Of a stretch of 64,000 nt of DNA, positions 1-64,000 are shown in pieces. The position numbers were made by a program, and so were the translations under genes. Within the stretch, counting starts at the first letter, position 1. Each line of letters opens with the position of its first letter. The stretch comes from Roseivivax isoporae LMG 25204 (GTDB lineage: Bacteria > Pseudomonadota > Alphaproteobacteria > Rhodobacterales > Rhodobacteraceae), in assembly GCF_000521865.1 (NCBI RefSeq), contig NZ_JAME01000015.1, forward strand, positions 41,113 to 105,112. The letters are read 5' to 3'. The notes below the pieces were generated by a model. That model was not told the origin of the DNA. It saw only the letters and a list, made by a program, of their open reading frames with translations, and made no database searches.

Positions 1-1
1 C

Positions 2-319
2 GCGGCGTTTTCGCTGACCGGGATCGTGTTCCTGGGGCTCGGCACCGTGTTTCTGACGGCCGCGCTCTGGATGGTCCTCGCGGAACTCCGCGACCCGAAA
101 TTCGCGGCACAGGTGATCGGCGCGGGCTTCGTCGCGCTGGGCTTCCTGTTCCTCGGCATCGGCCGGATCATCGGCCGGCGACGGGTCGTGGTGGCGCCGG
201 TGACGACGGGGGCGGCCGTGGCGCTGCCCATCGCGCAGATCGTGGAGGGCTTCGTCCTCGGGATGAACGCCGGGCGGCGCACGCGCCGCGGACGCGGGTC
301 CGACCGGGACCGCGATTGA
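2..319 (+). CDS. Holin-like small membrane protein (5' end outside window)
   Basis: The reading frame is open to the left edge, so the gene is probably truncated by the window; a GTG at 26 is the first in-window start candidate but begins inside the first hydrophobic stretch. What is visible is two transmembrane segments (FLGLGTVFLTAALWMVLAEL and a second one around VALGFLFLGIG), then a linker and a basic, Arg-rich tail (RRTRRGRG). This layout resembles the putative actinobacteriophage-holin (phage_holin_3_6) membrane proteins found in many Rhodobacterales next to small DUF genes. It stops 66 bases before the permease gene on the same strand. No catalytic motif is visible, and the function is unknown. 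Confidence 0.55.
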   Translation, partial: AAFSLTGIVFLGLGTVFLTAALWMVLAELRDPKFAAQVIGAGFVALGFLFLGIGRIIGRRRVVVAPVTTGAAVALPIAQIVEGFVLGMNAGRRTRRGRGSDRDRD

Positions 320-385
320 AATCCGGCACTGCCGGGCTTCACAACCCGGCGGGGGCCGGGTCTCTAGAAACGGGGGCATTCCACG

Positions 386-1456
386 ATGGCGACATCGTCT
401 GCGGGGTTACGCACCCCGCTTATCATCATCGCGACCGTCCTGTGCGGCGCGGTGCTCTGGATCGCACGCGACGTCGCGGCGCCCATCACCCTTGCGATCG
501 TGATCGGGGTGATCGCGGCGCCACTGCTCGACCTTTTCAAGCGGATCCGCATCCCGGAATCGTACGGGGCGCTGGTGATCCTGCTTGCGACGCTATTGGG
601 CTTCGCGGCTCTGATCCTCGCACTCGAACCGCTGGTCTGGCGCATCGTCGACCAGATGCCCAGCATCCGGCTCGAGCTGCGGTCGCTCGTCTACGAGTTC
701 CAGGGCGTGATCCGTGGCCTCGACGACATGAACGAGCAGATGAAGGAGGCGCTGGGCGCCGCCAAGGAGGCCTCCGAGGAGGAGGCCGAGGGCGGGGCGC
801 AACTTCCGACCGTGACCGACGCGCTCTTCGTGGCGCCGATCATCATCGGGCAAATGCTGATCTTCGCGGGCACCTTCTACTTCTTCCTCGTCAACCGCAG
901 CCGCGTCTACACGGCGCTGGCCGGCCGGCTCGCCCAGAAGGGCGAGGGCGCGGTGCTGCAGGCACGGTTCCGCCGTGCGGAATACCTCGTCTCGCGCTAC
1001 TTCGCGACCATCTCGATCATCAACTTCGCGCTCGGCACCGCGCTCGCGGGCTATCTGGGCCTCATCGGCCTGCCGCTGCCGGTGGTCTGGGGCGTCGGCG
1101 CCGCGCTGATGAACTACGTGCTCTACGTCGGCCCGGCCTGCGTCGCCGCCGGACTGCTCTTGGCCGGCATCATCAACTTCGAGGGGCTGATGGTGGTCGC
1201 ACCCATGGCGGGCTATCTCTGCATCAACATGATCGAGGCGCAGTTCGTGACCCCTTCGCTCGTGGGCAAGCACGTGTCGATCAACCCGCTCGCGGTGTTC
1301 ATCGCGCTGGTCTTCGGGCTCTGGTTCTGGGGACCGATCGGCGGCATCGTGTCGATCCCGATCATGGTGATCGTGATGGCGCTGCTGGACGATCCGGCGA
1401 GCCGCGCGGCGGATGTCCCGCCGCCCACGCCCTCGCCGCGCTCGGCGCGCGCCTGA
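386..1456 (+). CDS. AI-2E family transporter (PerM/YdiK-type permease)
   Basis: A 356-residue polytopic inner-membrane protein. Two hydrophobic helices lie near residues 10-60, a soluble amphipathic stretch of about 80 residues follows (VWRIVDQMPSI to EEEAEGGAQ), and a C-terminal bundle of about five helices ends in GLWFWGPIGGIVSIPIMVIV, the usual end of the AI-2E/PerM family. Length fits the family (about 350). Members export small molecules or act as Na+/H+ antiporters in some bacteria; the substrate here cannot be read from sequence. The tail is Pro/Arg/Ala rich and probably cytoplasmic. It may form an operon with the upstream membrane protein. Confidence 0.85.
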   Translation: MATSSAGLRTPLIIIATVLCGAVLWIARDVAAPITLAIVIGVIAAPLLDLFKRIRIPESYGALVILLATLLGFAALILALEPLVWRIVDQMPSIRLELRSLVYEFQGVIRGLDDMNEQMKEALGAAKEASEEEAEGGAQLPTVTDALFVAPIIIGQMLIFAGTFYFFLVNRSRVYTALAGRLAQKGEGAVLQARFRRAEYLVSRYFATISIINFALGTALAGYLGLIGLPLPVVWGVGAALMNYVLYVGPACVAAGLLLAGIINFEGLMVVAPMAGYLCINMIEAQFVTPSLVGKHVSINPLAVFIALVFGLWFWGPIGGIVSIPIMVIVMALLDDPASRAADVPPPTPSPRSARA

Positions 1457-1594
1457 CCAGCGGGGTCCGTCATGTGCGGCAACTTTGCATGACACCGGCG
1501 GACCCCTTGCAAATGTGACCTTCCGCGGATTGTCGATCCCCCCCGACTGTGGCACAAGCCATCGAGGGAGCCCGGAACGGAAGAGCAACGGCAC

Positions 1595-2248
1595 ATGGCT
1601 GATCAAGCAACGCGCCGCCGGATGATGGTGGACACGCAGGTTCGCCCCGCGGACGTCACCAAGTTTCCGATCATCGCCGCCCTGTTGAAGATCCCGCGCG
1701 AGGCGTTCCTGCCCGCGGATCGCAGCGAGGCTGCCTATATCAGCGAGAACGTGCCGCTTGCCGAGGGTCGCGTGCTGCTCGAGCCGCGTACCTTCGCCAA
1801 GATGCTCGACGCCCTGGCGATCACGCAGGACATGCTCGTCCTCGACGTGGGCGCGGGCATGGGATATTCCTCGGCGGTCATTGCGGAACTGGCCGAGGCC
1901 GTCGTGGCGCTCGAGGAGGACGAGGACCTGGCCAAGGAGGCCGAGTCGCTGCTCGTGGAGCACCATGCCGACAACGCCATCCTGCACCGGGGGCCTCTTG
2001 CCGAGGGCGCGGCCGAGCACGGTCCCTACGACGCCATCATCATCGAGGGCGCGGTCGAGACGGTGCCGCCGGCGCTGATCGACCAGCTCAAGGACGAGGG
2101 GCGCATCGCGGTCCTCTTTCAGGAAGGACGCCTGGGCGTCGTGCGCATCGGGTACAAGCTCGACGGGCACGTGTCGTGGCGGTTCGTCTTCAACGCCGGG
2201 GCGCCAGTGATCCCGGGATTCGAAAAAGAGACATCATTCGCGCTCTGA
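1595..2248 (+). CDS. Protein-L-isoaspartate O-methyltransferase family protein
   Basis: A 217-residue SAM-dependent methyltransferase of the PIMT family. It has the N-terminal family signature MVDTQVRP (about residue 10), the SAM-binding glycine loop LDVGAGMGYSSA (near residue 85), the acidic end of strand beta-2 (ALEEDEDL) and the YDAIIIEGA stretch. PIMT proteins repair isoaspartyl residues in the cytosol, but alphaproteobacterial members of this short form often lack tested activity, so the substrate is open. The start is preceded by a GGAAGAG ribosome site. In many Rhodobacterales it sits directly upstream of the tolC gene, as here (62-base gap). Confidence 0.88.
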   Translation: MADQATRRRMMVDTQVRPADVTKFPIIAALLKIPREAFLPADRSEAAYISENVPLAEGRVLLEPRTFAKMLDALAITQDMLVLDVGAGMGYSSAVIAELAEAVVALEEDEDLAKEAESLLVEHHADNAILHRGPLAEGAAEHGPYDAIIIEGAVETVPPALIDQLKDEGRIAVLFQEGRLGVVRIGYKLDGHVSWRFVFNAGAPVIPGFEKETSFAL

Positions 2249-2309
2249 CCGGTCGCGGAGCCGGTCCGGGTCCGGACCGGGGACGGGCAGGGCGGCGCAA
2301 CACGGGGCA

Positions 2310-3728
2310 GTGAGCGAGATGGCAGCACGGCGGATCAGGACTTGGCTCGCGGCAGGCGCCGCGGCATTGGCGCTGGGCGCGCCGGCAATGGCGGACACGC
2401 TGGCCGACGCGATGGTGGGGGCCTACCGCACGAGCGGTCTTCTGGAGCAGAACCGCGCCGTTCTGCGCGCTGCGGACGAGGACGTGGCCCAGGCGATCGC
2501 CGAACTGCGGCCGGTGCTGAACTGGACCGCGGACATCACCCGCCAGTTCCAGACCTCGCGCAGCTCCCAGACCCTGAACACGGTGCAGGGCAGCGTCACG
2601 AATTCCGGCTCCATCGGGCTGTCCGCCCAGTGGCTGCTGTTCGATTTCGGCCGCACCCGGCTCGGGATCGACGTGGCCAAGGAATCCGTCCTGGCGGCCC
2701 GGCACGGGCTGGTCTCGGTCGAGCAGCAGGTCCTGCTGCGCGCGGTCCAGGCCTTCTGGGAGGTGCGCCGCGCCCAGCAGACCGTCGATCTGCGCCAGAA
2801 CAACCTGCGCCTGATCGAGCAGGAGCTGCAGGCCGCGCGCGACCGCTTCGAGGTCGGCGAGGTGACCCGCACCGACGTGGCGCTCGCCGAGGCGCGGCTT
2901 GCCGAAACGCGAAGCCAGCTCGCCATCGCGCAGGGCAACCTCGTCATCGCGATCGAGGAATACCTGGGCGCGGTCGGCCGCCGGCCAGGCGACCTCGTGG
3001 TGCCGCGAACCGTCCCGTCGGTGCCCGCCACGGTCGACCAGGCGACGCAGACCGCGCTGCGCCTGCACCCCGACATCATCGCCCAGCAGCACGCCGTGAC
3101 GGTGGCAGAACTGTCCATCAAGATCGCCGAGGCGGCGATGAAACCCACCGTGAGCCTCGGCGGCACGCTGGGCTACACCCGGAACCTCGACGATTCCGAC
3201 GTGTTCAGCCGCTCGGGCTCGGTCGGCATCGAGGCCTCGGGCCCGATCTACCAGGGCGGCGCCCTGTCCTCGCTCGTGCGCCAGTCGATGGCACGCCGCG
3301 ACCAGGAACGCGCGGTCCTGCTGACGACGACGCGCCAGGTGCGCCAGAACGTCGCCAACGCCTATGTGCAGCTGCAGGTCGCGCGCTCGTCGATCTCGTC
3401 CGGCAACAACCAGGTCAGCGCCGCGCAGGTCGCCTTCGATGGCGTGCGCGAGGAGGCGACGCTCGGCGCGCGCACCACGCTCGACGTGCTCGACGCGGAG
3501 CAGGACCTGCTCGACGCCCGGACCCTGCTGATCTCGGCGCAGGTCGACGAGTACATCGCCGCCTACACCGTCATCGCGTCCATGGGGCTGCTGACGGTCG
3601 AACAGCTGGATCTGCCGGTGCAGCGCTATGACCCTTCGGTCTACTACAACCTCGTGAAGGACGCGCCGACCCTGTCCTCGCAGGGCGAGGATCTCGATCG
3701 TGTCCTGCGGGCCTTGGGAAAACAGTAG
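2310..3728 (+). CDS. tolC: TolC family outer-membrane efflux channel
   Basis: A 472-residue TolC-type channel. The signal peptide ends at APAMA (about residue 28). Two OEP repeats follow, each with long coiled-coil helices and paired beta strands (VGEVTRTDVALAEARLAETR and the matching ATLGARTTLDVLDAEQDLLD in the second half). Such trimers span the outer membrane and periplasm and serve type I secretion and RND efflux pumps. The GTG at 2310 or the ATG at 2319 could be the start; the difference is three residues. This is the housekeeping copy: a second, different TolC-like gene at 51193 belongs to the dedicated secretion operon. Confidence 0.92.
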   Translation: MSEMAARRIRTWLAAGAAALALGAPAMADTLADAMVGAYRTSGLLEQNRAVLRAADEDVAQAIAELRPVLNWTADITRQFQTSRSSQTLNTVQGSVTNSGSIGLSAQWLLFDFGRTRLGIDVAKESVLAARHGLVSVEQQVLLRAVQAFWEVRRAQQTVDLRQNNLRLIEQELQAARDRFEVGEVTRTDVALAEARLAETRSQLAIAQGNLVIAIEEYLGAVGRRPGDLVVPRTVPSVPATVDQATQTALRLHPDIIAQQHAVTVAELSIKIAEAAMKPTVSLGGTLGYTRNLDDSDVFSRSGSVGIEASGPIYQGGALSSLVRQSMARRDQERAVLLTTTRQVRQNVANAYVQLQVARSSISSGNNQVSAAQVAFDGVREEATLGARTTLDVLDAEQDLLDARTLLISAQVDEYIAAYTVIASMGLLTVEQLDLPVQRYDPSVYYNLVKDAPTLSSQGEDLDRVLRALGKQ

Positions 3729-3800
3729 AATCCTCACCATCTGTTGTGCGGAATTCCGCCGCGGTCTACACTCGACGCCAGAGGTGAGAGTGGTGCGGCA

Positions 3801-4697
3801 ATGACAAATCACGTGAAAAACGTGGACATCGAGGATGTGCTGTCGTCGATCCGCCGTCTTGTGGCGGAAGACGGCGGTCTCGGGCTCGACCGTCCGCGCG
3901 CGGAGCCACGCGCAGACGCGCGGCCCGAAGCGCCAGAGGCGCTGATCCTGACACCGCAGCAGCGCGTGCCCGAGGACGAGCCGGACGCGACCGAGGACGC
4001 GCCGGCGACGCGCCGCGACACGAATGAGGGGTCCGATGCCGACGGGTCGCGCGAGGCCATCGTGTCCGGGCTCGGCGGCATGGTGCGCGAGGAGTTCGAG
4101 TTCCTGCTGAAGCGGCTCGAGGCCGACGAGGCCGCCACGACACGCGGAGCGCCCGGAGTCGCGGGCGCCGAGGCGCCGACGCCGCCAGCCCGCGATCTGC
4201 CCCGCCCGACGCTCGTGGACCTGCCCGACACCGCCGCGCCGGAGGATGAGGAGGAGGCCGATCCCGAACCCCTGCGCCTTCTGCGGCCGGCGCTGCGCGT
4301 CAGGGACGAATCCGCGCCAGACGACGTGCCCGAAGCCGAGGCGCCCCGAAGCGCCCGCCGGCTCGAGCAGAAGATCGCGGAGCTCGAGGCGATGATCGCC
4401 GAGACCGACGGCGACTGGGAACCCGAACCGCTCTCGCCGGTGGCCGAACCCCTGCGCCCCGCGGAGCCGCCGCGCCCCGCAGCCGCCGCCCCGCGCGAGG
4501 AGCCGAAGCCACAGCCGCAGGCACGGGCCGCGAACGACGACGCCCCCATGTTCGACGAGGACATGCTGCGCGAGATGGTCGCCGAGATCGTGCGGAGCGA
4601 GCTGCAGGGCGCGCTTGGCGAACGCATCACCCGCAATGTCAGGAAACTGGTCCGGCGGGAAATCCACCGCGCGCTGAACGGCCAGAGCTTCGACTGA
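3801..4697 (+). CDS. PopZ-like (DUF2497-type) polar organising protein candidate
   Basis: A 298-residue, very acidic and proline-rich protein. The N-terminus carries IEDVLSSIRRLVAEDG, which matches the short N-terminal helix of PopZ/DUF2497 proteins (typically EEILASIRRIISED). A long disordered Asp/Glu/Ala/Pro middle follows, then a C-terminal helical block (DMLREMVAEIVRSEL, VRKLVRREIHRAL) like the PopZ oligomerisation region. PopZ forms polar condensates that anchor the chromosome. Similarity is in layout and short motifs, so equivalence is inferred. The start at 3801 is chosen because homology begins there; an upstream in-frame ATG at 3744 adds only 19 unconserved residues. Confidence 0.7.
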   Translation: MTNHVKNVDIEDVLSSIRRLVAEDGGLGLDRPRAEPRADARPEAPEALILTPQQRVPEDEPDATEDAPATRRDTNEGSDADGSREAIVSGLGGMVREEFEFLLKRLEADEAATTRGAPGVAGAEAPTPPARDLPRPTLVDLPDTAAPEDEEEADPEPLRLLRPALRVRDESAPDDVPEAEAPRSARRLEQKIAELEAMIAETDGDWEPEPLSPVAEPLRPAEPPRPAAAAPREEPKPQPQARAANDDAPMFDEDMLREMVAEIVRSELQGALGERITRNVRKLVRREIHRALNGQSFD

Positions 4698-4761
4698 CGG
4701 GGCCGCTTCGTGCTTCGTGCATCGCGGCAGGCAGGGCGCGCAAGTGCGCGATCTCCCATAA

Positions 4762-4800
4762 GAAAAGAGCGCGCCCCTCGGGGCGCGCTCTTTTCCCTCC
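4762..4800. terminator. Bidirectional intrinsic terminator
   Basis: Perfect 16-base complementary arms (4762-4777 and 4780-4795, core GAGCGCGCCCC / GGGGCGCGCTC) are flanked by AAAA on the left and TTTT on the right. The hairpin can therefore end transcription from the PopZ-like gene (+) and from the converging DUF6280 gene (-). Confidence 0.9.
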
Positions 4801-4827
4801 GGCAGTGCCGGACATGATCGCTTGTCG

Positions 4828-5157
4828 TCAGGCGGCCTCGGCGGCCTCGGCCAGCAGCGCGGCATTGCGGCGCTCGCTCTCCTCGCGCGACAGCGCGACG
4901 GAGGTGCGGACACCCTTGGCCACGAATTCCATCAGGCCGGACACGACCCGCTCGTTGGGGTCGATCCCGGCGCAGGACAGCACTTCCCGGCCGTCCCGCG
5001 AACGGGCCCAGCGGGCGATCTGCTCGGGGCCGTTGCCGTACTTCTTGTCGTCGGCAATGGCATCGTCCAGAGCGGCGAGAACAACGGCAGCGAACAGTTT
5101 GCGGGCACGATTGCCCTGTTCGGCGTTGAACGCCGTTCCATCCACGAAATCTCGCAT
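4828..5157 (-). CDS. DUF6280 family protein
   Basis: A 109-residue protein starting MRDFVDGTAFNAEQGNRARK and ending in an Ala/Glu-rich helix (RRNAALLAEAAEAA). It is almost invariant across Rhodobacterales and known there only as DUF6280; no biochemical role is established to my knowledge. It is helical, has no signal peptide or membrane segment, and contains one Cys (VLSCAGIDPNERV). The start at 5157 is supported by an AAGGACGAAAG ribosome site; the longer open frame upstream is not conserved. It is divergent from efp, sharing a control region of about 217 bases, and ends at a bidirectional terminator. Confidence 0.8.
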   Translation of the reverse strand: MRDFVDGTAFNAEQGNRARKLFAAVVLAALDDAIADDKKYGNGPEQIARWARSRDGREVLSCAGIDPNERVVSGLMEFVAKGVRTSVALSREESERRNAALLAEAAEAA

Positions 5158-5374
5158 CTTTCGTCCTTGTTTTATTGGTCTTGTAATTCCGGGCGTGAGG
5201 GGCGTTATGAAGTATTCGGTTCGATTCGAACACCCCGAACTTGCATGTCTCCGTTGCACCAGGTGCATGGCTCGGGTTCCGGTAACCACGAGATATGGTG
5301 ATCTTGCAGGGTCGTCAGAGCCAAGATATAGGAGCGGGCGAATTCCGGTCAACCTATCGCCAGAGTGAAGCCAC

Positions 5375-5938
5375 ATGCCCAAGATCAACGGTAACGAGAT
5401 CCGTCCCGGAAACGTCCTTGAACATGACGGCGGCCTCTGGGCCGCGGTGAAGGTCGATCACGTCAAGCCCGGCAAGGGCGGCGCGTTCGCCCAGGTCGAG
5501 ATGCGCAACCTGCGCACCGGCACCAAGCTGAACGAACGCTTCCGGTCGGCCGACAAGGTCGAGCGCGTCCGGCTCGAGCAGCGCGACATGCAGTTCCTCT
5601 TCGAGACCGACGGGATGCTGACCTTCATGGACGCCGAGACCTTCGACCAGGTCGAGCTTCCGGCGGACATCCTCGGCGAACGGCGCCCGTTCCTGCAGGA
5701 CGGCATGACCATCGTCGTGGAATTCCACGACAGCGAGGCGCTGAACGCGACGCTGCCGCAGAAGGTGACCTGCACCATCACCGAGACCGAGCCGGTGGTG
5801 AAGGGCCAGACCGCGGCGAACTCGTTCAAGCCCGCGGTGCTGGACAACGGCGTGCGCATCCTCGTGCCGCCCTTCGTCGGCCAGGACGAGCGCATCATCG
5901 TCAACACCGAGACGATGGAATATTCCGAACGCGCCTGA
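5375..5938 (+). CDS. efp: Translation elongation factor P
   Basis: A 187-residue EF-P, full length. The KOW-like N-domain carries the tip lysine in VKPGKGGAF (Lys34), the site that is modified in many bacteria. Two OB-fold domains follow, ending in the family signature [11 protein letters not shown] enters the ribosomal E site and relieves stalling at polyproline. It is the end gene before a convergent neighbour: the WD40 ATPase gene on the other strand stops 9 bases later. No obvious modification enzyme gene (epmA/earP) is in the window. Confidence 0.97.
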
Positions 5939-5947
5939 TCGCGGGCG

Positions 5948-8900
5948 TCAGGGGGGCGCAGCCCCCAGCACCGCGTCGAGCGTCCCCCGCGCGTGATCGA
6001 GCAGCGCGCGCGAGTCGTCGAAGAACGGCTGCACGATGATGTCGCCGGTATTGTTGCCGGTGGCGATCCGCACGCCCGCGGCGGACGGCTTCACGTCGAG
6101 CGCGTTCAGGCTCTGCTCGAACCCCGCGTATTCGAGGAAGGGCTCGCCTGTCGCGGCATCCCAGACGATCATGCGCTCGTCGGCCGATACGGTGACCGCG
6201 TGTCGGCCCGAGGGCGCGAAATGGATCGCGTCGACCGCCGACCGGTGCCCTTGCTGCACGGCGGAGCCTGTCAGGCGCACGACCGCGCCGGTCGCCGGCG
6301 TCCAGAGGCTGCCGGTCCAGTCGGCGGAGGCCGCGGCGACCATGCTGCCATCCGCCGAGATGTCGAGCGCGGTGATGTTGCCCACGTGGCGGTCCATGAG
6401 GCGCGGCGCGTCGTCGGGCGCCGCCACGTCGTGCAGCCGGACGGTGCAGTCGTCGCCGCCTGCCGCCAAGAGCCTGCCGTCGTCGGAAAGGGCGAGCGCC
6501 GTAGGGCTCGCCCGCGCGCGGCAGGCATCGGGGGCCGGCGCGTCGGCGGCGAAGCCGATATAGGCGATATGGGCGCCGGGCGCCGTTCCGCAGAGCGCCG
6601 CGTCTACCGCGCAGACGAGAAAGCCGCGCACGTCGGGGGCCAGCACCTCGACCGCGTAGCGCGCGCCGTCCGCGGCCACCGCGATCAGGCGGCGGCTGAG
6701 GTTCCCCGCAGCCCCGTCGAGCGTGATGACGCGCCCGTGCCAGGCGCCGTCCTCGCCGCGCTCCCAGGCGTGGACCTCGGGGCCGCGCATCGCCGCGAGC
6801 AGGATGTCGCGGCCTTCGGGGGCGGCAAGCGCGCTCGGCGGCCCGGCCTGCGCGGTGGCCTCCGCCGGCGCGCCGGTCAGGACGAGACGGCCACCCTCGT
6901 CGGGCGGGGCTCCCTTGCTGACCCCTGGCGCGGGCGCCAGCACGGCGAGCGGCCCGCCGCGCGATTTCAGCCAGATGGTCCGCCGGTCGGTCGCCGCGAC
7001 CCAGCCCGCGTCCCGGCCAAGCGCGACCGAGGACAGGATCCCCGGCGTCTCGCGTCCGAGCCAGGTCTGCGCGGCGAGCCCGTAATCGGACAGCCGCGAT
7101 GTGAACGGCGACCAGAGCCGCGCGGTGTGGTCGAGCGAGCCCGTCAGGATCTCGCTGCCGCCCGGCGCGAAGGCCACGGTGCGCAGGGTCTGCTCGTGCC
7201 CCCGCAGAGTCCGGAGCGGGCGCCAGCGGTCGGTGCGATAGACCTGCACCGTACCGTCCCACGTGGCGGTCGCCACAAGCTTGCCGGTGTCGTCGTAGGC
7301 CACGTCCCAGAGATCGGATTCGTGCCAGAGCACGGCGGGCGACAAGTCCGGCTGCGGCATCTCGAGCCCCGGCCGCCACGGCGCGAGGGACCAGATGCGC
7401 AGCGTGTCGTCGTTGCCGCCAGAGACCAGCGTGGTGGCGTCAGGCGAAAAGGCCAGGGCCTTGACCGGCGCGTCGTGCGCGCCGCTGCGGCAGGCGGCGG
7501 CGTCGGTGCGCGTGGCGAAGACGCAGACCCGACCGTCACCGAGGCCCACCGCCCCGCGCGCGCCGTCCGCGTCGAGCGCCACGGACCATGCCGCGAGCCC
7601 GTTGTCCGACAGCACCTCCTGCCCGTCGCTGGGCCGCGCGCGGTCGGCGGGGTCGTTCGACAGGAGCGCGCGGGTCGTCAGGATGCGGTGCGCGCCCCAC
7701 GCACCGTCCGGCCCGCGCTGCCAGAGATGCACGTGCCCGGTGAGCGAGGAGGCGGCCAGCGTCGCGCCGTCGCGCGAGAACGCGATCTTGCCGATCGTGT
7801 CCCGCGCACCGAAACGCGCGCGGCCGGGATAGAGTTCGCCGAGACGCGGCGCGGCCCCGCCGGACAGCCCCTCGGCGAGGAGGAGCGCGCCGCGCTCGGT
7901 GCCCACGGCGACGGTGCCGTCCGGTCCGACCGCCATCGCGCGGGCGTTCCGCGCCGCGCTGTCGGTCTGGACCTCGGCCAACTGCACGGTGCGGGGCGCG
8001 CCCGCCTGCGCGCGCGTGTCCCAGATCGTGAGCGTGAGGTCGCGCGCCAGCACCGCGACCTCGGTGCCGCCGGGCAGGAAGTCCGCGGCGTAGACCTGCC
8101 GCGCCGCGCCGGGGCCGAGGTCGAGGCGGCGCAGCTCGTGGGTGAAGTTCAGCGCGCGCACGGTGGTCGCGCGGGCGAGCGGTTCCCGCGGCACGGCCTC
8201 GGCGAGGACCTGCGCCAGGACCTCGGTCGCGTCCCGCGCCACGGCCACCGGGGCGGCCGCGCGCGGGGAGGGGTTGAGCGACGCCAGCCGCTCGGCGATC
8301 TCCTGCCGCGCCTGCGCCTTGGCGCGGTCGCGCTCGGCCTCGGCGCTGGCGATGCGCTTGTTCGTCTGCAGGGTCACCGTCAGTGCGACGAGCCCCACCA
8401 TGACCAGCGCGACAGTCGCGAGGCCGACGCGCTTGTAGGTCAGGAAGCGGCGCGAATCCGCGACGAAGCGTTCGATCCGGGCAAAGGTGCCGCCGGTCGC
8501 CGCCGCGCCCGCGGCGCCGCGGTCGAGGTAGCGCGCGGCCCAGGCCGCGTTCGGGCGCCGCGTCTTCCACCACCGCGAATAACGGTCGAGGGTCGGCCCG
8601 CTCAGGAGCCCGCTGCCGAGAAGTTTTTCCAGCGGGCCGCCGCGCAGGTTCTCCTCGCGCTCGAGCGCCCGCTTTGCGAGAAAGCGGATGTCCTCGGCAG
8701 CGCGCTCCTCCTCGGGCAGCCATTTCTCCTGCAGGCTGCGCCAGAGCCGCAGCACGCATTCGTGGCTCACGTCCACCGTGTCGCCCGCGTCGATGCCATC
8801 ATGTTCGCCGACGATGCGCAGGTAGCCTTCGGACCCTTCGCGGAACACCTCGATCACCCGGACGAGGTCCTCGAAACCGCAGTCGAGCACCGCCTGCGCC

Positions 8901-9997
8901 TCGCCCAGCCGGACGGGGCGGCGGATGTCGCGGTCGCGGCTCTCGGTCGTTGTCAGCGCGCAGAAGAGCCCGCGCGCGATGCGCCGGTCCGCCGAGGGCA
9001 TGCGCCGGTAGAGCGTGTCGAGCCGGTGCGACAGCGACATGCGCAGAGCATCGTGGCTGCCGGCGCCGGCAATGGACGTCCCCTGAGGGATGTCGAAGGC
9101 CTCGAAGAAGTCCTCGAGCGCGATGGTGACGTGTCCCGTGGGCTGCCGGTCGCGTGCCTTGCGGTAGAGGATGCGCAGCGCGTGCTGCATCAGCGGCAGC
9201 TTGTCGAGCTGCTCCTCGAGCCCGTTCAGCATCCATGCCGAAAGCCTGGGGTCGATCGTCGCGTCGTGCAGCACCGCAGGCCCCTCGATGGCCTCCTGCA
9301 TCTGGAAGCGGTCGAGCGTGGGCGTCAGGAACTGGCTCTCGTTGATCGCCCGGGCGAGCCCCGCGTAGCGGGCGCACTTGGCCAGCTCGTCGGTGCGGAT
9401 GGTGATGACCACGTAGACGTCGCCCCGCGCCGCCGAGGTGCGCAGCAGCACGTCGACGAAACGCGACGCGGCCTCGGGGTCGTCCTGCGCGTAGCGGAAG
9501 ATCTCCTCGAACTGGTCGATGAGGATCATGATCGGCCGCCCGCCGATCAGCCGCACCTTGTCGAGCGCCCCGGTCAGATCGCTCGACCGCTCGGCGATGT
9601 GGTTCTGGAAGAGCGTGGCGAGGTGGCCGATATCCTCGGTCTGCTCGTGATCGGGATCGGGCGCGCCAGCGCCGCTTTCGCCCAGCACGATGGCGGTCGC
9701 GAGCGCATCGCAGAGCCGGTCGAGCGGATCGGTCTCGGGATGCATGTCGCAGAAGATCCAGTCCGACCCGCGTCCCGGCAGGAACCCGGCCTCGAGCGAG
9801 TTGAAGAGCCCCGTGCGCGCCAGCGAGGACTTGCCGCAGCCCGATGGGCCGGTCACGCAGAGAAAGCCGTGGCGCGCGAGCTTGGCCAGCATGTCGGCGA
9901 CGTGGCCCGTGCGTCCGAAGAAGATCGCGAATTCCGAGCGCCGGAACGAGCGCAGGCCGGGATAGGGCGCGTCGCGCGACGGATCCCCGACGGTCAT
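5948..9997 (-). CDS. nSTAND1-type ATPase with transmembrane helix and C-terminal WD40 repeats
   Basis: A 1349-residue protein with three parts. Residues 1-500 form a STAND-class NTPase: a PYPGLRSF lead, FFGR, Walker A GPSGCGKSS (about 50-58), and Walker B MILIDQFEE (about 157-165), with helical and winged-helix extensions. A single transmembrane helix lies near 523-545 (GLATVALVMVGLVALTV), followed by a coiled coil rich in Ala/Glu/Arg. Residues about 630-1335 hold WD40 blades, at least seven clear (for example AFSPDATTLVSGGNDDTLRIW and GSLDHTARLW). STAND proteins are signal-triggered ATPase switches; WD40 tails usually sense or scaffold. The gene overlaps the upstream TIR gene by 4 bases (ATGA), so the two are translated together. 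A defence or stress-signalling role is inferred. Confidence 0.85.
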   Translation of the reverse strand: MTVGDPSRDAPYPGLRSFRRSEFAIFFGRTGHVADMLAKLARHGFLCVTGPSGCGKSSLARTGLFNSLEAGFLPGRGSDWIFCDMHPETDPLDRLCDALATAIVLGESGAGAPDPDHEQTEDIGHLATLFQNHIAERSSDLTGALDKVRLIGGRPIMILIDQFEEIFRYAQDDPEAASRFVDVLLRTSAARGDVYVVITIRTDELAKCARYAGLARAINESQFLTPTLDRFQMQEAIEGPAVLHDATIDPRLSAWMLNGLEEQLDKLPLMQHALRILYRKARDRQPTGHVTIALEDFFEAFDIPQGTSIAGAGSHDALRMSLSHRLDTLYRRMPSADRRIARGLFCALTTTESRDRDIRRPVRLGEAQAVLDCGFEDLVRVIEVFREGSEGYLRIVGEHDGIDAGDTVDVSHECVLRLWRSLQEKWLPEEERAAEDIRFLAKRALEREENLRGGPLEKLLGSGLLSGPTLDRYSRWWKTRRPNAAWAARYLDRGAAGAAATGGTFARIERFVADSRRFLTYKRVGLATVALVMVGLVALTVTLQTNKRIASAEAERDRAKAQARQEIAERLASLNPSPRAAAPVAVARDATEVLAQVLAEAVPREPLARATTVRALNFTHELRRLDLGPGAARQVYAADFLPGGTEVAVLARDLTLTIWDTRAQAGAPRTVQLAEVQTDSAARNARAMAVGPDGTVAVGTERGALLLAEGLSGGAAPRLGELYPGRARFGARDTIGKIAFSRDGATLAASSLTGHVHLWQRGPDGAWGAHRILTTRALLSNDPADRARPSDGQEVLSDNGLAAWSVALDADGARGAVGLGDGRVCVFATRTDAAACRSGAHDAPVKALAFSPDATTLVSGGNDDTLRIWSLAPWRPGLEMPQPDLSPAVLWHESDLWDVAYDDTGKLVATATWDGTVQVYRTDRWRPLRTLRGHEQTLRTVAFAPGGSEILTGSLDHTARLWSPFTSRLSDYGLAAQTWLGRETPGILSSVALGRDAGWVAATDRRTIWLKSRGGPLAVLAPAPGVSKGAPPDEGGRLVLTGAPAEATAQAGPPSALAAPEGRDILLAAMRGPEVHAWERGEDGAWHGRVITLDGAAGNLSRRLIAVAADGARYAVEVLAPDVRGFLVCAVDAALCGTAPGAHIAYIGFAADAPAPDACRARASPTALALSDDGRLLAAGGDDCTVRLHDVAAPDDAPRLMDRHVGNITALDISADGSMVAAASADWTGSLWTPATGAVVRLTGSAVQQGHRSAVDAIHFAPSGRHAVTVSADERMIVWDAATGEPFLEYAGFEQSLNALDVKPSAAGVRIATGNNTGDIIVQPFFDDSRALLDHARGTLDAVLGAAPP

Positions 9998-11478
9998 GCG
10001 ACCCGCGCGGCCTCGCCCCGCAGCTTGGCGAGGAACGCCTCCATCGACGCGCGGTCGATGTCGTCCCCGATGCGGATGATGTGCACGTTCGGCCCCTTGG
10101 GGCAGGGCTGCGCGGTCACCGGCGACGCGTCGCCCACCGCGATCTCGAACCGCTGCCGGGCGCTGTTCCAGATCGCCGCGCGCGATTGCTGGAAGATCTC
10201 GAAATGCGCCTTGGCGCGTTTCTGGCCAGCGGGCTTGTCGCCGTAGACCAGCACGATCGCGTTCTTGTTGCGCATGGTGTCGGTCAGCATGGCATGGTCC
10301 ACGTCGTCGTCGATGCAGGTGACGTTCACGTGTTCGGCCAGCGCCGTCACGATGCGGTCGCGGAGCACCGCGTCGCCCGGGTCTGCGTCGATCGACACGA
10401 CCGGCGCGAAATAGCCCGTGTCGGCGTCGACGGAGGCCAGGGGCGGCGGCGCGCGCCGCGTCTCGATCATGGGGATGCTGTACTGCTCGAAATCCTCGGC
10501 GCTGGCGCTCTGCGCGGCGATGCCCGACAGGAAGGCGGCGTAATCCGCGTCGACCTCCTCGGGGTCGAGCTCGAGCGGCGTCCAGACCAGGGTATCGAGG
10601 CCCGCGGCGACCGCGGCGTCATGCTGGGCGATGGCGCTCGGCCGGTCGCCGAAGGCCGGCAGCCGCTTTCCCGCCACGGTGCCGAGGACCTGCACGAAGA
10701 CCGCGCCGCGGGTCAGCGCCGCGTCGAGCGTCCCGGGCGTCATCTCGCCCGGCAGCCGGTCGAGCCGGCGGACGACGAAGCCGTGCGCGACATAGCCGTT
10801 CTCGAGCCTGTCGGTGCGCAGCACCGCGTCGCGGGTGGGGGCGGCGAGGATCACGTCGACCTCGGTCTCGGGCGCGCGCTCCCCGGCCACGACCGGCGGG
10901 GCGGCGGCCTCGGGTGCGGGCAGCTCGTCCGCCGCGTCGATGATCTGCGCCGCGAGTCGCTCCAGCGCGTCCGTGAAGTCGGCCTTGGAGTCTCCCTTGG
11001 CGGCGCTCGGAACGGGCGTGCCGAACAGCCGGACGGTGCCGCTGTCCTCGGCCCAGAAGCGGCAGGTTAGGATCTTCTTCACCCGCTCGCGCAGGTCCTC
11101 GAAACGCGAGGTCTTCTCGCGGTCCCAGAACGGGTCCAGCTCGACGATGCAGAGCCGCTTGCCGAGCGCCAGGAGCTCGCGCAGCTCCTTCTCGCAGCTC
11201 TCGGATTCGCAATAGGCGCGCGACAGGAAGATCAGCCCGATATCCGCCTCGCGTAGGTGCTCTCCGATGCGGTCGTCGATGACGTCGCCCACCCGCAGCA
11301 TGCCCTGCTTGTCGAGGAGGAAGCGGAAGCGACCGTAATCGTTGTCCGCGCCGAGCTTGTAGGCGAGCTTTTCCATCAGTTCGGCGAGCCGCGAGGTGTC
11401 GAGCGCGCGGATGGGCGCGGTGTCCCTGTGGGAATAGCTCACGAAAAGGGAAAGACGTCGCGCCGCGCCGGCCGTCAT
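9994..11478 (-). CDS. TIR domain protein coupled to STAND-WD40 partner
   Basis: A 494-residue protein. Residues 9-145 are a TIR domain: box 1 LFVSYSHRD, then an insert (DYGRFRFLLDKQGMLRVGD), then GLIFLSRAYCESESCEKEL. The last motif aligns with the S-x-W-C-x-x-E helix of NAD-cleaving TIRs, with Glu98 at the catalytic position and Ser94 in place of Trp. Residues 200-490 look like two alpha/beta repeats of a second receiver-like or TIR-like fold (VDVILAAPTRD; APVVSIDADPGDAVLRDRI; NAIVLVYGDK). There is no signal peptide. NADase activity is possible but not shown. It is the first gene of a two-gene operon; the stop overlaps the start of the ATPase gene. Confidence 0.82.
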   Translation of the reverse strand: MTAGAARRLSLFVSYSHRDTAPIRALDTSRLAELMEKLAYKLGADNDYGRFRFLLDKQGMLRVGDVIDDRIGEHLREADIGLIFLSRAYCESESCEKELRELLALGKRLCIVELDPFWDREKTSRFEDLRERVKKILTCRFWAEDSGTVRLFGTPVPSAAKGDSKADFTDALERLAAQIIDAADELPAPEAAAPPVVAGERAPETEVDVILAAPTRDAVLRTDRLENGYVAHGFVVRRLDRLPGEMTPGTLDAALTRGAVFVQVLGTVAGKRLPAFGDRPSAIAQHDAAVAAGLDTLVWTPLELDPEEVDADYAAFLSGIAAQSASAEDFEQYSIPMIETRRAPPPLASVDADTGYFAPVVSIDADPGDAVLRDRIVTALAEHVNVTCIDDDVDHAMLTDTMRNKNAIVLVYGDKPAGQKRAKAHFEIFQQSRAAIWNSARQRFEIAVGDASPVTAQPCPKGPNVHIIRIGDDIDRASMEAFLAKLRGEAARVA

Positions 11479-11599
11479 AATGCAGATCCGCTTCGAGAAC
11501 TTTGAAATAAAAACTTTCGCCCGAGAGTTGCAGGCTACTGAACAAAGGTCCGCGGATCAACGACAGCGTTACGCAGGGTAAGGCTAACCCGTCCCCGCG

Positions 11600-12412
11600 T
11601 CAGATTCCGATCTCGTCGAGCAGCCCCGCGATCATCGCGTGGTAGCCGCCGCCGAAGAGGCGCAGGTGCACCATGGCCGGCCACAGCTGGTAGACCGGGC
11701 GGCGTTCCTCCCAGCCGGGCTCGGGCTTGCCGTAGCCGCGCCAGAACGCGGTGTCGGGATTGCCGAAGAGCGTCAGCATGGCGAGGTCGACCTCGGAATG
11801 GCCATAATAGCTTGCCGGGTCGATCATCACCGCGCGGCCGTCGGTGAAGTGGATGTTGCCGCCCCAGAGGTCACCGTGCAGGAGCGAGGCCTTGGGGGCG
11901 CCGGGCAAGAGGTCTGCGGCGCGCGCTGCGAGCCGCTCGACGCGCGGGCGGAGGTCCGCCGGCAGCGCGGCGGGGTCGGAGAGGAGCCGCCGCTCGGCCC
12001 AGAAGGACGGCCAGTCGTCGGTGGCCGCGTTCGGGATCGGCACGGACCCGAAGGCGTAGTCCTCGTTCCAGCCATAGGTGCCGCCGTCCCAGCCGTGCAT
12101 CTGCGCCAGCGCGGTGCCGAAGTCCCGCCACGTGCCGGACGTGGGCGCGACCTCCGGCAGGTGTTCGAGGCAGAGGAGGCGATGCTCGACATGCACGACC
12201 TGCGGCACCGGCGCGTGCAGGAGCGCCATGGCCGACAGCATGCGCGCCTCGACGTGCACGAGCGGCCCGGTCTTGACCACCATCTCGCGCCCGTCCTCGA
12301 GGCGGACGAACCTGACCTCCGACAGATCGCCCCCCGACAGCGCGCGGGTCTCGGCGATCTCGGAGCCGAATGTGTCGAGCAGCGGGCGGGGCAGGGCGTC
12401 GCCGTCGGTCAT
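11600..12412 (-). CDS. Fructosamine kinase family protein
   Basis: A 270-residue kinase of the fructosamine/ketosamine-3-kinase (APH-like) fold. Visible are the ATP-lysine strand MVVKTG, the E in VHVEARML, the catalytic loop SLLHGDLWGGNIHF and the metal-binding MIDPASYYGHSEVDLAM, all typical of the family. These enzymes phosphorylate sugar adducts on proteins so that they fall off (deglycation). Length is near the usual 280-290. The start overlaps the stop of the upstream ygfZ by 4 bases, so the two are co-translated. Confidence 0.9.
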   Translation of the reverse strand: MTDGDALPRPLLDTFGSEIAETRALSGGDLSEVRFVRLEDGREMVVKTGPLVHVEARMLSAMALLHAPVPQVVHVEHRLLCLEHLPEVAPTSGTWRDFGTALAQMHGWDGGTYGWNEDYAFGSVPIPNAATDDWPSFWAERRLLSDPAALPADLRPRVERLAARAADLLPGAPKASLLHGDLWGGNIHFTDGRAVMIDPASYYGHSEVDLAMLTLFGNPDTAFWRGYGKPEPGWEERRPVYQLWPAMVHLRLFGGGYHAMIAGLLDEIGI

Positions 12413-13179
12413 GCCGAAAGCCTCAGCCGCGCGTCGCCAGCGACCATGTCGCCGGCGGCGCGGTCAAAGCGCAGGTAGGCGATGCCGGCGCCGCCCGCCT
12501 GCGTGTAGAGCGTGCCCGCGGCCTTGCCGTCCGCCTCGATCGGGGTGCCGACTGGCACCGAGCCGGTGACGGCGACCCGCGCGAGGCCCTTCTTGAGTTC
12601 GGTCTTGTGCTTCATGCGGGCGGTGACCTCCTGTCCCACGTAGCATCCCTTGCGGAAATCGACGCCGTTCAGACGCTCGAAGCCCGCCTCGAGGATGAAG
12701 GTGTCCGGGGTCAGCTCGATGCCGCTTTCGGGCACGAGCTGCGCGACCCTCAGCGCGTCCCAGTCGACGCCCTGCTCGGAGGGGCGGCCGTCATAGGCCC
12801 GCCAGCCCATCGCCGGGTCGCGCGGATCGGCGAACGCGCCCTCGGGTGCGGGTCCGAGCCCGCGGGCCACGCGGATGTCCGTCGGCTCGAGCGTGACGCG
12901 GGCGCGCAGCTTGTACAGGGACAGCGCCTTCATCAGCCCCTCGGCGAGCGGTGTCGCAACGTCGAGAAGGATGTCGTGCCCGTCGGGCGCCATGAAGAAA
13001 TCCGCCCGGTACTTGCCCTGGGGCGTCAGGAGCGCGGCGTAGACGAGGCCTTGGGCCACGCGCTCGACATCGTTCGTGACCAGTCCCTGCAGGAAGTGGC
13101 TCGTGTCCTCGCCCGAGACGCGGATCACGGTGCGCGCGTCGCTGGCAGTACCGTCGGTGCTCATGCTGTCTCCGGTCAT
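12409..13179 (-). CDS. ygfZ: YgfZ/GcvT-like folate-binding Fe-S assembly factor
   Basis: A 256-residue protein with the YgfZ signature FRKGCYVGQEVTARM (K-G-C-Y-x-G-Q-E) near residue 180 and an N-terminal VSGEDTSHFLQGLVTND. YgfZ proteins bind folate and help maintain certain Fe-S enzymes such as MiaB and aconitase-type proteins. The single conserved Cys is present. The start could be 13179 or an ATG five codons in (13164) that has a GGAGA site; homology begins after both. It sits upstream of and overlaps the fructosamine kinase gene. Confidence 0.9.
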   Translation of the reverse strand: MTGDSMSTDGTASDARTVIRVSGEDTSHFLQGLVTNDVERVAQGLVYAALLTPQGKYRADFFMAPDGHDILLDVATPLAEGLMKALSLYKLRARVTLEPTDIRVARGLGPAPEGAFADPRDPAMGWRAYDGRPSEQGVDWDALRVAQLVPESGIELTPDTFILEAGFERLNGVDFRKGCYVGQEVTARMKHKTELKKGLARVAVTGSVPVGTPIEADGKAAGTLYTQAGGAGIAYLRFDRAAGDMVAGDARLRLSA

Positions 13180-13257
13180 CCCTGTCCTCGGCCGTCGCTG
13201 CCGGGCCCCGACTATAACATCTCGTCCGCCGGACGACAGGGGGCGCCGGCCCGCGTT

Positions 13258-15033
13258 TCAGTCGTCGGCGAATTGCAGGCGGTGAAGGTCCGCATAGGCG
13301 CCGCCCCGAGCCAGCAATTCGTCGTGGGTGCCCTGGTCGACCACGCGGCCCCCGTCCATCACGACGATCTTGTGCGCGTTGCGCACCGTCGAGAGCCGGT
13401 GCGCGATCACGAGCGTGGTGCGCCCCTCGGACAGCTCGTTGAGCGCGGCCTGCACAACCGCCTCGCTCGCCGCGTCGAGGGCCGAGGTCGCCTCGTCGAG
13501 CAGCAGGATCGGTGTGTCGCGCAGGACCGCGCGCGCGATCGCCACGCGCTGCCGCTGGCCGCCCGACAGGTTCGACCCGCGCGGCCCCACGGGACTGTCG
13601 AGGCCGTCGGGCAGGCGCGGCAGGAAATCGGTCACGTGCGCCGCGTCGAGCGCCGCCTGCAGCCGGTCCTCGGGCACGTCCTGCCCCAGCACGATGTTCT
13701 CGCGCAGGGATTCGTCGAAGAGGAGCGCATCCTGGCTCACCACCGAGAAGAGGCGTCGCAGATCGGCCAGCCGCATCTCCGCGACCCCGGTGCCGCCGAT
13801 CTCGACCCGGCCGCTTTCGACTTCGACGAGGCGCGTCAGGAGGTTGAACACCGTGGACTTTCCGGCGCCCGACGGTCCGACCAGGGCGGTCACCTGGCCG
13901 GCTTCGGCGGTGAAGCTCGTGCCGTTCAGCACCGCGGTGTCGCCGTAGGTCACGTACACGTCGTCGAGCACCACCTGGGGCACGCCCTCGGGCGCGGGGC
14001 GCGGGTTCTCCGGGTCGCCGATCGCGGGGGTCGTGTCCATCAGTTCCTTGATCCGCTCGAGGCCCGCCGCCGCGACCTGCAGGACGCCCGAGGTCGCGCC
14101 GAGACGGCGCAGCGGCTCGAAGGCGAGCCCGATCGCGGTGAAGAAGGCCATGAAGTCGCCGACCGTCTTGCCGCCCGACAGGATCTCGCCGCCGCCGTAG
14201 AGCAGCACGCCGGCGAAGCCGAGACCGGACATGAGGTCGATGAGGCCGGGGATCGACGCCTGTCCGGCAGAGGAGCGTATCTCGGTCCGGATGCGCTCGC
14301 GCGTCAGGCGGCGGTAACGCTTGGCCTGGTAGGCCTCGAGCGTGTTGAGCTTGACCGGCACGATGCCGTGAAAGATCTCGTTCAGCCGCACCGAGAGCCG
14401 CGCCGCGAGGTCGCGGGCATGGCGTGCGTTGCCGCGCACGTAGCGTTGCACGATGAGCGCCGGCGCGACCAGGAGGGGGGCGCCGATGAGCGCGATCAGC
14501 GTCCAGCGCCAGTCGATTGCGAAGGCCACGCCGAAGAGCGAGACGAGCGCGATCACGTCGCGCCCGGCGCCCGTGATCAGCGCGCGCCAGACCTTGTTCA
14601 CGCTTTCGACGTCGCCCTCGATGCGCTGCATCAGGTAGCCCGGCGGGTTCAGCTGGTGGAACCCACCGTCGAGCGACATCAGGTGCGCCACGAGGTCCTG
14701 CCGGATATGGGACACGCTTTCCTGGCTGACCTTGGACAAGACCACCTTCTGCACCACGCTCGCGACCGCCCGGATCGCGAAGATTCCGAAGAAGGCCAGC
14801 CCGACGATCGGCAGGAGCTCGGCCGAACCGCCGACGAAGACCCGGTCGAACATCGGCTTCATCATGTAGGAGAGCGCGCCGAACATGGCGCCCTCAAGCG
14901 ACATGAACAGGACGGCCACGAGGATGAGCGGCCAGTGCCGCCGGAGGTAGTTCCGCCAGACCCAGAGGATGAGCGCGGTGCGCTCGCCCGCGGTGCTGTC
15001 GGGACGGTCGATTCGGTCGACGTCGTGCGTCAT
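13258..15033 (-). CDS. MsbA-like lipid ABC exporter (fused permease/ATPase)
   Basis: A 591-residue half transporter: six transmembrane helices (first near WPLILVAVLFMSLEGAMFGAL) and an ATPase domain with Walker [10 protein letters not shown], signature LSGGQRQRVAIARA, Walker B ILLLDEATSALD and switch His in VIAHRLST. Fold and length fit MsbA-type exporters that flip lipid A or other lipids across the inner membrane. The start ATG overlaps the stop of the upstream phosphatase gene (ATGA, 15030-15033), which tightly links the two, so the substrate may be a phosphorylated lipid or glycolipid. That last point is inference. Confidence 0.88.
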   Translation of the reverse strand: MTHDVDRIDRPDSTAGERTALILWVWRNYLRRHWPLILVAVLFMSLEGAMFGALSYMMKPMFDRVFVGGSAELLPIVGLAFFGIFAIRAVASVVQKVVLSKVSQESVSHIRQDLVAHLMSLDGGFHQLNPPGYLMQRIEGDVESVNKVWRALITGAGRDVIALVSLFGVAFAIDWRWTLIALIGAPLLVAPALIVQRYVRGNARHARDLAARLSVRLNEIFHGIVPVKLNTLEAYQAKRYRRLTRERIRTEIRSSAGQASIPGLIDLMSGLGFAGVLLYGGGEILSGGKTVGDFMAFFTAIGLAFEPLRRLGATSGVLQVAAAGLERIKELMDTTPAIGDPENPRPAPEGVPQVVLDDVYVTYGDTAVLNGTSFTAEAGQVTALVGPSGAGKSTVFNLLTRLVEVESGRVEIGGTGVAEMRLADLRRLFSVVSQDALLFDESLRENIVLGQDVPEDRLQAALDAAHVTDFLPRLPDGLDSPVGPRGSNLSGGQRQRVAIARAVLRDTPILLLDEATSALDAASEAVVQAALNELSEGRTTLVIAHRLSTVRNAHKIVVMDGGRVVDQGTHDELLARGGAYADLHRLQFADD

Positions 15034-15833
15034 TCCGGGCTCTGGGCCGACTGTGCGGCAGGGACGGGGACGCGCACCGGGTCGGCGCCCTCGGCCAGGG
15101 ACCGCGCGGCCTCGGCGACGGGCGTGCGGGCGTCGAAGGCCGCCTGCAGGCGCTTGGCCGCGTATTCGGTGCGGATCCACTGCTCGAAGCCGATCTCACC
15201 CAAGGCCTGGCGCGCCTCGAACACGTCGATGATGTAGTCCTGGACGCCGGTCGCGGTGTGGCGCGAATGGAGGTACTTGAGCCCGAGCTGGCGTCGCGCG
15301 ACCGAGATGGGCGCGTTCTCGAAGATCAGCAGGTAGAGTGCGCCCACGAACCCGGTGCGGTCCGCGCCCGACTTGCAGTGGAAGACAAGCGGCCGTTCGG
15401 CGGCGCGCAGCGCGTCGATCACGTCGGTGATGCGGTCGCGACTGGCGGCCTTGCGCGCCATGAGCTTGGCATCCACGAGTTCGAGCCCGTACGCCTCGCA
15501 GGCCTCCTTCTCGAAGAGGTAGTAGGAATACTTGTCCTCGCCGCGCAGGTTGATGACCGTGCGGATGCCGCGTTTCGCCGCCATCCGCGCGAAGCGGAAC
15601 CGCGTCGGCTGGTTCGAGCGGTAGACCTCGGGCGCGACCTCGTAGAAGTTGGTCCAGAACGTCCGCAGGAATGCGTGGTCGAACACGTGGTAGTGCACCC
15701 AGGCCAGCGCGCGGCCGATCGGCGTCGCGATGTCACGACCGAAGGAGCGGCGGAAGCGCCGCTCGGCTTTCTCGATCCGGGTCCAGAGGGTCGCGAGCAT
15801 GGGGTCGGGGTCCGGGTCTCTCGTGGTCGTCAT
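15030..15833 (-). CDS. Tyrosine/dual-specificity phosphatase family protein
   Basis: A 267-residue cytosolic protein with the Cys-based phosphatase loop FHCKSGADRTG (Cys153, Arg159) and an upstream VINLRGEDKYSY segment, which places it among PTP-like phosphatases acting on proteins, phosphoinositides or lipid A/glycan phosphates. A basic N-terminal region with YHVFDHAFLRTFWTNFYEV precedes the catalytic core. The C-terminal 30 residues are low-complexity Ala/Pro. It is translated with the MsbA-like exporter through a 4-base overlap, so lipid or envelope phosphate removal is a reasonable guess. Its start diverges from the aminotransferase gene at 16021. Confidence 0.82.
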   Translation of the reverse strand: MTTTRDPDPDPMLATLWTRIEKAERRFRRSFGRDIATPIGRALAWVHYHVFDHAFLRTFWTNFYEVAPEVYRSNQPTRFRFARMAAKRGIRTVINLRGEDKYSYYLFEKEACEAYGLELVDAKLMARKAASRDRITDVIDALRAAERPLVFHCKSGADRTGFVGALYLLIFENAPISVARRQLGLKYLHSRHTATGVQDYIIDVFEARQALGEIGFEQWIRTEYAAKRLQAAFDARTPVAEAARSLAEGADPVRVPVPAAQSAQSPE

Positions 15834-16020
15834 GTGCTGCGCCGGGACATGTCCCGGCTTGGGGTGGTCTAGAGCGGTTGGCGCCCGGTGGAAACCGTTT
15901 TCAGGCCCCGGCCGGCCACATGCCGCCGCGCGCCGGATCGCGTTGACGCCGCATCGGAGCCGGATAGGTTGGGCGCCGCGCCCGCCGGTTCAAGGGGCGC
16001 GGCCATCCCGGAGTTCCCGC

Positions 16021-17217
16021 ATGTCGCTTGCCCACGGCCGTCCGTACCTCGCCATTCCCGGCCCGTCGGTGATCCCCGACGCGGTGCTGGCCGCGATGCA
16101 CCGGGCCTCGCCCAACATCTACGAGGGCGACCTCGTCGACATGGCCGCGGGGCTGGTGCCGGACCTCAAGCGGGTGGCGCGGACCGAGGGCCACGTGGCG
16201 ATCTACATCGCGAACGGCCACGGCGCGTGGGAGGCGGCGCTGGCCAACACCGTGGCGCCGGGCGGGCGGGTGCTCGTCTGCGCGACGGGCCGCTTCGGCC
16301 ATGGCTGGGCCGAGATGGCGGAGGCCATGGGGATCGCGACCGAGATCGTCGATTTCGGCCGCAAGACCCCCTTCGAGCCCGCACGGCTTGCCGAGGCCGT
16401 GGCGCGCGATGCCGGACAGGAGATCGCCGCGGTGCTGGCGGTCCACACCGACACCTCGACGTCGCTCCGCAGCGACATCGCCGAGATGCGCCGCGTGCTC
16501 GACGAGGCCGGGCATCCCGCGCTCCTCATGGTCGACTGCATCGCGTCGCTCGGCTGCGACGTCTACGAGATGGACCTGTGGGGCGCCGACGTCACGGTCA
16601 CGGGCTCGCAGAAGGGGCTGATGGTGCCGCCGGGGCTCGGCTTCGTCTTCTTCAACGACCGCGCGGCCGAGGTGCGCCGCCGCCTGCCGCGGGTCTCGCG
16701 CTACTGGGACTGGGCGCCGCGCGCCGACCCCGAGGCGTTCTACCAGTATTTCGGCGGCACCGCGCCCACCCACCACCTGTTCGGGCTGCGCACCGCGCTC
16801 GACATCATCCACGCCGAAGGCATCGAGGCGGTCTGGGCGCGACACGCGACGCTCGCCCGCGCGATCTGGGCCGCGGCCGAGGTCTGGGGCGAGGGCGGGC
16901 CACTCACGCTCAACGTCGCCGATCCGCGCCACCGCAGCCACGCCGTGACGGCCATGCGGCTCGGCACGCCGCACGGCGCGCGCCTGCGCGAATGGACCGA
17001 ACGCGAGGCCGGCGTGACGCTCGGCATCGGGCTTGGCATGTCCGAGGAGGGCGATCCGCAGGGACGCGGCTATTTCCGCTTCGGTCACATGGGACACGTG
17101 AACGCCCACATGGTGATGGGGCTTCTCGGCACCGTCGAGGCGGGGCTCGCGGCGCTGCAGATCCCGCACGGGCGCGGCGGCGTCATGGCCGCGGCCGAGG
17201 TGATCGCGGGCGGCTGA
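16021..17217 (+). CDS. Class V PLP aminotransferase (alanine/serine-glyoxylate aminotransferase family)
   Basis: A 398-residue class V aminotransferase. Motifs: the N-terminal substrate loop AIPGPSVIPDAVL, the glycine-rich PLP turn ANGHGAWEAAL, Asp in MVDCIASLG, and the Schiff-base lysine in TGSQKGLM (Lys198). These enzymes move amino groups from serine or alanine to glyoxylate, linking to the serine cycle and photorespiration-type metabolism. Length and motif spacing are complete. The start at 16021 follows GGCCATCCCGGAGTTCCCGC, where GGAG gives a ribosome site. The divergent neighbour is the phosphatase gene, with a 187-base intergenic control region. Confidence 0.9.
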   Translation: MSLAHGRPYLAIPGPSVIPDAVLAAMHRASPNIYEGDLVDMAAGLVPDLKRVARTEGHVAIYIANGHGAWEAALANTVAPGGRVLVCATGRFGHGWAEMAEAMGIATEIVDFGRKTPFEPARLAEAVARDAGQEIAAVLAVHTDTSTSLRSDIAEMRRVLDEAGHPALLMVDCIASLGCDVYEMDLWGADVTVTGSQKGLMVPPGLGFVFFNDRAAEVRRRLPRVSRYWDWAPRADPEAFYQYFGGTAPTHHLFGLRTALDIIHAEGIEAVWARHATLARAIWAAAEVWGEGGPLTLNVADPRHRSHAVTAMRLGTPHGARLREWTEREAGVTLGIGLGMSEEGDPQGRGYFRFGHMGHVNAHMVMGLLGTVEAGLAALQIPHGRGGVMAAAEVIAGG

Positions 17218-17220
17218 GGC

Positions 17221-17400
17221 TCAGGCGCGCCGCGCCGCGAGCGCGTCGATGCCGCGGTTGAGCGCGAGCGCCACGAGCACCACGACGGGAAGGCCGAAAA
17301 GCGCCCAGATCAGGCCGAAGATCCACACGAGGTTCACAAGCGCCATCGCGAGCGTGGCGTTGGTGTAGTCGGGCGCGGGACGGCGCGGGTCTGTCTGCAT
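17221..17400 (-). CDS. Small two-helix membrane protein
   Basis: A 59-residue protein, MQTDPRRPAPDYTNATLAMA onward, with one long or two short hydrophobic helices (LVNLVWIFGLIWALFGLPVV and VLVALALNR). Similar small proteins sit beside histidinol-phosphate aminotransferase-like genes in other Rhodobacterales, but I know of no function. The in-frame open stretch upstream of the Met at 17400 is unconserved arginine-rich shadow sequence, so 17400 is taken as the start. The 3' end lies 3 bases past the convergent aminotransferase gene. Confidence 0.6.
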   Translation of the reverse strand: MQTDPRRPAPDYTNATLAMALVNLVWIFGLIWALFGLPVVVLVALALNRGIDALAARRA

Positions 17401-17468
17401 CGCTGGGGTTCCGCTGACGGCAGGTCCGCGCGGAAGAATAATGCCGAATCGGCGCGTGCAAAGGGGGC

Positions 17469-18590
17469 TCAGACGGTCTCCGCGCCGCGCGCTTCCGCCA
17501 GCGCCTCGGGCAGCGCCGCCTCGAGCGCATCGAGCTCGGGCGACGTGCCGCAGCTCAGGCGGATGCAGCGGTCCTGCGGCGCGCTGAACGGCATCCGCAC
17601 GAAGATGCCGCGGGCGAGCAGCGCCTTCAGTACCGCGCGCGCGAAGGTGCCGTCGCGCCCGCAATCGACAGTGACGAAATTCGTGGCGGAGGGCAGCGGC
17701 GCAAGACCGTTCGCGCGGGCGATGGTGCCGATGCGCGCACGCGCGGCCGCCACCTCGGCGCGCACGCGGTCGAGCCAGGCATCGTCACCGAGTGCGGCAA
17801 CCGCGCCGGCCTGCGCGGGACGGTTCATGCCGAAATGGTCGCGCACCTTGTCGAAGGTCCGGATCAGGTCCCGGGCGCCCACGCCGTATCCCACCCGCGC
17901 ACCTGCCATGCCGTAGGCCTTGGAGAAGGTGCGGAAGCGGATCACCCGCGGATCCTCGGGGTCGATCTCGGGCGCGGTGCCCTCGGGCGCGAACTCGACA
18001 TAGGCCTCGTCGAGGATCATCAGCGTGCCCTCGGGCATCCGGTCGACCATGTCCCGCACCGCGGCGGCCGGGTGGTGGCTGCCCATCGGGTTGTCGGGGT
18101 TCGAGAGGTAGACGAGCTTTGCCCCCGTCTCGGCCGCGCGGGCCAGGAGCACGTCCGGATCCTCGCGGTCGTCCGCCCGGAACGGCACCTTGTGCAGCAC
18201 CCCGCCGAACCCGTTCACGTGGTAGTTGAAGGTCGGGTAGGCGCCATCGGTGGTCACCACCGCGTCGCCGGGCGCCACCACCATGCGCACGAGATTGCCG
18301 AGAAGCCCGTCGATCCCGCTGCCCACGATCACCTGGTCCGGGCCGCACCCCATCCGTGCGGCGAGCGCGACGCGGAGCTCGAGGTTCGTCGCGTCGGCGT
18401 ATTTCCAGACATCGGAGGCCGCGCGCGCCATCGCCTCGGCGGCGCGGGGCGAGGGGCCGAAATTGTTCTCGTTGGCGCCGATCCGCGCCGCGAAGGGAAA
18501 GCCCTGGTCGCGCTCCATGCCCTCGGGGCCCACGAAGGGCACGTCTGCGGGCAGGGCGGCGACGATGTCGGTATAGCGCGGTCCGGTCAT
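17469..18590 (-). CDS. hisC: Histidinol-phosphate aminotransferase-like class I/II aminotransferase
   Basis: A 373-residue PLP enzyme with IGANENNFGPSPRA near the N-terminus, VGSGIDGLL for cofactor phosphate, LSNPDNPMGS, ILDEAYVEF and the lysine motif TFSKAYGMAGARVGYG (Lys224). The set is typical of HisC and of aromatic or related aminotransferases that share the fold. It is not inside a his operon, so it may be a paralogue acting on phenylalanine/tyrosine or another amino acid; the symbol is by family only. It is followed after 68 bases by the small membrane protein gene on the same strand. Confidence 0.85.
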   Translation of the reverse strand: MTGPRYTDIVAALPADVPFVGPEGMERDQGFPFAARIGANENNFGPSPRAAEAMARAASDVWKYADATNLELRVALAARMGCGPDQVIVGSGIDGLLGNLVRMVVAPGDAVVTTDGAYPTFNYHVNGFGGVLHKVPFRADDREDPDVLLARAAETGAKLVYLSNPDNPMGSHHPAAAVRDMVDRMPEGTLMILDEAYVEFAPEGTAPEIDPEDPRVIRFRTFSKAYGMAGARVGYGVGARDLIRTFDKVRDHFGMNRPAQAGAVAALGDDAWLDRVRAEVAAARARIGTIARANGLAPLPSATNFVTVDCGRDGTFARAVLKALLARGIFVRMPFSAPQDRCIRLSCGTSPELDALEAALPEALAEARGAETV

Positions 18591-18661
18591 GCCCCGTGAC
18601 TATGCGCAAGCCGGCCGTCGCCGCAAGGGGCGCGACCGCCGCGCCGCGGCGCCGGGATGCG

Positions 18662-18988
18662 TCAGCCGCGCCGGCGCCGGCGCTGTTCCACCGCCATCGC
18701 GTGGCGCATGCCGAGTTCCGCGATCCGCGTCATGAGCCGGGCCTTTTCCTCGGAGTCCTCGGCGCGCTGCCAGGCCGCGCGGGCCTCCTGCAGGGCGCGC
18801 GCGAGACGCACCTCCTCGGGCACCGCTCCCGCCTCGGCCATGACCCGGTAGCCGAAGGCCGTCACCGCGTCCTCCTGTCCCGCCTCGGGGAGGTTCAGCG
18901 GCTTGCCCGAACCGGGCAGGTTGTCGAAGACGCCATCCTCCTGCGCCTCCTGGATGCGCTGCTCGGTGAGGAGGGGAAAGAGCGCCAA
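18662..18988 (-). CDS. DUF1992 (DnaJ homologue C28-like) protein
   Basis: A 108-residue protein with the DUF1992 core: ERQ-like start LLTEQRIQEAQEDGVFDNLPGSGKPLNL, then helical Arg/Glu/Ala-rich sequence and a C-terminal run of arginines (VEQRRRRRG). The domain occurs in human DNAJC28 and many small bacterial proteins; its job is unknown. The apparent start is TTG at 18988: no ATG or GTG lies between it and an upstream in-frame stop. It begins 13 bases after the end of the oxidoreductase gene on the same strand, so they are likely co-transcribed. Confidence 0.82.
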   Translation of the reverse strand: MALFPLLTEQRIQEAQEDGVFDNLPGSGKPLNLPEAGQEDAVTAFGYRVMAEAGAVPEEVRLARALQEARAAWQRAEDSEEKARLMTRIAELGMRHAMAVEQRRRRRG

Positions 18989-19001
18989 GGCCGTGTCCGC
19001 C

Positions 19002-19643
19002 TCAGCGGGTCAGGACCGGCGCCGCGCCGACGAGACTGTCGTCCTCGGCCGCGCGGATCAGGAAATCAGCCACGTCCGCCCGGCTGATGAGGCCGAGCCG
19101 CCACTCGTCCGGGTTCGTCAGCACGCGGTAGCGTCCGGTGAAGCCCCCGTTCGTCAGGATCACCGGCCGCGCGAAGGTCCAGCGCAGCGACGAGGCGCGG
19201 ATCATCTCCTCCTGCCGGGTCTTGTCCTGATAGGGCTTGCCCAGCACGACGGAATGGCCGAGCCGCTCGATCCGGCTGAAGGCGCTGACGCTCTCGCCGG
19301 TGCCGATCCCCGTGAGGCAGACCAGCCGGTCGACGCCCGCCGCCTCCATCGCCGGGATCAGCGCACGGGTCGCATCCGAAAAGAGCGTGACCTCCTTCCA
19401 GAGCATGGCGACGCTTTCCTTGATCCCGAGCGTCAGGATCACCGCATCGATCCCGTCGAGCGCGCGCTTCAGGTCCTCGGGGTTGGTGGCGTCCCCGGGG
19501 AAGGGCGCGAAACTTGGGTCGGCGATGTCCATCGACGCGGCCGAGCGCGCGAAGCCCCGGATGCGGTGGCCGAGCGCCAGCCCGCGCTTCACGGTCTGCA
19601 GGCCGATGCCCTTGCTTGCGCCGATCACGAGGAAATGAGCCAT
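19002..19643 (-). CDS. NAD(P)H-binding SDR-like oxidoreductase (atypical, NmrA-like)
   Basis: A 213-residue Rossmann protein: HFLVIGASKGIGLQTVKRG at the N-terminus binds NAD(P), DATNPEDLKRALDGIDAVI follows, and LVCLTGIGTG marks strand 5. The family (NAD(P)H-binding, DUF-type atypical SDRs) contains flavin reductase-like and regulatory proteins; the usual Tyr-x3-Lys is absent. Start 19643 is chosen because GAAAGGATA precedes it at a good distance; an upstream in-frame Met at 19670 adds nine residues. It lies divergent to lolE and upstream of the DUF1992 gene. Confidence 0.85.
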   Translation of the reverse strand: MAHFLVIGASKGIGLQTVKRGLALGHRIRGFARSAASMDIADPSFAPFPGDATNPEDLKRALDGIDAVILTLGIKESVAMLWKEVTLFSDATRALIPAMEAAGVDRLVCLTGIGTGESVSAFSRIERLGHSVVLGKPYQDKTRQEEMIRASSLRWTFARPVILTNGGFTGRYRVLTNPDEWRLGLISRADVADFLIRAAEDDSLVGAAPVLTR

Positions 19644-19799
19644 GGCGGGTATCCTTTCGTGCGCCTTCACGTAAGCGCGGCGGACCGGCGTTCAACACCG
19701 GCAGGACGTCGCGGGCCCTGCTTGCATCCCGGGCCGGGCCGGGTCACTTATGCGCCCGGGCCGGCGGCCACGTCCGGCCCCCTTGTCCAGAGGCAGGCC

Positions 19800-21107
19800 A
19801 TGACCCGACCGACGACCCGGCGCACCGCGCCCTTCGCGCCCTTCGAGTGGATGATCGCGTGGCGCTACCTGCGCGCGAAGCGCGCCGAGGGAGGGGTCAG
19901 CGTGATGACCTGGATCAGCCTCGTGGGCATCACGCTCGCGGTCTTCGCGCTGATCGCGACGCTCGCGGTGCGCTCGGGCTTCCGGGCGGAATTCGTCGAC
20001 ACGATCCTTGGCGCAAACGCCCATGTCACGGTGTACACCGCCGGGGTGCGCGACGCGGGCACCGGAATCGTCGACCGTTCGATCCCCGAATATGCCGAGA
20101 TGGCCGAGAGGGTGCGCGCGGTCGAGGGCGTCGAGCGCGTGGCGCCCCTGGTCAAGGGCCAGGTCATGGCCACCGCGAACCAGCGCAATGCGGGCGTCGA
20201 GGTGCACGGGATCGCGCCAGAGGATCTGGCCGGCATCCCGCGCATCGCGGATCCCGAGACCGCGCAGGGCGCACTCGAGGATTTCGGCACCGCGGACGGC
20301 ATCGCCATCGGGTCGGGCATCGCGCGCGAGCTGCAGCTGGAACTCGGCGACCAGTTGCGGCTCATTTCGCCCGACGGGGTCAAGACGGCCTTCGGCACCT
20401 CGCCGAGGGTCAAGGCCTACGACATCGTCTACATCTTCACCGCCGGGCGCTACGACATCGACCGGACGCGGGTCTACATGCCCTTCGGTGAGGCGCAGCT
20501 CTACTTCAACCGCGACGCGGCGGCGGACGAGCTCGAGGTCATGGTCGACGATCCCGAGGCCGTCGACACGATCGTGCCGCGCATCCTGCAGGCGTCGGGC
20601 GAGAACACGTATGCCTGGACGTGGATGGACGCGAGCGGCAGTTTCCTGCGCGCGCTCGAGATCGAGGACAACGTGATGTTCGTGATCCTCTCGGTCCTCG
20701 TGCTGATCGCCGCCATGAACATCGTGTCGGGGCTCATCATGCTGGTCAAGAACAAGGGGCGCGACATCGGCATCCTGCGCACGATGGGCCTCACCGAGGG
20801 CTCGGTGCTGCGCGTCTTCTTCATCTGCGGGGCGTTCACCGGGCTCATCGGCACCGTGGCGGGGGTGATCCTCGGCTGCCTGTTCGCGATCTACATCGAC
20901 CCGATCTTCAGCCTCGTGAACTACCTCTCGGGCGGCGGGGTCTGGGACCCGGCGGTGCGCGGCATCTACGCGCTGCCCGCCAAGCTGCAGGCGGCGGACG
21001 TCCTGTCCGCGGTGGCGCTGTCGCTCGGGCTGTCGTTCATCGTGACCATATTCCCTGCGCGCCGTGCCGCGCGCATGAACCCCGTGGAGGCGCTGCGCTA
21101 TGAATGA
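19800..21107 (+). CDS. lolE: Lipoprotein-releasing ABC transporter permease (LolC/LolE)
   Basis: A 435-residue membrane protein with the LolC/E layout: a first helix with [24 protein letters not shown] just before it, a large periplasmic domain (about residues 65-290), and three C-terminal helices ([37 protein letters not shown] and the last near [16 protein letters not shown]), ending in PVEALRYE. Together with LolD it extracts lipoproteins from the inner membrane and hands them to LolA. One permease gene is present, as in alphaproteobacteria that use a homodimer. The 3' end overlaps lolD by 8 bases. Confidence 0.93.
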
Positions 21108-21792
21108 CGCGGGTTCCGCCGTCCTTCGGCTCTCTGGGGTATCCAAGAGCTACAACAAGGGCTTGCCGGGCGAAATTCATGTCCTGCGCGGGGTCGACCT
21201 GACGCTGGCTCCGGGCGAGGTGACGGCGCTCGTCGCACCTTCGGGGGCGGGCAAGTCGACGCTCCTGCACATTGCGGGGCTTCTCGACACGCCCGATGCG
21301 GGCATCGTCGAGATCGCGGGCGAGGACATGACCGGCCGCCCCGACCGCCGCCGCACCGCGGTGCGGCGCGAGGCGGTGGGCTTCGTCTACCAGTTCCACC
21401 ACCTTCTCCCGGAATTCACCGCGGTCGAGAACATCGTTCTGCCGCAGCTCGCGAACGGCGCCACCCGCGCCGAGGCCGAGGACCGGGCGCGCGCGCTCCT
21501 CGACAGCGTCGGGCTCGCGCCCCGCGCCACGCACCGTCCCGCGGCGCTGTCGGGTGGCGAGCAGCAGCGCGTGGCGTTCTGCCGCGCCATGGCGAACGCG
21601 CCGCGGCTCCTTCTCGCCGACGAGCCGACCGGCAACCTCGACCCCGAGACCTCGGGGCGGGTGTTCGACGCGCTCATGACGCTGGTGCGCGAGACCGGGC
21701 TCTCGGCCCTGATCGCGACCCACAACCTCGAGCTGGCCGCACGCATGGACCGGCAGCTCCACCTCGACCAGGGAAACCTGCGGGAGGGCTGA
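21100..21792 (+). CDS. lolD: Lipoprotein-releasing ABC transporter ATP-binding protein LolD
   Basis: A 230-residue ATPase: Walker [11 protein letters not shown]-loop [11 protein letters not shown], signature [14 protein letters not shown], Walker [13 protein letters not shown] and H-loop IATHN. The Q-loop and ADEPTGNLD place it in the LolD/MacB group. It overlaps lolE by 8 bases, which ties the stoichiometry of the pair. Walker A begins AP rather than the usual GP or GS, a common variant in Rhodobacterales LolD. Confidence 0.95.
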
Positions 21793-21879
21793 GCGCACGC
21801 CGCCTCACGACAAGGTGGCCGGCGCGGGGCGCACACCGCGCTACCCTCGGACGGTCACGATCCGAACGGAGGTTTCCCG

Positions 21880-22539
21880 ATGTCCCGTGCGCCAGCCAAC
21901 GCCTGCGCGATCCTGTCCTGCCTGCTCCTGTCCGCCGGTGGCGCCGCGACCGATCCCGTGCCCTTCGACGGCGCGTGGAAGACGCAGCGGCTGACGCTGT
22001 TCGGCCCGCAGAACGATTACGGCTTCGGCGGCGACACGCTGCGCGTCACCTCGCAGGACGCAGTGTCGCTCGCCTACCGCGAGCTCGACCCGTCGCTCTG
22101 GGGCGCGCGCCGCGCTGCGTGGTCCTGGGCCGTCGATGCGGGCGTGCCGCCGACGGATCTCACGCGCAAGGGCGGCGACGACCGGGATCTCTCGCTCTAC
22201 TTCATGTTCCTGCCCGAGGACCGGGCGCGCGAACTGCGCGGCGCCAACGCCACGGCGCTTCTGAACGAGGAGGCGGCGCGCATCCTCGTCTACGTCTGGG
22301 GCGGCGACCATGCGCCGGGCGAGATGCTGGAGAGCCCCTACCTGAACGCCCGCGGGCGCACGGTGGTGCTGCAGCCCGCGGGCACAGGCAGCGCGGCGGC
22401 AGAGGTGGACCTCGCGGGAGACTACGCGCGCGCCTTCGGCGGCGCTCCGGAGGCGCTGGTGGGCATCGCCGTCTCGGCCGACAGCGACGACACCGACAGC
22501 CGCATCGACGCGCGGATTTCGGACCTCAGGGTCGACTGA
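21880..22539 (+). CDS. DUF3047 secreted protein
   Basis: A 219-residue protein with a signal peptide (cleavage near GGAAT) and a DUF3047 core: WSWAVDAGVPPTDLTRKGGD, LSLYFMFL, YVWGGDHAPGEMLESPYL and the closing VGIAVSADSDDTDSRIDARI. DUF3047 domains are predicted periplasmic beta-sandwich folds of unknown role. An isolated unit: lolD ends 88 bases upstream and a cytochrome c gene begins 91 bases downstream, all on the same strand. Confidence 0.82.
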   Translation: MSRAPANACAILSCLLLSAGGAATDPVPFDGAWKTQRLTLFGPQNDYGFGGDTLRVTSQDAVSLAYRELDPSLWGARRAAWSWAVDAGVPPTDLTRKGGDDRDLSLYFMFLPEDRARELRGANATALLNEEAARILVYVWGGDHAPGEMLESPYLNARGRTVVLQPAGTGSAAAEVDLAGDYARAFGGAPEALVGIAVSADSDDTDSRIDARISDLRVD

Positions 22540-22629
22540 CCCGCAGCCGCCCCTTGCCAGAACGCCCCCGCCGCGCGACACAAGGAGGGAGAACGGGCCG
22601 GAACGGCCGGACAGAGGGAGCAGCGCAGA

Positions 22630-23079
22630 ATGAGACCCTTGCGGACAGCCGTGATGGTGGCCGGGTGCCTTGCGGCACTTGCCGCCTGCGACGAGACGGG
22701 ACGCGGCGCGGCCGGCGGGGACCCCGCGGCGATGCCCGCGGCCTCGGACGGTGCCGGCCTCTACGCCGAGTACTGCGCGGCGTGCCACGGGGCCGGCGGG
22801 CGCGGTGACGGGCCGCTCGCCCGCGCCATGTCGAAGCCGCCGAAGGACCTGACGCTGCTGGCGCTGCGCCACGGCGACACCTTCCCGACGGCCCGCGTGC
22901 TCAACATGGTCGACGGCTACGCCCGGTCAGACCTCGACGGCCCCGGCATGCCCGAATTCGGCGAGCTTTTGGCCGGCGACCTCGTGCCCTACGATTCGGG
23001 TGACGGGATCGCGACGCCCACGCCGCGCCGGATGGTGGCCATCGTCGAGTACCTGCGCACGATCCAGCAGACCCGCTGA
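22630..23079 (+). CDS. Small c-type cytochrome lipoprotein
   Basis: A 149-residue precursor with lipobox LAAC (Cys20), so the mature protein is probably lipid-anchored on the periplasmic side. One heme c site is visible, YCAACHG (Cys49, Cys52, His53), with an axial Met in the C-terminal half (candidates in DGPGMPEF). It is a class I cytochrome c of the kind found in electron-transfer side branches. No oxidase or dehydrogenase partner lies nearby, so its electron donor and acceptor are unknown. Confidence 0.87.
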   Translation: MRPLRTAVMVAGCLAALAACDETGRGAAGGDPAAMPAASDGAGLYAEYCAACHGAGGRGDGPLARAMSKPPKDLTLLALRHGDTFPTARVLNMVDGYARSDLDGPGMPEFGELLAGDLVPYDSGDGIATPTPRRMVAIVEYLRTIQQTR

Positions 23080-23086
23080 GGCGCCC

Positions 23087-23674
23087 TCAGGCGGATACCG
23101 CGCGGCGGACCATGTCCCAGTGCAGGCGCTCGACCTCCTCGAGGGTCAGCCGCCCGTCCTCGCGGAACCAGACGTTGACCGCGTTCAGAAGCCCGATGAC
23201 CGCGAAGGTCGCGATGCGCGTGTCCTCGACCGAGAAGGCGCCCGTGGCCTGGCCCGCCTTCAGCACCGCCTCGAGCCCGGCCTCGTAGCGGTCGCGCAGC
23301 CGGCCGATCTCGGCGAAATGCTCGGGCGTGAGGCTGCGCAGCTCCATGTAGGAGATGAAGACCGCCTGCGGTCGCGCCCGGTTCTGCCGGATGTGGAAGC
23401 GGCAGAACGCCTCGAGCCGCGCGACCGGGTCCTCGGGCACGGGCTGCGCCGCCTGCGCGGCCAGGAGCCCCTCCATGTGTTCGTGCAGGAGCGAGAAGAG
23501 CAGGTGCTGCTTGTCCGGCGTGTAATTGTAGAGCGCGCCGGCCTGCACCCCCACCTCGGCCGCGATCTGGCGCATCGACACCGCCGCGTAGCCGTGTTCC
23601 GCGAACAGCCGCAGCGCCGCCTCGCGGACCTTTGGCCCGGTGATGTCGGAATGCGATCCCTGCGTGCGCGCCAT
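23087..23674 (-). CDS. TetR family transcriptional regulator
   Basis: A 195-residue regulator: the N-terminal helix-turn-helix runs from REAALRLFAEHGYAAVSMRQ through VQAGALYNYTPDKQHLL, followed by a helical ligand domain of the TetR_C type. The start at 23674 is chosen as the Met shortly before the HTH; the longer open frame upstream is not conserved. It converges on the cytochrome gene (7-base gap) and diverges from the lipoprotein gene at 23778. Its target could be that divergent promoter; the ligand is unknown. Confidence 0.87.
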   Translation of the reverse strand: MARTQGSHSDITGPKVREAALRLFAEHGYAAVSMRQIAAEVGVQAGALYNYTPDKQHLLFSLLHEHMEGLLAAQAAQPVPEDPVARLEAFCRFHIRQNRARPQAVFISYMELRSLTPEHFAEIGRLRDRYEAGLEAVLKAGQATGAFSVEDTRIATFAVIGLLNAVNVWFREDGRLTLEEVERLHWDMVRRAVSA

Positions 23675-23777
23675 GTGACCTGTTTCCAGCGCCGGGGCGG
23701 GGGGCGCAAGCGCAAAGCTTGTGTCGCGGGGCGCGCTCGGGCACACCCTTCGGCAACATCCCTCGCGGAGGGCCGCC

Positions 23778-24074
23778 ATGCGCGCCGCAATCCAGAGCCT
23801 GATCGCCGCAGCCGCGCTCGCGGGCTGCACGCAGTTCCCCGAGGTCGACGCCACGGCGAGCCCCGACATCGCGTCGGCGGACTACCCGGACCTCCTGCCG
23901 CTCGAGGATCTGCTGGCCGCGGACGCGCCGCAGGCGACGCCCGCGATGCGCGACGATCTCGAGGCGCGGGCCCGCGCGCTCGAGGCGCGGGCGGGACGGC
24001 TTTCGGGCCCGGTGGTCGACGCGCCGACGCGCACGCGGATGGACGCCGGCGTTCCGGCGGGCGGCGGCGGCTGA
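23778..24074 (+). CDS. Small predicted lipoprotein
   Basis: A 98-residue protein with a lipoprotein signal (IAAAALAGC, lipobox LAGC), then an acidic segment and an Ala/Arg-rich helix (ARARALEARAGRL). Small proteins of this type precede hom in other Rhodobacterales. No function is known. It is divergent from the TetR regulator (103 bases between starts) and 85 bases ahead of the homoserine dehydrogenase gene. Confidence 0.65.
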   Translation: MRAAIQSLIAAAALAGCTQFPEVDATASPDIASADYPDLLPLEDLLAADAPQATPAMRDDLEARARALEARAGRLSGPVVDAPTRTRMDAGVPAGGGG

Positions 24075-24159
24075 GCCCGGGCCTTCGCCGTTGCAGCGGG
24101 GCGGCGGACCGGCTAGGCAACGGCGCGACCCATGCACCCCTCGGAAAGGAGCTCCTCCC

Positions 24160-25446
24160 ATGACGACCCCACTGCGCCTCGGAATCGCGGGTCTCGGAAC
24201 GGTCGGGGCGGGCGTCGTCAAGATCGTGCGCCAGAAGGCGGCGCTGCTGACCGAACGCACGGGGCGCGAGATCACCGTCGTCGCGGTCTGCGCGCGCCAC
24301 CGCGAGCGCGACCGCGGCGTGCCGCTGACCGACTACGCGTGGGAGGACGACCCGGTGGCGCTCGCCACCCGCGACGACGTGGACGTGTTCGTCGAACTCA
24401 TGGGCGGATCGGACGGCCCGGCCAAGGCCGCGACCGAGGCGGCGCTCGACGCCGGCAAGGACGTGGTGACGGCGAACAAGGCGATGCTCGCCCATCATGG
24501 CCAGGCGCTCGCCGAGCGCGCCGAGGCCCGGGGTGCGGTGCTGCGCTTCGAGGCGGCGGTCGCGGGCGGCATCCCGGTCATCAAGGCGCTGACCGAGGGC
24601 CTCGCCGGCAACGAGATCACCCGCGTCATGGGCGTGATGAACGGCACCTGCAACTACATCCTGACGCGGATGGAGACCGGCGGCCTGACCTACCGGGAGG
24701 CCTTCGACGAGGCTGACGGCCTGGGCTACCTCGAGGCCGATCCCGAGCTCGACGTGGGCGGCATCGACGCGGGACACAAGCTGTCGCTCCTGGCGGCCAT
24801 CGCCTACGGCACGCAGGTCGCCTTCGACGCGGTCGAGCTCGAGGGGATCGGCAAGGTGTCGATCGACGACATCCGGCAGGCCGCCGACATGGGCTACAAG
24901 ATCAAGCTGCTGGGCGTCAGCCGCATGACGGGCCGCGGGCTCGAGCAGCGCATGGCGCCCTGCCTCGTGCCTGCGACCTCGCCGCTGGGGCAGCTCGACG
25001 GCGGCACCAACATGGTGGTGATCGAGGGCGACCAGGTCGGCCAGATCGTCATGCGCGGCGCCGGCGCGGGCGAGGGGCCGACCGCGAGCGCGGTCATGGG
25101 CGACGTCATGGACCTTGCCCGCGGGTTCCGCATGTCGACCTTCGGACAGGCGGCGGCGTCCCTGCGCCCCGCGACGCCCGCGCGCTCCGCGACACCCGCG
25201 CCCTACTACCTGCGCATGGCGCTGATGGACAAGCCGGGCGCGCTCGCCAAGGTGGCGACGGCGCTGGGCGAGGCCGGCATATCAATCAACCGGATGCGCC
25301 AATACGCCCATACCGACGACGCGGCGCCGGTCCTGATCGTGACGCACCGCACCACGCGCGCGGCGCTCGACAGCGCCATCGCCGCCATGCGCGCGACGGG
25401 CGTCGTCGCGGGCGAGCCGGTGGCGCTGCGGATCGAGAACGTCTGA
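24160..25446 (+). CDS. hom: Homoserine dehydrogenase
   Basis: A 428-residue enzyme that reduces aspartate semialdehyde to homoserine for threonine, methionine and isoleucine synthesis. Motifs: the N-terminal NAD(P) loop GIAGLGTVGAGV, the family signature region GIPVIKALTEGLAGNEI with MNGTCNYIL, and a C-terminal ACT domain (YYLRMALMDKPGALAKVATA to ALRIENV) that normally confers threonine feedback control. GGAAAGGAG before 24160 is a strong ribosome site and decides the start. The Nudix gene begins 7 bases after the stop. Confidence 0.96.
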   Translation: MTTPLRLGIAGLGTVGAGVVKIVRQKAALLTERTGREITVVAVCARHRERDRGVPLTDYAWEDDPVALATRDDVDVFVELMGGSDGPAKAATEAALDAGKDVVTANKAMLAHHGQALAERAEARGAVLRFEAAVAGGIPVIKALTEGLAGNEITRVMGVMNGTCNYILTRMETGGLTYREAFDEADGLGYLEADPELDVGGIDAGHKLSLLAAIAYGTQVAFDAVELEGIGKVSIDDIRQAADMGYKIKLLGVSRMTGRGLEQRMAPCLVPATSPLGQLDGGTNMVVIEGDQVGQIVMRGAGAGEGPTASAVMGDVMDLARGFRMSTFGQAAASLRPATPARSATPAPYYLRMALMDKPGALAKVATALGEAGISINRMRQYAHTDDAAPVLIVTHRTTRAALDSAIAAMRATGVVAGEPVALRIENV

Positions 25447-25453
25447 GCCGCCC

Positions 25454-25912
25454 GTGCCCGACATCGCGGCGGCGCTGGCGGTCGTGGTCCTGGAGGGCCG
25501 TGTCCCGCTGGTGCGCCGCCGCAACCGTCCCGATGCCGGCCGCTGGGGGTTTCCGGGCGGCAAGCTGGAGCCGGGCGAGACCGCCGAGGAGGCCGCGATT
25601 CGCGAGTTGCGCGAGGAGACGGCGCTGCACGCCCGCGCGGGGTGCCGGATCGGGACGCTGCGCGTGGTGACGCCCGGGCCGAGCTACGTGCTGACCGCCA
25701 TCCTCTGCCGCGACGCGACAGGCACGATCCGCGCCGGCGACGATGCCGAGGAGGCCGCCTGGTTCCCCGTCGCGGACGTGATCGCCGGGCGGCTCATCGC
25801 GAGCCGCGACGTCGACCGGCTGGCGCTGCGCGCCGCGGCGCGGCTCGCGGGGGAGGCCCCCTGGGGACGCCCGGGCGGCGCGACCTTGCGCCCCGCCAAG
25901 CGCAGCCTGTAG
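25454..25912 (+). CDS. Nudix hydrolase
   Basis: A 152-residue protein with the Nudix box GGKLEPGETAEEAAIRELRE plus the following ETAL, giving the G-x5-E-x7-REUxEE pattern. Flanking sequence (VPLVRRRNRPDAGRWGFPGG) is like ADP-ribose pyrophosphatase or MutT-type small Nudix enzymes; the substrate is unresolved. It starts with GTG 7 bases after hom, so the two are probably co-transcribed. Confidence 0.88.
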   Translation: MPDIAAALAVVVLEGRVPLVRRRNRPDAGRWGFPGGKLEPGETAEEAAIRELREETALHARAGCRIGTLRVVTPGPSYVLTAILCRDATGTIRAGDDAEEAAWFPVADVIAGRLIASRDVDRLALRAAARLAGEAPWGRPGGATLRPAKRSL

Positions 25913-25955
25913 GAGTGCTGGCGACACGTCCCGCCAACGGAACCGGAGCCCCGAC

Positions 25956-26921
25956 ATGGCCGCACCCACGGATTTCAACGACCGCATGCTTTCGCTCGGG
26001 CTCGCCCGGGTCGCCGAGCAGGCGGCCATCGCCTCTGCGAAGCTCATCGGGCGCGGCGACGAGAAGGCCGCCGACCAGGCCGCGGTCAACGCCATGCGCG
26101 AGCAGTTGAACAAGCTCGACATCAAGGGCGTGGTTGTGATCGGCGAGGGCGAGCGCGACGAGGCGCCGATGCTCTACATCGGCGAGGAAGTGGGCAGCGG
26201 GAACGGCCCGGGCGTCGACATCGCGCTCGACCCGCTCGAGGGCACGACGCTCACGGCGAAGGACATGCCGAACGCGCTGACGGTCATCGCCATGGGGCCG
26301 CGCGGCTCGATGCTGCACGCTCCCGACGTCTACATGGACAAGCTCGCCATCGGCCCGGGCTACGCGCCGGGGGTCGTGACGCTCGACATGTCGCCGAAGG
26401 ACCGCGTAGAGGCTCTGGCCAGGGCCAAGGGCTGCGGGCCGCAGGACATCACCGTCTGCATCCTCGAGCGGCCGCGCCACGAGGCGATGATCGAGGAGGT
26501 GCGCCGCACGGGCGCCGCGATCCGGCTCATCACCGACGGCGACGTGGCCGGCGCCATGCACACCGCCGAGCCCGGCACCACCGGCATCGACATGTACATG
26601 GGGTCGGGCGGGGCGCCCGAGGGCGTGCTCGCGGCCTCGGCGCTGAAATGCATGGGCGGGCAGATTTACGGCCGGCTCCTGTTCCGCAACGACGACGAGA
26701 AGGGACGTGCCGCCAAGGCGGGGATCAGCGACCTCGACAAGATCTATTCGCGCGACGAGATGGTGACCGACCACGTGATCTTCGCCGCGACCGGCGTGAC
26801 GAGCGGCTCGCTCCTGCCGGGGATCAAGCGCGAGGTCGGCTACCTGACCACGGAGACGCTGCTCATGCGCTCGAAGACCGGGTCGGTCCGGCGCATGATC
26901 TACCGCAACCCGACGCACTGA
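25956..26921 (+). CDS. glpX: Class II fructose-1,6-bisphosphatase
   Basis: A 321-residue GlpX-type phosphatase: VVIGEGERDEAPMLYIGEE and ALDPLEGTTLTA carry the metal-binding and Li-sensitive phosphatase motifs, with GAAIRLITDGDVAGAM and MGSGGAPEGVL downstream. It dephosphorylates fructose-1,6-bisphosphate in gluconeogenesis and, in organisms with the cycle, sedoheptulose-1,7-bisphosphate. Full length. It is preceded by the Nudix gene at a 43-base gap; a hairpin-rich spacer separates it from recJ. Confidence 0.96.
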   Translation: MAAPTDFNDRMLSLGLARVAEQAAIASAKLIGRGDEKAADQAAVNAMREQLNKLDIKGVVVIGEGERDEAPMLYIGEEVGSGNGPGVDIALDPLEGTTLTAKDMPNALTVIAMGPRGSMLHAPDVYMDKLAIGPGYAPGVVTLDMSPKDRVEALARAKGCGPQDITVCILERPRHEAMIEEVRRTGAAIRLITDGDVAGAMHTAEPGTTGIDMYMGSGGAPEGVLAASALKCMGGQIYGRLLFRNDDEKGRAAKAGISDLDKIYSRDEMVTDHVIFAATGVTSGSLLPGIKREVGYLTTETLLMRSKTGSVRRMIYRNPTH

Positions 26922-26950
26922 CGGACCGGCCGGGGGCATACGTGCCGTGC

Positions 26951-26998
26951 GGGAGCGAGGGGCGTGCCGCCCCTCGCGCTCCCCGCGGATATTTCCGC
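26951..26998. repeat. Intergenic hairpin pair between glpX and recJ
   Basis: The first hairpin pairs 26951-26963 (GGGAGCGAGGGGC) with 26969-26983, with a two-base bulge; a second small one (GCGG-ATATTT-CCGC) follows at 26985-26998, then AAGAAGAAG. From memory, similar GATATTT-CCxCCAAGAAGAAG ends recur in Rhodobacterales intergenic DNA, which suggests an interspersed repeat or terminator. No T-run follows. Confidence 0.45.
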
Positions 26999-27030
26999 CA
27001 AGAAGAAGCAGGGTGGACAGAGGGGAAGAG

Positions 27031-28785
27031 GTGCAGGACGGGCCGTATCTTGGGGTCGCGGCGTCGCTGACGGGGCGGCGCTGGGTGGGGCCGGACGTGG
27101 GCCGCACCCGCGCGGCCGAGGCGCTCGCGCAGGCCACCGGGCTCGGGCCCGCGCTCTGCGCCACGCTCGCGCGGCTGGGCGTGCCGGCCGAGGAATGCGC
27201 GGGTTACCTGGAACCCACGCTGCGCGAGCTCCTGCCCGACCCGCGGTCGCTGCGCGACATGCAGGCGGCGGCGGCGCGGGTCCTGCGGGCCGCGCGCGGC
27301 GGCGAGCGCATCGCGATCTTCGCCGATTACGACGTGGACGGCGGCGCCTCGGCGGCGTTGCTCATCGACTGGCTGCGGCAGATGGGCCGCACCGCCACGC
27401 TCTACATCCCCGACCGCATCGACGAGGGCTACGGCCCGAACGAGCCCGCCATGGCCGAGCTCGCGGCGGGCCACGACCTGATCGTCTGCGTGGATTGCGG
27501 CACGCTTTCGCACGGGCCCGTCGCCGCGGCGGCGGGCGCGGACGTGGTCGTGCTCGACCATCACCTGGGCGGCGAGACGCTGCCCGACGCGCTGGCCGTG
27601 GTGAACCCCAACCGGCAGGACGAGGACGGCGCGCTCGGCCATCTCTGCGCCGCCGCGGTCGTGTTCCTGATGCTGGTCGAGGCGGGGCGGCAACTGCGCG
27701 CGGCGGGCGCGCGGGGGCCCGAGCTCATGGATCTCCTCGACCTCGTGGCGCTCGCGACCGTGGCCGACGTGGCGCCCCTGCGCGGAGTGAACCGCGCCTT
27801 CGTGCGGCAGGGCCTCAAGGTCATGGCGCGGCGGGAACGGCCGGGGCTCGTGGCGCTGTCGGACGTCGCCCGGCTCGACACTGCGCCCACCTCGTACCAC
27901 CTGGGCTACGTGCTGGGTCCGCGGGTCAACGCGGGCGGGCGGATCGGGCAGGCCGACCTCGGTGCGCGGCTCCTGGCCGAGACCGACCCGACCACCGCGC
28001 GCGCCATGGCCGAGAAGCTCGACGCGCTCAACACCGAGCGGCGCGAGGTCGAGGCGGCAGTGCGCGCGGCGGCCGTCGCGCAGGCCGAGGCGCGCGGGCT
28101 CGACGCACCGCTCGTCTGGGCGGCGGGCGAGGGCTGGCATCCCGGCGTCGTGGGCATCGTCGCCTCGCGGCTCAAGGAGCTGACCAACCGCCCGGCGATC
28201 GTGATCGGGCTCGACGGCGACACCGGCAAGGGGTCGGGGCGGTCGGTGGCGGGCGTCGATCTCGGGGCGAGCATCCAGCGGCTCGCGGGCGAGGGGCTGC
28301 TGCTCAAGGGCGGCGGCCACCGCATGGCGGCGGGGCTGACGGTCGCGCGCGCGGCGGTCGAGCCCGCCATGGAGCGGCTCGCCGAACTGCTGGCGCGGCA
28401 GGGCGCGGGGCAGGGCGGCGCGGCGGATCTCCGGCTCGACGGTCTGCTCATGCCGGGGGCGGCGGACGTGGAGATGATTCTCGCCCTCGACCGTGCGGGG
28501 CCCTTCGGGCAGGGCGCCGCCGCGCCACGCTTTGCCTTCGGCGACATGGGCATCACCTTCGCCAAGCGCGTGGGCGAGAGCCACCTGCGGATCGGCTTCG
28601 GCGACGGAACGGGGCCGGCGCTTGGCGCGATCGCCTTCGGCGCCTTCGACGGGCCGCTCGGACCGGCGCTTCTCGACCATCGCGGGCGGCGCTTCCACCT
28701 CGCCGGGCGGCTCGAGCTGAACGAATGGCAGGGCCGGCGGTCGGTGCAACTGCGCCTCGAGGACGCCGCCGTTGCGTCATCCTGA
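27031..28785 (+). CDS. recJ: Single-stranded-DNA-specific exonuclease RecJ
   Basis: A 584-residue 5'-3' ssDNA exonuclease. DHH-domain motifs are present: IFADYDVDGGASA (motif I), VCVDCGT, and the DHH motif VVLDHHLGGE, then DLVALATVADVAPL, and in the DHHA1 half GGGHRMAAGL. RecJ acts in RecFOR recombination and mismatch repair. Start choice: a GTG at 27031 is preceded by GAGGGGAAGAG; another in-frame GTG lies at 27013. The C-terminal OB-like domain (VELNEWQGRRSVQLRLED equivalent) is complete. Confidence 0.94.
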   Translation: MQDGPYLGVAASLTGRRWVGPDVGRTRAAEALAQATGLGPALCATLARLGVPAEECAGYLEPTLRELLPDPRSLRDMQAAAARVLRAARGGERIAIFADYDVDGGASAALLIDWLRQMGRTATLYIPDRIDEGYGPNEPAMAELAAGHDLIVCVDCGTLSHGPVAAAAGADVVVLDHHLGGETLPDALAVVNPNRQDEDGALGHLCAAAVVFLMLVEAGRQLRAAGARGPELMDLLDLVALATVADVAPLRGVNRAFVRQGLKVMARRERPGLVALSDVARLDTAPTSYHLGYVLGPRVNAGGRIGQADLGARLLAETDPTTARAMAEKLDALNTERREVEAAVRAAAVAQAEARGLDAPLVWAAGEGWHPGVVGIVASRLKELTNRPAIVIGLDGDTGKGSGRSVAGVDLGASIQRLAGEGLLLKGGGHRMAAGLTVARAAVEPAMERLAELLARQGAGQGGAADLRLDGLLMPGAADVEMILALDRAGPFGQGAAAPRFAFGDMGITFAKRVGESHLRIGFGDGTGPALGAIAFGAFDGPLGPALLDHRGRRFHLAGRLELNEWQGRRSVQLRLEDAAVASS

Positions 28786-28861
28786 GGCATTCGAAAAAAA
28801 CGTGAAAACCCCTCTTGCAGCCGTCTGCAGCTTCTTTTAGGAAGCGCCTCACACCAAGAGT

Positions 28862-28936
28862 GGCCCGTTCGTCTATCGGTTAGGACGCCAGGTTTTCAAC
28901 CTGGAAAGAGGGGTTCGATTCCCCTACGGGCTGCCA
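28862..28936 (+). tRNA. tRNA-Glu (anticodon UUC)
   Basis: A 75-base cloverleaf with encoded CCA. The anticodon stem CCAGG/CCTGG encloses the loop TTTTCAA, so the anticodon is TTC at 28895-28897. The T loop GGTTCGATTCC is standard. The acceptor 5' GGCCCGT pairs with ACGGGCT, with a G-U at position 1-72. Confidence 0.97.
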
Positions 28937-29165
28937 CTTCTCCCCCCACCCAGCATGATGGTCGACCGTTCCCTTGATGGGTGAACGCGTGCGGGACTCT
29001 GCCATGCCGGTCCGGCCAAGCCGCGGGGCGGGGTGCACCCGAGCCCTTCGGCGGGGTCGTCACGGGGCGCGACCGCTCCATCTTACCGACTTTCAGACCT
29101 GCCGCGCGCGGGCTAATGTCCGCGTCGACCGAGTGCAGGCATCAGGGAAAGAGGGAGGAAATCGC

Positions 29166-30698
29166 ATGGCGACCACGATCGCAGACCTGGTCGGGGCCCA
29201 TCCCGACGACGCACCGGCCATCGGTGCGCCGGGCCGGGAGTGGATGAGCTACGGCGCATTGCGCGCGCAGGGCGCGGAGGTGCGCAAGGTTCTGCGCGGC
29301 GCGGGAGTCGGTGTGTCGGACCGCGTGGCCATCGTGCTGCCGAACGGGCCCGACATGGCGGTGGCCTTCGTGACCCTGGCGCAATGCGCGACGACGGCGC
29401 CCCTGAACCCGGCCTACCGGGAAGAGGAATTCGCCTTCTACCTCGAGGACCTCAAGGCGCGGGCGATCGTGGTCGAGGCCGGCTATGACGGCCCGGCGCT
29501 GGCCGCGGCCAGCCGGTTCGGGCTCGTCGTCATCCGGCTGACCTCCGACCCGGCGGCGCCCGCGGGCACCTTCACGCTCGCGGCCGAGGGCGGGAGCGCT
29601 GCGGCGGACGACGCGATGCCCGGGCCCGACGACGTCGCGCTGATCCTGCACACCTCCGGCACGACGTCGCGGCCGAAGATCGTGCCGCTCCTGCAGTCGA
29701 ACGTCGCCGCGTCGGCGGAGAACATCCGCGCCTCGCTCGCGCTCACGGCCGGGGACCGCTGCCTCAACGTGATGCCGCTCTTCCACATCCACGGGCTCGT
29801 GGCGGCGGTATCCTCGTCGCTGGCGGCTGGGGCCTCCATCGCCTGTGCGCCGGGCTTCGACGCGCTCAAGTTCTTCGGCTGGCTCAAGGAGGTCGACCCG
29901 ACCTGGTACACCGCGGTGCCGACCATGCACCAGGCGATCCTGAGCCGTGCCGGCCGCAACGAGGAGATCATCCGGAACGCGCGCCTGCGCTTCCTGCGCT
30001 CGTCCTCGTCCTCGCTGCCGGGGCCATTGATGACGCGGCTCGCCGAGACCTTCGGCGCGCCGGTGGTGGAGGCCTACGGAATGACCGAGGCCGCGCACCA
30101 GATGTGTTCGAACCCGATCGCGCCGGGCCGGCAGAAGCCGGGCGCGGTGGGCCTCGCCGCGGGTCCCGAGGTGCGCATCGCGCACGAGACCGAGGACCGG
30201 CTCGTGGAGGGCACGGGCGAGGTGGTGATCTCGGGCCCCAACGTGACGCCGGGCTACGAGGGCAATCCGGACGCCAACCGCAAGAGTTTCTTCGAGGCGG
30301 AGGGCAAGCGCTGGTTCCGCACCGGCGACCAGGGCGCGTTCGACGACGAGGGTTACCTGAGCCTCACGGGCCGGCTGAAGGAGATCATCAACCGCGGTGG
30401 CGAGAAGATCAGCCCGCTCGAGGTCGACGGCGTGATCTCGGACCACCCGGCGGTCGACCAGGTGGTGACCTTCGCGCTGCCGCACGACAAGCTCGGCGAG
30501 GAGGTGGCGGCGGCCATCGTGCTGAAGGAGGGCCAGGAGGCGACCGAGCGCGAGATCCGCGACTTCGCCGCCGAGCGGCTCGCCGATTTCAAGGTGCCGC
30601 GAAAGGTGCTGATCCTTGACGAGATCCCGAAAGGCGCGACGGGCAAGCTGCAGCGCATCGGGCTCGCGGAGAAGCTGGGCCTCGCCGAGAAGGCGTGA
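29166..30698 (+). CDS. Acyl-CoA synthetase / AMP-dependent ligase (oxalate-CoA ligase-like)
   Basis: A 510-residue adenylate-forming ligase: P-loop ILHTSGTTSRPK, ATP motif EAYGMTEAAHQM, hinge TGDQGAFDDEGYLSLTGR and catalytic lysine PKGATGKLQR. Gross similarity is to fungal/plant AAE3-type and bacterial oxalyl-CoA synthetases, but the acyl substrate cannot be set by inspection. GGGAGGAAAT at a good distance decides the start at 29166. The ketopantoate-reductase-like gene follows on the same strand, so the two may act in one pathway. Confidence 0.87.
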   Translation: MATTIADLVGAHPDDAPAIGAPGREWMSYGALRAQGAEVRKVLRGAGVGVSDRVAIVLPNGPDMAVAFVTLAQCATTAPLNPAYREEEFAFYLEDLKARAIVVEAGYDGPALAAASRFGLVVIRLTSDPAAPAGTFTLAAEGGSAAADDAMPGPDDVALILHTSGTTSRPKIVPLLQSNVAASAENIRASLALTAGDRCLNVMPLFHIHGLVAAVSSSLAAGASIACAPGFDALKFFGWLKEVDPTWYTAVPTMHQAILSRAGRNEEIIRNARLRFLRSSSSSLPGPLMTRLAETFGAPVVEAYGMTEAAHQMCSNPIAPGRQKPGAVGLAAGPEVRIAHETEDRLVEGTGEVVISGPNVTPGYEGNPDANRKSFFEAEGKRWFRTGDQGAFDDEGYLSLTGRLKEIINRGGEKISPLEVDGVISDHPAVDQVVTFALPHDKLGEEVAAAIVLKEGQEATEREIRDFAAERLADFKVPRKVLILDEIPKGATGKLQRIGLAEKLGLAEKA

Positions 30699-30715
30699 GG
30701 CGCACGGCGCAGGAC

Positions 30716-30736
30716 GGGGCCCGGGATGCGGGCCCC
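30716..30736. other. Intercistronic hairpin
   Basis: Perfect 8-base arms GGGGCCCG / CGGGCCCC around GGATG, lying between the ligase and reductase genes. No T-run follows, so it is more likely an mRNA stability or attenuating structure than a strong terminator. Confidence 0.4.
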
Positions 30737-30759
30737 GCACGGAACGACAGGGGGACGAC

Positions 30760-31737
30760 ATGAAGATTTGCGTGTTCGGCGCCGGCGCGATCGGCGGCTA
30801 CATGGGGGCGAAGCTCGCCCAGGCGGGCGCGAATGTGAGCCTCGTGGCGCGCGGCCCGCACCTCGAGGCCATGCGCGAGAACGGCCTGCGCCTGATCGAG
30901 GAGGGGGAGGAGACCACGGTCGAGGTCACCGCGTCGGAGGACCCCGCCGAGCTCGGCCCGCAGGATTACGTGATCGTCACGCTCAAGGCGCATTCGGTGC
31001 CGGGCGTGGTCGACAGGATGCAGCCGCTGATCGGGCCCGAGACCACCATCGTGTCGGGCGTGAACGGGGTGCCGTGGTGGTATTTCCACAAGATCGGCGG
31101 CGCGCACGAGGGTACGCGGCTCGAATCCGTCGATCCCGGCAACAAGCAATGGGACGGGTTCGGTCCGGACCGGGTGCTGGGCTGCGTGGTCTACCCCGCC
31201 GCAGAGGTGATCGAGCCGGGCGTCGTCAAGCACGTGGAGGGCAACCGCTTCTCGCTGGGCGAGCCCGACGGGTCGAAATCCGAGCGCGCGCAGGCCCTGT
31301 CCAAGGCGCTGACCGCGGCGGGGCTCAAGGCGCCGGTGCGGCCGAAGCTGCGTGACGAGATCTGGGTGAAGCTCTGGGGCAACCTGTCGTTCAATCCGAT
31401 CTCGGCGCTGACCCATGCCACGCTCGACGTGCTCTGCACCGACGAGGGCACGCGCCAGGTGGCGCGCGGCATGATGCTCGAGGCGCAGGAGATCGCCGAG
31501 AAGCTGGGCGTGAAGTTTCCCATCGATGTCGACCGCCGTATCCAGGGCGGGGCAGACGTGGGCGCCCACCGCACCTCCATGCTGCAGGACCTCGACCAGG
31601 GCCGGCCCATGGAGATCGACGCGCTGGTGGGATCGGTGCAGGAACTGGGGCGGGTCACCGGCACGCCCACGCCCACCATCGACACGGTGCTGGCGCTGGT
31701 GAAGCTGCGCGCGCGGGTGGCGGGCCTCTATTCCTGA
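30760..31737 (+). CDS. 2-dehydropantoate 2-reductase family protein (PanE/ApbA)
   Basis: A 325-residue NADPH-dependent reductase: Rossmann loop CVFGAGAIGGYMGAKLAQ, DYVIVTLKAHSVPGVV, NGVPWWYFHK and the C-terminal helical domain with EIWVKLWGNLSFNPISALT (the conserved Lys and Asn). PanE makes pantoate for CoA; many members instead act on other 2-oxo acids, and the pairing with an acyl-CoA ligase suggests a catabolic role. The start at 30760 has AGGGGGAC before it. A convergent hairpin separates it from the Tct genes. Confidence 0.85.
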   Translation: MKICVFGAGAIGGYMGAKLAQAGANVSLVARGPHLEAMRENGLRLIEEGEETTVEVTASEDPAELGPQDYVIVTLKAHSVPGVVDRMQPLIGPETTIVSGVNGVPWWYFHKIGGAHEGTRLESVDPGNKQWDGFGPDRVLGCVVYPAAEVIEPGVVKHVEGNRFSLGEPDGSKSERAQALSKALTAAGLKAPVRPKLRDEIWVKLWGNLSFNPISALTHATLDVLCTDEGTRQVARGMMLEAQEIAEKLGVKFPIDVDRRIQGGADVGAHRTSMLQDLDQGRPMEIDALVGSVQELGRVTGTPTPTIDTVLALVKLRARVAGLYS

Positions 31738-31759
31738 CACCGCCTGACCGGTGGCGAAG

Positions 31760-31795
31760 CGGTCCGCCCTGATTGATCGGGGCGGGCCGTTTCTC
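31760..31795. terminator. Bidirectional hairpin terminator
   Basis: Arms CGGTCCGCCC (31760-31769) and GGGCGGGCCG (31780-31789), ten pairs with one G-U, followed by TTTCTC. It lies between the convergent panE-like and tctA genes. Confidence 0.7.
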
Positions 31796-33305
31796 ATTCC
31801 GCGGCGGCGGGTTTCCGGCGGCGCAGGTATTTCAGCGCGGGCAGGAAGATCAGGATCAGCGCGATCACCGTGATCGGCCCGGCGATGGGCCGGGTGAAGA
31901 AGATCGAGGGATCCCCCGAGGACAGGAGCAGCGACTGCCGCAGCGTCGGCTCGGCGATCGGGCCGAGCACGATGGCAAGGACCGCGGGGGCCAGCGGGTA
32001 GTCGAACTTGCGCAGGAAGAACGCGCCGAGCCCGAAGATCACGATCAGCCAGATGTCGTGCATGTCGCGCGTCGCGGCGTAGCCGCCGGTGATCGACAGC
32101 ACGAAGATCATCGGCGCGAGGATCGTGAACGGCATGCGCAGCATCCACACGAAGAGCGGGATGAAGGCGAGGTTGATGATCAGCGCCGCGAGGTTCGACA
32201 CGTAGAACGACCCGATCAGGCCCCAGACGAATTCCGTCTCGGTCGTGAAGAGCCGCGGGCCCGGCACGAGGCCCCAGATCACCATGCCGCCGAGCAGGAT
32301 CGCCGTCGTGGGTGACCCCGGGATGCCGAGCGTCAGCATGGGCAGCATCGCGCCCGTCGAGGCGGAGTTGTTCGCGGCCTCGGGCGCCGCGACGCCGTCG
32401 GGATTGCCGCGGCCGTAGGTCTCGGGGGCGCGCGACACCATCTTGGCCACACCGTAGGACATGAGCGACCCGGGCGTCGCGCCTGCCGCCGGCAGCACGC
32501 CCACGAAGAAGCCGAGGAAGGACCCGATGGTCGTGCCCTTCCAGCCGCGCGCGAGCGCCTCCTTGGTGTCCGCGAGCATGCCGGACACCGTCATGCGCGG
32601 CGTGGTGGTGGTCACCTCGCCGCGGGTCTGCTCGATGGTCCAGAGCATCTCGCCGATCCCGTAGACCCCGATCGCCAGCACGAGGAAGCCGATGCCGTGC
32701 AGGAAGCCCGAGATGTCGAGGAGCACGAGGCGCGGCGCGCCCGAGATCTGGTCGTAGCCGACCGAGGCCAGAACGAGCCCGAAGCAGATGGAGAAGACGG
32801 TCTTGGCGATGTCGTCGCCGCCGAGCCCCACGAAGGTCGCGAAGGCCAGGAGCATGAGCGCGAAGATCTCGGGCGGCCCGAAGGACAGGGCGAGCGTGGC
32901 GAGGACCGGGGCGAAGAGCGTGAAGAGCACGTTCGCGACGCTGCCGCCGATGAAGGACGCGATGGCCGCGGTCACGAGCGCGAGGCTCGCGCGGCCCTGC
33001 AGGGCCAGGGGCCTGCCGTCGAAGGTGGTGGCGACCGCGGTCGAGGCCCCGGGGATCCCGAGGGTCACCGACGAGATCGCGCCGCCGTACATTGCGCCGT
33101 AATAGATCGCCGCCAGAAAGATGATGGCCGAGCCGGGCGGCACCAGGAAGGTGACCGGCAGCAGGATCGCCACCCCGTTGACCGAGCCGAGCCCGGGCAT
33201 GGCCCCGATGAACAGACCGACCGAGACGCCGATCAGGATCAGCATCAGATTCAGCGGCTCGAGCGCCATCAGGATGCCGTCGGCGAGAAATCCCAGAACT
33301 TCCAT
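31794..33305 (-). CDS. tctA: Tripartite tricarboxylate transporter permease TctA
   Basis: A 503-residue membrane protein with about twelve helices and the TctA signatures: GLFIGAMPGLGSVNGVAILL near the N-terminus and GGMVIWGLVPGPRLF in the second half, a pseudo-symmetric repeat of the family. It is the large permease of a secondary importer driven by ion gradient with a soluble binding protein; typical substrates are citrate, tartrate, terephthalate or other organic acids. Gene order is tctC-tctB-tctA on the minus strand, with 27 bases to tctB. Confidence 0.95.
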   Translation of the reverse strand: MEVLGFLADGILMALEPLNLMLILIGVSVGLFIGAMPGLGSVNGVAILLPVTFLVPPGSAIIFLAAIYYGAMYGGAISSVTLGIPGASTAVATTFDGRPLALQGRASLALVTAAIASFIGGSVANVLFTLFAPVLATLALSFGPPEIFALMLLAFATFVGLGGDDIAKTVFSICFGLVLASVGYDQISGAPRLVLLDISGFLHGIGFLVLAIGVYGIGEMLWTIEQTRGEVTTTTPRMTVSGMLADTKEALARGWKGTTIGSFLGFFVGVLPAAGATPGSLMSYGVAKMVSRAPETYGRGNPDGVAAPEAANNSASTGAMLPMLTLGIPGSPTTAILLGGMVIWGLVPGPRLFTTETEFVWGLIGSFYVSNLAALIINLAFIPLFVWMLRMPFTILAPMIFVLSITGGYAATRDMHDIWLIVIFGLGAFFLRKFDYPLAPAVLAIVLGPIAEPTLRQSLLLSSGDPSIFFTRPIAGPITVIALILIFLPALKYLRRRKPAAAE

Positions 33306-33332
33306 TGCTGTCCCTCGGTGCCCGCGCGGGGG

Positions 33333-33836
33333 CTAGTAGATGATCTCGTAAAGCACGTCGAAGACCGGGGCGGTGAAGGCCATGCCCTGCGGCATGGTGA
33401 TCTGCATCGCGCCCTCGAAGAAGAAGAACATGCCGAGCGGTGTCAGGAGCGAGATCGCCAGTGTCAGCGGCCAGCCGTGTCGGCCGAGGAACCGCAGGTA
33501 GTAGAGCAGGAACACCGCGACCGCGCCGTACATCGACACCACGTTCACGAGGGCCACGAAGCCGATGATCCCGCCGCCCACGAGGAACAGCGTCCGCCAG
33601 CCGTAGCCGTCGAGCAGCGGCTCGTCCGACCGCGAGGCGGGGCTCTTCCCGCGCCACCAGTTGAGCGCGATCATGCCGCAGGACAGCAGCATGATCAGCG
33701 AGAGCCAGAAGGGCCAGGCGCCGCCGCCGGGCCCTTCGCCGCGGATGTAGCCCACGGGCAGTTCCATGCTCTTCCACATGAGGTAGAGCGAGAACAGGGC
33801 GAGAAGGCCTGCCGTCGTCAGTTCGCCCTTGCGCAT
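33333..33836 (-). CDS. tctB: Tripartite tricarboxylate transporter small permease TctB
   Basis: A 167-residue membrane protein with four hydrophobic helices (GLLALFSLYLMWKSM, WPFWLSLIMLLSCGMIAL, LFLVGGGIIGFVALVNVVSM, and PLTLAISLLTPLGMFFFFEG). The arrangement and neighbours identify TctB, although the family is weakly conserved. It lies between tctC (39-base gap) and tctA. Confidence 0.9.
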   Translation of the reverse strand: MRKGELTTAGLLALFSLYLMWKSMELPVGYIRGEGPGGGAWPFWLSLIMLLSCGMIALNWWRGKSPASRSDEPLLDGYGWRTLFLVGGGIIGFVALVNVVSMYGAVAVFLLYYLRFLGRHGWPLTLAISLLTPLGMFFFFEGAMQITMPQGMAFTAPVFDVLYEIIY

Positions 33837-33875
33837 GCGCGTCCCCTTCGTCCCGTGGGCCCTGTCCGGCCGGTG

Positions 33876-34847
33876 TCAGCTGTCGATCTGCGCCAGCAGC
33901 GCGCGGTGGTTCTCGACCTGCTTCTGCCAGTAGGCGCGCTGTCCGTCCGCATCCATCCAGAGCGGCGACAGGCTCTCGGAGACGAGGTAGCTCTGCCATT
34001 CCTCGCTCTCGTAGACCCGGGTGAAGAGGTCGCGGTAATAGCTGGCCGCCTCCTCGGACATGCCCGGCGGGCCGACGATGGCGCGCTGGTTGTAGTACGA
34101 GAAGTCGTGCCCCATCTCCTTCAGGGTCGGCACGTCCGGATAGCTCTCCATCCGCTCGTCGGAGAAGGCGAGCAGCGGCACGAAGTCGCCCGAATCGTAG
34201 AAGCCCTTGGCCTCGGCCGGGTTGTTGACGGTCGCCATCACCTGCCGGCCGGCGAGGTCCTTGGCGACGGCGCCGCCGCCGTCATAGGGGATGTACTTGA
34301 TCTTCAGCCCGTAGGCGCCCGCCATGTAGGCGATGACGATGGAATCCTCCTGGCCCTTGCCGGTGCCGCCCATCACCCATTCGCCGTCCGCGGCCTTCAC
34401 CTCCTCGACGAACTGGTCGAAACTGGTGATGCCCTGGTCCTTGTGCACCCAGAGCACGAAGGGATCGACGCCCATCATGGCGATCGGCGTGAAGGTCTCT
34501 ACGTCGATCCCGAGGCCCTCCTGCCGCAGCGGCGTGGTGAAGAACGAGTTGAGCGTCACCAGCAGCGTGTGATCGGTGTCGCGGACCTGCGACATGTGCA
34601 GCAGCGCCTCGGCGCCCGATCCGCCGCCCTTGTTGTTGGGCACGAGCGGGCGGGACGTCATGTCGTTCTTCTCGACCACCGACTGGATGAACCGCGCGAT
34701 CTGGTCGGCGCCGCCGCCCGGACCGGCCATGATCACGAAGTCGATGGGCCGCGACGGTTCCCACTCCTGGGCCAGCGCCGGCAGGGGTGCGAGCGCGAGC
34801 GTGGCGGCCGCGGCAGCACCGAGGAAACCCCTCTTGGTGAAGTGCAT
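33876..34847 (-). CDS. tctC: Tripartite tricarboxylate transporter substrate-binding protein TctC
   Basis: A 323-residue periplasmic binding protein. Signal peptide: HFTKRGFLGAAAAATLALA, cleaved after ALAQ. The Bug-type fold is shown by PIDFVIMAGPGGGADQIARF and the later VMGGTGKGQEDSIVIAYMAG. The ligand is not predictable; neighbours (acyl-CoA ligase, 2-oxoacid reductase) hint at a carboxylate. The start at 34847 is fixed by an excellent AGGAGGAAAGAG ribosome site. A TATAAT-like box on the minus strand is about 96-101 bases upstream. Confidence 0.93.
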   Translation of the reverse strand: MHFTKRGFLGAAAAATLALAPLPALAQEWEPSRPIDFVIMAGPGGGADQIARFIQSVVEKNDMTSRPLVPNNKGGGSGAEALLHMSQVRDTDHTLLVTLNSFFTTPLRQEGLGIDVETFTPIAMMGVDPFVLWVHKDQGITSFDQFVEEVKAADGEWVMGGTGKGQEDSIVIAYMAGAYGLKIKYIPYDGGGAVAKDLAGRQVMATVNNPAEAKGFYDSGDFVPLLAFSDERMESYPDVPTLKEMGHDFSYYNQRAIVGPPGMSEEAASYYRDLFTRVYESEEWQSYLVSESLSPLWMDADGQRAYWQKQVENHRALLAQIDS

Positions 34848-34942
34848 GTCTCTTTCCTCCTCTGTTAGCCGGCCCCTCGAGGTCCGGAGCACCGGGCCTC
34901 CCCTCCCGGTGTCGCCGGATCCATGCTCCGACCCGCCACGTA

Positions 34943-34948
34943 ATTATA
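34943..34948 (-). promoter_or_regulatory. Candidate -10 box for tctCBA
   Basis: On the minus strand the sequence reads TATAAT, in a markedly AT-rich pocket (34935-34995) of otherwise GC-rich DNA. The best upstream -35 match is poor, so activation may be needed. Confidence 0.4.
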
Positions 34949-34998
34949 TTGCGCAGCGAAACTTGCAAGAGTTGTTTTGTTATTTTAATCCGAAGGGA

Positions 34999-35853
34999 TC
35001 AGTGAACAAGCACCACGGGAATTTCCGCGTCATCCACGACCGTCCTGGTGTTCCCCCCGAACAGGCTCTCGCGTTCCTCGCTGTGGCTGTAGGCCCCCAT
35101 GATCAGGAGGTCGCCACCGATCTCGCCGGTCTTGCCGAGCAGCGCCGCGCCCGGGTTCCGCGCCTCGAAGTGGACGATTCCGGCGGTGATCCCGCGGAGC
35201 GCGTAATAGGCGACGAGCTCCTCGGTGGTGGCGCCGTGGGGCTCGCCCTTGCCGCCGGCGAGGATGCTGACCGTCTCTGCCGCGGCGACGATGTCGAGCG
35301 TCGAGGCGACCGCGCGTGCCGCCTCGAGCGACCCGTTCCAGCCGATGGTGACGTGCCGCCCGAGCGTAGCGGGCGGTGCGCCGTGGCCCGGGCACATGAG
35401 CACGGGCCGGCCGGTGCCGTAGAGCGCGGCCTTCAGCGAGTTGTAGCCGAGGCTCCGGTCGCGGTCGGGCTTGGCCACGACCACGAGGTCCGACAGGCGG
35501 CCGTGGTGCTTGATGACGTCGGCCATGCGCCCCGGCTCCTCGATGAACTCGCAGGTCGCGGCCGCGCCGGGACGGGCGGGTCCCTCCTCGAGCCCGAAAT
35601 CGCGGGCGAGCTGGTGCAGGATGCGGCGCAGGTGCTCCTCCTGCCGGTCGGCGAGCTCGTGCGCCTGCTTGAGGATGGTCTCGCGCGCGAAGGCGGGCAG
35701 CGGAACGCCGAAGGGCATGAGGTCCGCGGCCTGGGCGCGGCAATGCGCCACCACCACGTGGGCCCCGTGGCGCCGCGCCACCTCGGCTGCATGCCCCAGC
35801 ACGGTTCCGGTCATGCCGTCGCCCCGCACGGGCACCAGGATCTTGCTGAGCAT
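34999..35853 (-). CDS. Tandem universal stress protein (two UspA domains)
   Basis: A 284-residue protein with two UspA folds. The first begins SKILVPVRGDGMTGTVLGHA; the second starts near RHVTIGWNGSLEAARAVA and ends with the ATP-binding G-2x-G-9x-G pattern around LLIMGAYSHSEERESLFGG, then TRTVVDDAEIPVVLVH. Only the second domain keeps the phosphate-binding pattern. USPs modulate stress survival; the partner is unknown. The start at 35853 is supported by GGGGAGGACGC. The 356 bases between this gene and tRNA-Ser hold no credible gene. Confidence 0.88.
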   Translation of the reverse strand: MLSKILVPVRGDGMTGTVLGHAAEVARRHGAHVVVAHCRAQAADLMPFGVPLPAFARETILKQAHELADRQEEHLRRILHQLARDFGLEEGPARPGAAATCEFIEEPGRMADVIKHHGRLSDLVVVAKPDRDRSLGYNSLKAALYGTGRPVLMCPGHGAPPATLGRHVTIGWNGSLEAARAVASTLDIVAAAETVSILAGGKGEPHGATTEELVAYYALRGITAGIVHFEARNPGAALLGKTGEIGGDLLIMGAYSHSEERESLFGGNTRTVVDDAEIPVVLVH

Positions 35854-36209
35854 CTGCGTCCTCCCCTGTCGCGCTCGCTCCCGGGCCCGCTGTGGGCGCG
35901 CCCGGCCGGAGGGCACTATAGCTTGCTTCCCGCCGCCGGCGCCGGTTTTTTTGACCAATGGTCACGCGCCGCCCGCCGCCCCGGTCGCCGGACGGAGGGC
36001 CCGCATCCGTCGCGCGCGGGCCGTCCGTCGAATCGTGGGGGCAGGGCGCTCGCGCGGGCCGCCGTGCCCCGCCGTGCCGTCACCGCCGCGCCGCGATGCC
36101 GGTTCGTTTCGTTTCCATTTCAAGGGTTTGGCCCGACCCGCTCCCCGCGCCGCCCCGGCGTGGAATTTCGCCTTGTATATCCTGAGCTTGCACCGTTATA
36201 CGGGTCAAC

Positions 36210-36299
36210 GGAGACGTGGCCGAGTGGTCGAAGGCGCTCCCCTGCTAAGGGAGTAGGCGGGAAACCGTCTCGAGGGTTCGAATCCCTTCGTCTCCGCCA
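36210..36299 (+). tRNA. tRNA-Ser (anticodon GCU)
   Basis: A 90-base class II tRNA with a long variable arm and encoded CCA. The anticodon stem around CTGCTAA gives GCT, reading AGC/AGU. Its 3' end (36284-36298, CCCTTCGTCTCCGCC) is duplicated at 39215-39229 and acts as the attachment site of a small integrated element. Confidence 0.97.
36284..36298. repeat. attL: left copy of 15-bp direct repeat in tRNA-Ser
   Basis: CCCTTCGTCTCCGCC at the tRNA 3' end, identical to 39215-39229. An integrase gene begins about 125 bases inside, and the enclosed 2.9 kb has visibly lower GC than both sides, as expected of an integrated element. Confidence 0.85.
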
Positions 36300-36424
36300 G
36301 TTTTCCCGGTTTTGTGCCGGGCGGGCGCCAAAATAGCCCACATTTACTGGATTTTGACAGGTTTTCATCAACATCTGGCCCCAATCCTCCCGCAGAAAAT
36401 GTGGGACGGAATGAGGGTCGAGAT

Positions 36425-37708
36425 ATGGACGGGTCATCCTTTCCTGAATCAGAGCGGCGCGTGAAGTCCGGACCGCACGTCGAGAAGAAGCTGAACGCAG
36501 CGTTTGTCCGCAAGGCCGGTCCCGGTCGGCACGCCGATGGGGGCGGCCTATACTTGAAAGTTGATCCGTCTGGGGCCCGGCGATGGATACTCCGGACGGT
36601 CGTTCGCGGACGCCGCCGGGACTTCGGACTTGGGTCGGCAAATCTGGTGTCGCTCGCGGAAGCGCGCGAGAAAGCATTCGAGCTTCGCCGGATCGCTCGC
36701 AGCGGTGGCAATCCGAAAGTGCGGACGCGCGAGGATGAGGGCAAGGCAACGACATTTGAGGAGCTTGCCCGGCAAGTTCACGAAAGGAAGTTCAAGGACA
36801 ACGCCAACAACGGCAAGCATATCGCGCAGTGGCTTCGGACGCTCGAAACATACGCCTTCCCGACGCTGGGCAACCTGGCCGTCTCCGAGATACACCAAGA
36901 CGATATAGAAACGGTTCTTGACCCCATCTGGACATCCAAGCCGGAAACCGCCCGCCGGGTGCTGCAACGCATCTCGGCGGTATTCGACTTCGCCTGCGGC
37001 AGAGGGTATCGCGCAACAGGCAATCCGGCGTCGGGGATGCTCGGCTCTATGCGTCCTCAACGGCAGAAGCCAGAGCATTTCGCGGCGCTGGACTATCACG
37101 ACCTTCCCGACTTGATGGAGAAACTGAATGGGTCGAACGTGGTCGGCGCGCTCGCTCTTCGCTTCACAATCCTCACGGCACTGCGGTCTGGGTCGGTCCG
37201 TTTCGCGGAGTGGGAACATTTCGATGATACACTTACAGAATGGACGATCCCTGGCAGTTTGATGAAATCCGGCGAAGAGTTTGTGGTGCCGATAACGACA
37301 CACGCACGCGACATCCTGATGGTCGTGCGTGAGCACCGGACGAAGTCCAGTCCACTCGTATTCCCATCGCCGAGCAACCCGAGAAAAGCGATCTCGGAAA
37401 ATACGATGCGCAAGCTGCTCCAAAGCCACGTGCAGGGGGTCACAGTGCACGGAATGCGGGCGGCGTTTCGGACCTGGGCGCGGGAAGACGCTATGGCACC
37501 GGACGATGTGGCTGAGATGGTCCTGGCGCACGCAATCGGCTCCAAGACGGTTCAAGCATACAACCGAGCGAAGCTCGTTCACGAACGCAGAAAGCTTCTG
37601 GAAAAATGGGGAATGTGGGTAATGGGCGAAGCCTACAAATACAATGATTTAGCGGACTTGGATCGGGAAGCGGGTCGCCGCGCAATAAAGATGTATGCCG
37701 ACGAATAA
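36425..37708 (+). CDS. int: Phage-type tyrosine integrase (DUF4102/P4-like)
   Basis: A 427-residue integrase. The N-terminal arm-binding DUF4102-like region (residues 30-95, GRHADGGGLYLKVDPSGARR) is typical of tRNA-targeting integrases. A SAM-like core-binding domain comes next, and the catalytic domain carries the first Arg in TALRSGSVRFAEW, His-x-x-Arg in HGMRAAFRTWA, His in VLAHAIGSKTVQAYNR and Tyr in the same motif. All five residues are intact, so the enzyme may be active. Codon use is plainly less GC-rich than the neighbours, and it reads away from its tRNA-Ser target. Confidence 0.93.
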   Translation: MDGSSFPESERRVKSGPHVEKKLNAAFVRKAGPGRHADGGGLYLKVDPSGARRWILRTVVRGRRRDFGLGSANLVSLAEAREKAFELRRIARSGGNPKVRTREDEGKATTFEELARQVHERKFKDNANNGKHIAQWLRTLETYAFPTLGNLAVSEIHQDDIETVLDPIWTSKPETARRVLQRISAVFDFACGRGYRATGNPASGMLGSMRPQRQKPEHFAALDYHDLPDLMEKLNGSNVVGALALRFTILTALRSGSVRFAEWEHFDDTLTEWTIPGSLMKSGEEFVVPITTHARDILMVVREHRTKSSPLVFPSPSNPRKAISENTMRKLLQSHVQGVTVHGMRAAFRTWAREDAMAPDDVAEMVLAHAIGSKTVQAYNRAKLVHERRKLLEKWGMWVMGEAYKYNDLADLDREAGRRAIKMYADE

Positions 37709-37734
37709 GATGCGTCGGCATACACACTTCCAAT

Positions 37735-38919
37735 TTACCTTTCCGACTTAGTATCCTCGACGCCCTTCAAAATTACCGAATGCATCGCGCCAAGACCTTG
37801 CTCATTCAAATCCTCCAGCCGCTCTCTGGCTTCGATCGTTGATTTCATTTTGTTCACCAGGGCGTTGAAAGTAGAAATGTCCGAGGGCATTGGTATAAGC
37901 ATATCCCGGATATGCTGTGGCTCCAAATGTTGCTGAATAGCGCCATACTCGTTTCGCGCCATCTGATTTTGCGCAAACTCCGTCTGCAAGAAGCCAAAGA
38001 TGTAATACCTCAGATCCTCATCCGGAACCCTAACTCTAATAAGGTCATCGCTCACAATCGCTCCGTCATACTTCTTAGTAATGAATGAGACGCGCCCAAT
38101 AGAGCCAGACCTGGTGATTACGATTGGTGTCGCCATTGGAACAGTAACTGCACAACCGTCGTTGTCGGTGCCAATCGTCAACCCCGATAGTTTGAATGGC
38201 AACGCGCCGAGTTCTTGGGCGTTTTTCTGTTTCACAGCGTTGAGCAGGACAACCTTGCCAGACCCGGCGACCGATGCCTTGTTGAGCAAACAGAGGCAAT
38301 CGACGTTGCCGTGGAAAGCGGAGGAACCGCGGGGGCGATCCGGATTCCCGTTTCCAACGTGATGAACGAACACGACAGCGGAGTTGGTTGTCTGTGCAAT
38401 GGATGTTGCACATCCAACGACAGCGCCCATCGCGCTTGACGAGTTCTCATCGGCCTCGCCGATACACCGGTTCAGCGTGTCGAAGATCACGAGCGCCTGA
38501 TCGCATCCGTGTTCGGCCTGCTTCATCGACACGAACCGAGCGACCTTTTCTGGGGTCTCGGGGTTCAGAAGATTGGGCGCACCGTGGACGACGTAGAAGG
38601 GGGCGTGGGCGCAGGCAGGATCGCGCATATAGGGATGCGCCCGGCACAAGACCCCGTAGGCATCTTCTGCTGCGTAATAGATCACCACCGCGTTCCTGAC
38701 GGGGAGCCCACCGAAGTTGCGCCCTTGAGCAGCGTGAGCTGCTATTGCGGCGGTGATCGTCGATTTGCCGAGGCCCGGCGCACCGGCGATCATCCCGACT
38801 TCACCCGGCTTGAAGAGGTTCTTTACAACGAACGGGGCGTTGATCATTGGCCGAAACTCACCGGCTTTGGTAATGGTAGGTGCGGAGTTATATTGATGGT
38901 GGAGGGGCGTGGTAGTCAT
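37735..38919 (-). CDS. Chimeric protein: RepA-like AAA ATPase fused to HsdS-like specificity half-domain
   Basis: A 394-residue protein. Residues 25-258 match RepA/RecA-like hexameric ATPases of plasmids and phages: Walker A AGAPGLGKST (45-54), YYAAEDAYGV, Walker B ALVIFDTLN (142-150), FVHHVGNGNPDRPRGSSAF, and a closing LTIGTDNDGCAVTV. From about 262 the sequence changes to PIVITRSGSIGRVSFITKKY, then DDLIRVRVPDEDLRYYIFGF, YGAIQQHLEPQHIRDMLIPM and a coiled helix KMKSTIEARERLEDLNEQG. That is the layout of the second half of a type I restriction S-subunit target-recognition domain with its conserved spacer helix. The frame is continuous. Whether it is a working fusion or a deletion join is unclear. 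Confidence 0.75.
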   Translation of the reverse strand: MTTTPLHHQYNSAPTITKAGEFRPMINAPFVVKNLFKPGEVGMIAGAPGLGKSTITAAIAAHAAQGRNFGGLPVRNAVVIYYAAEDAYGVLCRAHPYMRDPACAHAPFYVVHGAPNLLNPETPEKVARFVSMKQAEHGCDQALVIFDTLNRCIGEADENSSSAMGAVVGCATSIAQTTNSAVVFVHHVGNGNPDRPRGSSAFHGNVDCLCLLNKASVAGSGKVVLLNAVKQKNAQELGALPFKLSGLTIGTDNDGCAVTVPMATPIVITRSGSIGRVSFITKKYDGAIVSDDLIRVRVPDEDLRYYIFGFLQTEFAQNQMARNEYGAIQQHLEPQHIRDMLIPMPSDISTFNALVNKMKSTIEARERLEDLNEQGLGAMHSVILKGVEDTKSER

Positions 38920-39024
38920 AGCGTGTCCTTCGGTTGTGGTAAGTCAGGATCGGCACCGCGCCTCTCCCTTCTTCACAGGACATTGTTCCGAAGCTGACCG
39001 GACAAAAACAAAATCAACAGAAAA

Positions 39025-39086
39025 GTTTCGGACGGACGGACACCCCCACCGCCCCTTAAGGGGCGGGGTGTCCGTCCGTCCGAAAC
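39025..39086. repeat. Long interrupted palindrome with GGAC iterations (candidate origin)
   Basis: GTTTCGGACGGACGGACACC (39025 on) is mirrored by GGTGTCCGTCCGTCCGAAAC (ends 39086), with near-complementary CCCCCACCGCCCC/GGGGCGGGG in the middle around TTAA. It lies upstream of the RepA-like gene inside the element, where a replication origin or initiator binding site could be. A strong transcription hairpin is the alternative. Confidence 0.6.
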
Positions 39087-39214
39087 GTCCGTCTTGTTGC
39101 TTGAACTTGACCGACCGAGGGCACGGAAGAAATGTGGGGCAAAATGTTGGCTGAATATTGAAGTAAGAAGAAAAGTTTGTCTATTTATAGGCTCTTAGGC
39201 CAGAAGTTGTTTAG

Positions 39215-39229
39215 CCCTTCGTCTCCGCC
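39215..39229. repeat. attR: right copy of 15-bp direct repeat
   Basis: CCCTTCGTCTCCGCC, identical to the tRNA-Ser end. It continues into TATAACGGC, which is the start of an MFS gene remnant in which the repeat itself would read Pro-Phe-Val-Ser-Ala in frame. Confidence 0.82.
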
Positions 39230-39367
39230 TATAACGGCGCAATCGCGGCCGGAGCCCTGATTGGGGGCGTGATCGTCGATCATTCCGGACCCTGGTCGGT
39301 CATGCCGATCTCGGCGCTCATTGGCATTCCCGCTCTGCTGATCGCACTGAAACACGCCCCGGAATGA
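39230..39367 (+). pseudogene. 3' remnant of an MFS transporter gene
   Basis: Reading from 39230, 45 codons and a TGA give YNGAIAAGALIGGVIVDHSG, then PWSVMPISALIGIPALLIAL and KHAPE. This is the last two transmembrane helices of a DHA-type major facilitator; SAYNxGIAxGAxxGG is typical of the eleventh helix. A stop codon (39212-39214) lies just left of the repeat, so no start is available. The rest of the gene is missing from the window, so it was cut by integration or deletion at the att site. Confidence 0.72.
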
Positions 39368-39428
39368 GCCGGCAGGGGTGCGCGTCGATCGTCTTCGGGC
39401 GGTCGTCGCGGCGCCGGGAAACGCTCGC

Positions 39429-39797
39429 TCATGCCGTCTCGCAGAACCTGATCCGGTTGCCGAAGGGATCGACGACCTCGACCTGAAGGCCCCACGGCAG
39501 GCGTTCGAGCGCGGGGCGGTTGGCGGCGTAGGGGCGGGCGAGGATTTCCCGGTGGAATGCCCGGATGCCCGTCATTCTGATGAATGCGGTACTGCCGGGC
39601 GTGGCGTCCCCGTGATGTTCGGTGAGGTGGAGCGCGAGACCTGTGCGCGCGAGGCCCATGTAGAGCGGCGCGTCCGGCGAGAACCGGTGCTCGAAGGTGA
39701 CCTCGAAGCGCAGCCAGTCGATGTAGAAGGCGCGCGCCTTCGCCTCGTCGAAGATGCGGAAGACCGGTGCCGTTTCGAGGAAAGAGGCCTCCGTCAT
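39429..39797 (-). CDS. Glyoxalase/bleomycin-resistance fold (VOC) protein
   Basis: A 122-residue single VOC domain: PVFRIFDEAKARAFYIDWLR at the start and GLQVEVVDPFGNRIRF at the end are standard for the glyoxalase superfamily protein group. Candidate metal ligands are a His in LALHLTEHHGD and a Glu in LQVEVVDP. The substrate is unknown; members bind antibiotics or modify small molecules. It is divergent from the MarR gene with 254 bases between starts. Confidence 0.85.
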   Translation of the reverse strand: MTEASFLETAPVFRIFDEAKARAFYIDWLRFEVTFEHRFSPDAPLYMGLARTGLALHLTEHHGDATPGSTAFIRMTGIRAFHREILARPYAANRPALERLPWGLQVEVVDPFGNRIRFCETA

Positions 39798-40051
39798 GCG
39801 TCGTGTCCCGTGCTCTGGTCCCGCCGGAGGATGTCGGGACCTGCGTCGTACCCGTCAAGCGACCAGCGCTCGTCACGGGAGCTCGCGGTCGACCGGGCGG
39901 GCCGACAGGTCCGGGGCCGCCGCCAAGGTCTCGGCGATGGCGCCGGGGCGGGCGTCGTGCTAGGGCGGCATCCGCACCCGAGGCCCCCGCGACGCGCGTC
40001 GCCGTCCGCGCGCGGCCGTGCGTGCGGGTGCGACGGGGACGGGGGCGCAGA

Positions 40052-40525
40052 GTGACCGAGGCCGACTTTCACGACGATCCCTTCGCCGGAGACGACGATC
40101 CCGAGCTCGGCTACAACCGGGTGTGGTTCAACCTTCTGCGGGTTCAACGGAGCCTCGGCCCGAGGATCGCGCGGGTGTTGCGGGCGGAGGGCCTTGAGGA
40201 CCCGGTGTGGTACGAGATCCTGCTCGAGGTCGAGCGTGCCGGGCCCCAGGGGATCGCCATGCAGGACCTCGAGGAGCGGCTCTTCACGCCGCAATACGCG
40301 CTGTCGCGGCATGTGAAGCGTCTGGCCGAGAAGGGCTGGATCGAGCGGACGCCGCGGGCGGGCCGCGGGCGCGGCCTGCTCCTGCGGCTGACGGCGGACG
40401 GGCAGGGGGTAGAGGCGCGGATCTGGCCCACATACGAGGCGGCGATCCGCGAGAGCCTCGGCCGGAGGCTCGGCACCGACGAGGCCTACGCCATGGCCCG
40501 CTTCCTGATCCGGCTCTATCCCTGA
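40052..40525 (+). CDS. MarR family transcriptional regulator
   Basis: A 157-residue winged-helix protein: helical N-terminus with YNRVWFNLLRVQRSLGPRIA, recognition region MQDLEERLFTPQYALSRHVK and the wing KGWIERTPRAGRGRGLLLRL. A GTG at 40052 is the likely start; the upstream in-frame arginine-rich stretch looks non-coding. It lies next to a convergent TonB-receptor gene, so it might control the iron locus or the divergent glyoxalase gene; both are inference. Confidence 0.85.
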   Translation: MTEADFHDDPFAGDDDPELGYNRVWFNLLRVQRSLGPRIARVLRAEGLEDPVWYEILLEVERAGPQGIAMQDLEERLFTPQYALSRHVKRLAEKGWIERTPRAGRGRGLLLRLTADGQGVEARIWPTYEAAIRESLGRRLGTDEAYAMARFLIRLYP

Positions 40526-40544
40526 CCGCGCCATGCCTGGCCGG

Positions 40545-42488
40545 TCAGAACCGCGCGACGGCGGTCAGCGAGATCGTCCGCCCGGGTTCGCCGAGCGTGG
40601 TCAGGCTCGGAAACTCGCCGCCATAGGTCGCGCGATCGGCATAGTCCGCGTCGAAGAGGTTGCTGACCTCCGCGCGCAGCGTCAGGTTGCCGAACCGTGG
40701 CGGCGCGTATTCCGCGAACACGTTCACCACGCCGTAGCCGTCGAGATCCGTCGTCGGTTCGGCCGGGTCGTCGTCGGGAATGTCGTAGTCGAGCGCCGCG
40801 TCGATGCCTCCGCCCACGCGCAGGCCCCCGAGCCCCGTGTCCTGCTCCACCTCGAAGGCGAGGACGGTGCCGAGGGGCGCGCCGAAATCCTGGGTCTCGA
40901 AGCCGGTCGTGCGGTCGCCGTCGATGGTCACGTCGCTTTTCGACAGGGTGGCGCGCAAGAAGCCCGAGGCCCAGCCATAGGTGGCGCCGATGTTGAAGCC
41001 GCGGCTCTCGAAGTCGAAATTGTCGCCGGAATCGCGGGCATCGTCGATCCGCGTGGCGAAGAGTTCGCCGCCGAGCGTCAGGCCGCCGAGCCGGTAGTCG
41101 AAGCCGAGCGTGGCATTGCGGGCGCGGCTCGGATCGAGGTCGTCGTAGTCGAACGCGAAGCGGTCATAGAGGAAATTGTCCTCGATATCGATGCCGCCGA
41201 AGACCGACGAGATGCCGCCGCGCAGGGTGAAGGTATCGGTCAGCGCGTAGCTTGCCGACAGGTTGCCCGAGGCGCCGGAATGGGACACGTCCTGCCCCGA
41301 GACGCCCTCGAACTCCTGCCAGTCGTAGCGGGCGCCGAAGGACAGCTTGAGCCGTTCGGTGGGCGACAGGCGGGCCTGCACGAAGATGCCGGTGTTGCGG
41401 CTTTCCTCGGTGAAGTAGTCAGAGAAGAGCGGGCTGTCGTATTCGCCGAAACGGTTCTGGAAATCGATCCCCGCGACGACGGTGTCGTCCCCGCCGAGAT
41501 TGAAGGTGTTCTGGAACGTCGCGGACTTGGTCCAGGACAGGCCGTTGCTGTCGAAGGGCTCGGAGACGACGATGTCGCTTTCGGAGTAGCCGAGCTTCAC
41601 CAGCGGGTCCCACAGACCCGTGGCCTGCGTGGTCTCGTAGCTCAGCGCGTAGCTCGTGCGGGTCGTGTCGTAGACGCGCAGCTCGTCGGTCGGCCCGACC
41701 GGCCCGCCGAAATTCGCGCGATACTGGCGCAGCGCGTCGTCCCGGAGCCTGAGGCCCGAGAATTCGACCCGGTGGCCGGCGTCCGTTTCGTAGGCGACCT
41801 TGCCGAGGAGGGAATCGAGATCGGCCGCGGTGCCGCCGATCACGTCGCCGTCGCCCGTCTCGTAATCCTCGCCGGTGGCGCGCTTGGCGTAACCGAGCCA
41901 GGAAAAGCCGCCGGTCCGCCCCGCCGCGGTCAGCGCGCGCTGGAACGTCTCGCCGTTGTCGCCGTAGCTCAGCCGGACGTTGCCGCCGAAGCGGTCGCCG
42001 TCGGCAAGCAGGTCCTCGGCATCGAGCGTCTCGAACACCACCGATCCTGCAAGCGCGTAGGGGCCTGCATCGGCCGGGGACACCGTGGCATCGGCGCGCA
42101 CCTCCTTGAGCAGCCCGGGGTCGATGGCGTTGGCAGACACGTGGTGGAAGGCGCGGTTGTTCTGCGCGGCGCCATCGATGGTCACCCCGAGGTTCAGCAT
42201 GTCGACGCCGTTGACGAAGATCTTCTGCGCCAGCGGGATGCCCCCGCCCACCGACACCGACGCGATGCCGGCGAAGACGTCCTTGAGGTCGCCGGTCCGG
42301 GCGCGCTCCAGTTCGAAATCCGAGACATACATCGACGTCGCGCGGTCGGCGGCTCCGAAGAAATCGTCGCGGGATTCGACGATGATCGGGTCGAGTTCGT
42401 AGACGAGGTCCTGGGCCTGGGCGGAGCCTGCGGCGACAAGCGCGGCCAGGCTGACGGACGAGAGGCGGAGGGCACGGTTGTGCGGCAT
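40545..42488 (-). CDS. TonB-dependent receptor for siderophore or heme
   Basis: A 647-residue outer-membrane receptor. Signal peptide LAALVAAGSAQAQ; TonB-box-like YELDPIIVES; plug domain with KIFVNGVDMLNLGVTIDGA; and a 22-strand barrel ending in ISLTAVARF with a terminal Phe. Length is short for heme receptors but in range. Its neighbours, a FatBCD-type ABC importer and DUF2218, point to ferric-siderophore or heme uptake. It is convergent with the MarR gene (19 bases). Confidence 0.9.
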   Translation of the reverse strand: MPHNRALRLSSVSLAALVAAGSAQAQDLVYELDPIIVESRDDFFGAADRATSMYVSDFELERARTGDLKDVFAGIASVSVGGGIPLAQKIFVNGVDMLNLGVTIDGAAQNNRAFHHVSANAIDPGLLKEVRADATVSPADAGPYALAGSVVFETLDAEDLLADGDRFGGNVRLSYGDNGETFQRALTAAGRTGGFSWLGYAKRATGEDYETGDGDVIGGTAADLDSLLGKVAYETDAGHRVEFSGLRLRDDALRQYRANFGGPVGPTDELRVYDTTRTSYALSYETTQATGLWDPLVKLGYSESDIVVSEPFDSNGLSWTKSATFQNTFNLGGDDTVVAGIDFQNRFGEYDSPLFSDYFTEESRNTGIFVQARLSPTERLKLSFGARYDWQEFEGVSGQDVSHSGASGNLSASYALTDTFTLRGGISSVFGGIDIEDNFLYDRFAFDYDDLDPSRARNATLGFDYRLGGLTLGGELFATRIDDARDSGDNFDFESRGFNIGATYGWASGFLRATLSKSDVTIDGDRTTGFETQDFGAPLGTVLAFEVEQDTGLGGLRVGGGIDAALDYDIPDDDPAEPTTDLDGYGVVNVFAEYAPPRFGNLTLRAEVSNLFDADYADRATYGGEFPSLTTLGEPGRTISLTAVARF

Positions 42489-42574
42489 GGACGATCCCTG
42501 TCGGCTTGAGGTCTGGCTGGGGATCGCCCTGGCTGCTGGGCCCTGCTTCTAGGCGGATGCCGTTTATCATGCAA

Positions 42575-42592
42575 GCGCATCTAATGATGCGC
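42575..42592. promoter_or_regulatory. Palindrome upstream of TonB receptor (candidate iron operator)
   Basis: GCGCATCTAATGATGCGC: perfect 7-base arms around TAAT, located 87 bases from the receptor start on the minus strand. It could be an operator, or a terminator for the upstream DUF2218 gene; there is no T-run. Confidence 0.4.
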
Positions 42593-42601
42593 GGCCCGCC
42601 G

Positions 42602-42883
42602 TCACGACCAGTGGAGCGGCTGCGGGTCCTCGCGGAAGGCGAAGCGCAGGAGGTGGCTCTCGACCGTCTGCCGGACCTGCGCCAGGCCCTCGGCCGCGTC
42701 GCTGTCGATGCGGATGTCGAGACCGGTATCGTCGGCCCGGAGCGTCGCCGTTCCCATGTCGAAGGTGCAGGTCCCGCTGCGGCCCTGCTGCGCCGTCGGG
42801 ATCCTGTGCGCGAAATGCCTCGTCAACTGGACGAGATATCGGTCTGCGGCCTCGGTGGCGAAGCGGGCGGTGGACTGTGGCAT
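42602..42883 (-). CDS. DUF2218 domain protein
   Basis: A 93-residue protein beginning PQSTARFATEAADRYLVQLT and ending LLRFAFREDPQPLHW, the DUF2218 pattern. DUF2218 genes are usually next to iron or siderophore transport genes; their role is unknown. The start at 42883 is taken from where conservation begins. It lies between the receptor and the divergent importer operon. Confidence 0.82.
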   Translation of the reverse strand: MPQSTARFATEAADRYLVQLTRHFAHRIPTAQQGRSGTCTFDMGTATLRADDTGLDIRIDSDAAEGLAQVRQTVESHLLRFAFREDPQPLHWS

Positions 42884-42932
42884 GGCGGTCTCCCGAGGCA
42901 TCGGAGCCCGACGGAAAAGGCCGCCGGACGCA

Positions 42933-42971
42933 TATCCGAGTGTTTTTATCGGATACTTGACCCGCGTCAAG
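42933..42971. promoter_or_regulatory. Two adjacent inverted repeats in divergent iron-gene control region
   Basis: TATCCGA/TCGGATA (42933-42939 and 42949-42955, 9-base spacer) is followed directly by CTTGAC/GTCAAG (42956-42961 and 42966-42971, 4-base spacer). They sit between the DUF2218 gene and the importer operon, where an iron-responsive repressor would bind. I could not match them to a known Fur, Irr or RirA consensus. Confidence 0.45.
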
Positions 42972-43067
42972 CCGGGGTGGCGCACCCGCCACTGGACCTC
43001 GCCATGCTGATATCTTATCGGAATGGTCAGGAATAGACCTGCCGCCCCGAAAAGGAGAGATCGCCCC

Positions 43068-43967
43068 ATGCGTCACCTGCTTCCCGCCCTTGTCGCGGCG
43101 ATCCTCGCGGCAGCGCCGCTCCGCGCCGATACCGTGGAGATCGAAACCGCCCTGGGCCGCGTCGACGTGCCGGCGGCGCCGGCCACGACCGTGGTCTACG
43201 ACATGGCGGCGCTCGACACGCTCGACGCGCTGGGCGTCGCGGGACTGCACACGATCGGCACCGTCTACCTCGAGCGGCTTGCGCCCTATGCGGGGGATGC
43301 CGGAACACTCTTCGAACCCGACATCGAGGCGCTCTATGCGATGCAGCCGGACCTCGTGGTCGTCGGGGGCCGGTCGTCCGAACAGCGGGATGCGGTGGCG
43401 GAGATCGCCCCGGCCATCGACATGACGATCTGGGGCGACGACGTCCTGGGGCAGGCCAGGGCGCGGATCGCGGCCTACGGCGCGCTCTATGACAGGTCCG
43501 ACGCCGCGCGTGCGCTCGTGGCCGAGATCGATGCGGCAGTGGACCGCGCCCGCGCCGCGGCCGAGGCGCGCGGCGACGCGCTGATCCTGCTCACGAACGG
43601 ACCGAAGGTTTCGGCCTACGGTGCCGCGTCCCGGTTCGGCTGGATCCACGCGGCGACCGGCCTGCCCGAGGCGGCGGACGGCATCGACGGCGCGACCCAT
43701 GGCGAGGCCGTGTCGTTCGAGTTCGTGCGTGACGCCGATCCCGACTGGCTCCTCGTCATCGACCGCGGTGCGGCCATCGGCGCGGAAGGGCAGAGCGCGC
43801 GCGCCACGCTCGACAACCCGCTCGTGCGCGAGACGAAAGCGTGGCGCGAGGGGCAGGTGATCTATCTCGACGCCGCCGAGACCTACATCGCGAGCGGCGG
43901 CGCGCGCGCCACGCTGAACACGCTCGAGACCGTGACCCGCGCCCTCGAGGACGCGGGGCGGCCTTGA
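43068..43967 (+). CDS. Siderophore ABC transporter substrate-binding protein
   Basis: A 299-residue periplasmic protein: signal peptide (LVAAILAAAPLRAD), then the FatB/VctP-type binding fold with IETALGRVDVPAAPATTVVY, MQPDLVVVGGRSSEQRDAV, DMTIWGDD and SFEFVRDADPDWLLVIDRG. It belongs to class III binding proteins for ferric siderophores. AAAAGGAGAGA precedes the start. It overlaps the first permease gene by 4 bases (TTGA). Confidence 0.9.
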   Translation: MRHLLPALVAAILAAAPLRADTVEIETALGRVDVPAAPATTVVYDMAALDTLDALGVAGLHTIGTVYLERLAPYAGDAGTLFEPDIEALYAMQPDLVVVGGRSSEQRDAVAEIAPAIDMTIWGDDVLGQARARIAAYGALYDRSDAARALVAEIDAAVDRARAAAEARGDALILLTNGPKVSAYGAASRFGWIHAATGLPEAADGIDGATHGEAVSFEFVRDADPDWLLVIDRGAAIGAEGQSARATLDNPLVRETKAWREGQVIYLDAAETYIASGGARATLNTLETVTRALEDAGRP

Positions 43968-44905
43968 GGCGTGGCACGGTACCGCTCGGCGCGCTGTTGC
44001 TGCTGCTTGTCGCGGCGAGCCTCGCGATCGGGGTCGGCACGCTGCGTGCGGATGCAGAGGGGCTCTGGCTCGTCGCCGTCAGCCGTGCGCCTCGCACCGC
44101 CGCCGCGCTTCTGGCCGGCGCGGGTCTGGCGGTCGCCGGCGTGATCATGCAGATGCTGGCGCGCAACCGCTTCGTCGATCCCTCGACCGCCGGCACGGGG
44201 CAGGCGGCGGCGTTGGGGCTCGTCGCGGTCACCCTCGCCGCGCCCGGCGCCGCGCTCTGGGTCAAGATGCTGGCCGCCCTCGCCGCGGCGCTGATCGGGA
44301 CCGCCGGGTTCCTCGTGCTGGTGCGCCGGCTGCCGCCGCGCGAGCCGCTTCTCGTCCCGCTGACCGGCATCGTCTACGGCGGAATCCTCGGCGCGGCCGC
44401 GACCTTTCTCGCCTACGAGCGCGACCTGCTGCAGCTCGTCGACATCTGGATGAGCGGCGAGTTCTCGGGCGTCATGCTGGGCCGCTACGAGTTCCTCTGG
44501 ATCGCCGGGGCGCTGACCGTCCTCGCTTTCGCCTATGCCAACCAGTTCACCATCGCGGGGCTCGGCGCGGACATGAGCACCGCGCTCGGGCTCGGCTACG
44601 GGCAGGTGATGGCCCTGGGGCTTGCCGCCGTCGCGGGCATCACCGCGGTGACGGTGGTGACCGTCGGGCTCGTGCCCTTCGTCGGCCTTGTCGTGCCGAA
44701 CATCGTCAGCCGCCTGCGCGGCGACAACCTGCGCGCCACGCTGCCGCTCGTGGCGCTCTCGGGCGGGGCGCTCGTGCTGGCCTGCGACATCCTCGGACGG
44801 CTCCTCCGCTACCCGTTCGAGATCCCCGTCGGCACCGTCCTGGGCGTCGTGGGCGCCGGCATCTTCCTGTGGCTCCTGCACACGCGGCCCGCCCGTGGAA
44901 CATAG
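43964..44905 (+). CDS. FecCD-type siderophore permease (first)
   Basis: A 313-residue permease with about nine helices and the FecCD family signature: MLARNRFVDPSTAGTGQAAA, LVPFVGLVVPNIVSRLRGDN and GGALVLACDILGRLL. The start appears to be TTG at 43964, since it gives full length (about 314 is usual) and overlaps the binding-protein stop as TTGA; other starts would cut the first helix. It makes a heterodimer with the next permease. Confidence 0.9.
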   Translation: MRRGTVPLGALLLLLVAASLAIGVGTLRADAEGLWLVAVSRAPRTAAALLAGAGLAVAGVIMQMLARNRFVDPSTAGTGQAAALGLVAVTLAAPGAALWVKMLAALAAALIGTAGFLVLVRRLPPREPLLVPLTGIVYGGILGAAATFLAYERDLLQLVDIWMSGEFSGVMLGRYEFLWIAGALTVLAFAYANQFTIAGLGADMSTALGLGYGQVMALGLAAVAGITAVTVVTVGLVPFVGLVVPNIVSRLRGDNLRATLPLVALSGGALVLACDILGRLLRYPFEIPVGTVLGVVGAGIFLWLLHTRPARGT

Positions 44906-45836
44906 GCGCCTCGTCCTCGCGGCGGCGGCCTTCACGCTGGCGTCGGTGCTGTTCCTGACGCTCGGCGCGCGCGGCAACTGGAGCTTCGCGCTCATGTTCC
45001 GTGCCGAGCGGCTCCTCGCGCTCGCGGTCGTCGGCACCGCCGTCGCCTGGTCGACGATCGCGTTCCAGACGGTGACCGGCAACCGCATCCTGACGCCGTC
45101 GATCATGGGGTTCGACGCGCTCTACCTGCTGATCCAGACCATGCTTGTCGCCGCGCTGGGCGGGCTCGGGGCCGCGACGCTCGGCGCCCTGCCACGCTTC
45201 GGGATCGAGACCGGCCTGATGATCGGCGCGGCGCTCGTGCTCTTCGCCGTCCTGCTGCGCCGCGGCGCCGACCTCACCCTTCTCGTGCTGACCGGCATCG
45301 TCTTCGGCATCCTGTTCCGCTCGCTCGCGGGGCTCGTGAACCGCCTGATCGACCCGTCCGAATTCGCGATCGTGCAGGGCGCGGCCTTCGCCCGGTTCAC
45401 CACGGTGGACGACCGCCTGCTGTGGATCGGCACGGCGGCGACGGCGCTTGCGGCCGCGCTGCTCTGGCGCCGGCGCGACAGGCTCGACGTGGTGGCGCTC
45501 GGGCGCGAGACCGCGATCGGGCTCGGGATCGACCATGACCGCGAGGCGCGGCGCCTCCTAGCACTGGTCGCGGTGCTGGTGTCGGTCTCCACCGCGCTGG
45601 TGGGGCCGGTCGTGTTCTTCGGCCTGCTCGTCTCGGCGATCACCCACGGCATCGCCGGTACCTGGCGGCATGCGACGGTGCTGCCGCTCTCGGGCCTCGT
45701 GTCGGCGACCATCCTCGTGGGCGGACAGACGCTGTTCGAGCGCGTGCTGGCCTTCGAGACCTCGGTCTCGGTGGTGATCGAGGGGCTGGGCGGGCTCGTC
45801 TTCCTGTTCCTGATCTTCCGGAGGTCCGCGCGATGA
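44895..45836 (+). CDS. FecCD-type siderophore permease (second)
   Basis: A 313-residue permease: GTG start at 44895, overlapping the upstream gene by 11 bases. Motifs TVTGNRILTPSIMGFDALYLL and ALVGPVVFFGLLVSAITHGI are those of the FecCD/FatC group. It ends in ATGA shared with the ATPase gene, so all three importer genes are tightly translated together. Confidence 0.9.
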   Translation: MEHRRLVLAAAAFTLASVLFLTLGARGNWSFALMFRAERLLALAVVGTAVAWSTIAFQTVTGNRILTPSIMGFDALYLLIQTMLVAALGGLGAATLGALPRFGIETGLMIGAALVLFAVLLRRGADLTLLVLTGIVFGILFRSLAGLVNRLIDPSEFAIVQGAAFARFTTVDDRLLWIGTAATALAAALLWRRRDRLDVVALGRETAIGLGIDHDREARRLLALVAVLVSVSTALVGPVVFFGLLVSAITHGIAGTWRHATVLPLSGLVSATILVGGQTLFERVLAFETSVSVVIEGLGGLVFLFLIFRRSAR

Positions 45837-46582
45837 TCGAGATCGACGAGGTCAGCGCCACGCTGGGCGGCACGCGGGTGCTCGACCGGGTGAGCGCCCG
45901 CATCGCGCCGGGGCGCGTCACGGCGCTTGTCGGGCCGAACGGCGCCGGCAAGTCGACGCTCCTGGCGGTTATTGGGCGCCTGCTGAAGCCCTCGAGCGGC
46001 ACCGTGCGCCTCGACGGCCGCGAGATCTCGGCGATCCCCTCGCCGGATCTGGCCCGGCGTCTGGCGATCCTGAGGCAGGCGACACAGATCGCGCCGCGGC
46101 TCACGCTGCGCGACCTCGTGGGCTTCGGCCGCTATCCGCATTCCGGCGGGCGGCTCGGCGACGCCGACCGTGCCATCGTCGAGACCTGCCTCGCCGAGCT
46201 CGATCTCGCCCCCTTCGCCGACCGCCATCTCGACTCCGTGTCGGGCGGCCAGCGCCAGCGGGCGCTGATCGCGATGACGCTGGCGCAGACGCCCGGGGTC
46301 CTGCTGCTCGACGAGCCGCTCAACAATCTCGACCTCGGGCACGTGCGCCGGACGATGGACGTGCTCGCCGCCCGCGCCCGGGCCGGCACCGCCGTGGTCG
46401 TCGTCCTGCACGACCTGACGGTCGCCGCGCGCTTCGCCGACGACCTCGTGGCCCTCAAGGCCGGCCGCCTCTTCGCGTCCGGGCCGCCCGAAGACGTGCT
46501 GACGGCCGATACCCTGAGCGCGCTCTACGAGACCGACATCGCGGTTCACGACGTCGCCGGCACCCGTGTCGTCATGGCGTGA
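45833..46582 (+). CDS. Siderophore ABC transporter ATP-binding protein
   Basis: A 249-residue ATPase of the FepC/FatE type: Walker A GPNGAGKSTL, signature VSGGQRQRALIAM, Walker B VLLLDEPLNNLD, H-loop VLHDL. The ATG overlaps the stop of the second permease by 4 bases. This is the last gene of the importer operon; the 222 bases after it are the leader of the 941-residue repeat-protein gene. Confidence 0.93.
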   Translation: MIEIDEVSATLGGTRVLDRVSARIAPGRVTALVGPNGAGKSTLLAVIGRLLKPSSGTVRLDGREISAIPSPDLARRLAILRQATQIAPRLTLRDLVGFGRYPHSGGRLGDADRAIVETCLAELDLAPFADRHLDSVSGGQRQRALIAMTLAQTPGVLLLDEPLNNLDLGHVRRTMDVLAARARAGTAVVVVLHDLTVAARFADDLVALKAGRLFASGPPEDVLTADTLSALYETDIAVHDVAGTRVVMA

Positions 46583-46682
46583 TGCGGGCGCGCGATCGTC
46601 CCGCAGTGCCCGGCCGGACGGCGGTCAAGCCTTGTGGAGGGAGTGCCCTGGTATCATCTAAAGATGCGACTTTTCCCGAGTT

Positions 46683-46693
46683 ACATACTTAAG
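46683..46693. promoter_or_regulatory. ACATACTTAAG motif in leader of repeat protein
   Basis: ACATACTTAAG shares ACATAC-N3-AG with ACATACTTTAG and ACATACGAAAG found before the repeat proteins at 61497 and 63627. Here it lies 122 bases before the start codon instead of the 58-94 seen in those two. Confidence 0.35.
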
Positions 46694-46804
46694 AATGTAG
46701 ACCTCTGCGAGAAGGATGGTATGTAATGGCGACGAGAATGTATCACGACTCGCGCCACGTCTGCTGAATGCGGTCCCTCTGGCGCGGGCAAGGAGCGCGC
46801 CAAG

Positions 46805-49630
46805 GTGGTGTCCAGCGGGGAAAAAAGGGAAACCTCTACGCGCCATGCCGCGCAGGAGACGGTGCGCGCCCCGGACCTCGACCTCAGGCTGCGGGACGGC
46901 CCGAATGGGCGCGCTGACGCCGCGCCGTCCGGCATCGCCACGGCCGCGGCAAGTGCCATCGGCATGGGCCTCGCCGCGCAGAGCGCGACCGCGGACGGAC
47001 AGCAGGCGCTGCGGGACGTCGCCGACGCGGCAAAGGCGAACGCCGGCGAGCGCGAGGCGACCGAGGCTGCAGGTCCGGGCGAAACGCTGGTTGCGGGACC
47101 TGCGCGAACCGGCGAGGCGGCCGATGCGGCGCCGCCGGAGGCCGATGCAGCGGCTGCCGTGGGTCCCGTGCCCGTGGCCGATCCCGCAGCGGCGGGGGGC
47201 GATGCCGGCCCGCCTCCCGTCGAGATCGACGTCGCTGACGGCACCTTCCCGTTTCCCTCCCGCGCGGCCGAGGAGGCCCCCGATCCTGTCGAGGTCGCCC
47301 GCGCGGGAACGACTGCCGCAATCCAGGCCGCGCCCTCACCCTCCGTGAACGTGTCCGCGCAGGACGCCGGTGCCCCGCCGCTCGCGTCCGATCCGGGCTT
47401 CGAGGAAACCGCCCCGGAGGACGCGCTCGACACGGGTGTGGCGGATCGCCCGGTCGACGACACGGCCAGCGAGGACGGCGTGCTGGGCGACGTCCTCGAT
47501 CCTGTCGTCGCCGACGAAGGCCTGCTCGACAGCACGCTCGACACGGTCGTGGGGGGGGACGGCTTGGTCGATGGCGTGCTCGGGGATGGCGGTGTCGTCG
47601 ACGAGGTCCTCGATACCGTTTTGGGTGAAGGCGGCCTCCTGGACGGCGTTGCCGGCGAAGAGGGCCTGCTCGATGGCGTGCTGGGCGAGGACGGCGTGGT
47701 GGACGACGTCCTCGACACGGTTGTGGGCGAGGACGGGCTTCTCGACGGCGTGGTCGGCGAGGACGGCTTGCTCGACAGCACTCTCGACACGGTCGTGGGC
47801 GAAGAGGGCCTGCTCGATGGCGTGCTGGGCGAGGACGGCGTGGTGGACGACGTCCTCGACACGGTTGTGGGCGAGGACGGGCTTCTCGACGGCGTGGTCG
47901 GCGAGGACGGCTTGCTCGACAGCACTCTCGACACGGTCGTGGGCGAGGATGGCCTGGTCGACGGCGTTCTGGGCGAGGACGGCGTGGTGGACGACGTCCT
48001 CGACACGGTTGTGGGCGAGGACGGGCTTCTCGACGGCGTGGTCGGCGAGGACGGCCTGCTCGACAGCACGCTCGACACGGTCGTCGGAGAGGAAGGCCTC
48101 GTCGATGGCGCGCTGGGCGAGGACGGCGTGGTGGACGACGTCCTCGACACGGTCGTGGGCGAGGACGGGCTTCTCGACGGCGTGGTCGGCGAGGACGGCC
48201 TGCTCGACAGCACGCTCGACACGGTCGTCGGAGAGGATGGCCTGGTCGACGGCGTGCTGGGCGAGGACGGCTTGGTTGGCGGTCTTCTCGGTGGCCTGCT
48301 TGGCGGCGGATCGGAAGAGGCCGGGTCCGCTGTCGATGCCGGTGACGCGGCCGACGTGTCGGGGGAGGTCGGGGATACGGCCGACGTCATCGCAGACATG
48401 GTGGACGAGGGCGTCGCCAATGATCGCACCCTCGGAACCGTCCTTGGCGATGAAGGTGCGGTCGACGCCGTCCTCGGCGACGGCGGTGTGGTCGAAAGCG
48501 CACTCGACGCGGTTGGTGCTGGGGACGGCGTGGGGGATCCGCTCCTCGGAGAGGGCTCGGTCACCGATGATGTCGTCGAAGCCGTGGCCGGCGATGACGG
48601 CCTGTTGGACGCGGTCACGGGCGACGACGGTGTGCTTGACGATACGCTGGATGCGGTCACAGGCGACGCGGGCGTCATCGAGAACACCCTCGATACCGTC
48701 GTCGGTGAAGACGGTGTTCTTCATGGTGCCGTGGACGCCGTGTCGGACGGGGATGGGCTGATCGGGGGGCTGGTCGGCGGATTGCTGTCGCGCGGGGCAC
48801 GCGACCCGGCGCAGGCCGTCAGCGACGAGGTCGAGAGCGAGGAAGCGTCCGCGGAAACGACGGCCGCAAGTTCTGCCGAGGAGGCGGAGGGAGAGGCTCT
48901 GGCGGGCCGAGACGCGAGCGCGGCCCTGGTCGAGGAGACCGCCGTCGACGCGGGCGCGACTTCGGAAGGCGACCCGGACGATGCGGGCGAACCCGCCGGC
49001 GAACCGGTCGCCGGCGACATGCCGGAGGCGACTGCACCGTCCGCGGGTCCCGAGCCGGAGCCGTCGGACGCCGACGCCACCGACCCTGCCGCCACCGATG
49101 GCGTTGCTCCCGACGCGGGTTCCGGCGAACCACTGGCTGCAGACGCCGGAGAGGCGCCGGATGACGAGGACGACGGGTTCCTCGAAAGCCTGTTCGCCTC
49201 GGGAGACGGCGATGGCCTGCTCGACGGACTGCTCGGCGAGACCGACACCTTCGGCCTCGACGTCGTGCACTCGGTGGGCGACAGCGCCGACGACCTGCTC
49301 GGCGCGCTCGGGATCGATGGGCAACTTTCCGGCACGTTGGTGGATGACGGCATCATCGGCGGTGACGGCGATGCAGGCGCTGACGAGGTGGACATGCTGC
49401 TGTCGCGGATCCTTGGCAGCACCGTTGACGGCGATCTCTTTGCTGGCGGCCAGACCGCGCTCGACGCGCTGCTCGGGGGCGATGACACGCTGGTCGCCGA
49501 GGGCGACGACAGCCTGCTGGGCGAGGCGGCCATCGACGACGCCGTGGATGCGCTCTGGGGCGACAGCGGCGACGGCGGCGGACTGATCGGCGGCCTCTTC
49601 GGCGGGGCGACAGAGGAAGAGGGCGGCTGA
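46805..49630 (+). CDS. 941-residue Gly/Asp/Leu repeat protein, candidate type I secretion substrate
   Basis: Start is GTG at 46805 or 46808, with AAGGAGCG upstream. There is no signal peptide and no obvious BapA-prefix fold; an early Ala/Gly stretch (TAAASAIGMGLAAQSA, near residue 45) resembles the segment in the sister proteins. Residues about 220-500 are tandem units such as GEDGLLDGVVGEDGLLDSTL, with a 48-residue (144-bp) superunit in four near-identical copies. A Glu/Ser/Ala/Pro-rich spacer and a second, looser repeat block end in GDGGGLIGGLFGGATEEEGG. The chain is strongly acidic and Leu/Val-rich at fixed spacing. A secreted surface or matrix polymer is inferred; no known family is recognised. 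Confidence 0.75.
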   Translation: MVSSGEKRETSTRHAAQETVRAPDLDLRLRDGPNGRADAAPSGIATAAASAIGMGLAAQSATADGQQALRDVADAAKANAGEREATEAAGPGETLVAGPARTGEAADAAPPEADAAAAVGPVPVADPAAAGGDAGPPPVEIDVADGTFPFPSRAAEEAPDPVEVARAGTTAAIQAAPSPSVNVSAQDAGAPPLASDPGFEETAPEDALDTGVADRPVDDTASEDGVLGDVLDPVVADEGLLDSTLDTVVGGDGLVDGVLGDGGVVDEVLDTVLGEGGLLDGVAGEEGLLDGVLGEDGVVDDVLDTVVGEDGLLDGVVGEDGLLDSTLDTVVGEEGLLDGVLGEDGVVDDVLDTVVGEDGLLDGVVGEDGLLDSTLDTVVGEDGLVDGVLGEDGVVDDVLDTVVGEDGLLDGVVGEDGLLDSTLDTVVGEEGLVDGALGEDGVVDDVLDTVVGEDGLLDGVVGEDGLLDSTLDTVVGEDGLVDGVLGEDGLVGGLLGGLLGGGSEEAGSAVDAGDAADVSGEVGDTADVIADMVDEGVANDRTLGTVLGDEGAVDAVLGDGGVVESALDAVGAGDGVGDPLLGEGSVTDDVVEAVAGDDGLLDAVTGDDGVLDDTLDAVTGDAGVIENTLDTVVGEDGVLHGAVDAVSDGDGLIGGLVGGLLSRGARDPAQAVSDEVESEEASAETTAASSAEEAEGEALAGRDASAALVEETAVDAGATSEGDPDDAGEPAGEPVAGDMPEATAPSAGPEPEPSDADATDPAATDGVAPDAGSGEPLAADAGEAPDDEDDGFLESLFASGDGDGLLDGLLGETDTFGLDVVHSVGDSADDLLGALGIDGQLSGTLVDDGIIGGDGDAGADEVDMLLSRILGSTVDGDLFAGGQTALDALLGGDDTLVAEGDDSLLGEAAIDDAVDALWGDSGDGGGLIGGLFGGATEEEGG
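47688..48263 (+). repeat. Coding tandem repeat, about four copies of 144 bp
   Basis: GGACGACGTCCTCGACACGG recurs at 47701, 47845, 47989 and 48133, exactly 144 bases apart. The translated unit alternates blocks of 14 and 10 residues (GEDGVVDDVLDTVV, GEDGLLDGVV, GEDGLLDSTLDTVV, GEEGLLDGVL). Copies differ by few bases, implying recent expansion or homogenisation. Confidence 0.92.
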
Positions 49631-49930
49631 TGCGTGGAATGGAGCAACCCGTTGGCAGTATGGACTTTCCGTATGGCGCGTCCGGCCAATTCACGATGCG
49701 GGCCATGTGCTTGGAAACATCCCAGACGCGACGGTGAAGGTGCAGGGCAGCCGGGTGCGGGATCGACTTTCGGGCGCGTGACCTCGCGCTTTCGTCGATG
49801 TGCGGGAAGCGATTCGCCGCGGCGCGGAATTCCCATGCCCTGGTGCGAGACGTCGAGGCGAGGCGTGATGGATCGGGATTCGAGCGGATAATTCTGTGGT
49901 TATGGATTCGTGTATCGACCTAAATCCAGG

Positions 49931-49959
49931 TTGACAGGCGTTCCGTGCATATTCATATT
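49931..49959 (+). promoter_or_regulatory. Sigma70-type promoter of the type I secretion operon
   Basis: TTGACA (49931-49936), a 17-base spacer, then CATATT (49954-49959). This is the best consensus match seen in the window, on the right strand to drive genes from 50396. The implied leader is about 430 bases, unusually long. Confidence 0.5.
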
Positions 49960-49973
49960 TCGGATACTCTTCA

Positions 49974-50002
49974 AACATTACCTACATGTATCTGAAAATG
50001 TT
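49974..50002. promoter_or_regulatory. Nested palindromes just after the secretion-operon promoter
   Basis: AACATT (49974-49979) and AATGTT (49997-50002) flank a central TACATGTA (49983-49990), giving a nearly symmetric site centred near 49987. This is a plausible operator overlapping the predicted transcription start. Confidence 0.45.
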
Positions 50003-50395
50003 AAATTTTTTAGTTTATGTGCAAACATGTTTTCAAATGCAGCCAGAAATGCCGAAGAGCGGAGGACCGCTGCGCGGCGCTCGGGACGGCCTTTCGAGAC
50101 TTGCGGATCCGGAATGCGGGACGCCTGAAGAGAATGAGGAGAATCTAGGGAGAAAGTATGGTTCGACATGCATTTCGGGAGGGTTCTGAGCAAAATTTTA
50201 TCACCGGATGATCGTGTCAAGATTGCAATTGATCCGATAGGACTTTGCCGATAGACCGAAATGATGTGGGCATCACGCACCTTTCGCGCCTGTCCACGTG
50301 TTGCCCCGCCGGCGAATGGGGTGGTGAGTGTGGGCGTGGTTTGCCCGGAGTTCGGCAGAGGCCGTCGTCACCGAAAGTAATGAGGAGCCGGGCGA

Positions 50396-51196
50396 ATGAG
50401 CATTGAGGTCGTCGTGCAACCCGCGGGGGGAGACGAAGTCCCGTCCCGCCTGTCCGGGTCGCGCCTGATGCTCAATGCCGCGACGACTCTCACGCTGCCC
50501 GAAACGACCCCGCCGATCTCCGAGACGCTGAAGGTGGGCGCCGATCTCAGGATGTCCTTCGAGGATGGCCGGCAACTCTATGTCGAAAACTTCTTCTCGA
50601 TCGATGAGCAGGGCAATTTCAGCACGCTCCAGACCGCCGATGGCCGCACGGCCGTATCGGGACTGAGCGCTCCGGAACCTGCGGCTTCGGATCTCTCCGG
50701 GGCGGCGGACCTGTCCGGGGACGCCGTGCCGACCGCGGCTGCTGCAGCTTCTGATGGCGACGCCGGAGGCCTTGTTGCGGAGGACGCCGGGGGAGGCGGG
50801 GACGCCCAAGGCTGGTCGAGCACTGCGACGCTTGCCGGCCTGGGCCTCGTGTCGGGGTTCGGATCGACGAGCCTGCTGACATCCGACGGCGGCGGGGGGG
50901 ATGGCGGCGAAACCGGGGCACCGACACCTGCGCCTGATGCCGCGACCGCGGTTGCCGCGGGGGCGGCTCCGGACCTGGGCGACGACGTCGATGCGCTGCT
51001 GACCCTGATCGAGGATGGCGCGGGCGACGCCCAGTTCGCCGCGGACATCGCCGCGCTTACGGGCGGGGCGCCGCACGCGCAGGACGAGGCCGGCGTGACG
51101 TTTCGCAGTTCGGCGGATGCAGCCCTCGCGCACTCCGACGCGCCGCCCACGGTCTTCGACATCGATCCCGCCACTGTCACGGAGGGTGAAGGATGA
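50396..51196 (+). CDS. Short BapA-prefix-like protein, first gene of type I secretion operon
   Basis: A 266-residue protein. Residues 1-85 form a compact beta-rich domain (MLNAATTLTLPETTPPISET, ADLRMSFEDGRQLYVENFFS) like the prefix domain at the N-terminus of BapA/Bap/LapF-type adhesins. An acidic Ala/Gly/Asp linker follows, then a hydrophobic STATLAGLGLVSGFGSTSLL segment and a low-complexity tail. Unlike true adhesins it has no repeats, and it ends at the ATGA shared with the TolC gene. It may be a structural subunit, a secretion pilot, or a retained plug of the machine. GAGGAGCC precedes the start. Confidence 0.7.
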   Translation: MSIEVVVQPAGGDEVPSRLSGSRLMLNAATTLTLPETTPPISETLKVGADLRMSFEDGRQLYVENFFSIDEQGNFSTLQTADGRTAVSGLSAPEPAASDLSGAADLSGDAVPTAAAAASDGDAGGLVAEDAGGGGDAQGWSSTATLAGLGLVSGFGSTSLLTSDGGGGDGGETGAPTPAPDAATAVAAGAAPDLGDDVDALLTLIEDGAGDAQFAADIAALTGGAPHAQDEAGVTFRSSADAALAHSDAPPTVFDIDPATVTEGEG

Positions 51197-52443
51197 GAGC
51201 AGCGTTCCGAAGCATTCTCGTCATGGCCGCGTGCGCCTGGATGATGCTTGGCTCCGCCGCGCTGGCCCAGATGGCCCTGCCGCAAGCGGCGCGGCTTGCC
51301 ACCGAGCTTGATCCGAACGTGACCTCGCTGCGCCAGCAGGTTGCCAGCCGTTCTCTCGACGTTCAGGCGGCGCGGGACGAGTATTACCCAAGTGTCAGCG
51401 TTTCCGCGGACAGCAACACCACGGACGCGAATGGCCCCGGCCTCACGCTCACGGTGTCGCAGGTCCTGTACGATTGGGGGCTCATCCGCAGCAAGATCAG
51501 GGCTGCCTCGCAGGTGCGGGTGCAGGCGGTGTCGGACCTCAAGATGGCCGTGGAGGACCTGTCGCTGCGCGTCTCGGAGGCCTTTCTCGACGTCGAGGTC
51601 TTCGAGCGCAAGATCGCCCTCACGCGAGAATACATGGACTATGCCGGACGGCTCGCCCGGCAGGCAGAGGACCGCGCCCGCGCAGGGCTCGGAGACAACG
51701 GCGAGGTGGCGCGGGCCCGGCTCGAGATCGCCCGTGCGCAGGACCAGCTGAACAGCCTGCGTTCCGATCGCGACATGGCGCTGACACAGATCTCTTTCCT
51801 CACGGGGCGCGCGCCCGGGGGCGTGCTGCCGCCGCCCAATCTCGATTTCCCGGAACAGTATGGCACCGATGCCGCGATCCTATCTGCCGTGCGCATCGCC
51901 CCCGACTACATCGCCGCACGGGCGCGCGCCGCCGAGGCCGAGGCCGGGGTCGCGCGGGCCCGCGCGTCGCGGCTGCCCACGATCAAGTTGCAGGCGCAAG
52001 GACGCACCGATCTGAATGGCGGGCGCACGCGCACGGCGGTCGGGGTTTCGGCGGGCGTGGACCTCAACGCGTCGAGCATAGGTGGACGCGCCATCCAGGT
52101 GGCACAGGCGGATTTCGAGGCGGCGAAGTCTTCGCTGCGCGCCGTCGAACGCCAGATGTCCAATACCGCCCGCACCGCGCTGCAGCACATTTCGGCGCTG
52201 CGCGCCACCGAGGCCGCGCGCGGCGTGCAACTCGACCAGGCCGAAAGGGTGCTGGAGAACTACGAACAGCAGTTCATCGCGGGTCAACGCGAGCTGATCG
52301 ACGTGCTGACGACGGGGCGCGATCTCTACGACGCGCAGATCGATCAGGTGGATACGTACGACGAACGAAAACGCACGGAATACGAGGCCGCACGAGATCT
52401 CGGCGTTCTGGGCACGCTGATCCTCTCGTCGTCGCCGACCTGA
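51193..52443 (+). CDS. TolC family outer-membrane channel of type I secretion system
   Basis: A 416-residue TolC-type protein, shorter than the housekeeping one. Signal peptide MLGSAALAQ; paired OEP repeats with VSVSADSNTTDANGPGLTLT, VLYDWGLIRSKIRAASQVRV, and YEQQFIAGQRELIDVLTTGR near the end. The start overlaps the preceding gene by 4 bases. It is followed by the ABC exporter after a 38-base gap, as in dedicated LapE/BapA-type export operons. Confidence 0.9.
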   Translation: MRAAFRSILVMAACAWMMLGSAALAQMALPQAARLATELDPNVTSLRQQVASRSLDVQAARDEYYPSVSVSADSNTTDANGPGLTLTVSQVLYDWGLIRSKIRAASQVRVQAVSDLKMAVEDLSLRVSEAFLDVEVFERKIALTREYMDYAGRLARQAEDRARAGLGDNGEVARARLEIARAQDQLNSLRSDRDMALTQISFLTGRAPGGVLPPPNLDFPEQYGTDAAILSAVRIAPDYIAARARAAEAEAGVARARASRLPTIKLQAQGRTDLNGGRTRTAVGVSAGVDLNASSIGGRAIQVAQADFEAAKSSLRAVERQMSNTARTALQHISALRATEAARGVQLDQAERVLENYEQQFIAGQRELIDVLTTGRDLYDAQIDQVDTYDERKRTEYEAARDLGVLGTLILSSSPT

Positions 52444-52481
52444 CGAAGCGAGGAGCTTGTAATGAGTTGGAGTGTCTTCAA

Positions 52482-54608
52482 ATGTCCACCTTAGCTCATT
52501 CAGATCCCTTGGTTCTCGGCCTCGTGGAGCTCTGCCGGGCGCAGGGCGTGTCCACCTCGGCCGTGCGGCTGACGGACGGGCTCCCGGTGTCGCGAGAGAC
52601 CGGGATGCAGGTCGAACTCGCCCCCGCGGCCCTGCGCCGCATCAACATGAGCTGCCGGGTCTGCCGCGACCCGCTTTCCAGCTTCCCCTCCCACAGCCTG
52701 CCCGTGCTGCTGTTCCTGAAGGACGGCGGCACCGCCGTGCTGGAGCGGCAGAGCAAGCTCGGCGCGACGGTGATCCTGCCCGAGACCGAGGGCGGGCGGG
52801 TGCGCTGGACCCAGCAGGAACTGGCGGAAAAGCACGACGGCCGCGTCCTTGTCTCGAAACCCATCGACATCGTGACGGACAGGCTCGACGAGCCGAGCCC
52901 CAACCGCCAGCATTGGATCCTCGGACCGGTGCTGCGCAACTGGTCGATCTACCGGGATGTCATCATCGCGTCGCTCGCGGCCAACGTCCTGGCCGTCGCG
53001 ACCGCGCTCTTCTCGATGCAGGTCTACGACCGCGTGGTGCCGAGCAACGCCTTCGACACGCTCTGGATTCTCGCGAGCGGTGTGGCCCTCGCCATCCTGC
53101 TCGAACTGGTGCTGCGGGTGAGCCGCGCCTCGCTGATCGACGTATCGGGGCGCGATCTCGACCTGAAGCTCTCGTCGCAGCTCTTCGACCGGGTCGCGAA
53201 CATGCGGCTCGCGCACCAGCCCGCGTCGACCGGCGTCTTCGCAAACCAGGTACGCGACTTCGCCACCGTGCGCGAGTTCTTCACGTCCGGCACCGTGACC
53301 GCGCTGTGCGACATCCCTTTCGTCCTGGTGTTCGTCGCGGTGATCTGGTTCATCGGCGGGCCCATCGCGCTCGTCACGCTCGCGGGCGTGGTCCTGACGG
53401 TCGTGCCGGGTCTGCTGATGCAGAAGCGCCTCGCGCGCGCCTCCAGAGAGAACGCCCGCGAGGCGGCGGCGTTGAACGGGCTGCTTCTCGAGACCATCAC
53501 GAATCTCGAGACGGTCAAGGCGGCACGGGCCGAGACCCGTCTGCAGCACACCTATGCCCAGCTGTCCGCCACCATGGCGGGGACCGCGGTGACCACGCGC
53601 AACCTCACGAACGTGATGACCCAGCTTGTGAGCGGCATCCAGAAGATCGCCTATGCGGGGGTCATCATCACGGGCGTCTACCTGATCAGCGCCGGCGAGC
53701 TCACCGTCGGCAGCCTCATTGCCTGCACCATGCTCTCGAGCCGCACCATGACGCCCATGGGGCAGGTGGCGGGCCTGCTGGCCCGCTGGCAGCAGGTGCG
53801 CGCCGCGATGGAAGGCCTCGACCGGATCATGGAGCTGCCGGTCGAACGTCCCGCCGACCGGCACTTCGTGCGTGCGGCTTCCCTTCAGGGGGAATACCGG
53901 CTCGAGGACGTCGTCTTTCGACATGACCCGGCGGCGCCTCCGGTGGTCAACATCCGCGAGCTGAGCATCGCGCCTGGCGAACGGATCGCGCTGCTGGGGG
54001 GCAACGGGGCGGGCAAGTCGAGCTTCATGCGGCTGATGGCAGGGCTCACGGATCCGCAGCAGGGGTCGGTCCTGCTCGATGACCTCGCCCTCAGCCAGAT
54101 CGACCCGCTCGATCGGCGTCGCCAGATCGGGTACCTGCCGCAATCCGTGGCGCTGTTCCAGGGTACGCTGCGCGACAACCTTCTGCGCGACCATGGTCTG
54201 CATTCCGACGAGGACCTTCTGCAGGCGCTCGACGCGGTGGGACTCGGCAGTTTCGTGCGCCGTCACGTGCGCGGGCTCGACCTGCAGATCCATGGCAACG
54301 GCAACGTGTCGGGCGGTCAGCGGCAGGCCATCGGCCTGGCGCGCATCCTGCTGCAGGATCCGAGGATCGTGCTGCTCGACGAGCCGACGGCGGCGTTCGA
54401 CCACATCACCGAGGCGAACGTCATCGCGCATCTCAAGACGTGGCTCGAGGGGCGGACCACGATCATCTCCACCCATCGGCGCGAACTGCTGGCGCTGACG
54501 CAGAGGACGCTGGTGCTGAAGGACGGCAAGATCGCGCGCGACGGGGATCTCATGCAGATCCTCAACGCGGCGCGTGCCAAGACCTCGCAGGTGAAGGCGG
54601 TGACATGA
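52482..54608 (+). CDS. Type I secretion ABC exporter (LapB-like, degenerate C39 domain)
   Basis: A 708-residue permease-ATPase. Residues 1-130 are a C39-peptidase-like domain without a recognisable catalytic Cys (SHSLPVLLFLKDGG retains the C-terminal part), as in exporters for RTX-type and LapA-type proteins that keep their N-terminus. Then six helices, and the ATPase with Walker A GGNGAGKSS, signature VSGGQRQAIGLAR, Walker B IVLLDEPTAAFD and His in ISTHRRE. The start at 52482 is in frame with the conserved region. It overlaps the HlyD gene by 4 bases (ATGA). Confidence 0.93.
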   Translation: MSTLAHSDPLVLGLVELCRAQGVSTSAVRLTDGLPVSRETGMQVELAPAALRRINMSCRVCRDPLSSFPSHSLPVLLFLKDGGTAVLERQSKLGATVILPETEGGRVRWTQQELAEKHDGRVLVSKPIDIVTDRLDEPSPNRQHWILGPVLRNWSIYRDVIIASLAANVLAVATALFSMQVYDRVVPSNAFDTLWILASGVALAILLELVLRVSRASLIDVSGRDLDLKLSSQLFDRVANMRLAHQPASTGVFANQVRDFATVREFFTSGTVTALCDIPFVLVFVAVIWFIGGPIALVTLAGVVLTVVPGLLMQKRLARASRENAREAAALNGLLLETITNLETVKAARAETRLQHTYAQLSATMAGTAVTTRNLTNVMTQLVSGIQKIAYAGVIITGVYLISAGELTVGSLIACTMLSSRTMTPMGQVAGLLARWQQVRAAMEGLDRIMELPVERPADRHFVRAASLQGEYRLEDVVFRHDPAAPPVVNIRELSIAPGERIALLGGNGAGKSSFMRLMAGLTDPQQGSVLLDDLALSQIDPLDRRRQIGYLPQSVALFQGTLRDNLLRDHGLHSDEDLLQALDAVGLGSFVRRHVRGLDLQIHGNGNVSGGQRQAIGLARILLQDPRIVLLDEPTAAFDHITEANVIAHLKTWLEGRTTIISTHRRELLALTQRTLVLKDGKIARDGDLMQILNAARAKTSQVKAVT

Positions 54609-55780
54609 GCAGCAGTCCTGACATCTTCGACCCCACCCACGTCGACGGAAGCTATCGCCGGCAGACGCTCGCCCGTTCGCGCCTCGTGATTCAGATCGTC
54701 GTGCTGTCCGTCGCCGCGGCCATCGGCTGGGCGGCAGTGGCGCAGGTGAACGAGGTGACGCGCGGCGACGGGACGGTGATCCCCGCCCGGCGGATGCAGA
54801 GCATCCAGAGCCTCGAAGGCGGCATCCTGTCCGAGCTCCTGGTGCGCGAGGGGGATATCGTCGACCCCGGCCAGGTGGTCGCACGGCTCGATCCCACGCG
54901 GTCCCAATCGGCCTTCCTCGCCGCGCAGTCGCAGATCGTCGCGCTCACCGCGGAAGTGGCGCGGCTCGAGGCCGAGGTGCTGGAACACCCTGACCTCGAC
55001 TTCGGTCCCACGCCCAACGAGGCCGAACGCACGGAACTCCGGCTCTTCAACGCGCGCCGGACAAAGCTCGAAGCCTCGCTGCAGGCGCTCGAGAGCGAGC
55101 GCGCCACGGTGGCCGAGCAGATCGCGATCACCGCTCCCCTGGCCGAAGCGGGGTCGGTCAGCCGCATCAACCTGCTGCAGCTTCAGCAGAAGAAGGCCGA
55201 GCTTGACGGCAAGATCGGCGATGCCCGCAACGCCTACGTCCAGGACGCCTACAAGGATCTCGCGCAGCGGCGCGCCAAGCTCGCGACGCTTCAGGAAGAG
55301 GTCGTGCAAAAGCAGGACGAACTGCAGCGGACCGACGTGCGCTCCCCGGTCGAGGGGCGGGTCAACAACATCGCCATCACGACACTCGGCGGCGTCGTCC
55401 AGCCGGGCGAGCCGATCATGGAGATCACCCCGATCGACGACCAGCTCGTGATCGAGACGAAGGTCCTGCCGCGCGACGTGGCCTTCATCGCCCCGGGCAT
55501 GCCCGCGAGCGTAAAGATCACGGCCTACGACTTCTCCACGTACGGCGACCTGCGCGGCACCGTGCTGCAGATCTCCGAGGACACGGTCGAGGAAGAGACG
55601 CGGCAGGGACCCCAGGACTTCTACCGCGTGATGGTGGGGACCGAGCGCAATTTCCTTGAACGTTTTGGGCAGAAATACTCCATTCGCCCGGGCATGGTCG
55701 CCCAGGTGGACATCGAGAGCGGCAAGCGCTCCGTGCTGAGCTACCTGACCCGCCCGCTGCTCAATGCCCGCCTCTGGTGA
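54605..55780 (+). CDS. HlyD-type periplasmic adaptor of type I secretion system
   Basis: A 391-residue adaptor: one N-terminal helix (VIQIVVLSVAAAIGWAAVAQ), a split lipoyl domain (QSIQSLEGGILSELLVREGD and VRSPVEGRVNNIAITTLGGV), a long coiled coil (residues about 110-240) that reaches TolC, and a beta barrel with RPGMVAQVDIESGKRS. The family links the exporter to the TolC channel. The start overlaps the ABC gene. Confidence 0.93.
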   Translation: MSSSPDIFDPTHVDGSYRRQTLARSRLVIQIVVLSVAAAIGWAAVAQVNEVTRGDGTVIPARRMQSIQSLEGGILSELLVREGDIVDPGQVVARLDPTRSQSAFLAAQSQIVALTAEVARLEAEVLEHPDLDFGPTPNEAERTELRLFNARRTKLEASLQALESERATVAEQIAITAPLAEAGSVSRINLLQLQQKKAELDGKIGDARNAYVQDAYKDLAQRRAKLATLQEEVVQKQDELQRTDVRSPVEGRVNNIAITTLGGVVQPGEPIMEITPIDDQLVIETKVLPRDVAFIAPGMPASVKITAYDFSTYGDLRGTVLQISEDTVEEETRQGPQDFYRVMVGTERNFLERFGQKYSIRPGMVAQVDIESGKRSVLSYLTRPLLNARLW

Positions 55781-55819
55781 GCCGCCCTTTTCCAGACCAT
55801 GACGAAGCAAGGAGGTCAC

Positions 55820-57151
55820 GTGCCTGACCCCACTCTGCGCAGGGTGCGCCGGTGCGCGTCCCGCCATTTCGCCGGTGCACTTGTTGCGATCGCCGGGACG
55901 ACCTGCGGCGCGAGCGCCGCGGCCGACGTGTTCCGGCAGGTGGAGGTGCGCGGCGCCGAATTCATTCCCGAAGCCGACATCCAGATGACATGCGGAGCGC
56001 AGGCGGGCGTGGATTATTCGGTATACGAGATCGAGGCCATCGAGGACTGCCTGATGAGCACGGGCGTCTTCGAGGCCGTTTCGGTGAGCGGCGAGGGCGA
56101 GACGCTGGTGATCGCGGTGTCCGAGATCGACGACAGCCCGGGCCGGATCGAGGCCGCGGTCAACTACGTCTCGGACGACGGCTTCTTGGCCGAGCTATCG
56201 GCCGAGAAGTACAACCTTTTCCCCGATACCTACGGTGCCTTGCGACTGAGCGCCAACGCGGATGTCCGCGCGCTCGAAGCCAACCTCTATCGCGCCGATC
56301 AGTGGGGCGAGGACTGGGATCTCGGGCTGGACGTGATCGCGCGCGAGGCGAAGCCGGAGGATGCCGGCTATTCCGAACGCGGTCTGCGGATCGAGCCGTT
56401 CGTGGCCTGGACGCCATCGGAAGACCTGCGCCTCGAAGCGGGGCTCGGCTGGCGCGACTACCGTCTGGCGGATGTCGACAGCGAGGCGAGCGCCCTCCTG
56501 ATCGCCGAGGAGACGGGCAGCATCTCGGCACCCTACCTGCGGTTCGGATTGAGCTTCGGGCGAAACGTCGACCTCGGGGACAACCCGTCGGGCTGGGCGA
56601 AGGCCGGATACATGCTGCGGCTGGACCAGTTCATCTGGAACATCGGCAGCGGCGAGGCGCTGTCGGATACGCGGTTCGACCTGACCACGCAGCTGCCGTT
56701 GGGCGAACGTATCCGGCTGCTGACCGGTCTGCGCGGCGGTGCCGTGCGCGGCCTCGATGGGAACGACACGCGCGCAATCGACCGGTACTTCCCAGGGGCG
56801 GACACGTTCCGCGGATTTGCGCCGCGCGGGGTCGGTCCGCGCGACGAGGGCACCGCGCTCGGCGGCAACACCTACGTCGTTGGGTCGCTCGAGGCGCAGC
56901 GGGATCTCGGGCGTGTGCTGCGGCTGCCGATGCGCGCGGGGATCTTCCTCGACACCGGGGCGAGCTGGGATCTCGACGACGATCTGGGCGGACGCATCGA
57001 TGACGGCTGGTCGAACCGCAGCAGCGTGGGCCTCTCGCTCACCTTCGAGGTGTCCGAGACCCCGGTGTCGCTGTATGTCGCGGGGCCCGTGTCACAACGG
57101 CCGGGCGACGAGACGCAGGCGTTCGGCATCTCCTTCGCGGCACGCTTCTAG
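55820..57151 (+). CDS. One-POTRA outer-membrane barrel (ShlB/BamA-superfamily-like)
   Basis: A 443-residue protein: signal peptide ending near TTCGASAAAD, one POTRA-like domain (VFRQVEVRGAEFIPEADIQM with a CGAQ...EDCLMSTG pair), then about 350 residues of alternating beta strands ending in AFGISFAARF with a terminal Phe. It resembles outer-membrane proteins of the BamA/TpsB superfamily, which insert or export surface proteins. The start is taken as GTG at 55820 because AAGGAGGT precedes it, though an in-frame ATG lies at 55799 (seven residues longer). It ends the secretion operon; its stop shares CTAG with the convergent glycosyltransferase gene. Confidence 0.72.
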   Translation: MPDPTLRRVRRCASRHFAGALVAIAGTTCGASAAADVFRQVEVRGAEFIPEADIQMTCGAQAGVDYSVYEIEAIEDCLMSTGVFEAVSVSGEGETLVIAVSEIDDSPGRIEAAVNYVSDDGFLAELSAEKYNLFPDTYGALRLSANADVRALEANLYRADQWGEDWDLGLDVIAREAKPEDAGYSERGLRIEPFVAWTPSEDLRLEAGLGWRDYRLADVDSEASALLIAEETGSISAPYLRFGLSFGRNVDLGDNPSGWAKAGYMLRLDQFIWNIGSGEALSDTRFDLTTQLPLGERIRLLTGLRGGAVRGLDGNDTRAIDRYFPGADTFRGFAPRGVGPRDEGTALGGNTYVVGSLEAQRDLGRVLRLPMRAGIFLDTGASWDLDDDLGGRIDDGWSNRSSVGLSLTFEVSETPVSLYVAGPVSQRPGDETQAFGISFAARF

Positions 57152-58380
57152 GAAACGCCGGCCCGCGCCGCCCTGTTGTCCATGGCCTGCCGGAAGAGCC
57201 GCATGTAGCGCGGCGCCACCGCCTGGAGGCCGAACTGGACGCGCGTGAGCGCGCGGGCCGCGGCCCCGAGCCGGTGGCGCCGGGCAGGGTCTCCCGCGAG
57301 GGCCTCGATTTCGGCAAGCCAGGCGTCATCGTCGTCCGGCAGCAGCACACCCGACACGCCGTCCTGGATGAGTTCCGAGGCATAGCCGCGATCCGGCGCC
57401 AGAACGCAGCCGCCGCGCCCGAGGATCTCGACCAGTCCCCAGTTCGCCACGCCGAACTTCAGGGGATAGAGGAAAAGGTCGATCGCGGAGAGCCGCGCCG
57501 CGAAATCCTCGTAGGGAAGCTTGCCCGGAAACTCGATGACATCCGCCGCCCGCGGATACATCCTGAGCAGGTGGTCCCGGAAACTTTCGACCTCGCCTCC
57601 ATAAGTCCGCTCCACCCATTGGTCCTCGTAGCCGTAGGTCGCGCCGGTGGCGCCGCCGAGCGCCACGAACCGCGCCTCGAGACCACGCTCGACCAGCCGA
57701 TCGACGAGCCGGACGTAGGTTTCGAACCCCTTGGAGCTCGACAGGTCGCGGGCCGAGAAGCCGATGGTGACCGGGCCGGACGCCTGCTCGGGCGGGGGCG
57801 TGGCCTCGAAGCGGAAACCTTCGAGCTGCACCTCGATGTTGCCCTGCAATGTCTTGGGAAACATGCGCTTGGCGTGATGGCTTGGGCAGATCACCAGGTC
57901 GCTGCGCACTGCCTGATGCAGGTTCAGCATCTCGGTGTTCTTGTCCGCCATGCGCTGCGCCTGGTCGGGCGGATATGCCGGGTCCCATCCATGAGCGCGG
58001 TAGCTCGGAAACTCGATGTAGCTCACGATCGCCGCGTCGATCTCGTCGTAGAGGAAATGCGGAGCGCCCCACAGAGAATGGGCCACCACGACGTCGATCT
58101 TCTTCTTCGCCTCGAAGGCCTGCAGCGCCTTCAGAAGCCCGCGTCCGATGCGTGCCGACCGCTCGACCTTTGCGGAATAATAGTAGCTCTGCGGTCCCGT
58201 CACCGCGCCGTCGGGCTTGAACCCCAGGATGTGCGCGCCGCGGTGGGTGTTGCGGCTGCGGTGGCCGGGCGTGGTCAGGAAATACGTCTCGGCCTGGCCG
58301 GTGTGCCGCAGGTAATCGCAGAGATCCCCGAACTGGCCGGGATAGACGGCACCCACAAAGACGATGACGGGTTTGGCCAA
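57148..58380 (-). CDS. Glycosyltransferase family 4-like protein
   Basis: A 410-residue GT-B enzyme: VFVGAVYPGQFGDL near the N-terminus, IGFSARDLSSSKGFETYVRL for the second Rossmann domain, and the C-terminal donor-site ANWGLVEILGRGGCVLAPDR. No membrane helix. A TTG start at 58380 is proposed because GGAGGG sits just upstream; the next ATG upstream (58437) lies in the divergent region. A role in glycosylating secreted repeat proteins or in making an attached glycan is inferred from position only; acceptor and donor are unknown. Confidence 0.82.
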   Translation of the reverse strand: MAKPVIVFVGAVYPGQFGDLCDYLRHTGQAETYFLTTPGHRSRNTHRGAHILGFKPDGAVTGPQSYYYSAKVERSARIGRGLLKALQAFEAKKKIDVVVAHSLWGAPHFLYDEIDAAIVSYIEFPSYRAHGWDPAYPPDQAQRMADKNTEMLNLHQAVRSDLVICPSHHAKRMFPKTLQGNIEVQLEGFRFEATPPPEQASGPVTIGFSARDLSSSKGFETYVRLVDRLVERGLEARFVALGGATGATYGYEDQWVERTYGGEVESFRDHLLRMYPRAADVIEFPGKLPYEDFAARLSAIDLFLYPLKFGVANWGLVEILGRGGCVLAPDRGYASELIQDGVSGVLLPDDDDAWLAEIEALAGDPARRHRLGAAARALTRVQFGLQAVAPRYMRLFRQAMDNRAARAGVS

Positions 58381-58499
58381 TGTACCCTCCGTTCTTCTGG
58401 CAGGCGCAGCATCCGGCTGCGCACTCGGCCATACCATAGATAGCTGAAGGGGGAGGGTATATATGCTTTCGGCGGTTTCCGACCTGTCCCTGCGGAGAG

Positions 58500-59138
58500 T
58501 CAGATCAGCTCGAGGTCGCGGGCGACGATGACCGCCTGCGTTCGGTTGCTGGCCTCCAGCTTCGTGCAGATCGACTTGACGTGCATCTTGATCGTCGCCT
58601 CCTTGAGCCCGAGGGCAGCGCCGATGGCACTGTTGGACTTGCCCACGGCGAGCTCCGCCAGGACCTGCATCTCGCGCTCCGAGAGCGGCACGTCGCGTTG
58701 CTCGCGTGGGGGCACCCGGCGATGCTCGATGAGCTCGACAGGAATGTAGCGTCCGCCGTTCGCCATGAAGCGGATCTCGTTGTAGAACGCGCTGAGAGAC
58801 GTGGTCTTGAGGACGAAGCCGGCTCCGCCCATGGCGAGCACCTCCGGCACCAGGTGGGCGGGCGGATTGCTGGTGAGCAGGGCAACCGGCTTGCTGCCAT
58901 TGCGCGCGATCGCCTTTCCGAGTCCCTCGAGACCGTTCATTCCCGGCATGTTGAGGTCGACCAGCACGAGGTCGAACGGTCCCTCGCTGTCGATAAGGGC
59001 GAGCGCCGCGTCGAGATCGGGTGCGGTCGTCGCGGTGACGTCCGGCAGGTTCGAGATGAACTGCGCGAACATCTCGAGCACCATCGCGTGGTCGTCTGCA
59101 ATGAGAAGCCGAACCGGTCCCTGGTCCTGAGCTGTCAT
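58500..59138 (-). CDS. LuxR/NarL family response regulator
   Basis: A 212-residue regulator: receiver domain with acidic pocket IADDHAMV, phospho-acceptor Asp61 in LVLVDLNMPGMNGLEGLG, conserved Lys in AGFVLKTTSL; and a C-terminal LuxR HTH (SEREMQVLAELAVGKSNSAI, then LKEATIKMHVKSICTKLEAS). The start at 59138 follows the receiver boundary. It is oriented with and adjacent to the hybrid kinase gene, so they form a phosphorelay that probably controls this locus. Confidence 0.93.
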   Translation of the reverse strand: MTAQDQGPVRLLIADDHAMVLEMFAQFISNLPDVTATTAPDLDAALALIDSEGPFDLVLVDLNMPGMNGLEGLGKAIARNGSKPVALLTSNPPAHLVPEVLAMGGAGFVLKTTSLSAFYNEIRFMANGGRYIPVELIEHRRVPPREQRDVPLSEREMQVLAELAVGKSNSAIGAALGLKEATIKMHVKSICTKLEASNRTQAVIVARDLELI

Positions 59139-59295
59139 GGTCTTTCGCCTGTTCTTGTCCTCAGGATCCCGCCGCCGCGCGCCTTGGTGCCGCGGGCAGC
59201 CGTCGTTCCGAAGTCCCTGCATCTTCCTGCCGCTGTCCGGCGGGCAGTATGGCAAAGCGCGCCGCCGAGAGCCAGATGTCGTTTTGCGGCGGGAC

Positions 59296-61257
59296 CTAAC
59301 CCGCCCATGCCACGACGGCGGCACGGGTATCCTCGATGACGGCAGCGAGGTCGGTAAGTGTGGCGGCCCCGGGATCGCCCCCCGCCTTCACCCTGTCCTC
59401 AAGCGCGCGCAGATGTCGCTCCACCCGCGTCAGGCCGGTAAGTCCGCAGGCTCCCGTGGCGGCGTGCAGCATGCAGCCGGACCGGTCCGTCACGCCCTCG
59501 GCGCGCAGCCTGTCCAGCGCGGCTTCCGCTTCGTTCAGGGCTCGTGTCATGAAGCGAACGGCGCCCTCCCGCCCGAGCTCCGAGCCGAGTTCCGACACCA
59601 CTTGCGGATCGAAGGAGTCACCGGCGTCCTGCAGCGCAGGCGGCGATTCCAGTTGCTGCGGGGCGGGCAGGGGCGCCTGTTTCAGGATCTGGTGCAAGGC
59701 GTCGCAGAGCTGCAGCGGTCGGATCGGTTTCTCGAGCACCTTGACCATTCCGGCCCTGTGGCAGGCGTCCCGGATGCGGTCGTCCACGTGGGCGGTGAGC
59801 CCGACCACCCGGAGCCCCGCCGCGAAGCGGCCGCTGCGCACGCCGTCGCGGATCCGATGCGCGAGTTCGACCCCGGTCATGCGCGGCAGCGTCACGTCCG
59901 ACAGAACGAGAGAGACCGCGCGCGCGTCCTCCGAGCCGAGAAAATCGAGGGCTTCCGCTCCGCTGCCCGCCACATGCACCGTGGCCCCTGCCCGACGCAG
60001 CACGTGCGCGACCCATTCCTGGCTCGCCGCGCTGTCTTCGACCACCAGCATGTTCGCATCGAGGAGCGGGGGCGCGTGCCGGACCGCGGCCTCCGGTACA
60101 TCGGGGGTCACGGCGTCCTCGGCGGCGCGGGGCAGGCTGAAGGTGGCCCGCAACCTCGTGCCGATCACCGTCCCGTCGCCGCCGGGGCCCCCGTGCCGGT
60201 CCTCGATCTCGAGGCGCCCGCCGAGCTGCCGGAGCGCATGCGCCAGGACATTGAGGCCGCCCGAGGGGCGCTGGCGTGCGCTCGTATCGGTGCTCGAAGG
60301 CACGGCCTGGGCCTGCGCCTCTCCCAGTGCGACTTTCAGCCGGCGTTTCTGCGCGTCGGGCAGGCCGCCGCCGAGATCGGCCACTTCGAGCGTGACGCCC
60401 ATGCGTGCCTCCGCACCGTCGGCGTCCAGCGTGTCCTTGAGCGGCGCGAGTGTCAGCGTCACGTCGATCTCGCTGCCGCCGTGCTTCACCGAGTTGTCGA
60501 TCATGTTCTGAAAGAGCGCGCGCACGAAGCGTACCGGTCCCACAAGCCGCTCAAGCCCGTCGGGCGCACTGACCCGCAGCGTCGCGTCCCGTGCCTCCGC
60601 GAGCGGGCGCAGGATCTCGATGAGCGATGCCAGTTCTCCGGCAGGCGCGAAGGCCTCGTCGGGCTGAAGCCCGCCCGCTGCCTGCTCTCCCTTGATCACG
60701 GCGAGCACGTTGCTCACGTGTTCGAGGGACAGATCCGCCGCGCGGCGGAACCGGGCGAGTGCCGCCGTTTCCTGGCTGCCGTCTCCGTTGTCCCGGACCA
60801 GAACCTCGGCGGTGGCGACGAGGGACTGGATCGGGGTGCGCAGGTCATGGGCAACGCGCAGCAGCGTCGCGGCGCGGGCGCGGTTTCGCAGCCAGGTAGA
60901 TTCCGCGTCCGTCTCGGAAAGCCGGAGGAAATATCCCGAGGCGCGACCCAGCGCCAGATGCACGAGCTCGCCCTCGACCGCCATGTCGCCGATCGACGTC
61001 GATACCGGCGCGCTGCCGGCACGCCGCGTCCGGGCACAGAGCTGGGGCCAGCGCAGCTGGTCGTGCAGGGTGGCCGTGTCCAGACCGAGGCGCTTGGCCG
61101 GGGCGTTGATCAGGAGGATCTCGCCGCTCTCGCTTGCGAACAGGACTGCCCGGCGGTCGGTCGCGATCAGCCGCGCGATGATCTGCAGGGCAAGCCGAAA
61201 GGATTGATGGTCCTCGTCGGCTTTCGCAGGGGGCGTGCTGGAAGGATGGTCCGCCAT
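59296..61257 (-). CDS. Soluble hybrid sensor kinase with receiver and Hpt domains
   Basis: A 653-residue cytosolic kinase with no membrane helices. Layout: a PAS-like region (30-115), HisKA with RVAHDLRTPIQSL (His137), an HATPase domain (about 235-378; NMIDNSVKHG, DLGGGLPD and GGLNVLAHALRQLGG), a receiver domain (about 402-528; LVLSDVTLPRMTG, Asp454; Lys in KVLEKPI), and a C-terminal Hpt with HAATGACGLTGL (His598). Such a chain passes phosphate to a separate response regulator, and the LuxR gene downstream is the obvious partner. The signal is internal or bound through the PAS-like region; none is identified. Confidence 0.92.
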   Translation of the reverse strand: MADHPSSTPPAKADEDHQSFRLALQIIARLIATDRRAVLFASESGEILLINAPAKRLGLDTATLHDQLRWPQLCARTRRAGSAPVSTSIGDMAVEGELVHLALGRASGYFLRLSETDAESTWLRNRARAATLLRVAHDLRTPIQSLVATAEVLVRDNGDGSQETAALARFRRAADLSLEHVSNVLAVIKGEQAAGGLQPDEAFAPAGELASLIEILRPLAEARDATLRVSAPDGLERLVGPVRFVRALFQNMIDNSVKHGGSEIDVTLTLAPLKDTLDADGAEARMGVTLEVADLGGGLPDAQKRRLKVALGEAQAQAVPSSTDTSARQRPSGGLNVLAHALRQLGGRLEIEDRHGGPGGDGTVIGTRLRATFSLPRAAEDAVTPDVPEAAVRHAPPLLDANMLVVEDSAASQEWVAHVLRRAGATVHVAGSGAEALDFLGSEDARAVSLVLSDVTLPRMTGVELAHRIRDGVRSGRFAAGLRVVGLTAHVDDRIRDACHRAGMVKVLEKPIRPLQLCDALHQILKQAPLPAPQQLESPPALQDAGDSFDPQVVSELGSELGREGAVRFMTRALNEAEAALDRLRAEGVTDRSGCMLHAATGACGLTGLTRVERHLRALEDRVKAGGDPGAATLTDLAAVIEDTRAAVVAWAG

Positions 61258-61402
61258 CGATGCCCGGCGCTCCTCGAGAGATCACGGCCGCTTCATCCGG
61301 CCCGTCAGGTTCCGCGACCTTAGCGAGACGGGCAGCGCATTTACACACAAAAGGCGATCCGCCGGTGAGGGATATGCGCATCAGAATTTGCGTCCCGCTC
61401 AA

Positions 61403-61438
61403 AAACATACTTTAGTTTATAAATAAAACATACGAAAG
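61403..61438 (+). promoter_or_regulatory. Two-part conserved element upstream of repeat protein (copy 1)
   Basis: AAACATACTTTAGT, 11 bases, then ACATACGAAAG. The same two blocks with a 9-base spacer precede the gene at 63627 at almost the same distance (58-59 bases from the second block to the ATG). Each block contains ACATAC-N3-AG, a likely direct-repeat binding site. Confidence 0.6.
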
Positions 61439-61496
61439 TGTGGCTATTGCGAACTTGGGAATCCGCTTCTGGCGCCCGCATAGACAGGACACGAAC

Positions 61497-63365
61497 ATGG
61501 CAACGACCGAATTGAACGCCGGCACCTCCGGCACCGTGACGATCGCGGCGACACAAGCCGACATCCAGGGATACTCGCGCGCCGGCACCGACCTGATCGT
61601 GGCGCTGAACTCGGGCGACACGATCCGCATCAACGACTTCTACAGCACGTCGACGGATACCCCCGTGAACCGTCTCCTGTTCCAGGATGGCACCTATTCC
61701 GGTGTCGACGGCACGCTTTCGGAAGAAGAGATCGCCGGGCTCGGTCTGGCCATTCCTCAAGACGTCGCCGCCGGCATCGGTGCGTCGCTGGCCGGCATCG
61801 GACTTGCGCTCAGCGCAGACGATTCGGACGACTCCGACGATGATGCGAACGCGCCGACGGACATGACGGACGGAACGGACCCGACCGACGGCACCGACCC
61901 GACCAATGGAACGGATCCGACCGACGGGACGGATCCGACAGATGGCACCGAACCCACGGACGGCACGGAGCCCACGGACGGGACGGAGCCCACGGACGGG
62001 ACGGAGCCCACGGACGGGACGGAGCCCACGGACGGGACGGAGCCCACGGACGGAACGGAGCCCACGGACGGAACGGAGCCCACGGACGGCACCGAACCTA
62101 CGGACGGCACCGACCCGACGGACGCCACGGAGCCTGAGGCCGGGCTGCTCGATCCCGTGATCGCCGACGAGGGCCTTCTCGGTGACCTCACCGGCAATGA
62201 CGGCGTCCTCGGGCCCGTGACCGGCTCCGAGGGGCTGCTTGGGGATCTCGTGGGCGAGGACGGCGTCCTCGCGCCCGTCACGGGGTCGGACGGTTTGCTG
62301 GGCGACCTGCTCGGTGACGGTCTGCTCGGCGACAGCGATGGCTCGGAACCGCTTCTCGACGGGCTTCTCGACCCGGTCCTGGGTGATGACGGGCTCGTCG
62401 CCGAAGTTGTCGGCGAGGATGCCGGTCTCCTCGATTTCGCGCTTTCGGACGAGGGCCTGCTCGGGGACGTCACCGGCAATGACGGCCTCCTGGGAGACGT
62501 CACCGGATCGGACGGGCTGCTCGGCGACCTCGTCGGAAACGACGGTCTGCTGGGGCCGGTCACCGGCTCCGACGGGGTTCTGGGCGACCTTGTCGGGGCG
62601 GGCTTGCTCGGCGACGGTACCGGCGACGACGGTCTCGCTTCCGATCTCCTCGATCCGCTGCTCGGCTCCGAAGGTCCCCTCGGCGATCTTGCCGGTCAGG
62701 ACGACGGCCTGCTCGACGGGGTGGTCGCCGATGAAGGGCTCCTCGGCGAGCTGACGGGCAACGAGGGGCTTTTGGGCGACGTCACCGGTTCCGAGGGTCT
62801 GCTTGGCGATGTCGTGGGTGACGACGGCGTGCTGGCCGACGTGACGGGGGCCGAGGGGCTGACGGGAGACCTGCTCGGCAGCGGGCTTCTGGGCGACGGG
62901 CAGGGGAACGACGGCCTCGTGTCCGACCTCCTGACGCCGGTGATGGATGCGGCCGATCCGGTCGTCGGTCTCGTTGCCCCCGGGGATGACGGCCTTCTTG
63001 ACGCGGTCTTGGCTGACGGTGGAGTCCTCGGCGACGTGACTGGCAACGAGGGCGTGATCGGAGAGGTCTCGGGCTCGGACGGCCTGCTGGGCGATCTCGT
63101 GGGCAACGATGGTCTCCTCGGCGACGTGACCGGCTCCGACGGACTCGTGGGTGATGTGCTTGGAGCCGGTGTTCTGGGCGAGGGGCCCGCATCTGACGAC
63201 GGCCTGCTCTCGGGCGTCCTGGACGGGGGGCTCGTGGGAGGACTTCTGGACGGCGAAGCCGACGGCCTCCTCGGCGGGGTGATCGGGGGCGACGGCCTTG
63301 CGGACACGCTCCTTGGTGGATCGGACCTCCTTTCGGGGGTATCCGAGCCGCTCGACGCCGTCTGA
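61497..63365 (+). CDS. 622-residue BapA-prefix-like protein with PTDGT linker and LLGD repeats
   Basis: Start ATG at 61497. Residues 1-85 form a beta-rich BapA-prefix-like domain (YSRAGTDLIVALNSGDTIRI, NDFYST). Residues 90-110 hold a Gly/Ala hydrophobic segment (GIGASLAGIGLALSAD) and an Asp run. Residues about 128-211 are (D/E)PTDGT hexapeptides, 14 units. The remaining 400 residues are repeats such as GNDGLLGDVTGSDGLLGDLV with period near 9-10. No C-terminal RTX nonapeptides (GGxGxDxxx) or VCBS domains are seen. Type I export is inferred from the neighbouring operon. It ends in a clear terminator. Confidence 0.8.
   Translation: MATTELNAGTSGTVTIAATQADIQGYSRAGTDLIVALNSGDTIRINDFYSTSTDTPVNRLLFQDGTYSGVDGTLSEEEIAGLGLAIPQDVAAGIGASLAGIGLALSADDSDDSDDDANAPTDMTDGTDPTDGTDPTNGTDPTDGTDPTDGTEPTDGTEPTDGTEPTDGTEPTDGTEPTDGTEPTDGTEPTDGTEPTDGTEPTDGTDPTDATEPEAGLLDPVIADEGLLGDLTGNDGVLGPVTGSEGLLGDLVGEDGVLAPVTGSDGLLGDLLGDGLLGDSDGSEPLLDGLLDPVLGDDGLVAEVVGEDAGLLDFALSDEGLLGDVTGNDGLLGDVTGSDGLLGDLVGNDGLLGPVTGSDGVLGDLVGAGLLGDGTGDDGLASDLLDPLLGSEGPLGDLAGQDDGLLDGVVADEGLLGELTGNEGLLGDVTGSEGLLGDVVGDDGVLADVTGAEGLTGDLLGSGLLGDGQGNDGLVSDLLTPVMDAADPVVGLVAPGDDGLLDAVLADGGVLGDVTGNEGVIGEVSGSDGLLGDLVGNDGLLGDVTGSDGLVGDVLGAGVLGEGPASDDGLLSGVLDGGLVGGLLDGEADGLLGGVIGGDGLADTLLGGSDLLSGVSEPLDAV
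61878..62129 (+). repeat. Coding 18-bp tandem repeat, 14 units ((D/E)PTDGT)
   Basis: Units start every 18 bases from 61878; nine consecutive units (61950-62111) encode EPTDGT, mostly GAGCCCACGGACGGGACG. The linker is acidic, Pro-containing and Thr-rich, so extended and potentially O-glycosylated. Confidence 0.9.
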
Positions 63366-63405
63366 GGCGTAGCGCGTCGGCATTCCGGGACGTGTTCTCC
63401 CTGTG

Positions 63406-63434
63406 GGCCCCGCTTCGGCGGGGCCTCGTCTTTT
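63406..63434 (+). terminator. UUCG-loop intrinsic terminator
   Basis: GGCCCCGC-TTCG-GCGGGGCC (63406-63425) followed by TCGTCTTTT. It ends the 622-residue protein gene. Confidence 0.92.
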
Positions 63435-63535
63435 CCGGTTTCGGACGGGTGGAACGCATCCTGCGCTGCCGCGGGCAGGGGCTGCTGCACGCTGCCGTCC
63501 GAAAATTGCGGCAACAGTTCATCTTGAGATTGACG

Positions 63536-63569
63536 AAACATACTTTAGTGATAAGCATACATACGAAAG
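63536..63569 (+). promoter_or_regulatory. Two-part conserved element upstream of repeat protein (copy 2)
   Basis: AAACATACTTTAGT, 9 bases, ACATACGAAAG; 25 of 25 block positions match the copy at 61403-61438. Confidence 0.6.
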
Positions 63570-63626
63570 ATATTCGTGCGGCCGTCCGGACGGTTGTCCC
63601 GGCCAAAGACTTGAGAGGGACGGTAA

Positions 63627-64000
63627 ATGGCTGAACAAGTTATCCAGGCAGGGCCAGAGATCGGCATCCGCATCGATGCGATGCGGGAAGACATCTCGCG
63701 GTTCTCGCGCACGGGGGAGGATCTGATCGTCGATCTCAGGAACGGCGATCGCATCCTCGTGCGGGATTTCTACACGCCTGCCGAGAACAATTCCCTGCAC
63801 AGCCTGATTCTCGGTGACTCGACCGAAGCCGGCGTCGTCGGCACGCTCGACGACGCGGACTCCACCTTCGGCCAAGAAGAACAGATTGCCCTCGCCGGTC
63901 TCGGCGCGGCGGGCCTCGGCCTCGCGCTGAGCGGCGGTGACGACGGGGGAGACGATGACGACGGAGCCCCCCTTCCGACCGACCCGACGGACGGCACCGA
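63627..64000 (+). CDS. BapA-prefix-like repeat protein, 3' end outside window
   Basis: Only the first 124 residues are inside the window. They parallel the protein at 61497: prefix domain (ISRFSRTGEDLIVDLRNGDR and ILVRDFYTPAENN), hydrophobic AGLGAAGLGLALSGGDD, acidic run, then the beginning of a PTDPTDGT linker at the edge. GAGAGGGACGG precedes the ATG. The gene is therefore a tandem paralogue; its repeat region lies beyond the window. Confidence 0.85.
   Translation, partial: MAEQVIQAGPEIGIRIDAMREDISRFSRTGEDLIVDLRNGDRILVRDFYTPAENNSLHSLILGDSTEAGVVGTLDDADSTFGQEEQIALAGLGAAGLGLALSGGDDGGDDDDGAPLPTDPTDGT

Follow-up and report, generated by a model that had tools for sequence, protein, structure and literature searches.

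In the usual view of type I secretion systems (T1SS), each exporter pore retains a single adhesin, and adhesins of the LapA type are retained at the envelope through their N-terminus. The closest studied system known to us is BapABCD of Paracoccus denitrificans. According to the available passages of its description (PMC5588039), BapABCD is needed for biofilm, BapA is an envelope protein, a 2,211-aa adhesin with 891 Asp-Ala repeats encoded beside a T1SS, and the three-gene exporter has at least 11 further predicted substrates of the RTX family. Those passages make no mention of a barrel, a glycosyltransferase, a phosphorelay or GLLGD modules, all of which are found in the locus described here.

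The window is a stretch of 64,000 nucleotides from Roseivivax isoporae LMG 25204 (contig NZ_JAME01000015.1). Five genes, neighbours of which overlap or are at most 38 bp apart, follow each other in the order BapA-prefix protein, TolC, LssB-type exporter, HlyD and BamA-like barrel with one POTRA (Table 1). Around this operon we find a convergent glycosyltransferase, a phosphorelay encoded on the strand opposite to the operon, and three Gly/Asp/Leu repeat proteins (rep1 to rep3), the genes of which lie on both sides. The initial annotation had listed this gene content, including a LuxR regulator with a hybrid kinase, and all of it is present; as it recurs in dozens of genomes, the gene set is real and beyond chance. 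From its sequence we read the locus as a surface-adhesin system of the Bap/LapA type in which several substrates of medium size go with an Omp85 barrel of their own; its likely product is a regulated coat of adhesive proteins on the cell surface.

Table 1. Features of the locus in the window (bits are profile scores, with cut-offs in brackets)
Feature	Position	Strand	Evidence
Box ACATACTTAAGAATGT before rep1	46683..46698		1 mismatch to ACATACTTAAGTATGT
rep1, 941 aa, acidic Gly/Asp/Leu repeats, GTG start	46805..49630	+	repeat periods 24/48
Prefix protein, 266 aa, operon gene 1, without repeats	50396..51196	+	weak BapA_N
TolC-family outer membrane channel	51193..52443	+	PF02321 153.5 bits
Type I secretion ABC exporter, LssB subfamily	52482..54608	+	TIGR03375 808.8 bits (693.1)
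HlyD periplasmic adaptor	54605..55780	+	TIGR01843 307.6 bits (208.65)
Omp85 barrel, BamA-like, 450 aa	55799..57151	+	PF01103 92.7 bits (24)
GT4-type glycosyltransferase, convergent with operon	57148..58437	-	PF12000 106.7 bits, PF00534 38.2 bits
NarL/LuxR-type response regulator	58500..59138	-	PF00072, PF00196
Hybrid histidine kinase: HisKA (below cut-off), HATPase, receiver, C-terminal HPt-like segment	59296..61257	-	Pfam
Two box copies before rep2, kinase/rep2 intergenic region	61405..61443		3 and 4 mismatches to ACATACTTAAGTATGT
rep2, 622 aa, BapA_N at residues 1-75	61497..63365	+	BapA_N 45 bits (27)
Pair ACATACTTTAG ... ACATACGAAAG before rep3	63538..63569		more than 4 mismatches to full palindrome
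rep3, at least 124 aa, BapA_N	63627..64000	+	BapA_N 43.1 bits (27)

The T1SS genes adjoin acidic low-complexity proteins as they do in P. denitrificans, a likeness by description as far as the available part of that source goes (PMC5588039). With LapA/LapEBC (PMC8277102, in part) the locus shares TolC, ABC and HlyD proteins together with repeat-rich proteins carrying an N-terminal module, and the LssB-type exporter and HlyD adaptor expected of Bap/LapA-type T1SS adhesin systems both score above cut-off. The TolC protein has 144 bits with TIGR01844, below the cut-off of 225, and the Pfam scan gave no C39 match in the exporter. The locus differs from LapA/LapEBC in having several substrates of 600-1,000 aa instead of one giant, in its dedicated Omp85 barrel, and in having no LapG: a search of the whole genome, which is 99.85% complete, with PF06035 at E<=0.01 was negative, and a release of the LapA type is therefore unsupported.

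The BapA prefix is above cut-off in two of the substrates, rep2 and rep3. The start of rep2 is more likely the ATG at 61497 than the GTG at 61440, because relatives align from its Met. The prefix of rep2 is followed by a hydrophobic Gly/Leu stretch (residues ~80-105, a low-confidence helix in the model), a (PTDGT)n spacer up to residue 214, and GLLGD modules at about residues 215, 309, 404 and 499. In rep3 a hydrophobic stretch and the beginning of a (PTDGT) spacer follow BapA_N; the protein is incomplete since the window ends where the contig ends. No BapA_N was found in rep1 by the Pfam scan, and an AIGMGLA motif is located close to its N-terminus. The prefix protein scores 21.1 bits with BapA_N, below the cut-off of 27, which is exceeded by three of its scanned counterparts (L035, L040, L134), and orthologues are present in the loci of relatives. 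The Pfam scan of rep1 and rep2 produced no call for an RTX, VCBS or Ig family, and its sole related match was HCBP_related in rep2 (18.5 bits, below the cut-off of 21.4). Neither in length (Table 1) nor in domains over cut-off do the three proteins resemble one giant adhesin with Ig, VCBS or RTX repeats. The contrast that the initial annotation draws with BapA/LapA systems is weaker than claimed, because two substrates have the BapA prefix.

The substrates have a common plan of BapA prefix, hydrophobic Gly/Leu stretch, low-complexity or Ig-like stalk and GLLGD modules, and a hydrophobic 15-mer follows the prefix in 54 of 55 long BapA_N substrates. Across relatives the stalk slot is occupied by (TDP)n, (DA)n, (PD)n or three Ig/cadherin-like domains, Ig-like domains being present in two Celeribacter relatives scanned. 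BapA_N proteins with (Asp-Ala)n stalks, which recall the Asp-Ala repeats of P. denitrificans BapA (PMC5588039, in part), occur in L020, L022, L024, L033, L051 and L056 and as one upstream protein of L014. The proposal of a surface system is borne out in part: the substrates fall among surface adhesins by their shared BapA prefixes and by the Ig-like chimeras, and BapABCD offers a biofilm precedent in the available passages of PMC5588039. A model of the repeat protein has short helices spaced ~10 residues apart (mean pLDDT 63.4, pTM 0.27) and had no Foldseek match at E<=0.001. Among the complete proteins of the repeat system the final residue is V, I, L, A, F or G in 55/69, and an acidic residue is among the last four in 61/69; these counts are without a control set, and the bias is only suggestive of a type I signal.

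The barrel protein belongs to the Omp85 superfamily by PF01103, and its AlphaFold model (pLDDT 82.8) has a signal helix, one POTRA and 16 strands; the POTRA count is taken from the model, and Pfam made no POTRA call. BamA was the best fold match in Foldseek, the matches including the one-POTRA BamA 4c4v, and the BamA profile TIGR03303 gave 122.5 bits, below its cut-off of 297.15. The barrel thus shares the 16-strand fold with BamA but is only 450 aa long, has one POTRA instead of five and is tied to a T1SS operon. In two-partner secretion (FhaC/TpsB) a dedicated Omp85 protein likewise lies beside large repeat proteins, whereas the barrel here has no POTRA_2 (PF08479) match, Omp85 being the only family in its Pfam scan, and the partner exporter is a T1SS; the two PF08479 matches of the genome sit on other contigs. 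As T1SS substrates normally bypass the periplasm, the role of the POTRA is not obvious. Among the literature matches listed, none described a T1SS with a dedicated Omp85 barrel in its title or abstract opening, and the words 'Omp85', 'BamA' and 'POTRA' are absent from the first 300,000 of the 747,799 characters of a T1SS review (PMC8277102).

Of 390 genomes, 11 have the exporter (E<=1e-240), and these 11 are also the ones with the barrel (Fisher 1.4e-21). The check set by the initial annotation, whether the repeat proteins also occur without the exporter, came out in its favour: the repeat module was found in 10 of the 11 exporter-plus-barrel genomes, G363 having none, and in 0 of the 379 others (E<=1e-6). 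At least two BapA_N matches are present in 8/11 barrel genomes versus 11/379 others. Eight of the 19 barrel matches in the 390 genomes were not counted, being 28-32% identical in frames of 773-828 aa, the ordinary size of BamA.

For the comparison of loci, 80 of 89 relatives were taken in. L057-L089 were judged to be BamA (25-34% identity over part of the query) and were not annotated singly, and L017, which shares its strain title with L016, is counted among the 47 loci but not in the numbers for box, stalk and tree. In 43 of these 47 barrel loci the exporter lies no more than 10 kb from the barrel, and the barrel is downstream of HlyD in most. L048 and L049 have barrel and relay, with no exporter match within the stored 10 kb on either side, and L037 has distant ABC/HlyD matches only (26-27%). 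Nine of the 47 stretches, among them some truncated ones, have no assigned repeat gene (L025, L037, L040, L042, L043, L046-L049). Among 29 loci of ~2-3 kb, the three that showed repeats all belong to barrel genomes, and 0/22 from other genomes did; none were seen in L092, L095, L096 and L107 from barrel genomes, three of which are within ~0.5 kb of a contig end. The search of the 390 genomes is the better test, because stretches of ~2-3 kb could miss modules further along.

Given that exporter, barrel and acidic repeat proteins go together across Rhodobacterales, we find it reasonably probable that the repeat proteins are exported and then held at the surface as adhesins. The claim that the system has its own assembly barrel stands as regards a dedicated partner; a part of the barrel in anchoring or assembling the substrates is what we infer.

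Alternatively, the barrel might act as an insertase that places another component of the system, such as the TolC-like channel, in the outer membrane. The BamA-like fold and profile score of the barrel, and the operon it shares with TolC, are consistent with this, but the assembly of TolC proteins is normally the task of the housekeeping BAM, and of 151 genomes in which BapA_N has a match, 140 do without such a barrel, so we consider this reading rather unlikely. The same 140 genomes (of 379 without barrel) could point to an ordinary BapA-type adhesin locus in which barrel and glycosyltransferase are passengers; this is quite improbable when, at E<=1e-240 in the 390 genomes, the exporter clade comes with the barrel each time (11/11) and the barrel keeps its place downstream of HlyD in most loci.

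Another conceivable arrangement is a heteropolymeric fibre or matrix in which rep1-rep3 are the polymerising subunits and the prefix protein forms the base. An operon opening with a repeat-free BapA_N protein, an upstream box common to several repeat proteins, and the regular short helices of the model would suit such an assembly, but the model is of modest confidence and without structural match, and we hold the fibre to be unlikely. The view that this exporter does not handle the repeat proteins at all, these being cytoplasmic or exported otherwise, gains something from a C-terminal signal that is suggestive only; tight co-occurrence and adjacency with the exporter, the BapA_N prefix and the Ig-like chimeras make it very improbable.

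Regarding regulation, the receiver Asp of the response regulator is conserved in at least 90% of 39 sequences, and His137, Asp454 and His598 of the hybrid kinase each in at least 90% of 37 sequences; Pfam called no HPt in the C-terminal segment of the kinase. The palindrome ACATACTTAAGTATGT is the box that precedes rep1 and rep2, its only two places in the 4.9 Mb genome when up to 3 mismatches are allowed. The pair before rep3 is found in the window only there and before rep2, and in 0 of 100 shuffles. Across relatives the palindrome has 92 matches in 884 kb, 56 of them before repeat genes, while 150 permuted palindromes average 7.9 matches and none attains 92. In one run the shuffled controls had 12 restarts versus 25 for the real set. 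One of the 92 matches is at a prefix gene and none at TolC, a clear palindrome before the exporter operon being absent in nearly all loci. The suggestion that the system is regulated is supported by this promoter palindrome common to the repeat genes.

A Thr-rich stalk was found in 17/18 loci with the glycosyltransferase versus 4/16 without, the Thr-rich threshold having been chosen after looking. This count covers the 34 loci with a scorable stalk; 42 had an exporter sequence for the tree. L041, L052, L028 and L029 are Thr-rich without a glycosyltransferase at the locus, and L014 is mixed. Of the marine strains with the locus, Sulfitobacter dubius has the glycosyltransferase, and in Celeribacter baekdonensis the locus lacks it. 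Of four independent pairs, 3.3 agree and 0.7 tie (sign test, median p 0.25), and the association of glycosyltransferase and Thr-rich stalks is not yet firm phylogenetically.

Under the adhesin reading, the substrates would leave through ABC-HlyD-TolC, and the BapA prefix and hydrophobic stretch would remain at the envelope as an anchor in a LapA-like manner, from which the stalk would extend and bear the GLLGD modules as an outer head. The barrel, its POTRA presumably periplasmic, may receive or stabilise the anchor, whereby one exporter could serve several substrates. Where stalks are Thr-rich, the presumably cytoplasmic glycosyltransferase may glycosylate their Thr residues, and a relay of kinase, HPt and regulator would act on the substrate genes via the palindrome. 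A hybrid type I/Omp85 route, in which the prefix stalls at TolC and the one-POTRA barrel takes over, anchors the prefix and frees the exporter, so that a single machine lays down a mixed, stalk-glycosylated coat, is a speculative and doubtful extension of this.

New here are the exchangeable stalk slot, the box palindrome and the link between glycosyltransferase and Thr-rich stalks. The palindrome is a ready-made candidate regulon, and the exchangeable stalk together with the glycosyltransferase link provides a testable case of adhesin glycosylation. A T1SS clade that is accompanied, in the genomes sampled, by a BamA-like barrel of its own hints at another mode of anchoring for T1SS adhesins.

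The window carries a conserved locus in which a Bap-type adhesin exporter is accompanied by its own Omp85 barrel and by a small set of genes predicted to form a regulon (see table). Matches to curated models over their cut-offs support the exporter (TIGR03375, 808.8 bits) and the HlyD protein (TIGR01843, 307.6 bits); the TolC protein was backed by Pfam. The repeat proteins rep2 and rep3 score above cut-off for BapA_N, the Pfam BapA prefix domain; the match of the prefix protein falls short of it. By eye, positions 43841-46582, left of rep1, resemble an iron-siderophore ABC transporter with two permeases and an ATPase.

Table. Features of the locus in the window, with small proteins at the glycosyltransferase position of two related loci
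Feature	Stretch	Position	Remark
rep1	window	46805-49630	leftmost of the set
Prefix protein, TolC, ABC exporter, HlyD, barrel, in that order	window	50396-57151	operon
Glycosyltransferase	window	57148-58437	convergent with operon
NarL/LuxR-type response regulator	window	58500-59138	strand opposite to operon
Hybrid kinase	window	59296-61257	strand opposite to operon
rep2	window	61497-63365	
rep3	window	63627-	start only
Small protein at glycosyltransferase position	L020	11991-12458	
Small protein at glycosyltransferase position	L040	11411-11995	

A scan of GTDB genomes returned 47 short-barrel loci (L010-L056). ABC and HlyD genes lie at most 10 kb upstream of the barrel in 43 of them, with ABC identities of 57-82%, and TolC is present in all 43 except L043, whose stretch begins inside the ABC gene. 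Among the exceptions, the sole ABC match in L037 was 26%, and the L041 stretch starts about 1 kb ahead of the barrel. L048 and L049 hold barrel, regulator and kinase without a matching T1SS within 10 kb. The common order is rep1, prefix gene, TolC, ABC, HlyD and barrel, followed by the glycosyltransferase or another small gene, the regulator and kinase on the opposite strand, and the BapA_N repeat genes. The locus is also found on complete plasmids of Alloyangia, Sulfitobacter, Qingshengfaniella and Pseudosulfitobacter, and as a variant on a Thioclava plasmid.

Several departures from this order were observed. Insertions put about 13 kb between the barrel and the glycosyltransferase-regulator-kinase-repeat block in Sulfitobacter sp. 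DSM 110093 (L131, NZ_CP085169.1), which has a barrel on a second plasmid too. In L030, L040, L042-L047, L052 and L134, Tad-pilus-like genes stand between HlyD and barrel (secretin and CpaD, with TadE and TadG added in most), the families being Pfam-confirmed in L040, assigned partly by annotation in L134 and by similarity elsewhere; L037 and L041 have parts of this variant. These loci combine T1SS genes with an incomplete Tad secretin module, a puzzling arrangement. The glycosyltransferase position is often held by small proteins of families F9 and F14, which have no Pfam match. One record with a Rhodobacterales-type locus (L010, JAFKDC010000027.1) is titled Enemella evansiae, an actinobacterial name, and is likely mislabelled.

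Co-occurrence was evaluated on 390 genomes of the window's order, the same genomes being used for the barrel, exporter and module searches. The short barrel was found in 11 genomes, and the exporter clade (E<=1e-240) in the identical 11. The GLLGD module, the repeat unit of the substrates, was found at E<=1e-6 in 10 genomes, every one among those with the barrel; the eleventh, G363, gave no module at this threshold. Fisher's test gave 1.4e-21 for exporter and barrel and 5.5e-19 for the module, with kinship ignored and the exporter threshold set by the analyst. BapA_N by itself is widespread (151/390), and two or more matches occurred in 8 of the 11 barrel genomes versus 11 of the 379 others, counted as matches rather than proteins, so that the prefix gene may contribute one. 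Five non-barrel loci (L090, L098, L103, L112, L117) encode a BapA_N protein with a similar hydrophobic Gly/Ala stretch, some running on into Ig-like sequence by eye, and no GLLGD run was found in their BapA_N frames within the stretches covered. Because of this, the shared N-terminus seems to be common to BapA-type adhesins in general; the GLLGD modules and the barrel are the distinctive features here.

An alignment of 19 downstream proteins, two from the window, gave the substrate plan: BapA_N, some 70 residues long, is followed by a hydrophobic Gly/Leu stretch, a spacer, and then GLLGD modules of about 60 residues built from 10-residue GLLGD units. A hydropathy test found the hydrophobic stretch in 54/55 long substrates. 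The spacer, which we read as a stalk, differs widely in composition, i.e. (TDP)n, (TDGTDP)n, (PD)n, (PE)n, (GD)n or (DA)n, and consists of three bacterial Ig/cadherin-like domains in Celeribacter P0087 and P0094. Both rep1 (231 D+E versus 19 K+R) and rep2 (135 versus 3) are very acidic and free of cysteine. The rep2 model had low overall confidence (pTM 0.27). In it, BapA_N was confident, a disordered low-confidence region took in the hydrophobic stretch and the spacer, and the modules showed short helices spaced about 10 residues apart, with block pLDDT of 82-89 for the first module and about 61-82 for the rest. The rep1-like upstream proteins mostly lack BapA_N; 17/26 carry an AIGMGLA-like motif by strict pattern, and five of the nine failing it read AIGMGLV by eye. 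The window, at 64000, and L013, L018, L027, L035 and L052 end in or beside a Thr/Asp stalk repeat; in the window this break is the contig end, and probably likewise in the others. Draft genomes may therefore undercount these genes.

The AlphaFold model of the barrel, built on an alignment of 27 sequences (mean pLDDT 82.8), combines 16 strands with a signal helix and a single POTRA-like domain at about residues 47-109. Its top Foldseek match was BamA, including 4c4v, in which BamA was crystallised with a single POTRA, and TamA ranked below. Two cysteines of the POTRA, C65 and C84, lie in columns conserved at 90% or more across the 27 sequences. A protein search scoring 7,998 candidates returned 86 proteins, 80 of 360-469 aa and six BamA-like proteins of 752-784 aa; the organisms named among the matches listed all appear to be Rhodobacterales.

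Among the 34 loci with a scorable stalk, the stalk was Thr-rich in 17/18 with the glycosyltransferase versus 4/16 of those whose locus lacks it (Fisher 4.5e-5), Thr-rich meaning a mean Thr of at least 0.2, a cut-off picked after inspecting the data. On the exporter tree each character needed 7 changes, and on average 3.3 of 4 independent pairs agreed with none opposed, a number too small for significance. Celeribacter ethanolicus carries the gene together with stalks that contain Thr (0.25), and the two C. baekdonensis loci have neither the gene at the locus nor high Thr (0.10, 0.02). Stalk Thr may thus be O-glycosylated before export.

An unsupervised search was run on the upstream regions of long BapA_N genes (55 regions) and yielded the motif TACATACTTAAG; its log-likelihood was 320.7, versus 54-76 for three Markov shuffles run with fewer restarts. 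The palindrome ACATACTTAAGTATGT occurred 92 times with at most 4 mismatches in the 884 kb of the 47 stretches, where Markov shuffles predict about 4. Of the sites, 56 lie upstream of repeat genes; 7 were assigned to the kinase, 6 to F14, 4 to the glycosyltransferase and 4 to other genes, with 15 elsewhere. L048 and L049 have a site in front of F14. A control of 150 permuted palindromes is fairer, because the box was derived from the loci in which it was counted; it gave a mean of 7.9 sites and a maximum of 51, from a permutation with the same core, and none reached 92. With at most 3 mismatches the palindrome was found in only two places in the window's genome, upstream of rep1 and of rep2, and the backward control gave no matches there. 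L044 and L045 had no good match upstream of repeat genes. In at least 90% of 37 kinase sequences His137, the receiver Asp454 and His598 are conserved, the last in a C-terminal HPt-like segment; the receiver Asp of the regulator reaches the same level, at least 90%, across 39 sequences. The phosphorelay is predicted to act on the palindrome box.

Paracoccus denitrificans BapA is reported to have 2,211 aa and 891 Asp-Ala repeats, to adjoin bapBCD, to be envelope-associated and to be required for biofilm (PMC5588039, PMC13235738). Since several loci here encode BapA_N proteins with Asp-Ala stalks, it fits, by stalk composition, as the nearest studied relative found. Unlike in the Lap release circuit, LapG is absent from the window's genome. 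In the most likely mechanism, substrates would be exported by the T1SS and retained by the BapA prefix, with the spacer as stalk and the GLLGD array outermost. The tight pairing of exporter and barrel and the multi-substrate habit suggest that the barrel handles the substrates following export, a proposed step. The putative anchoring step at this locus is testable and possibly new.
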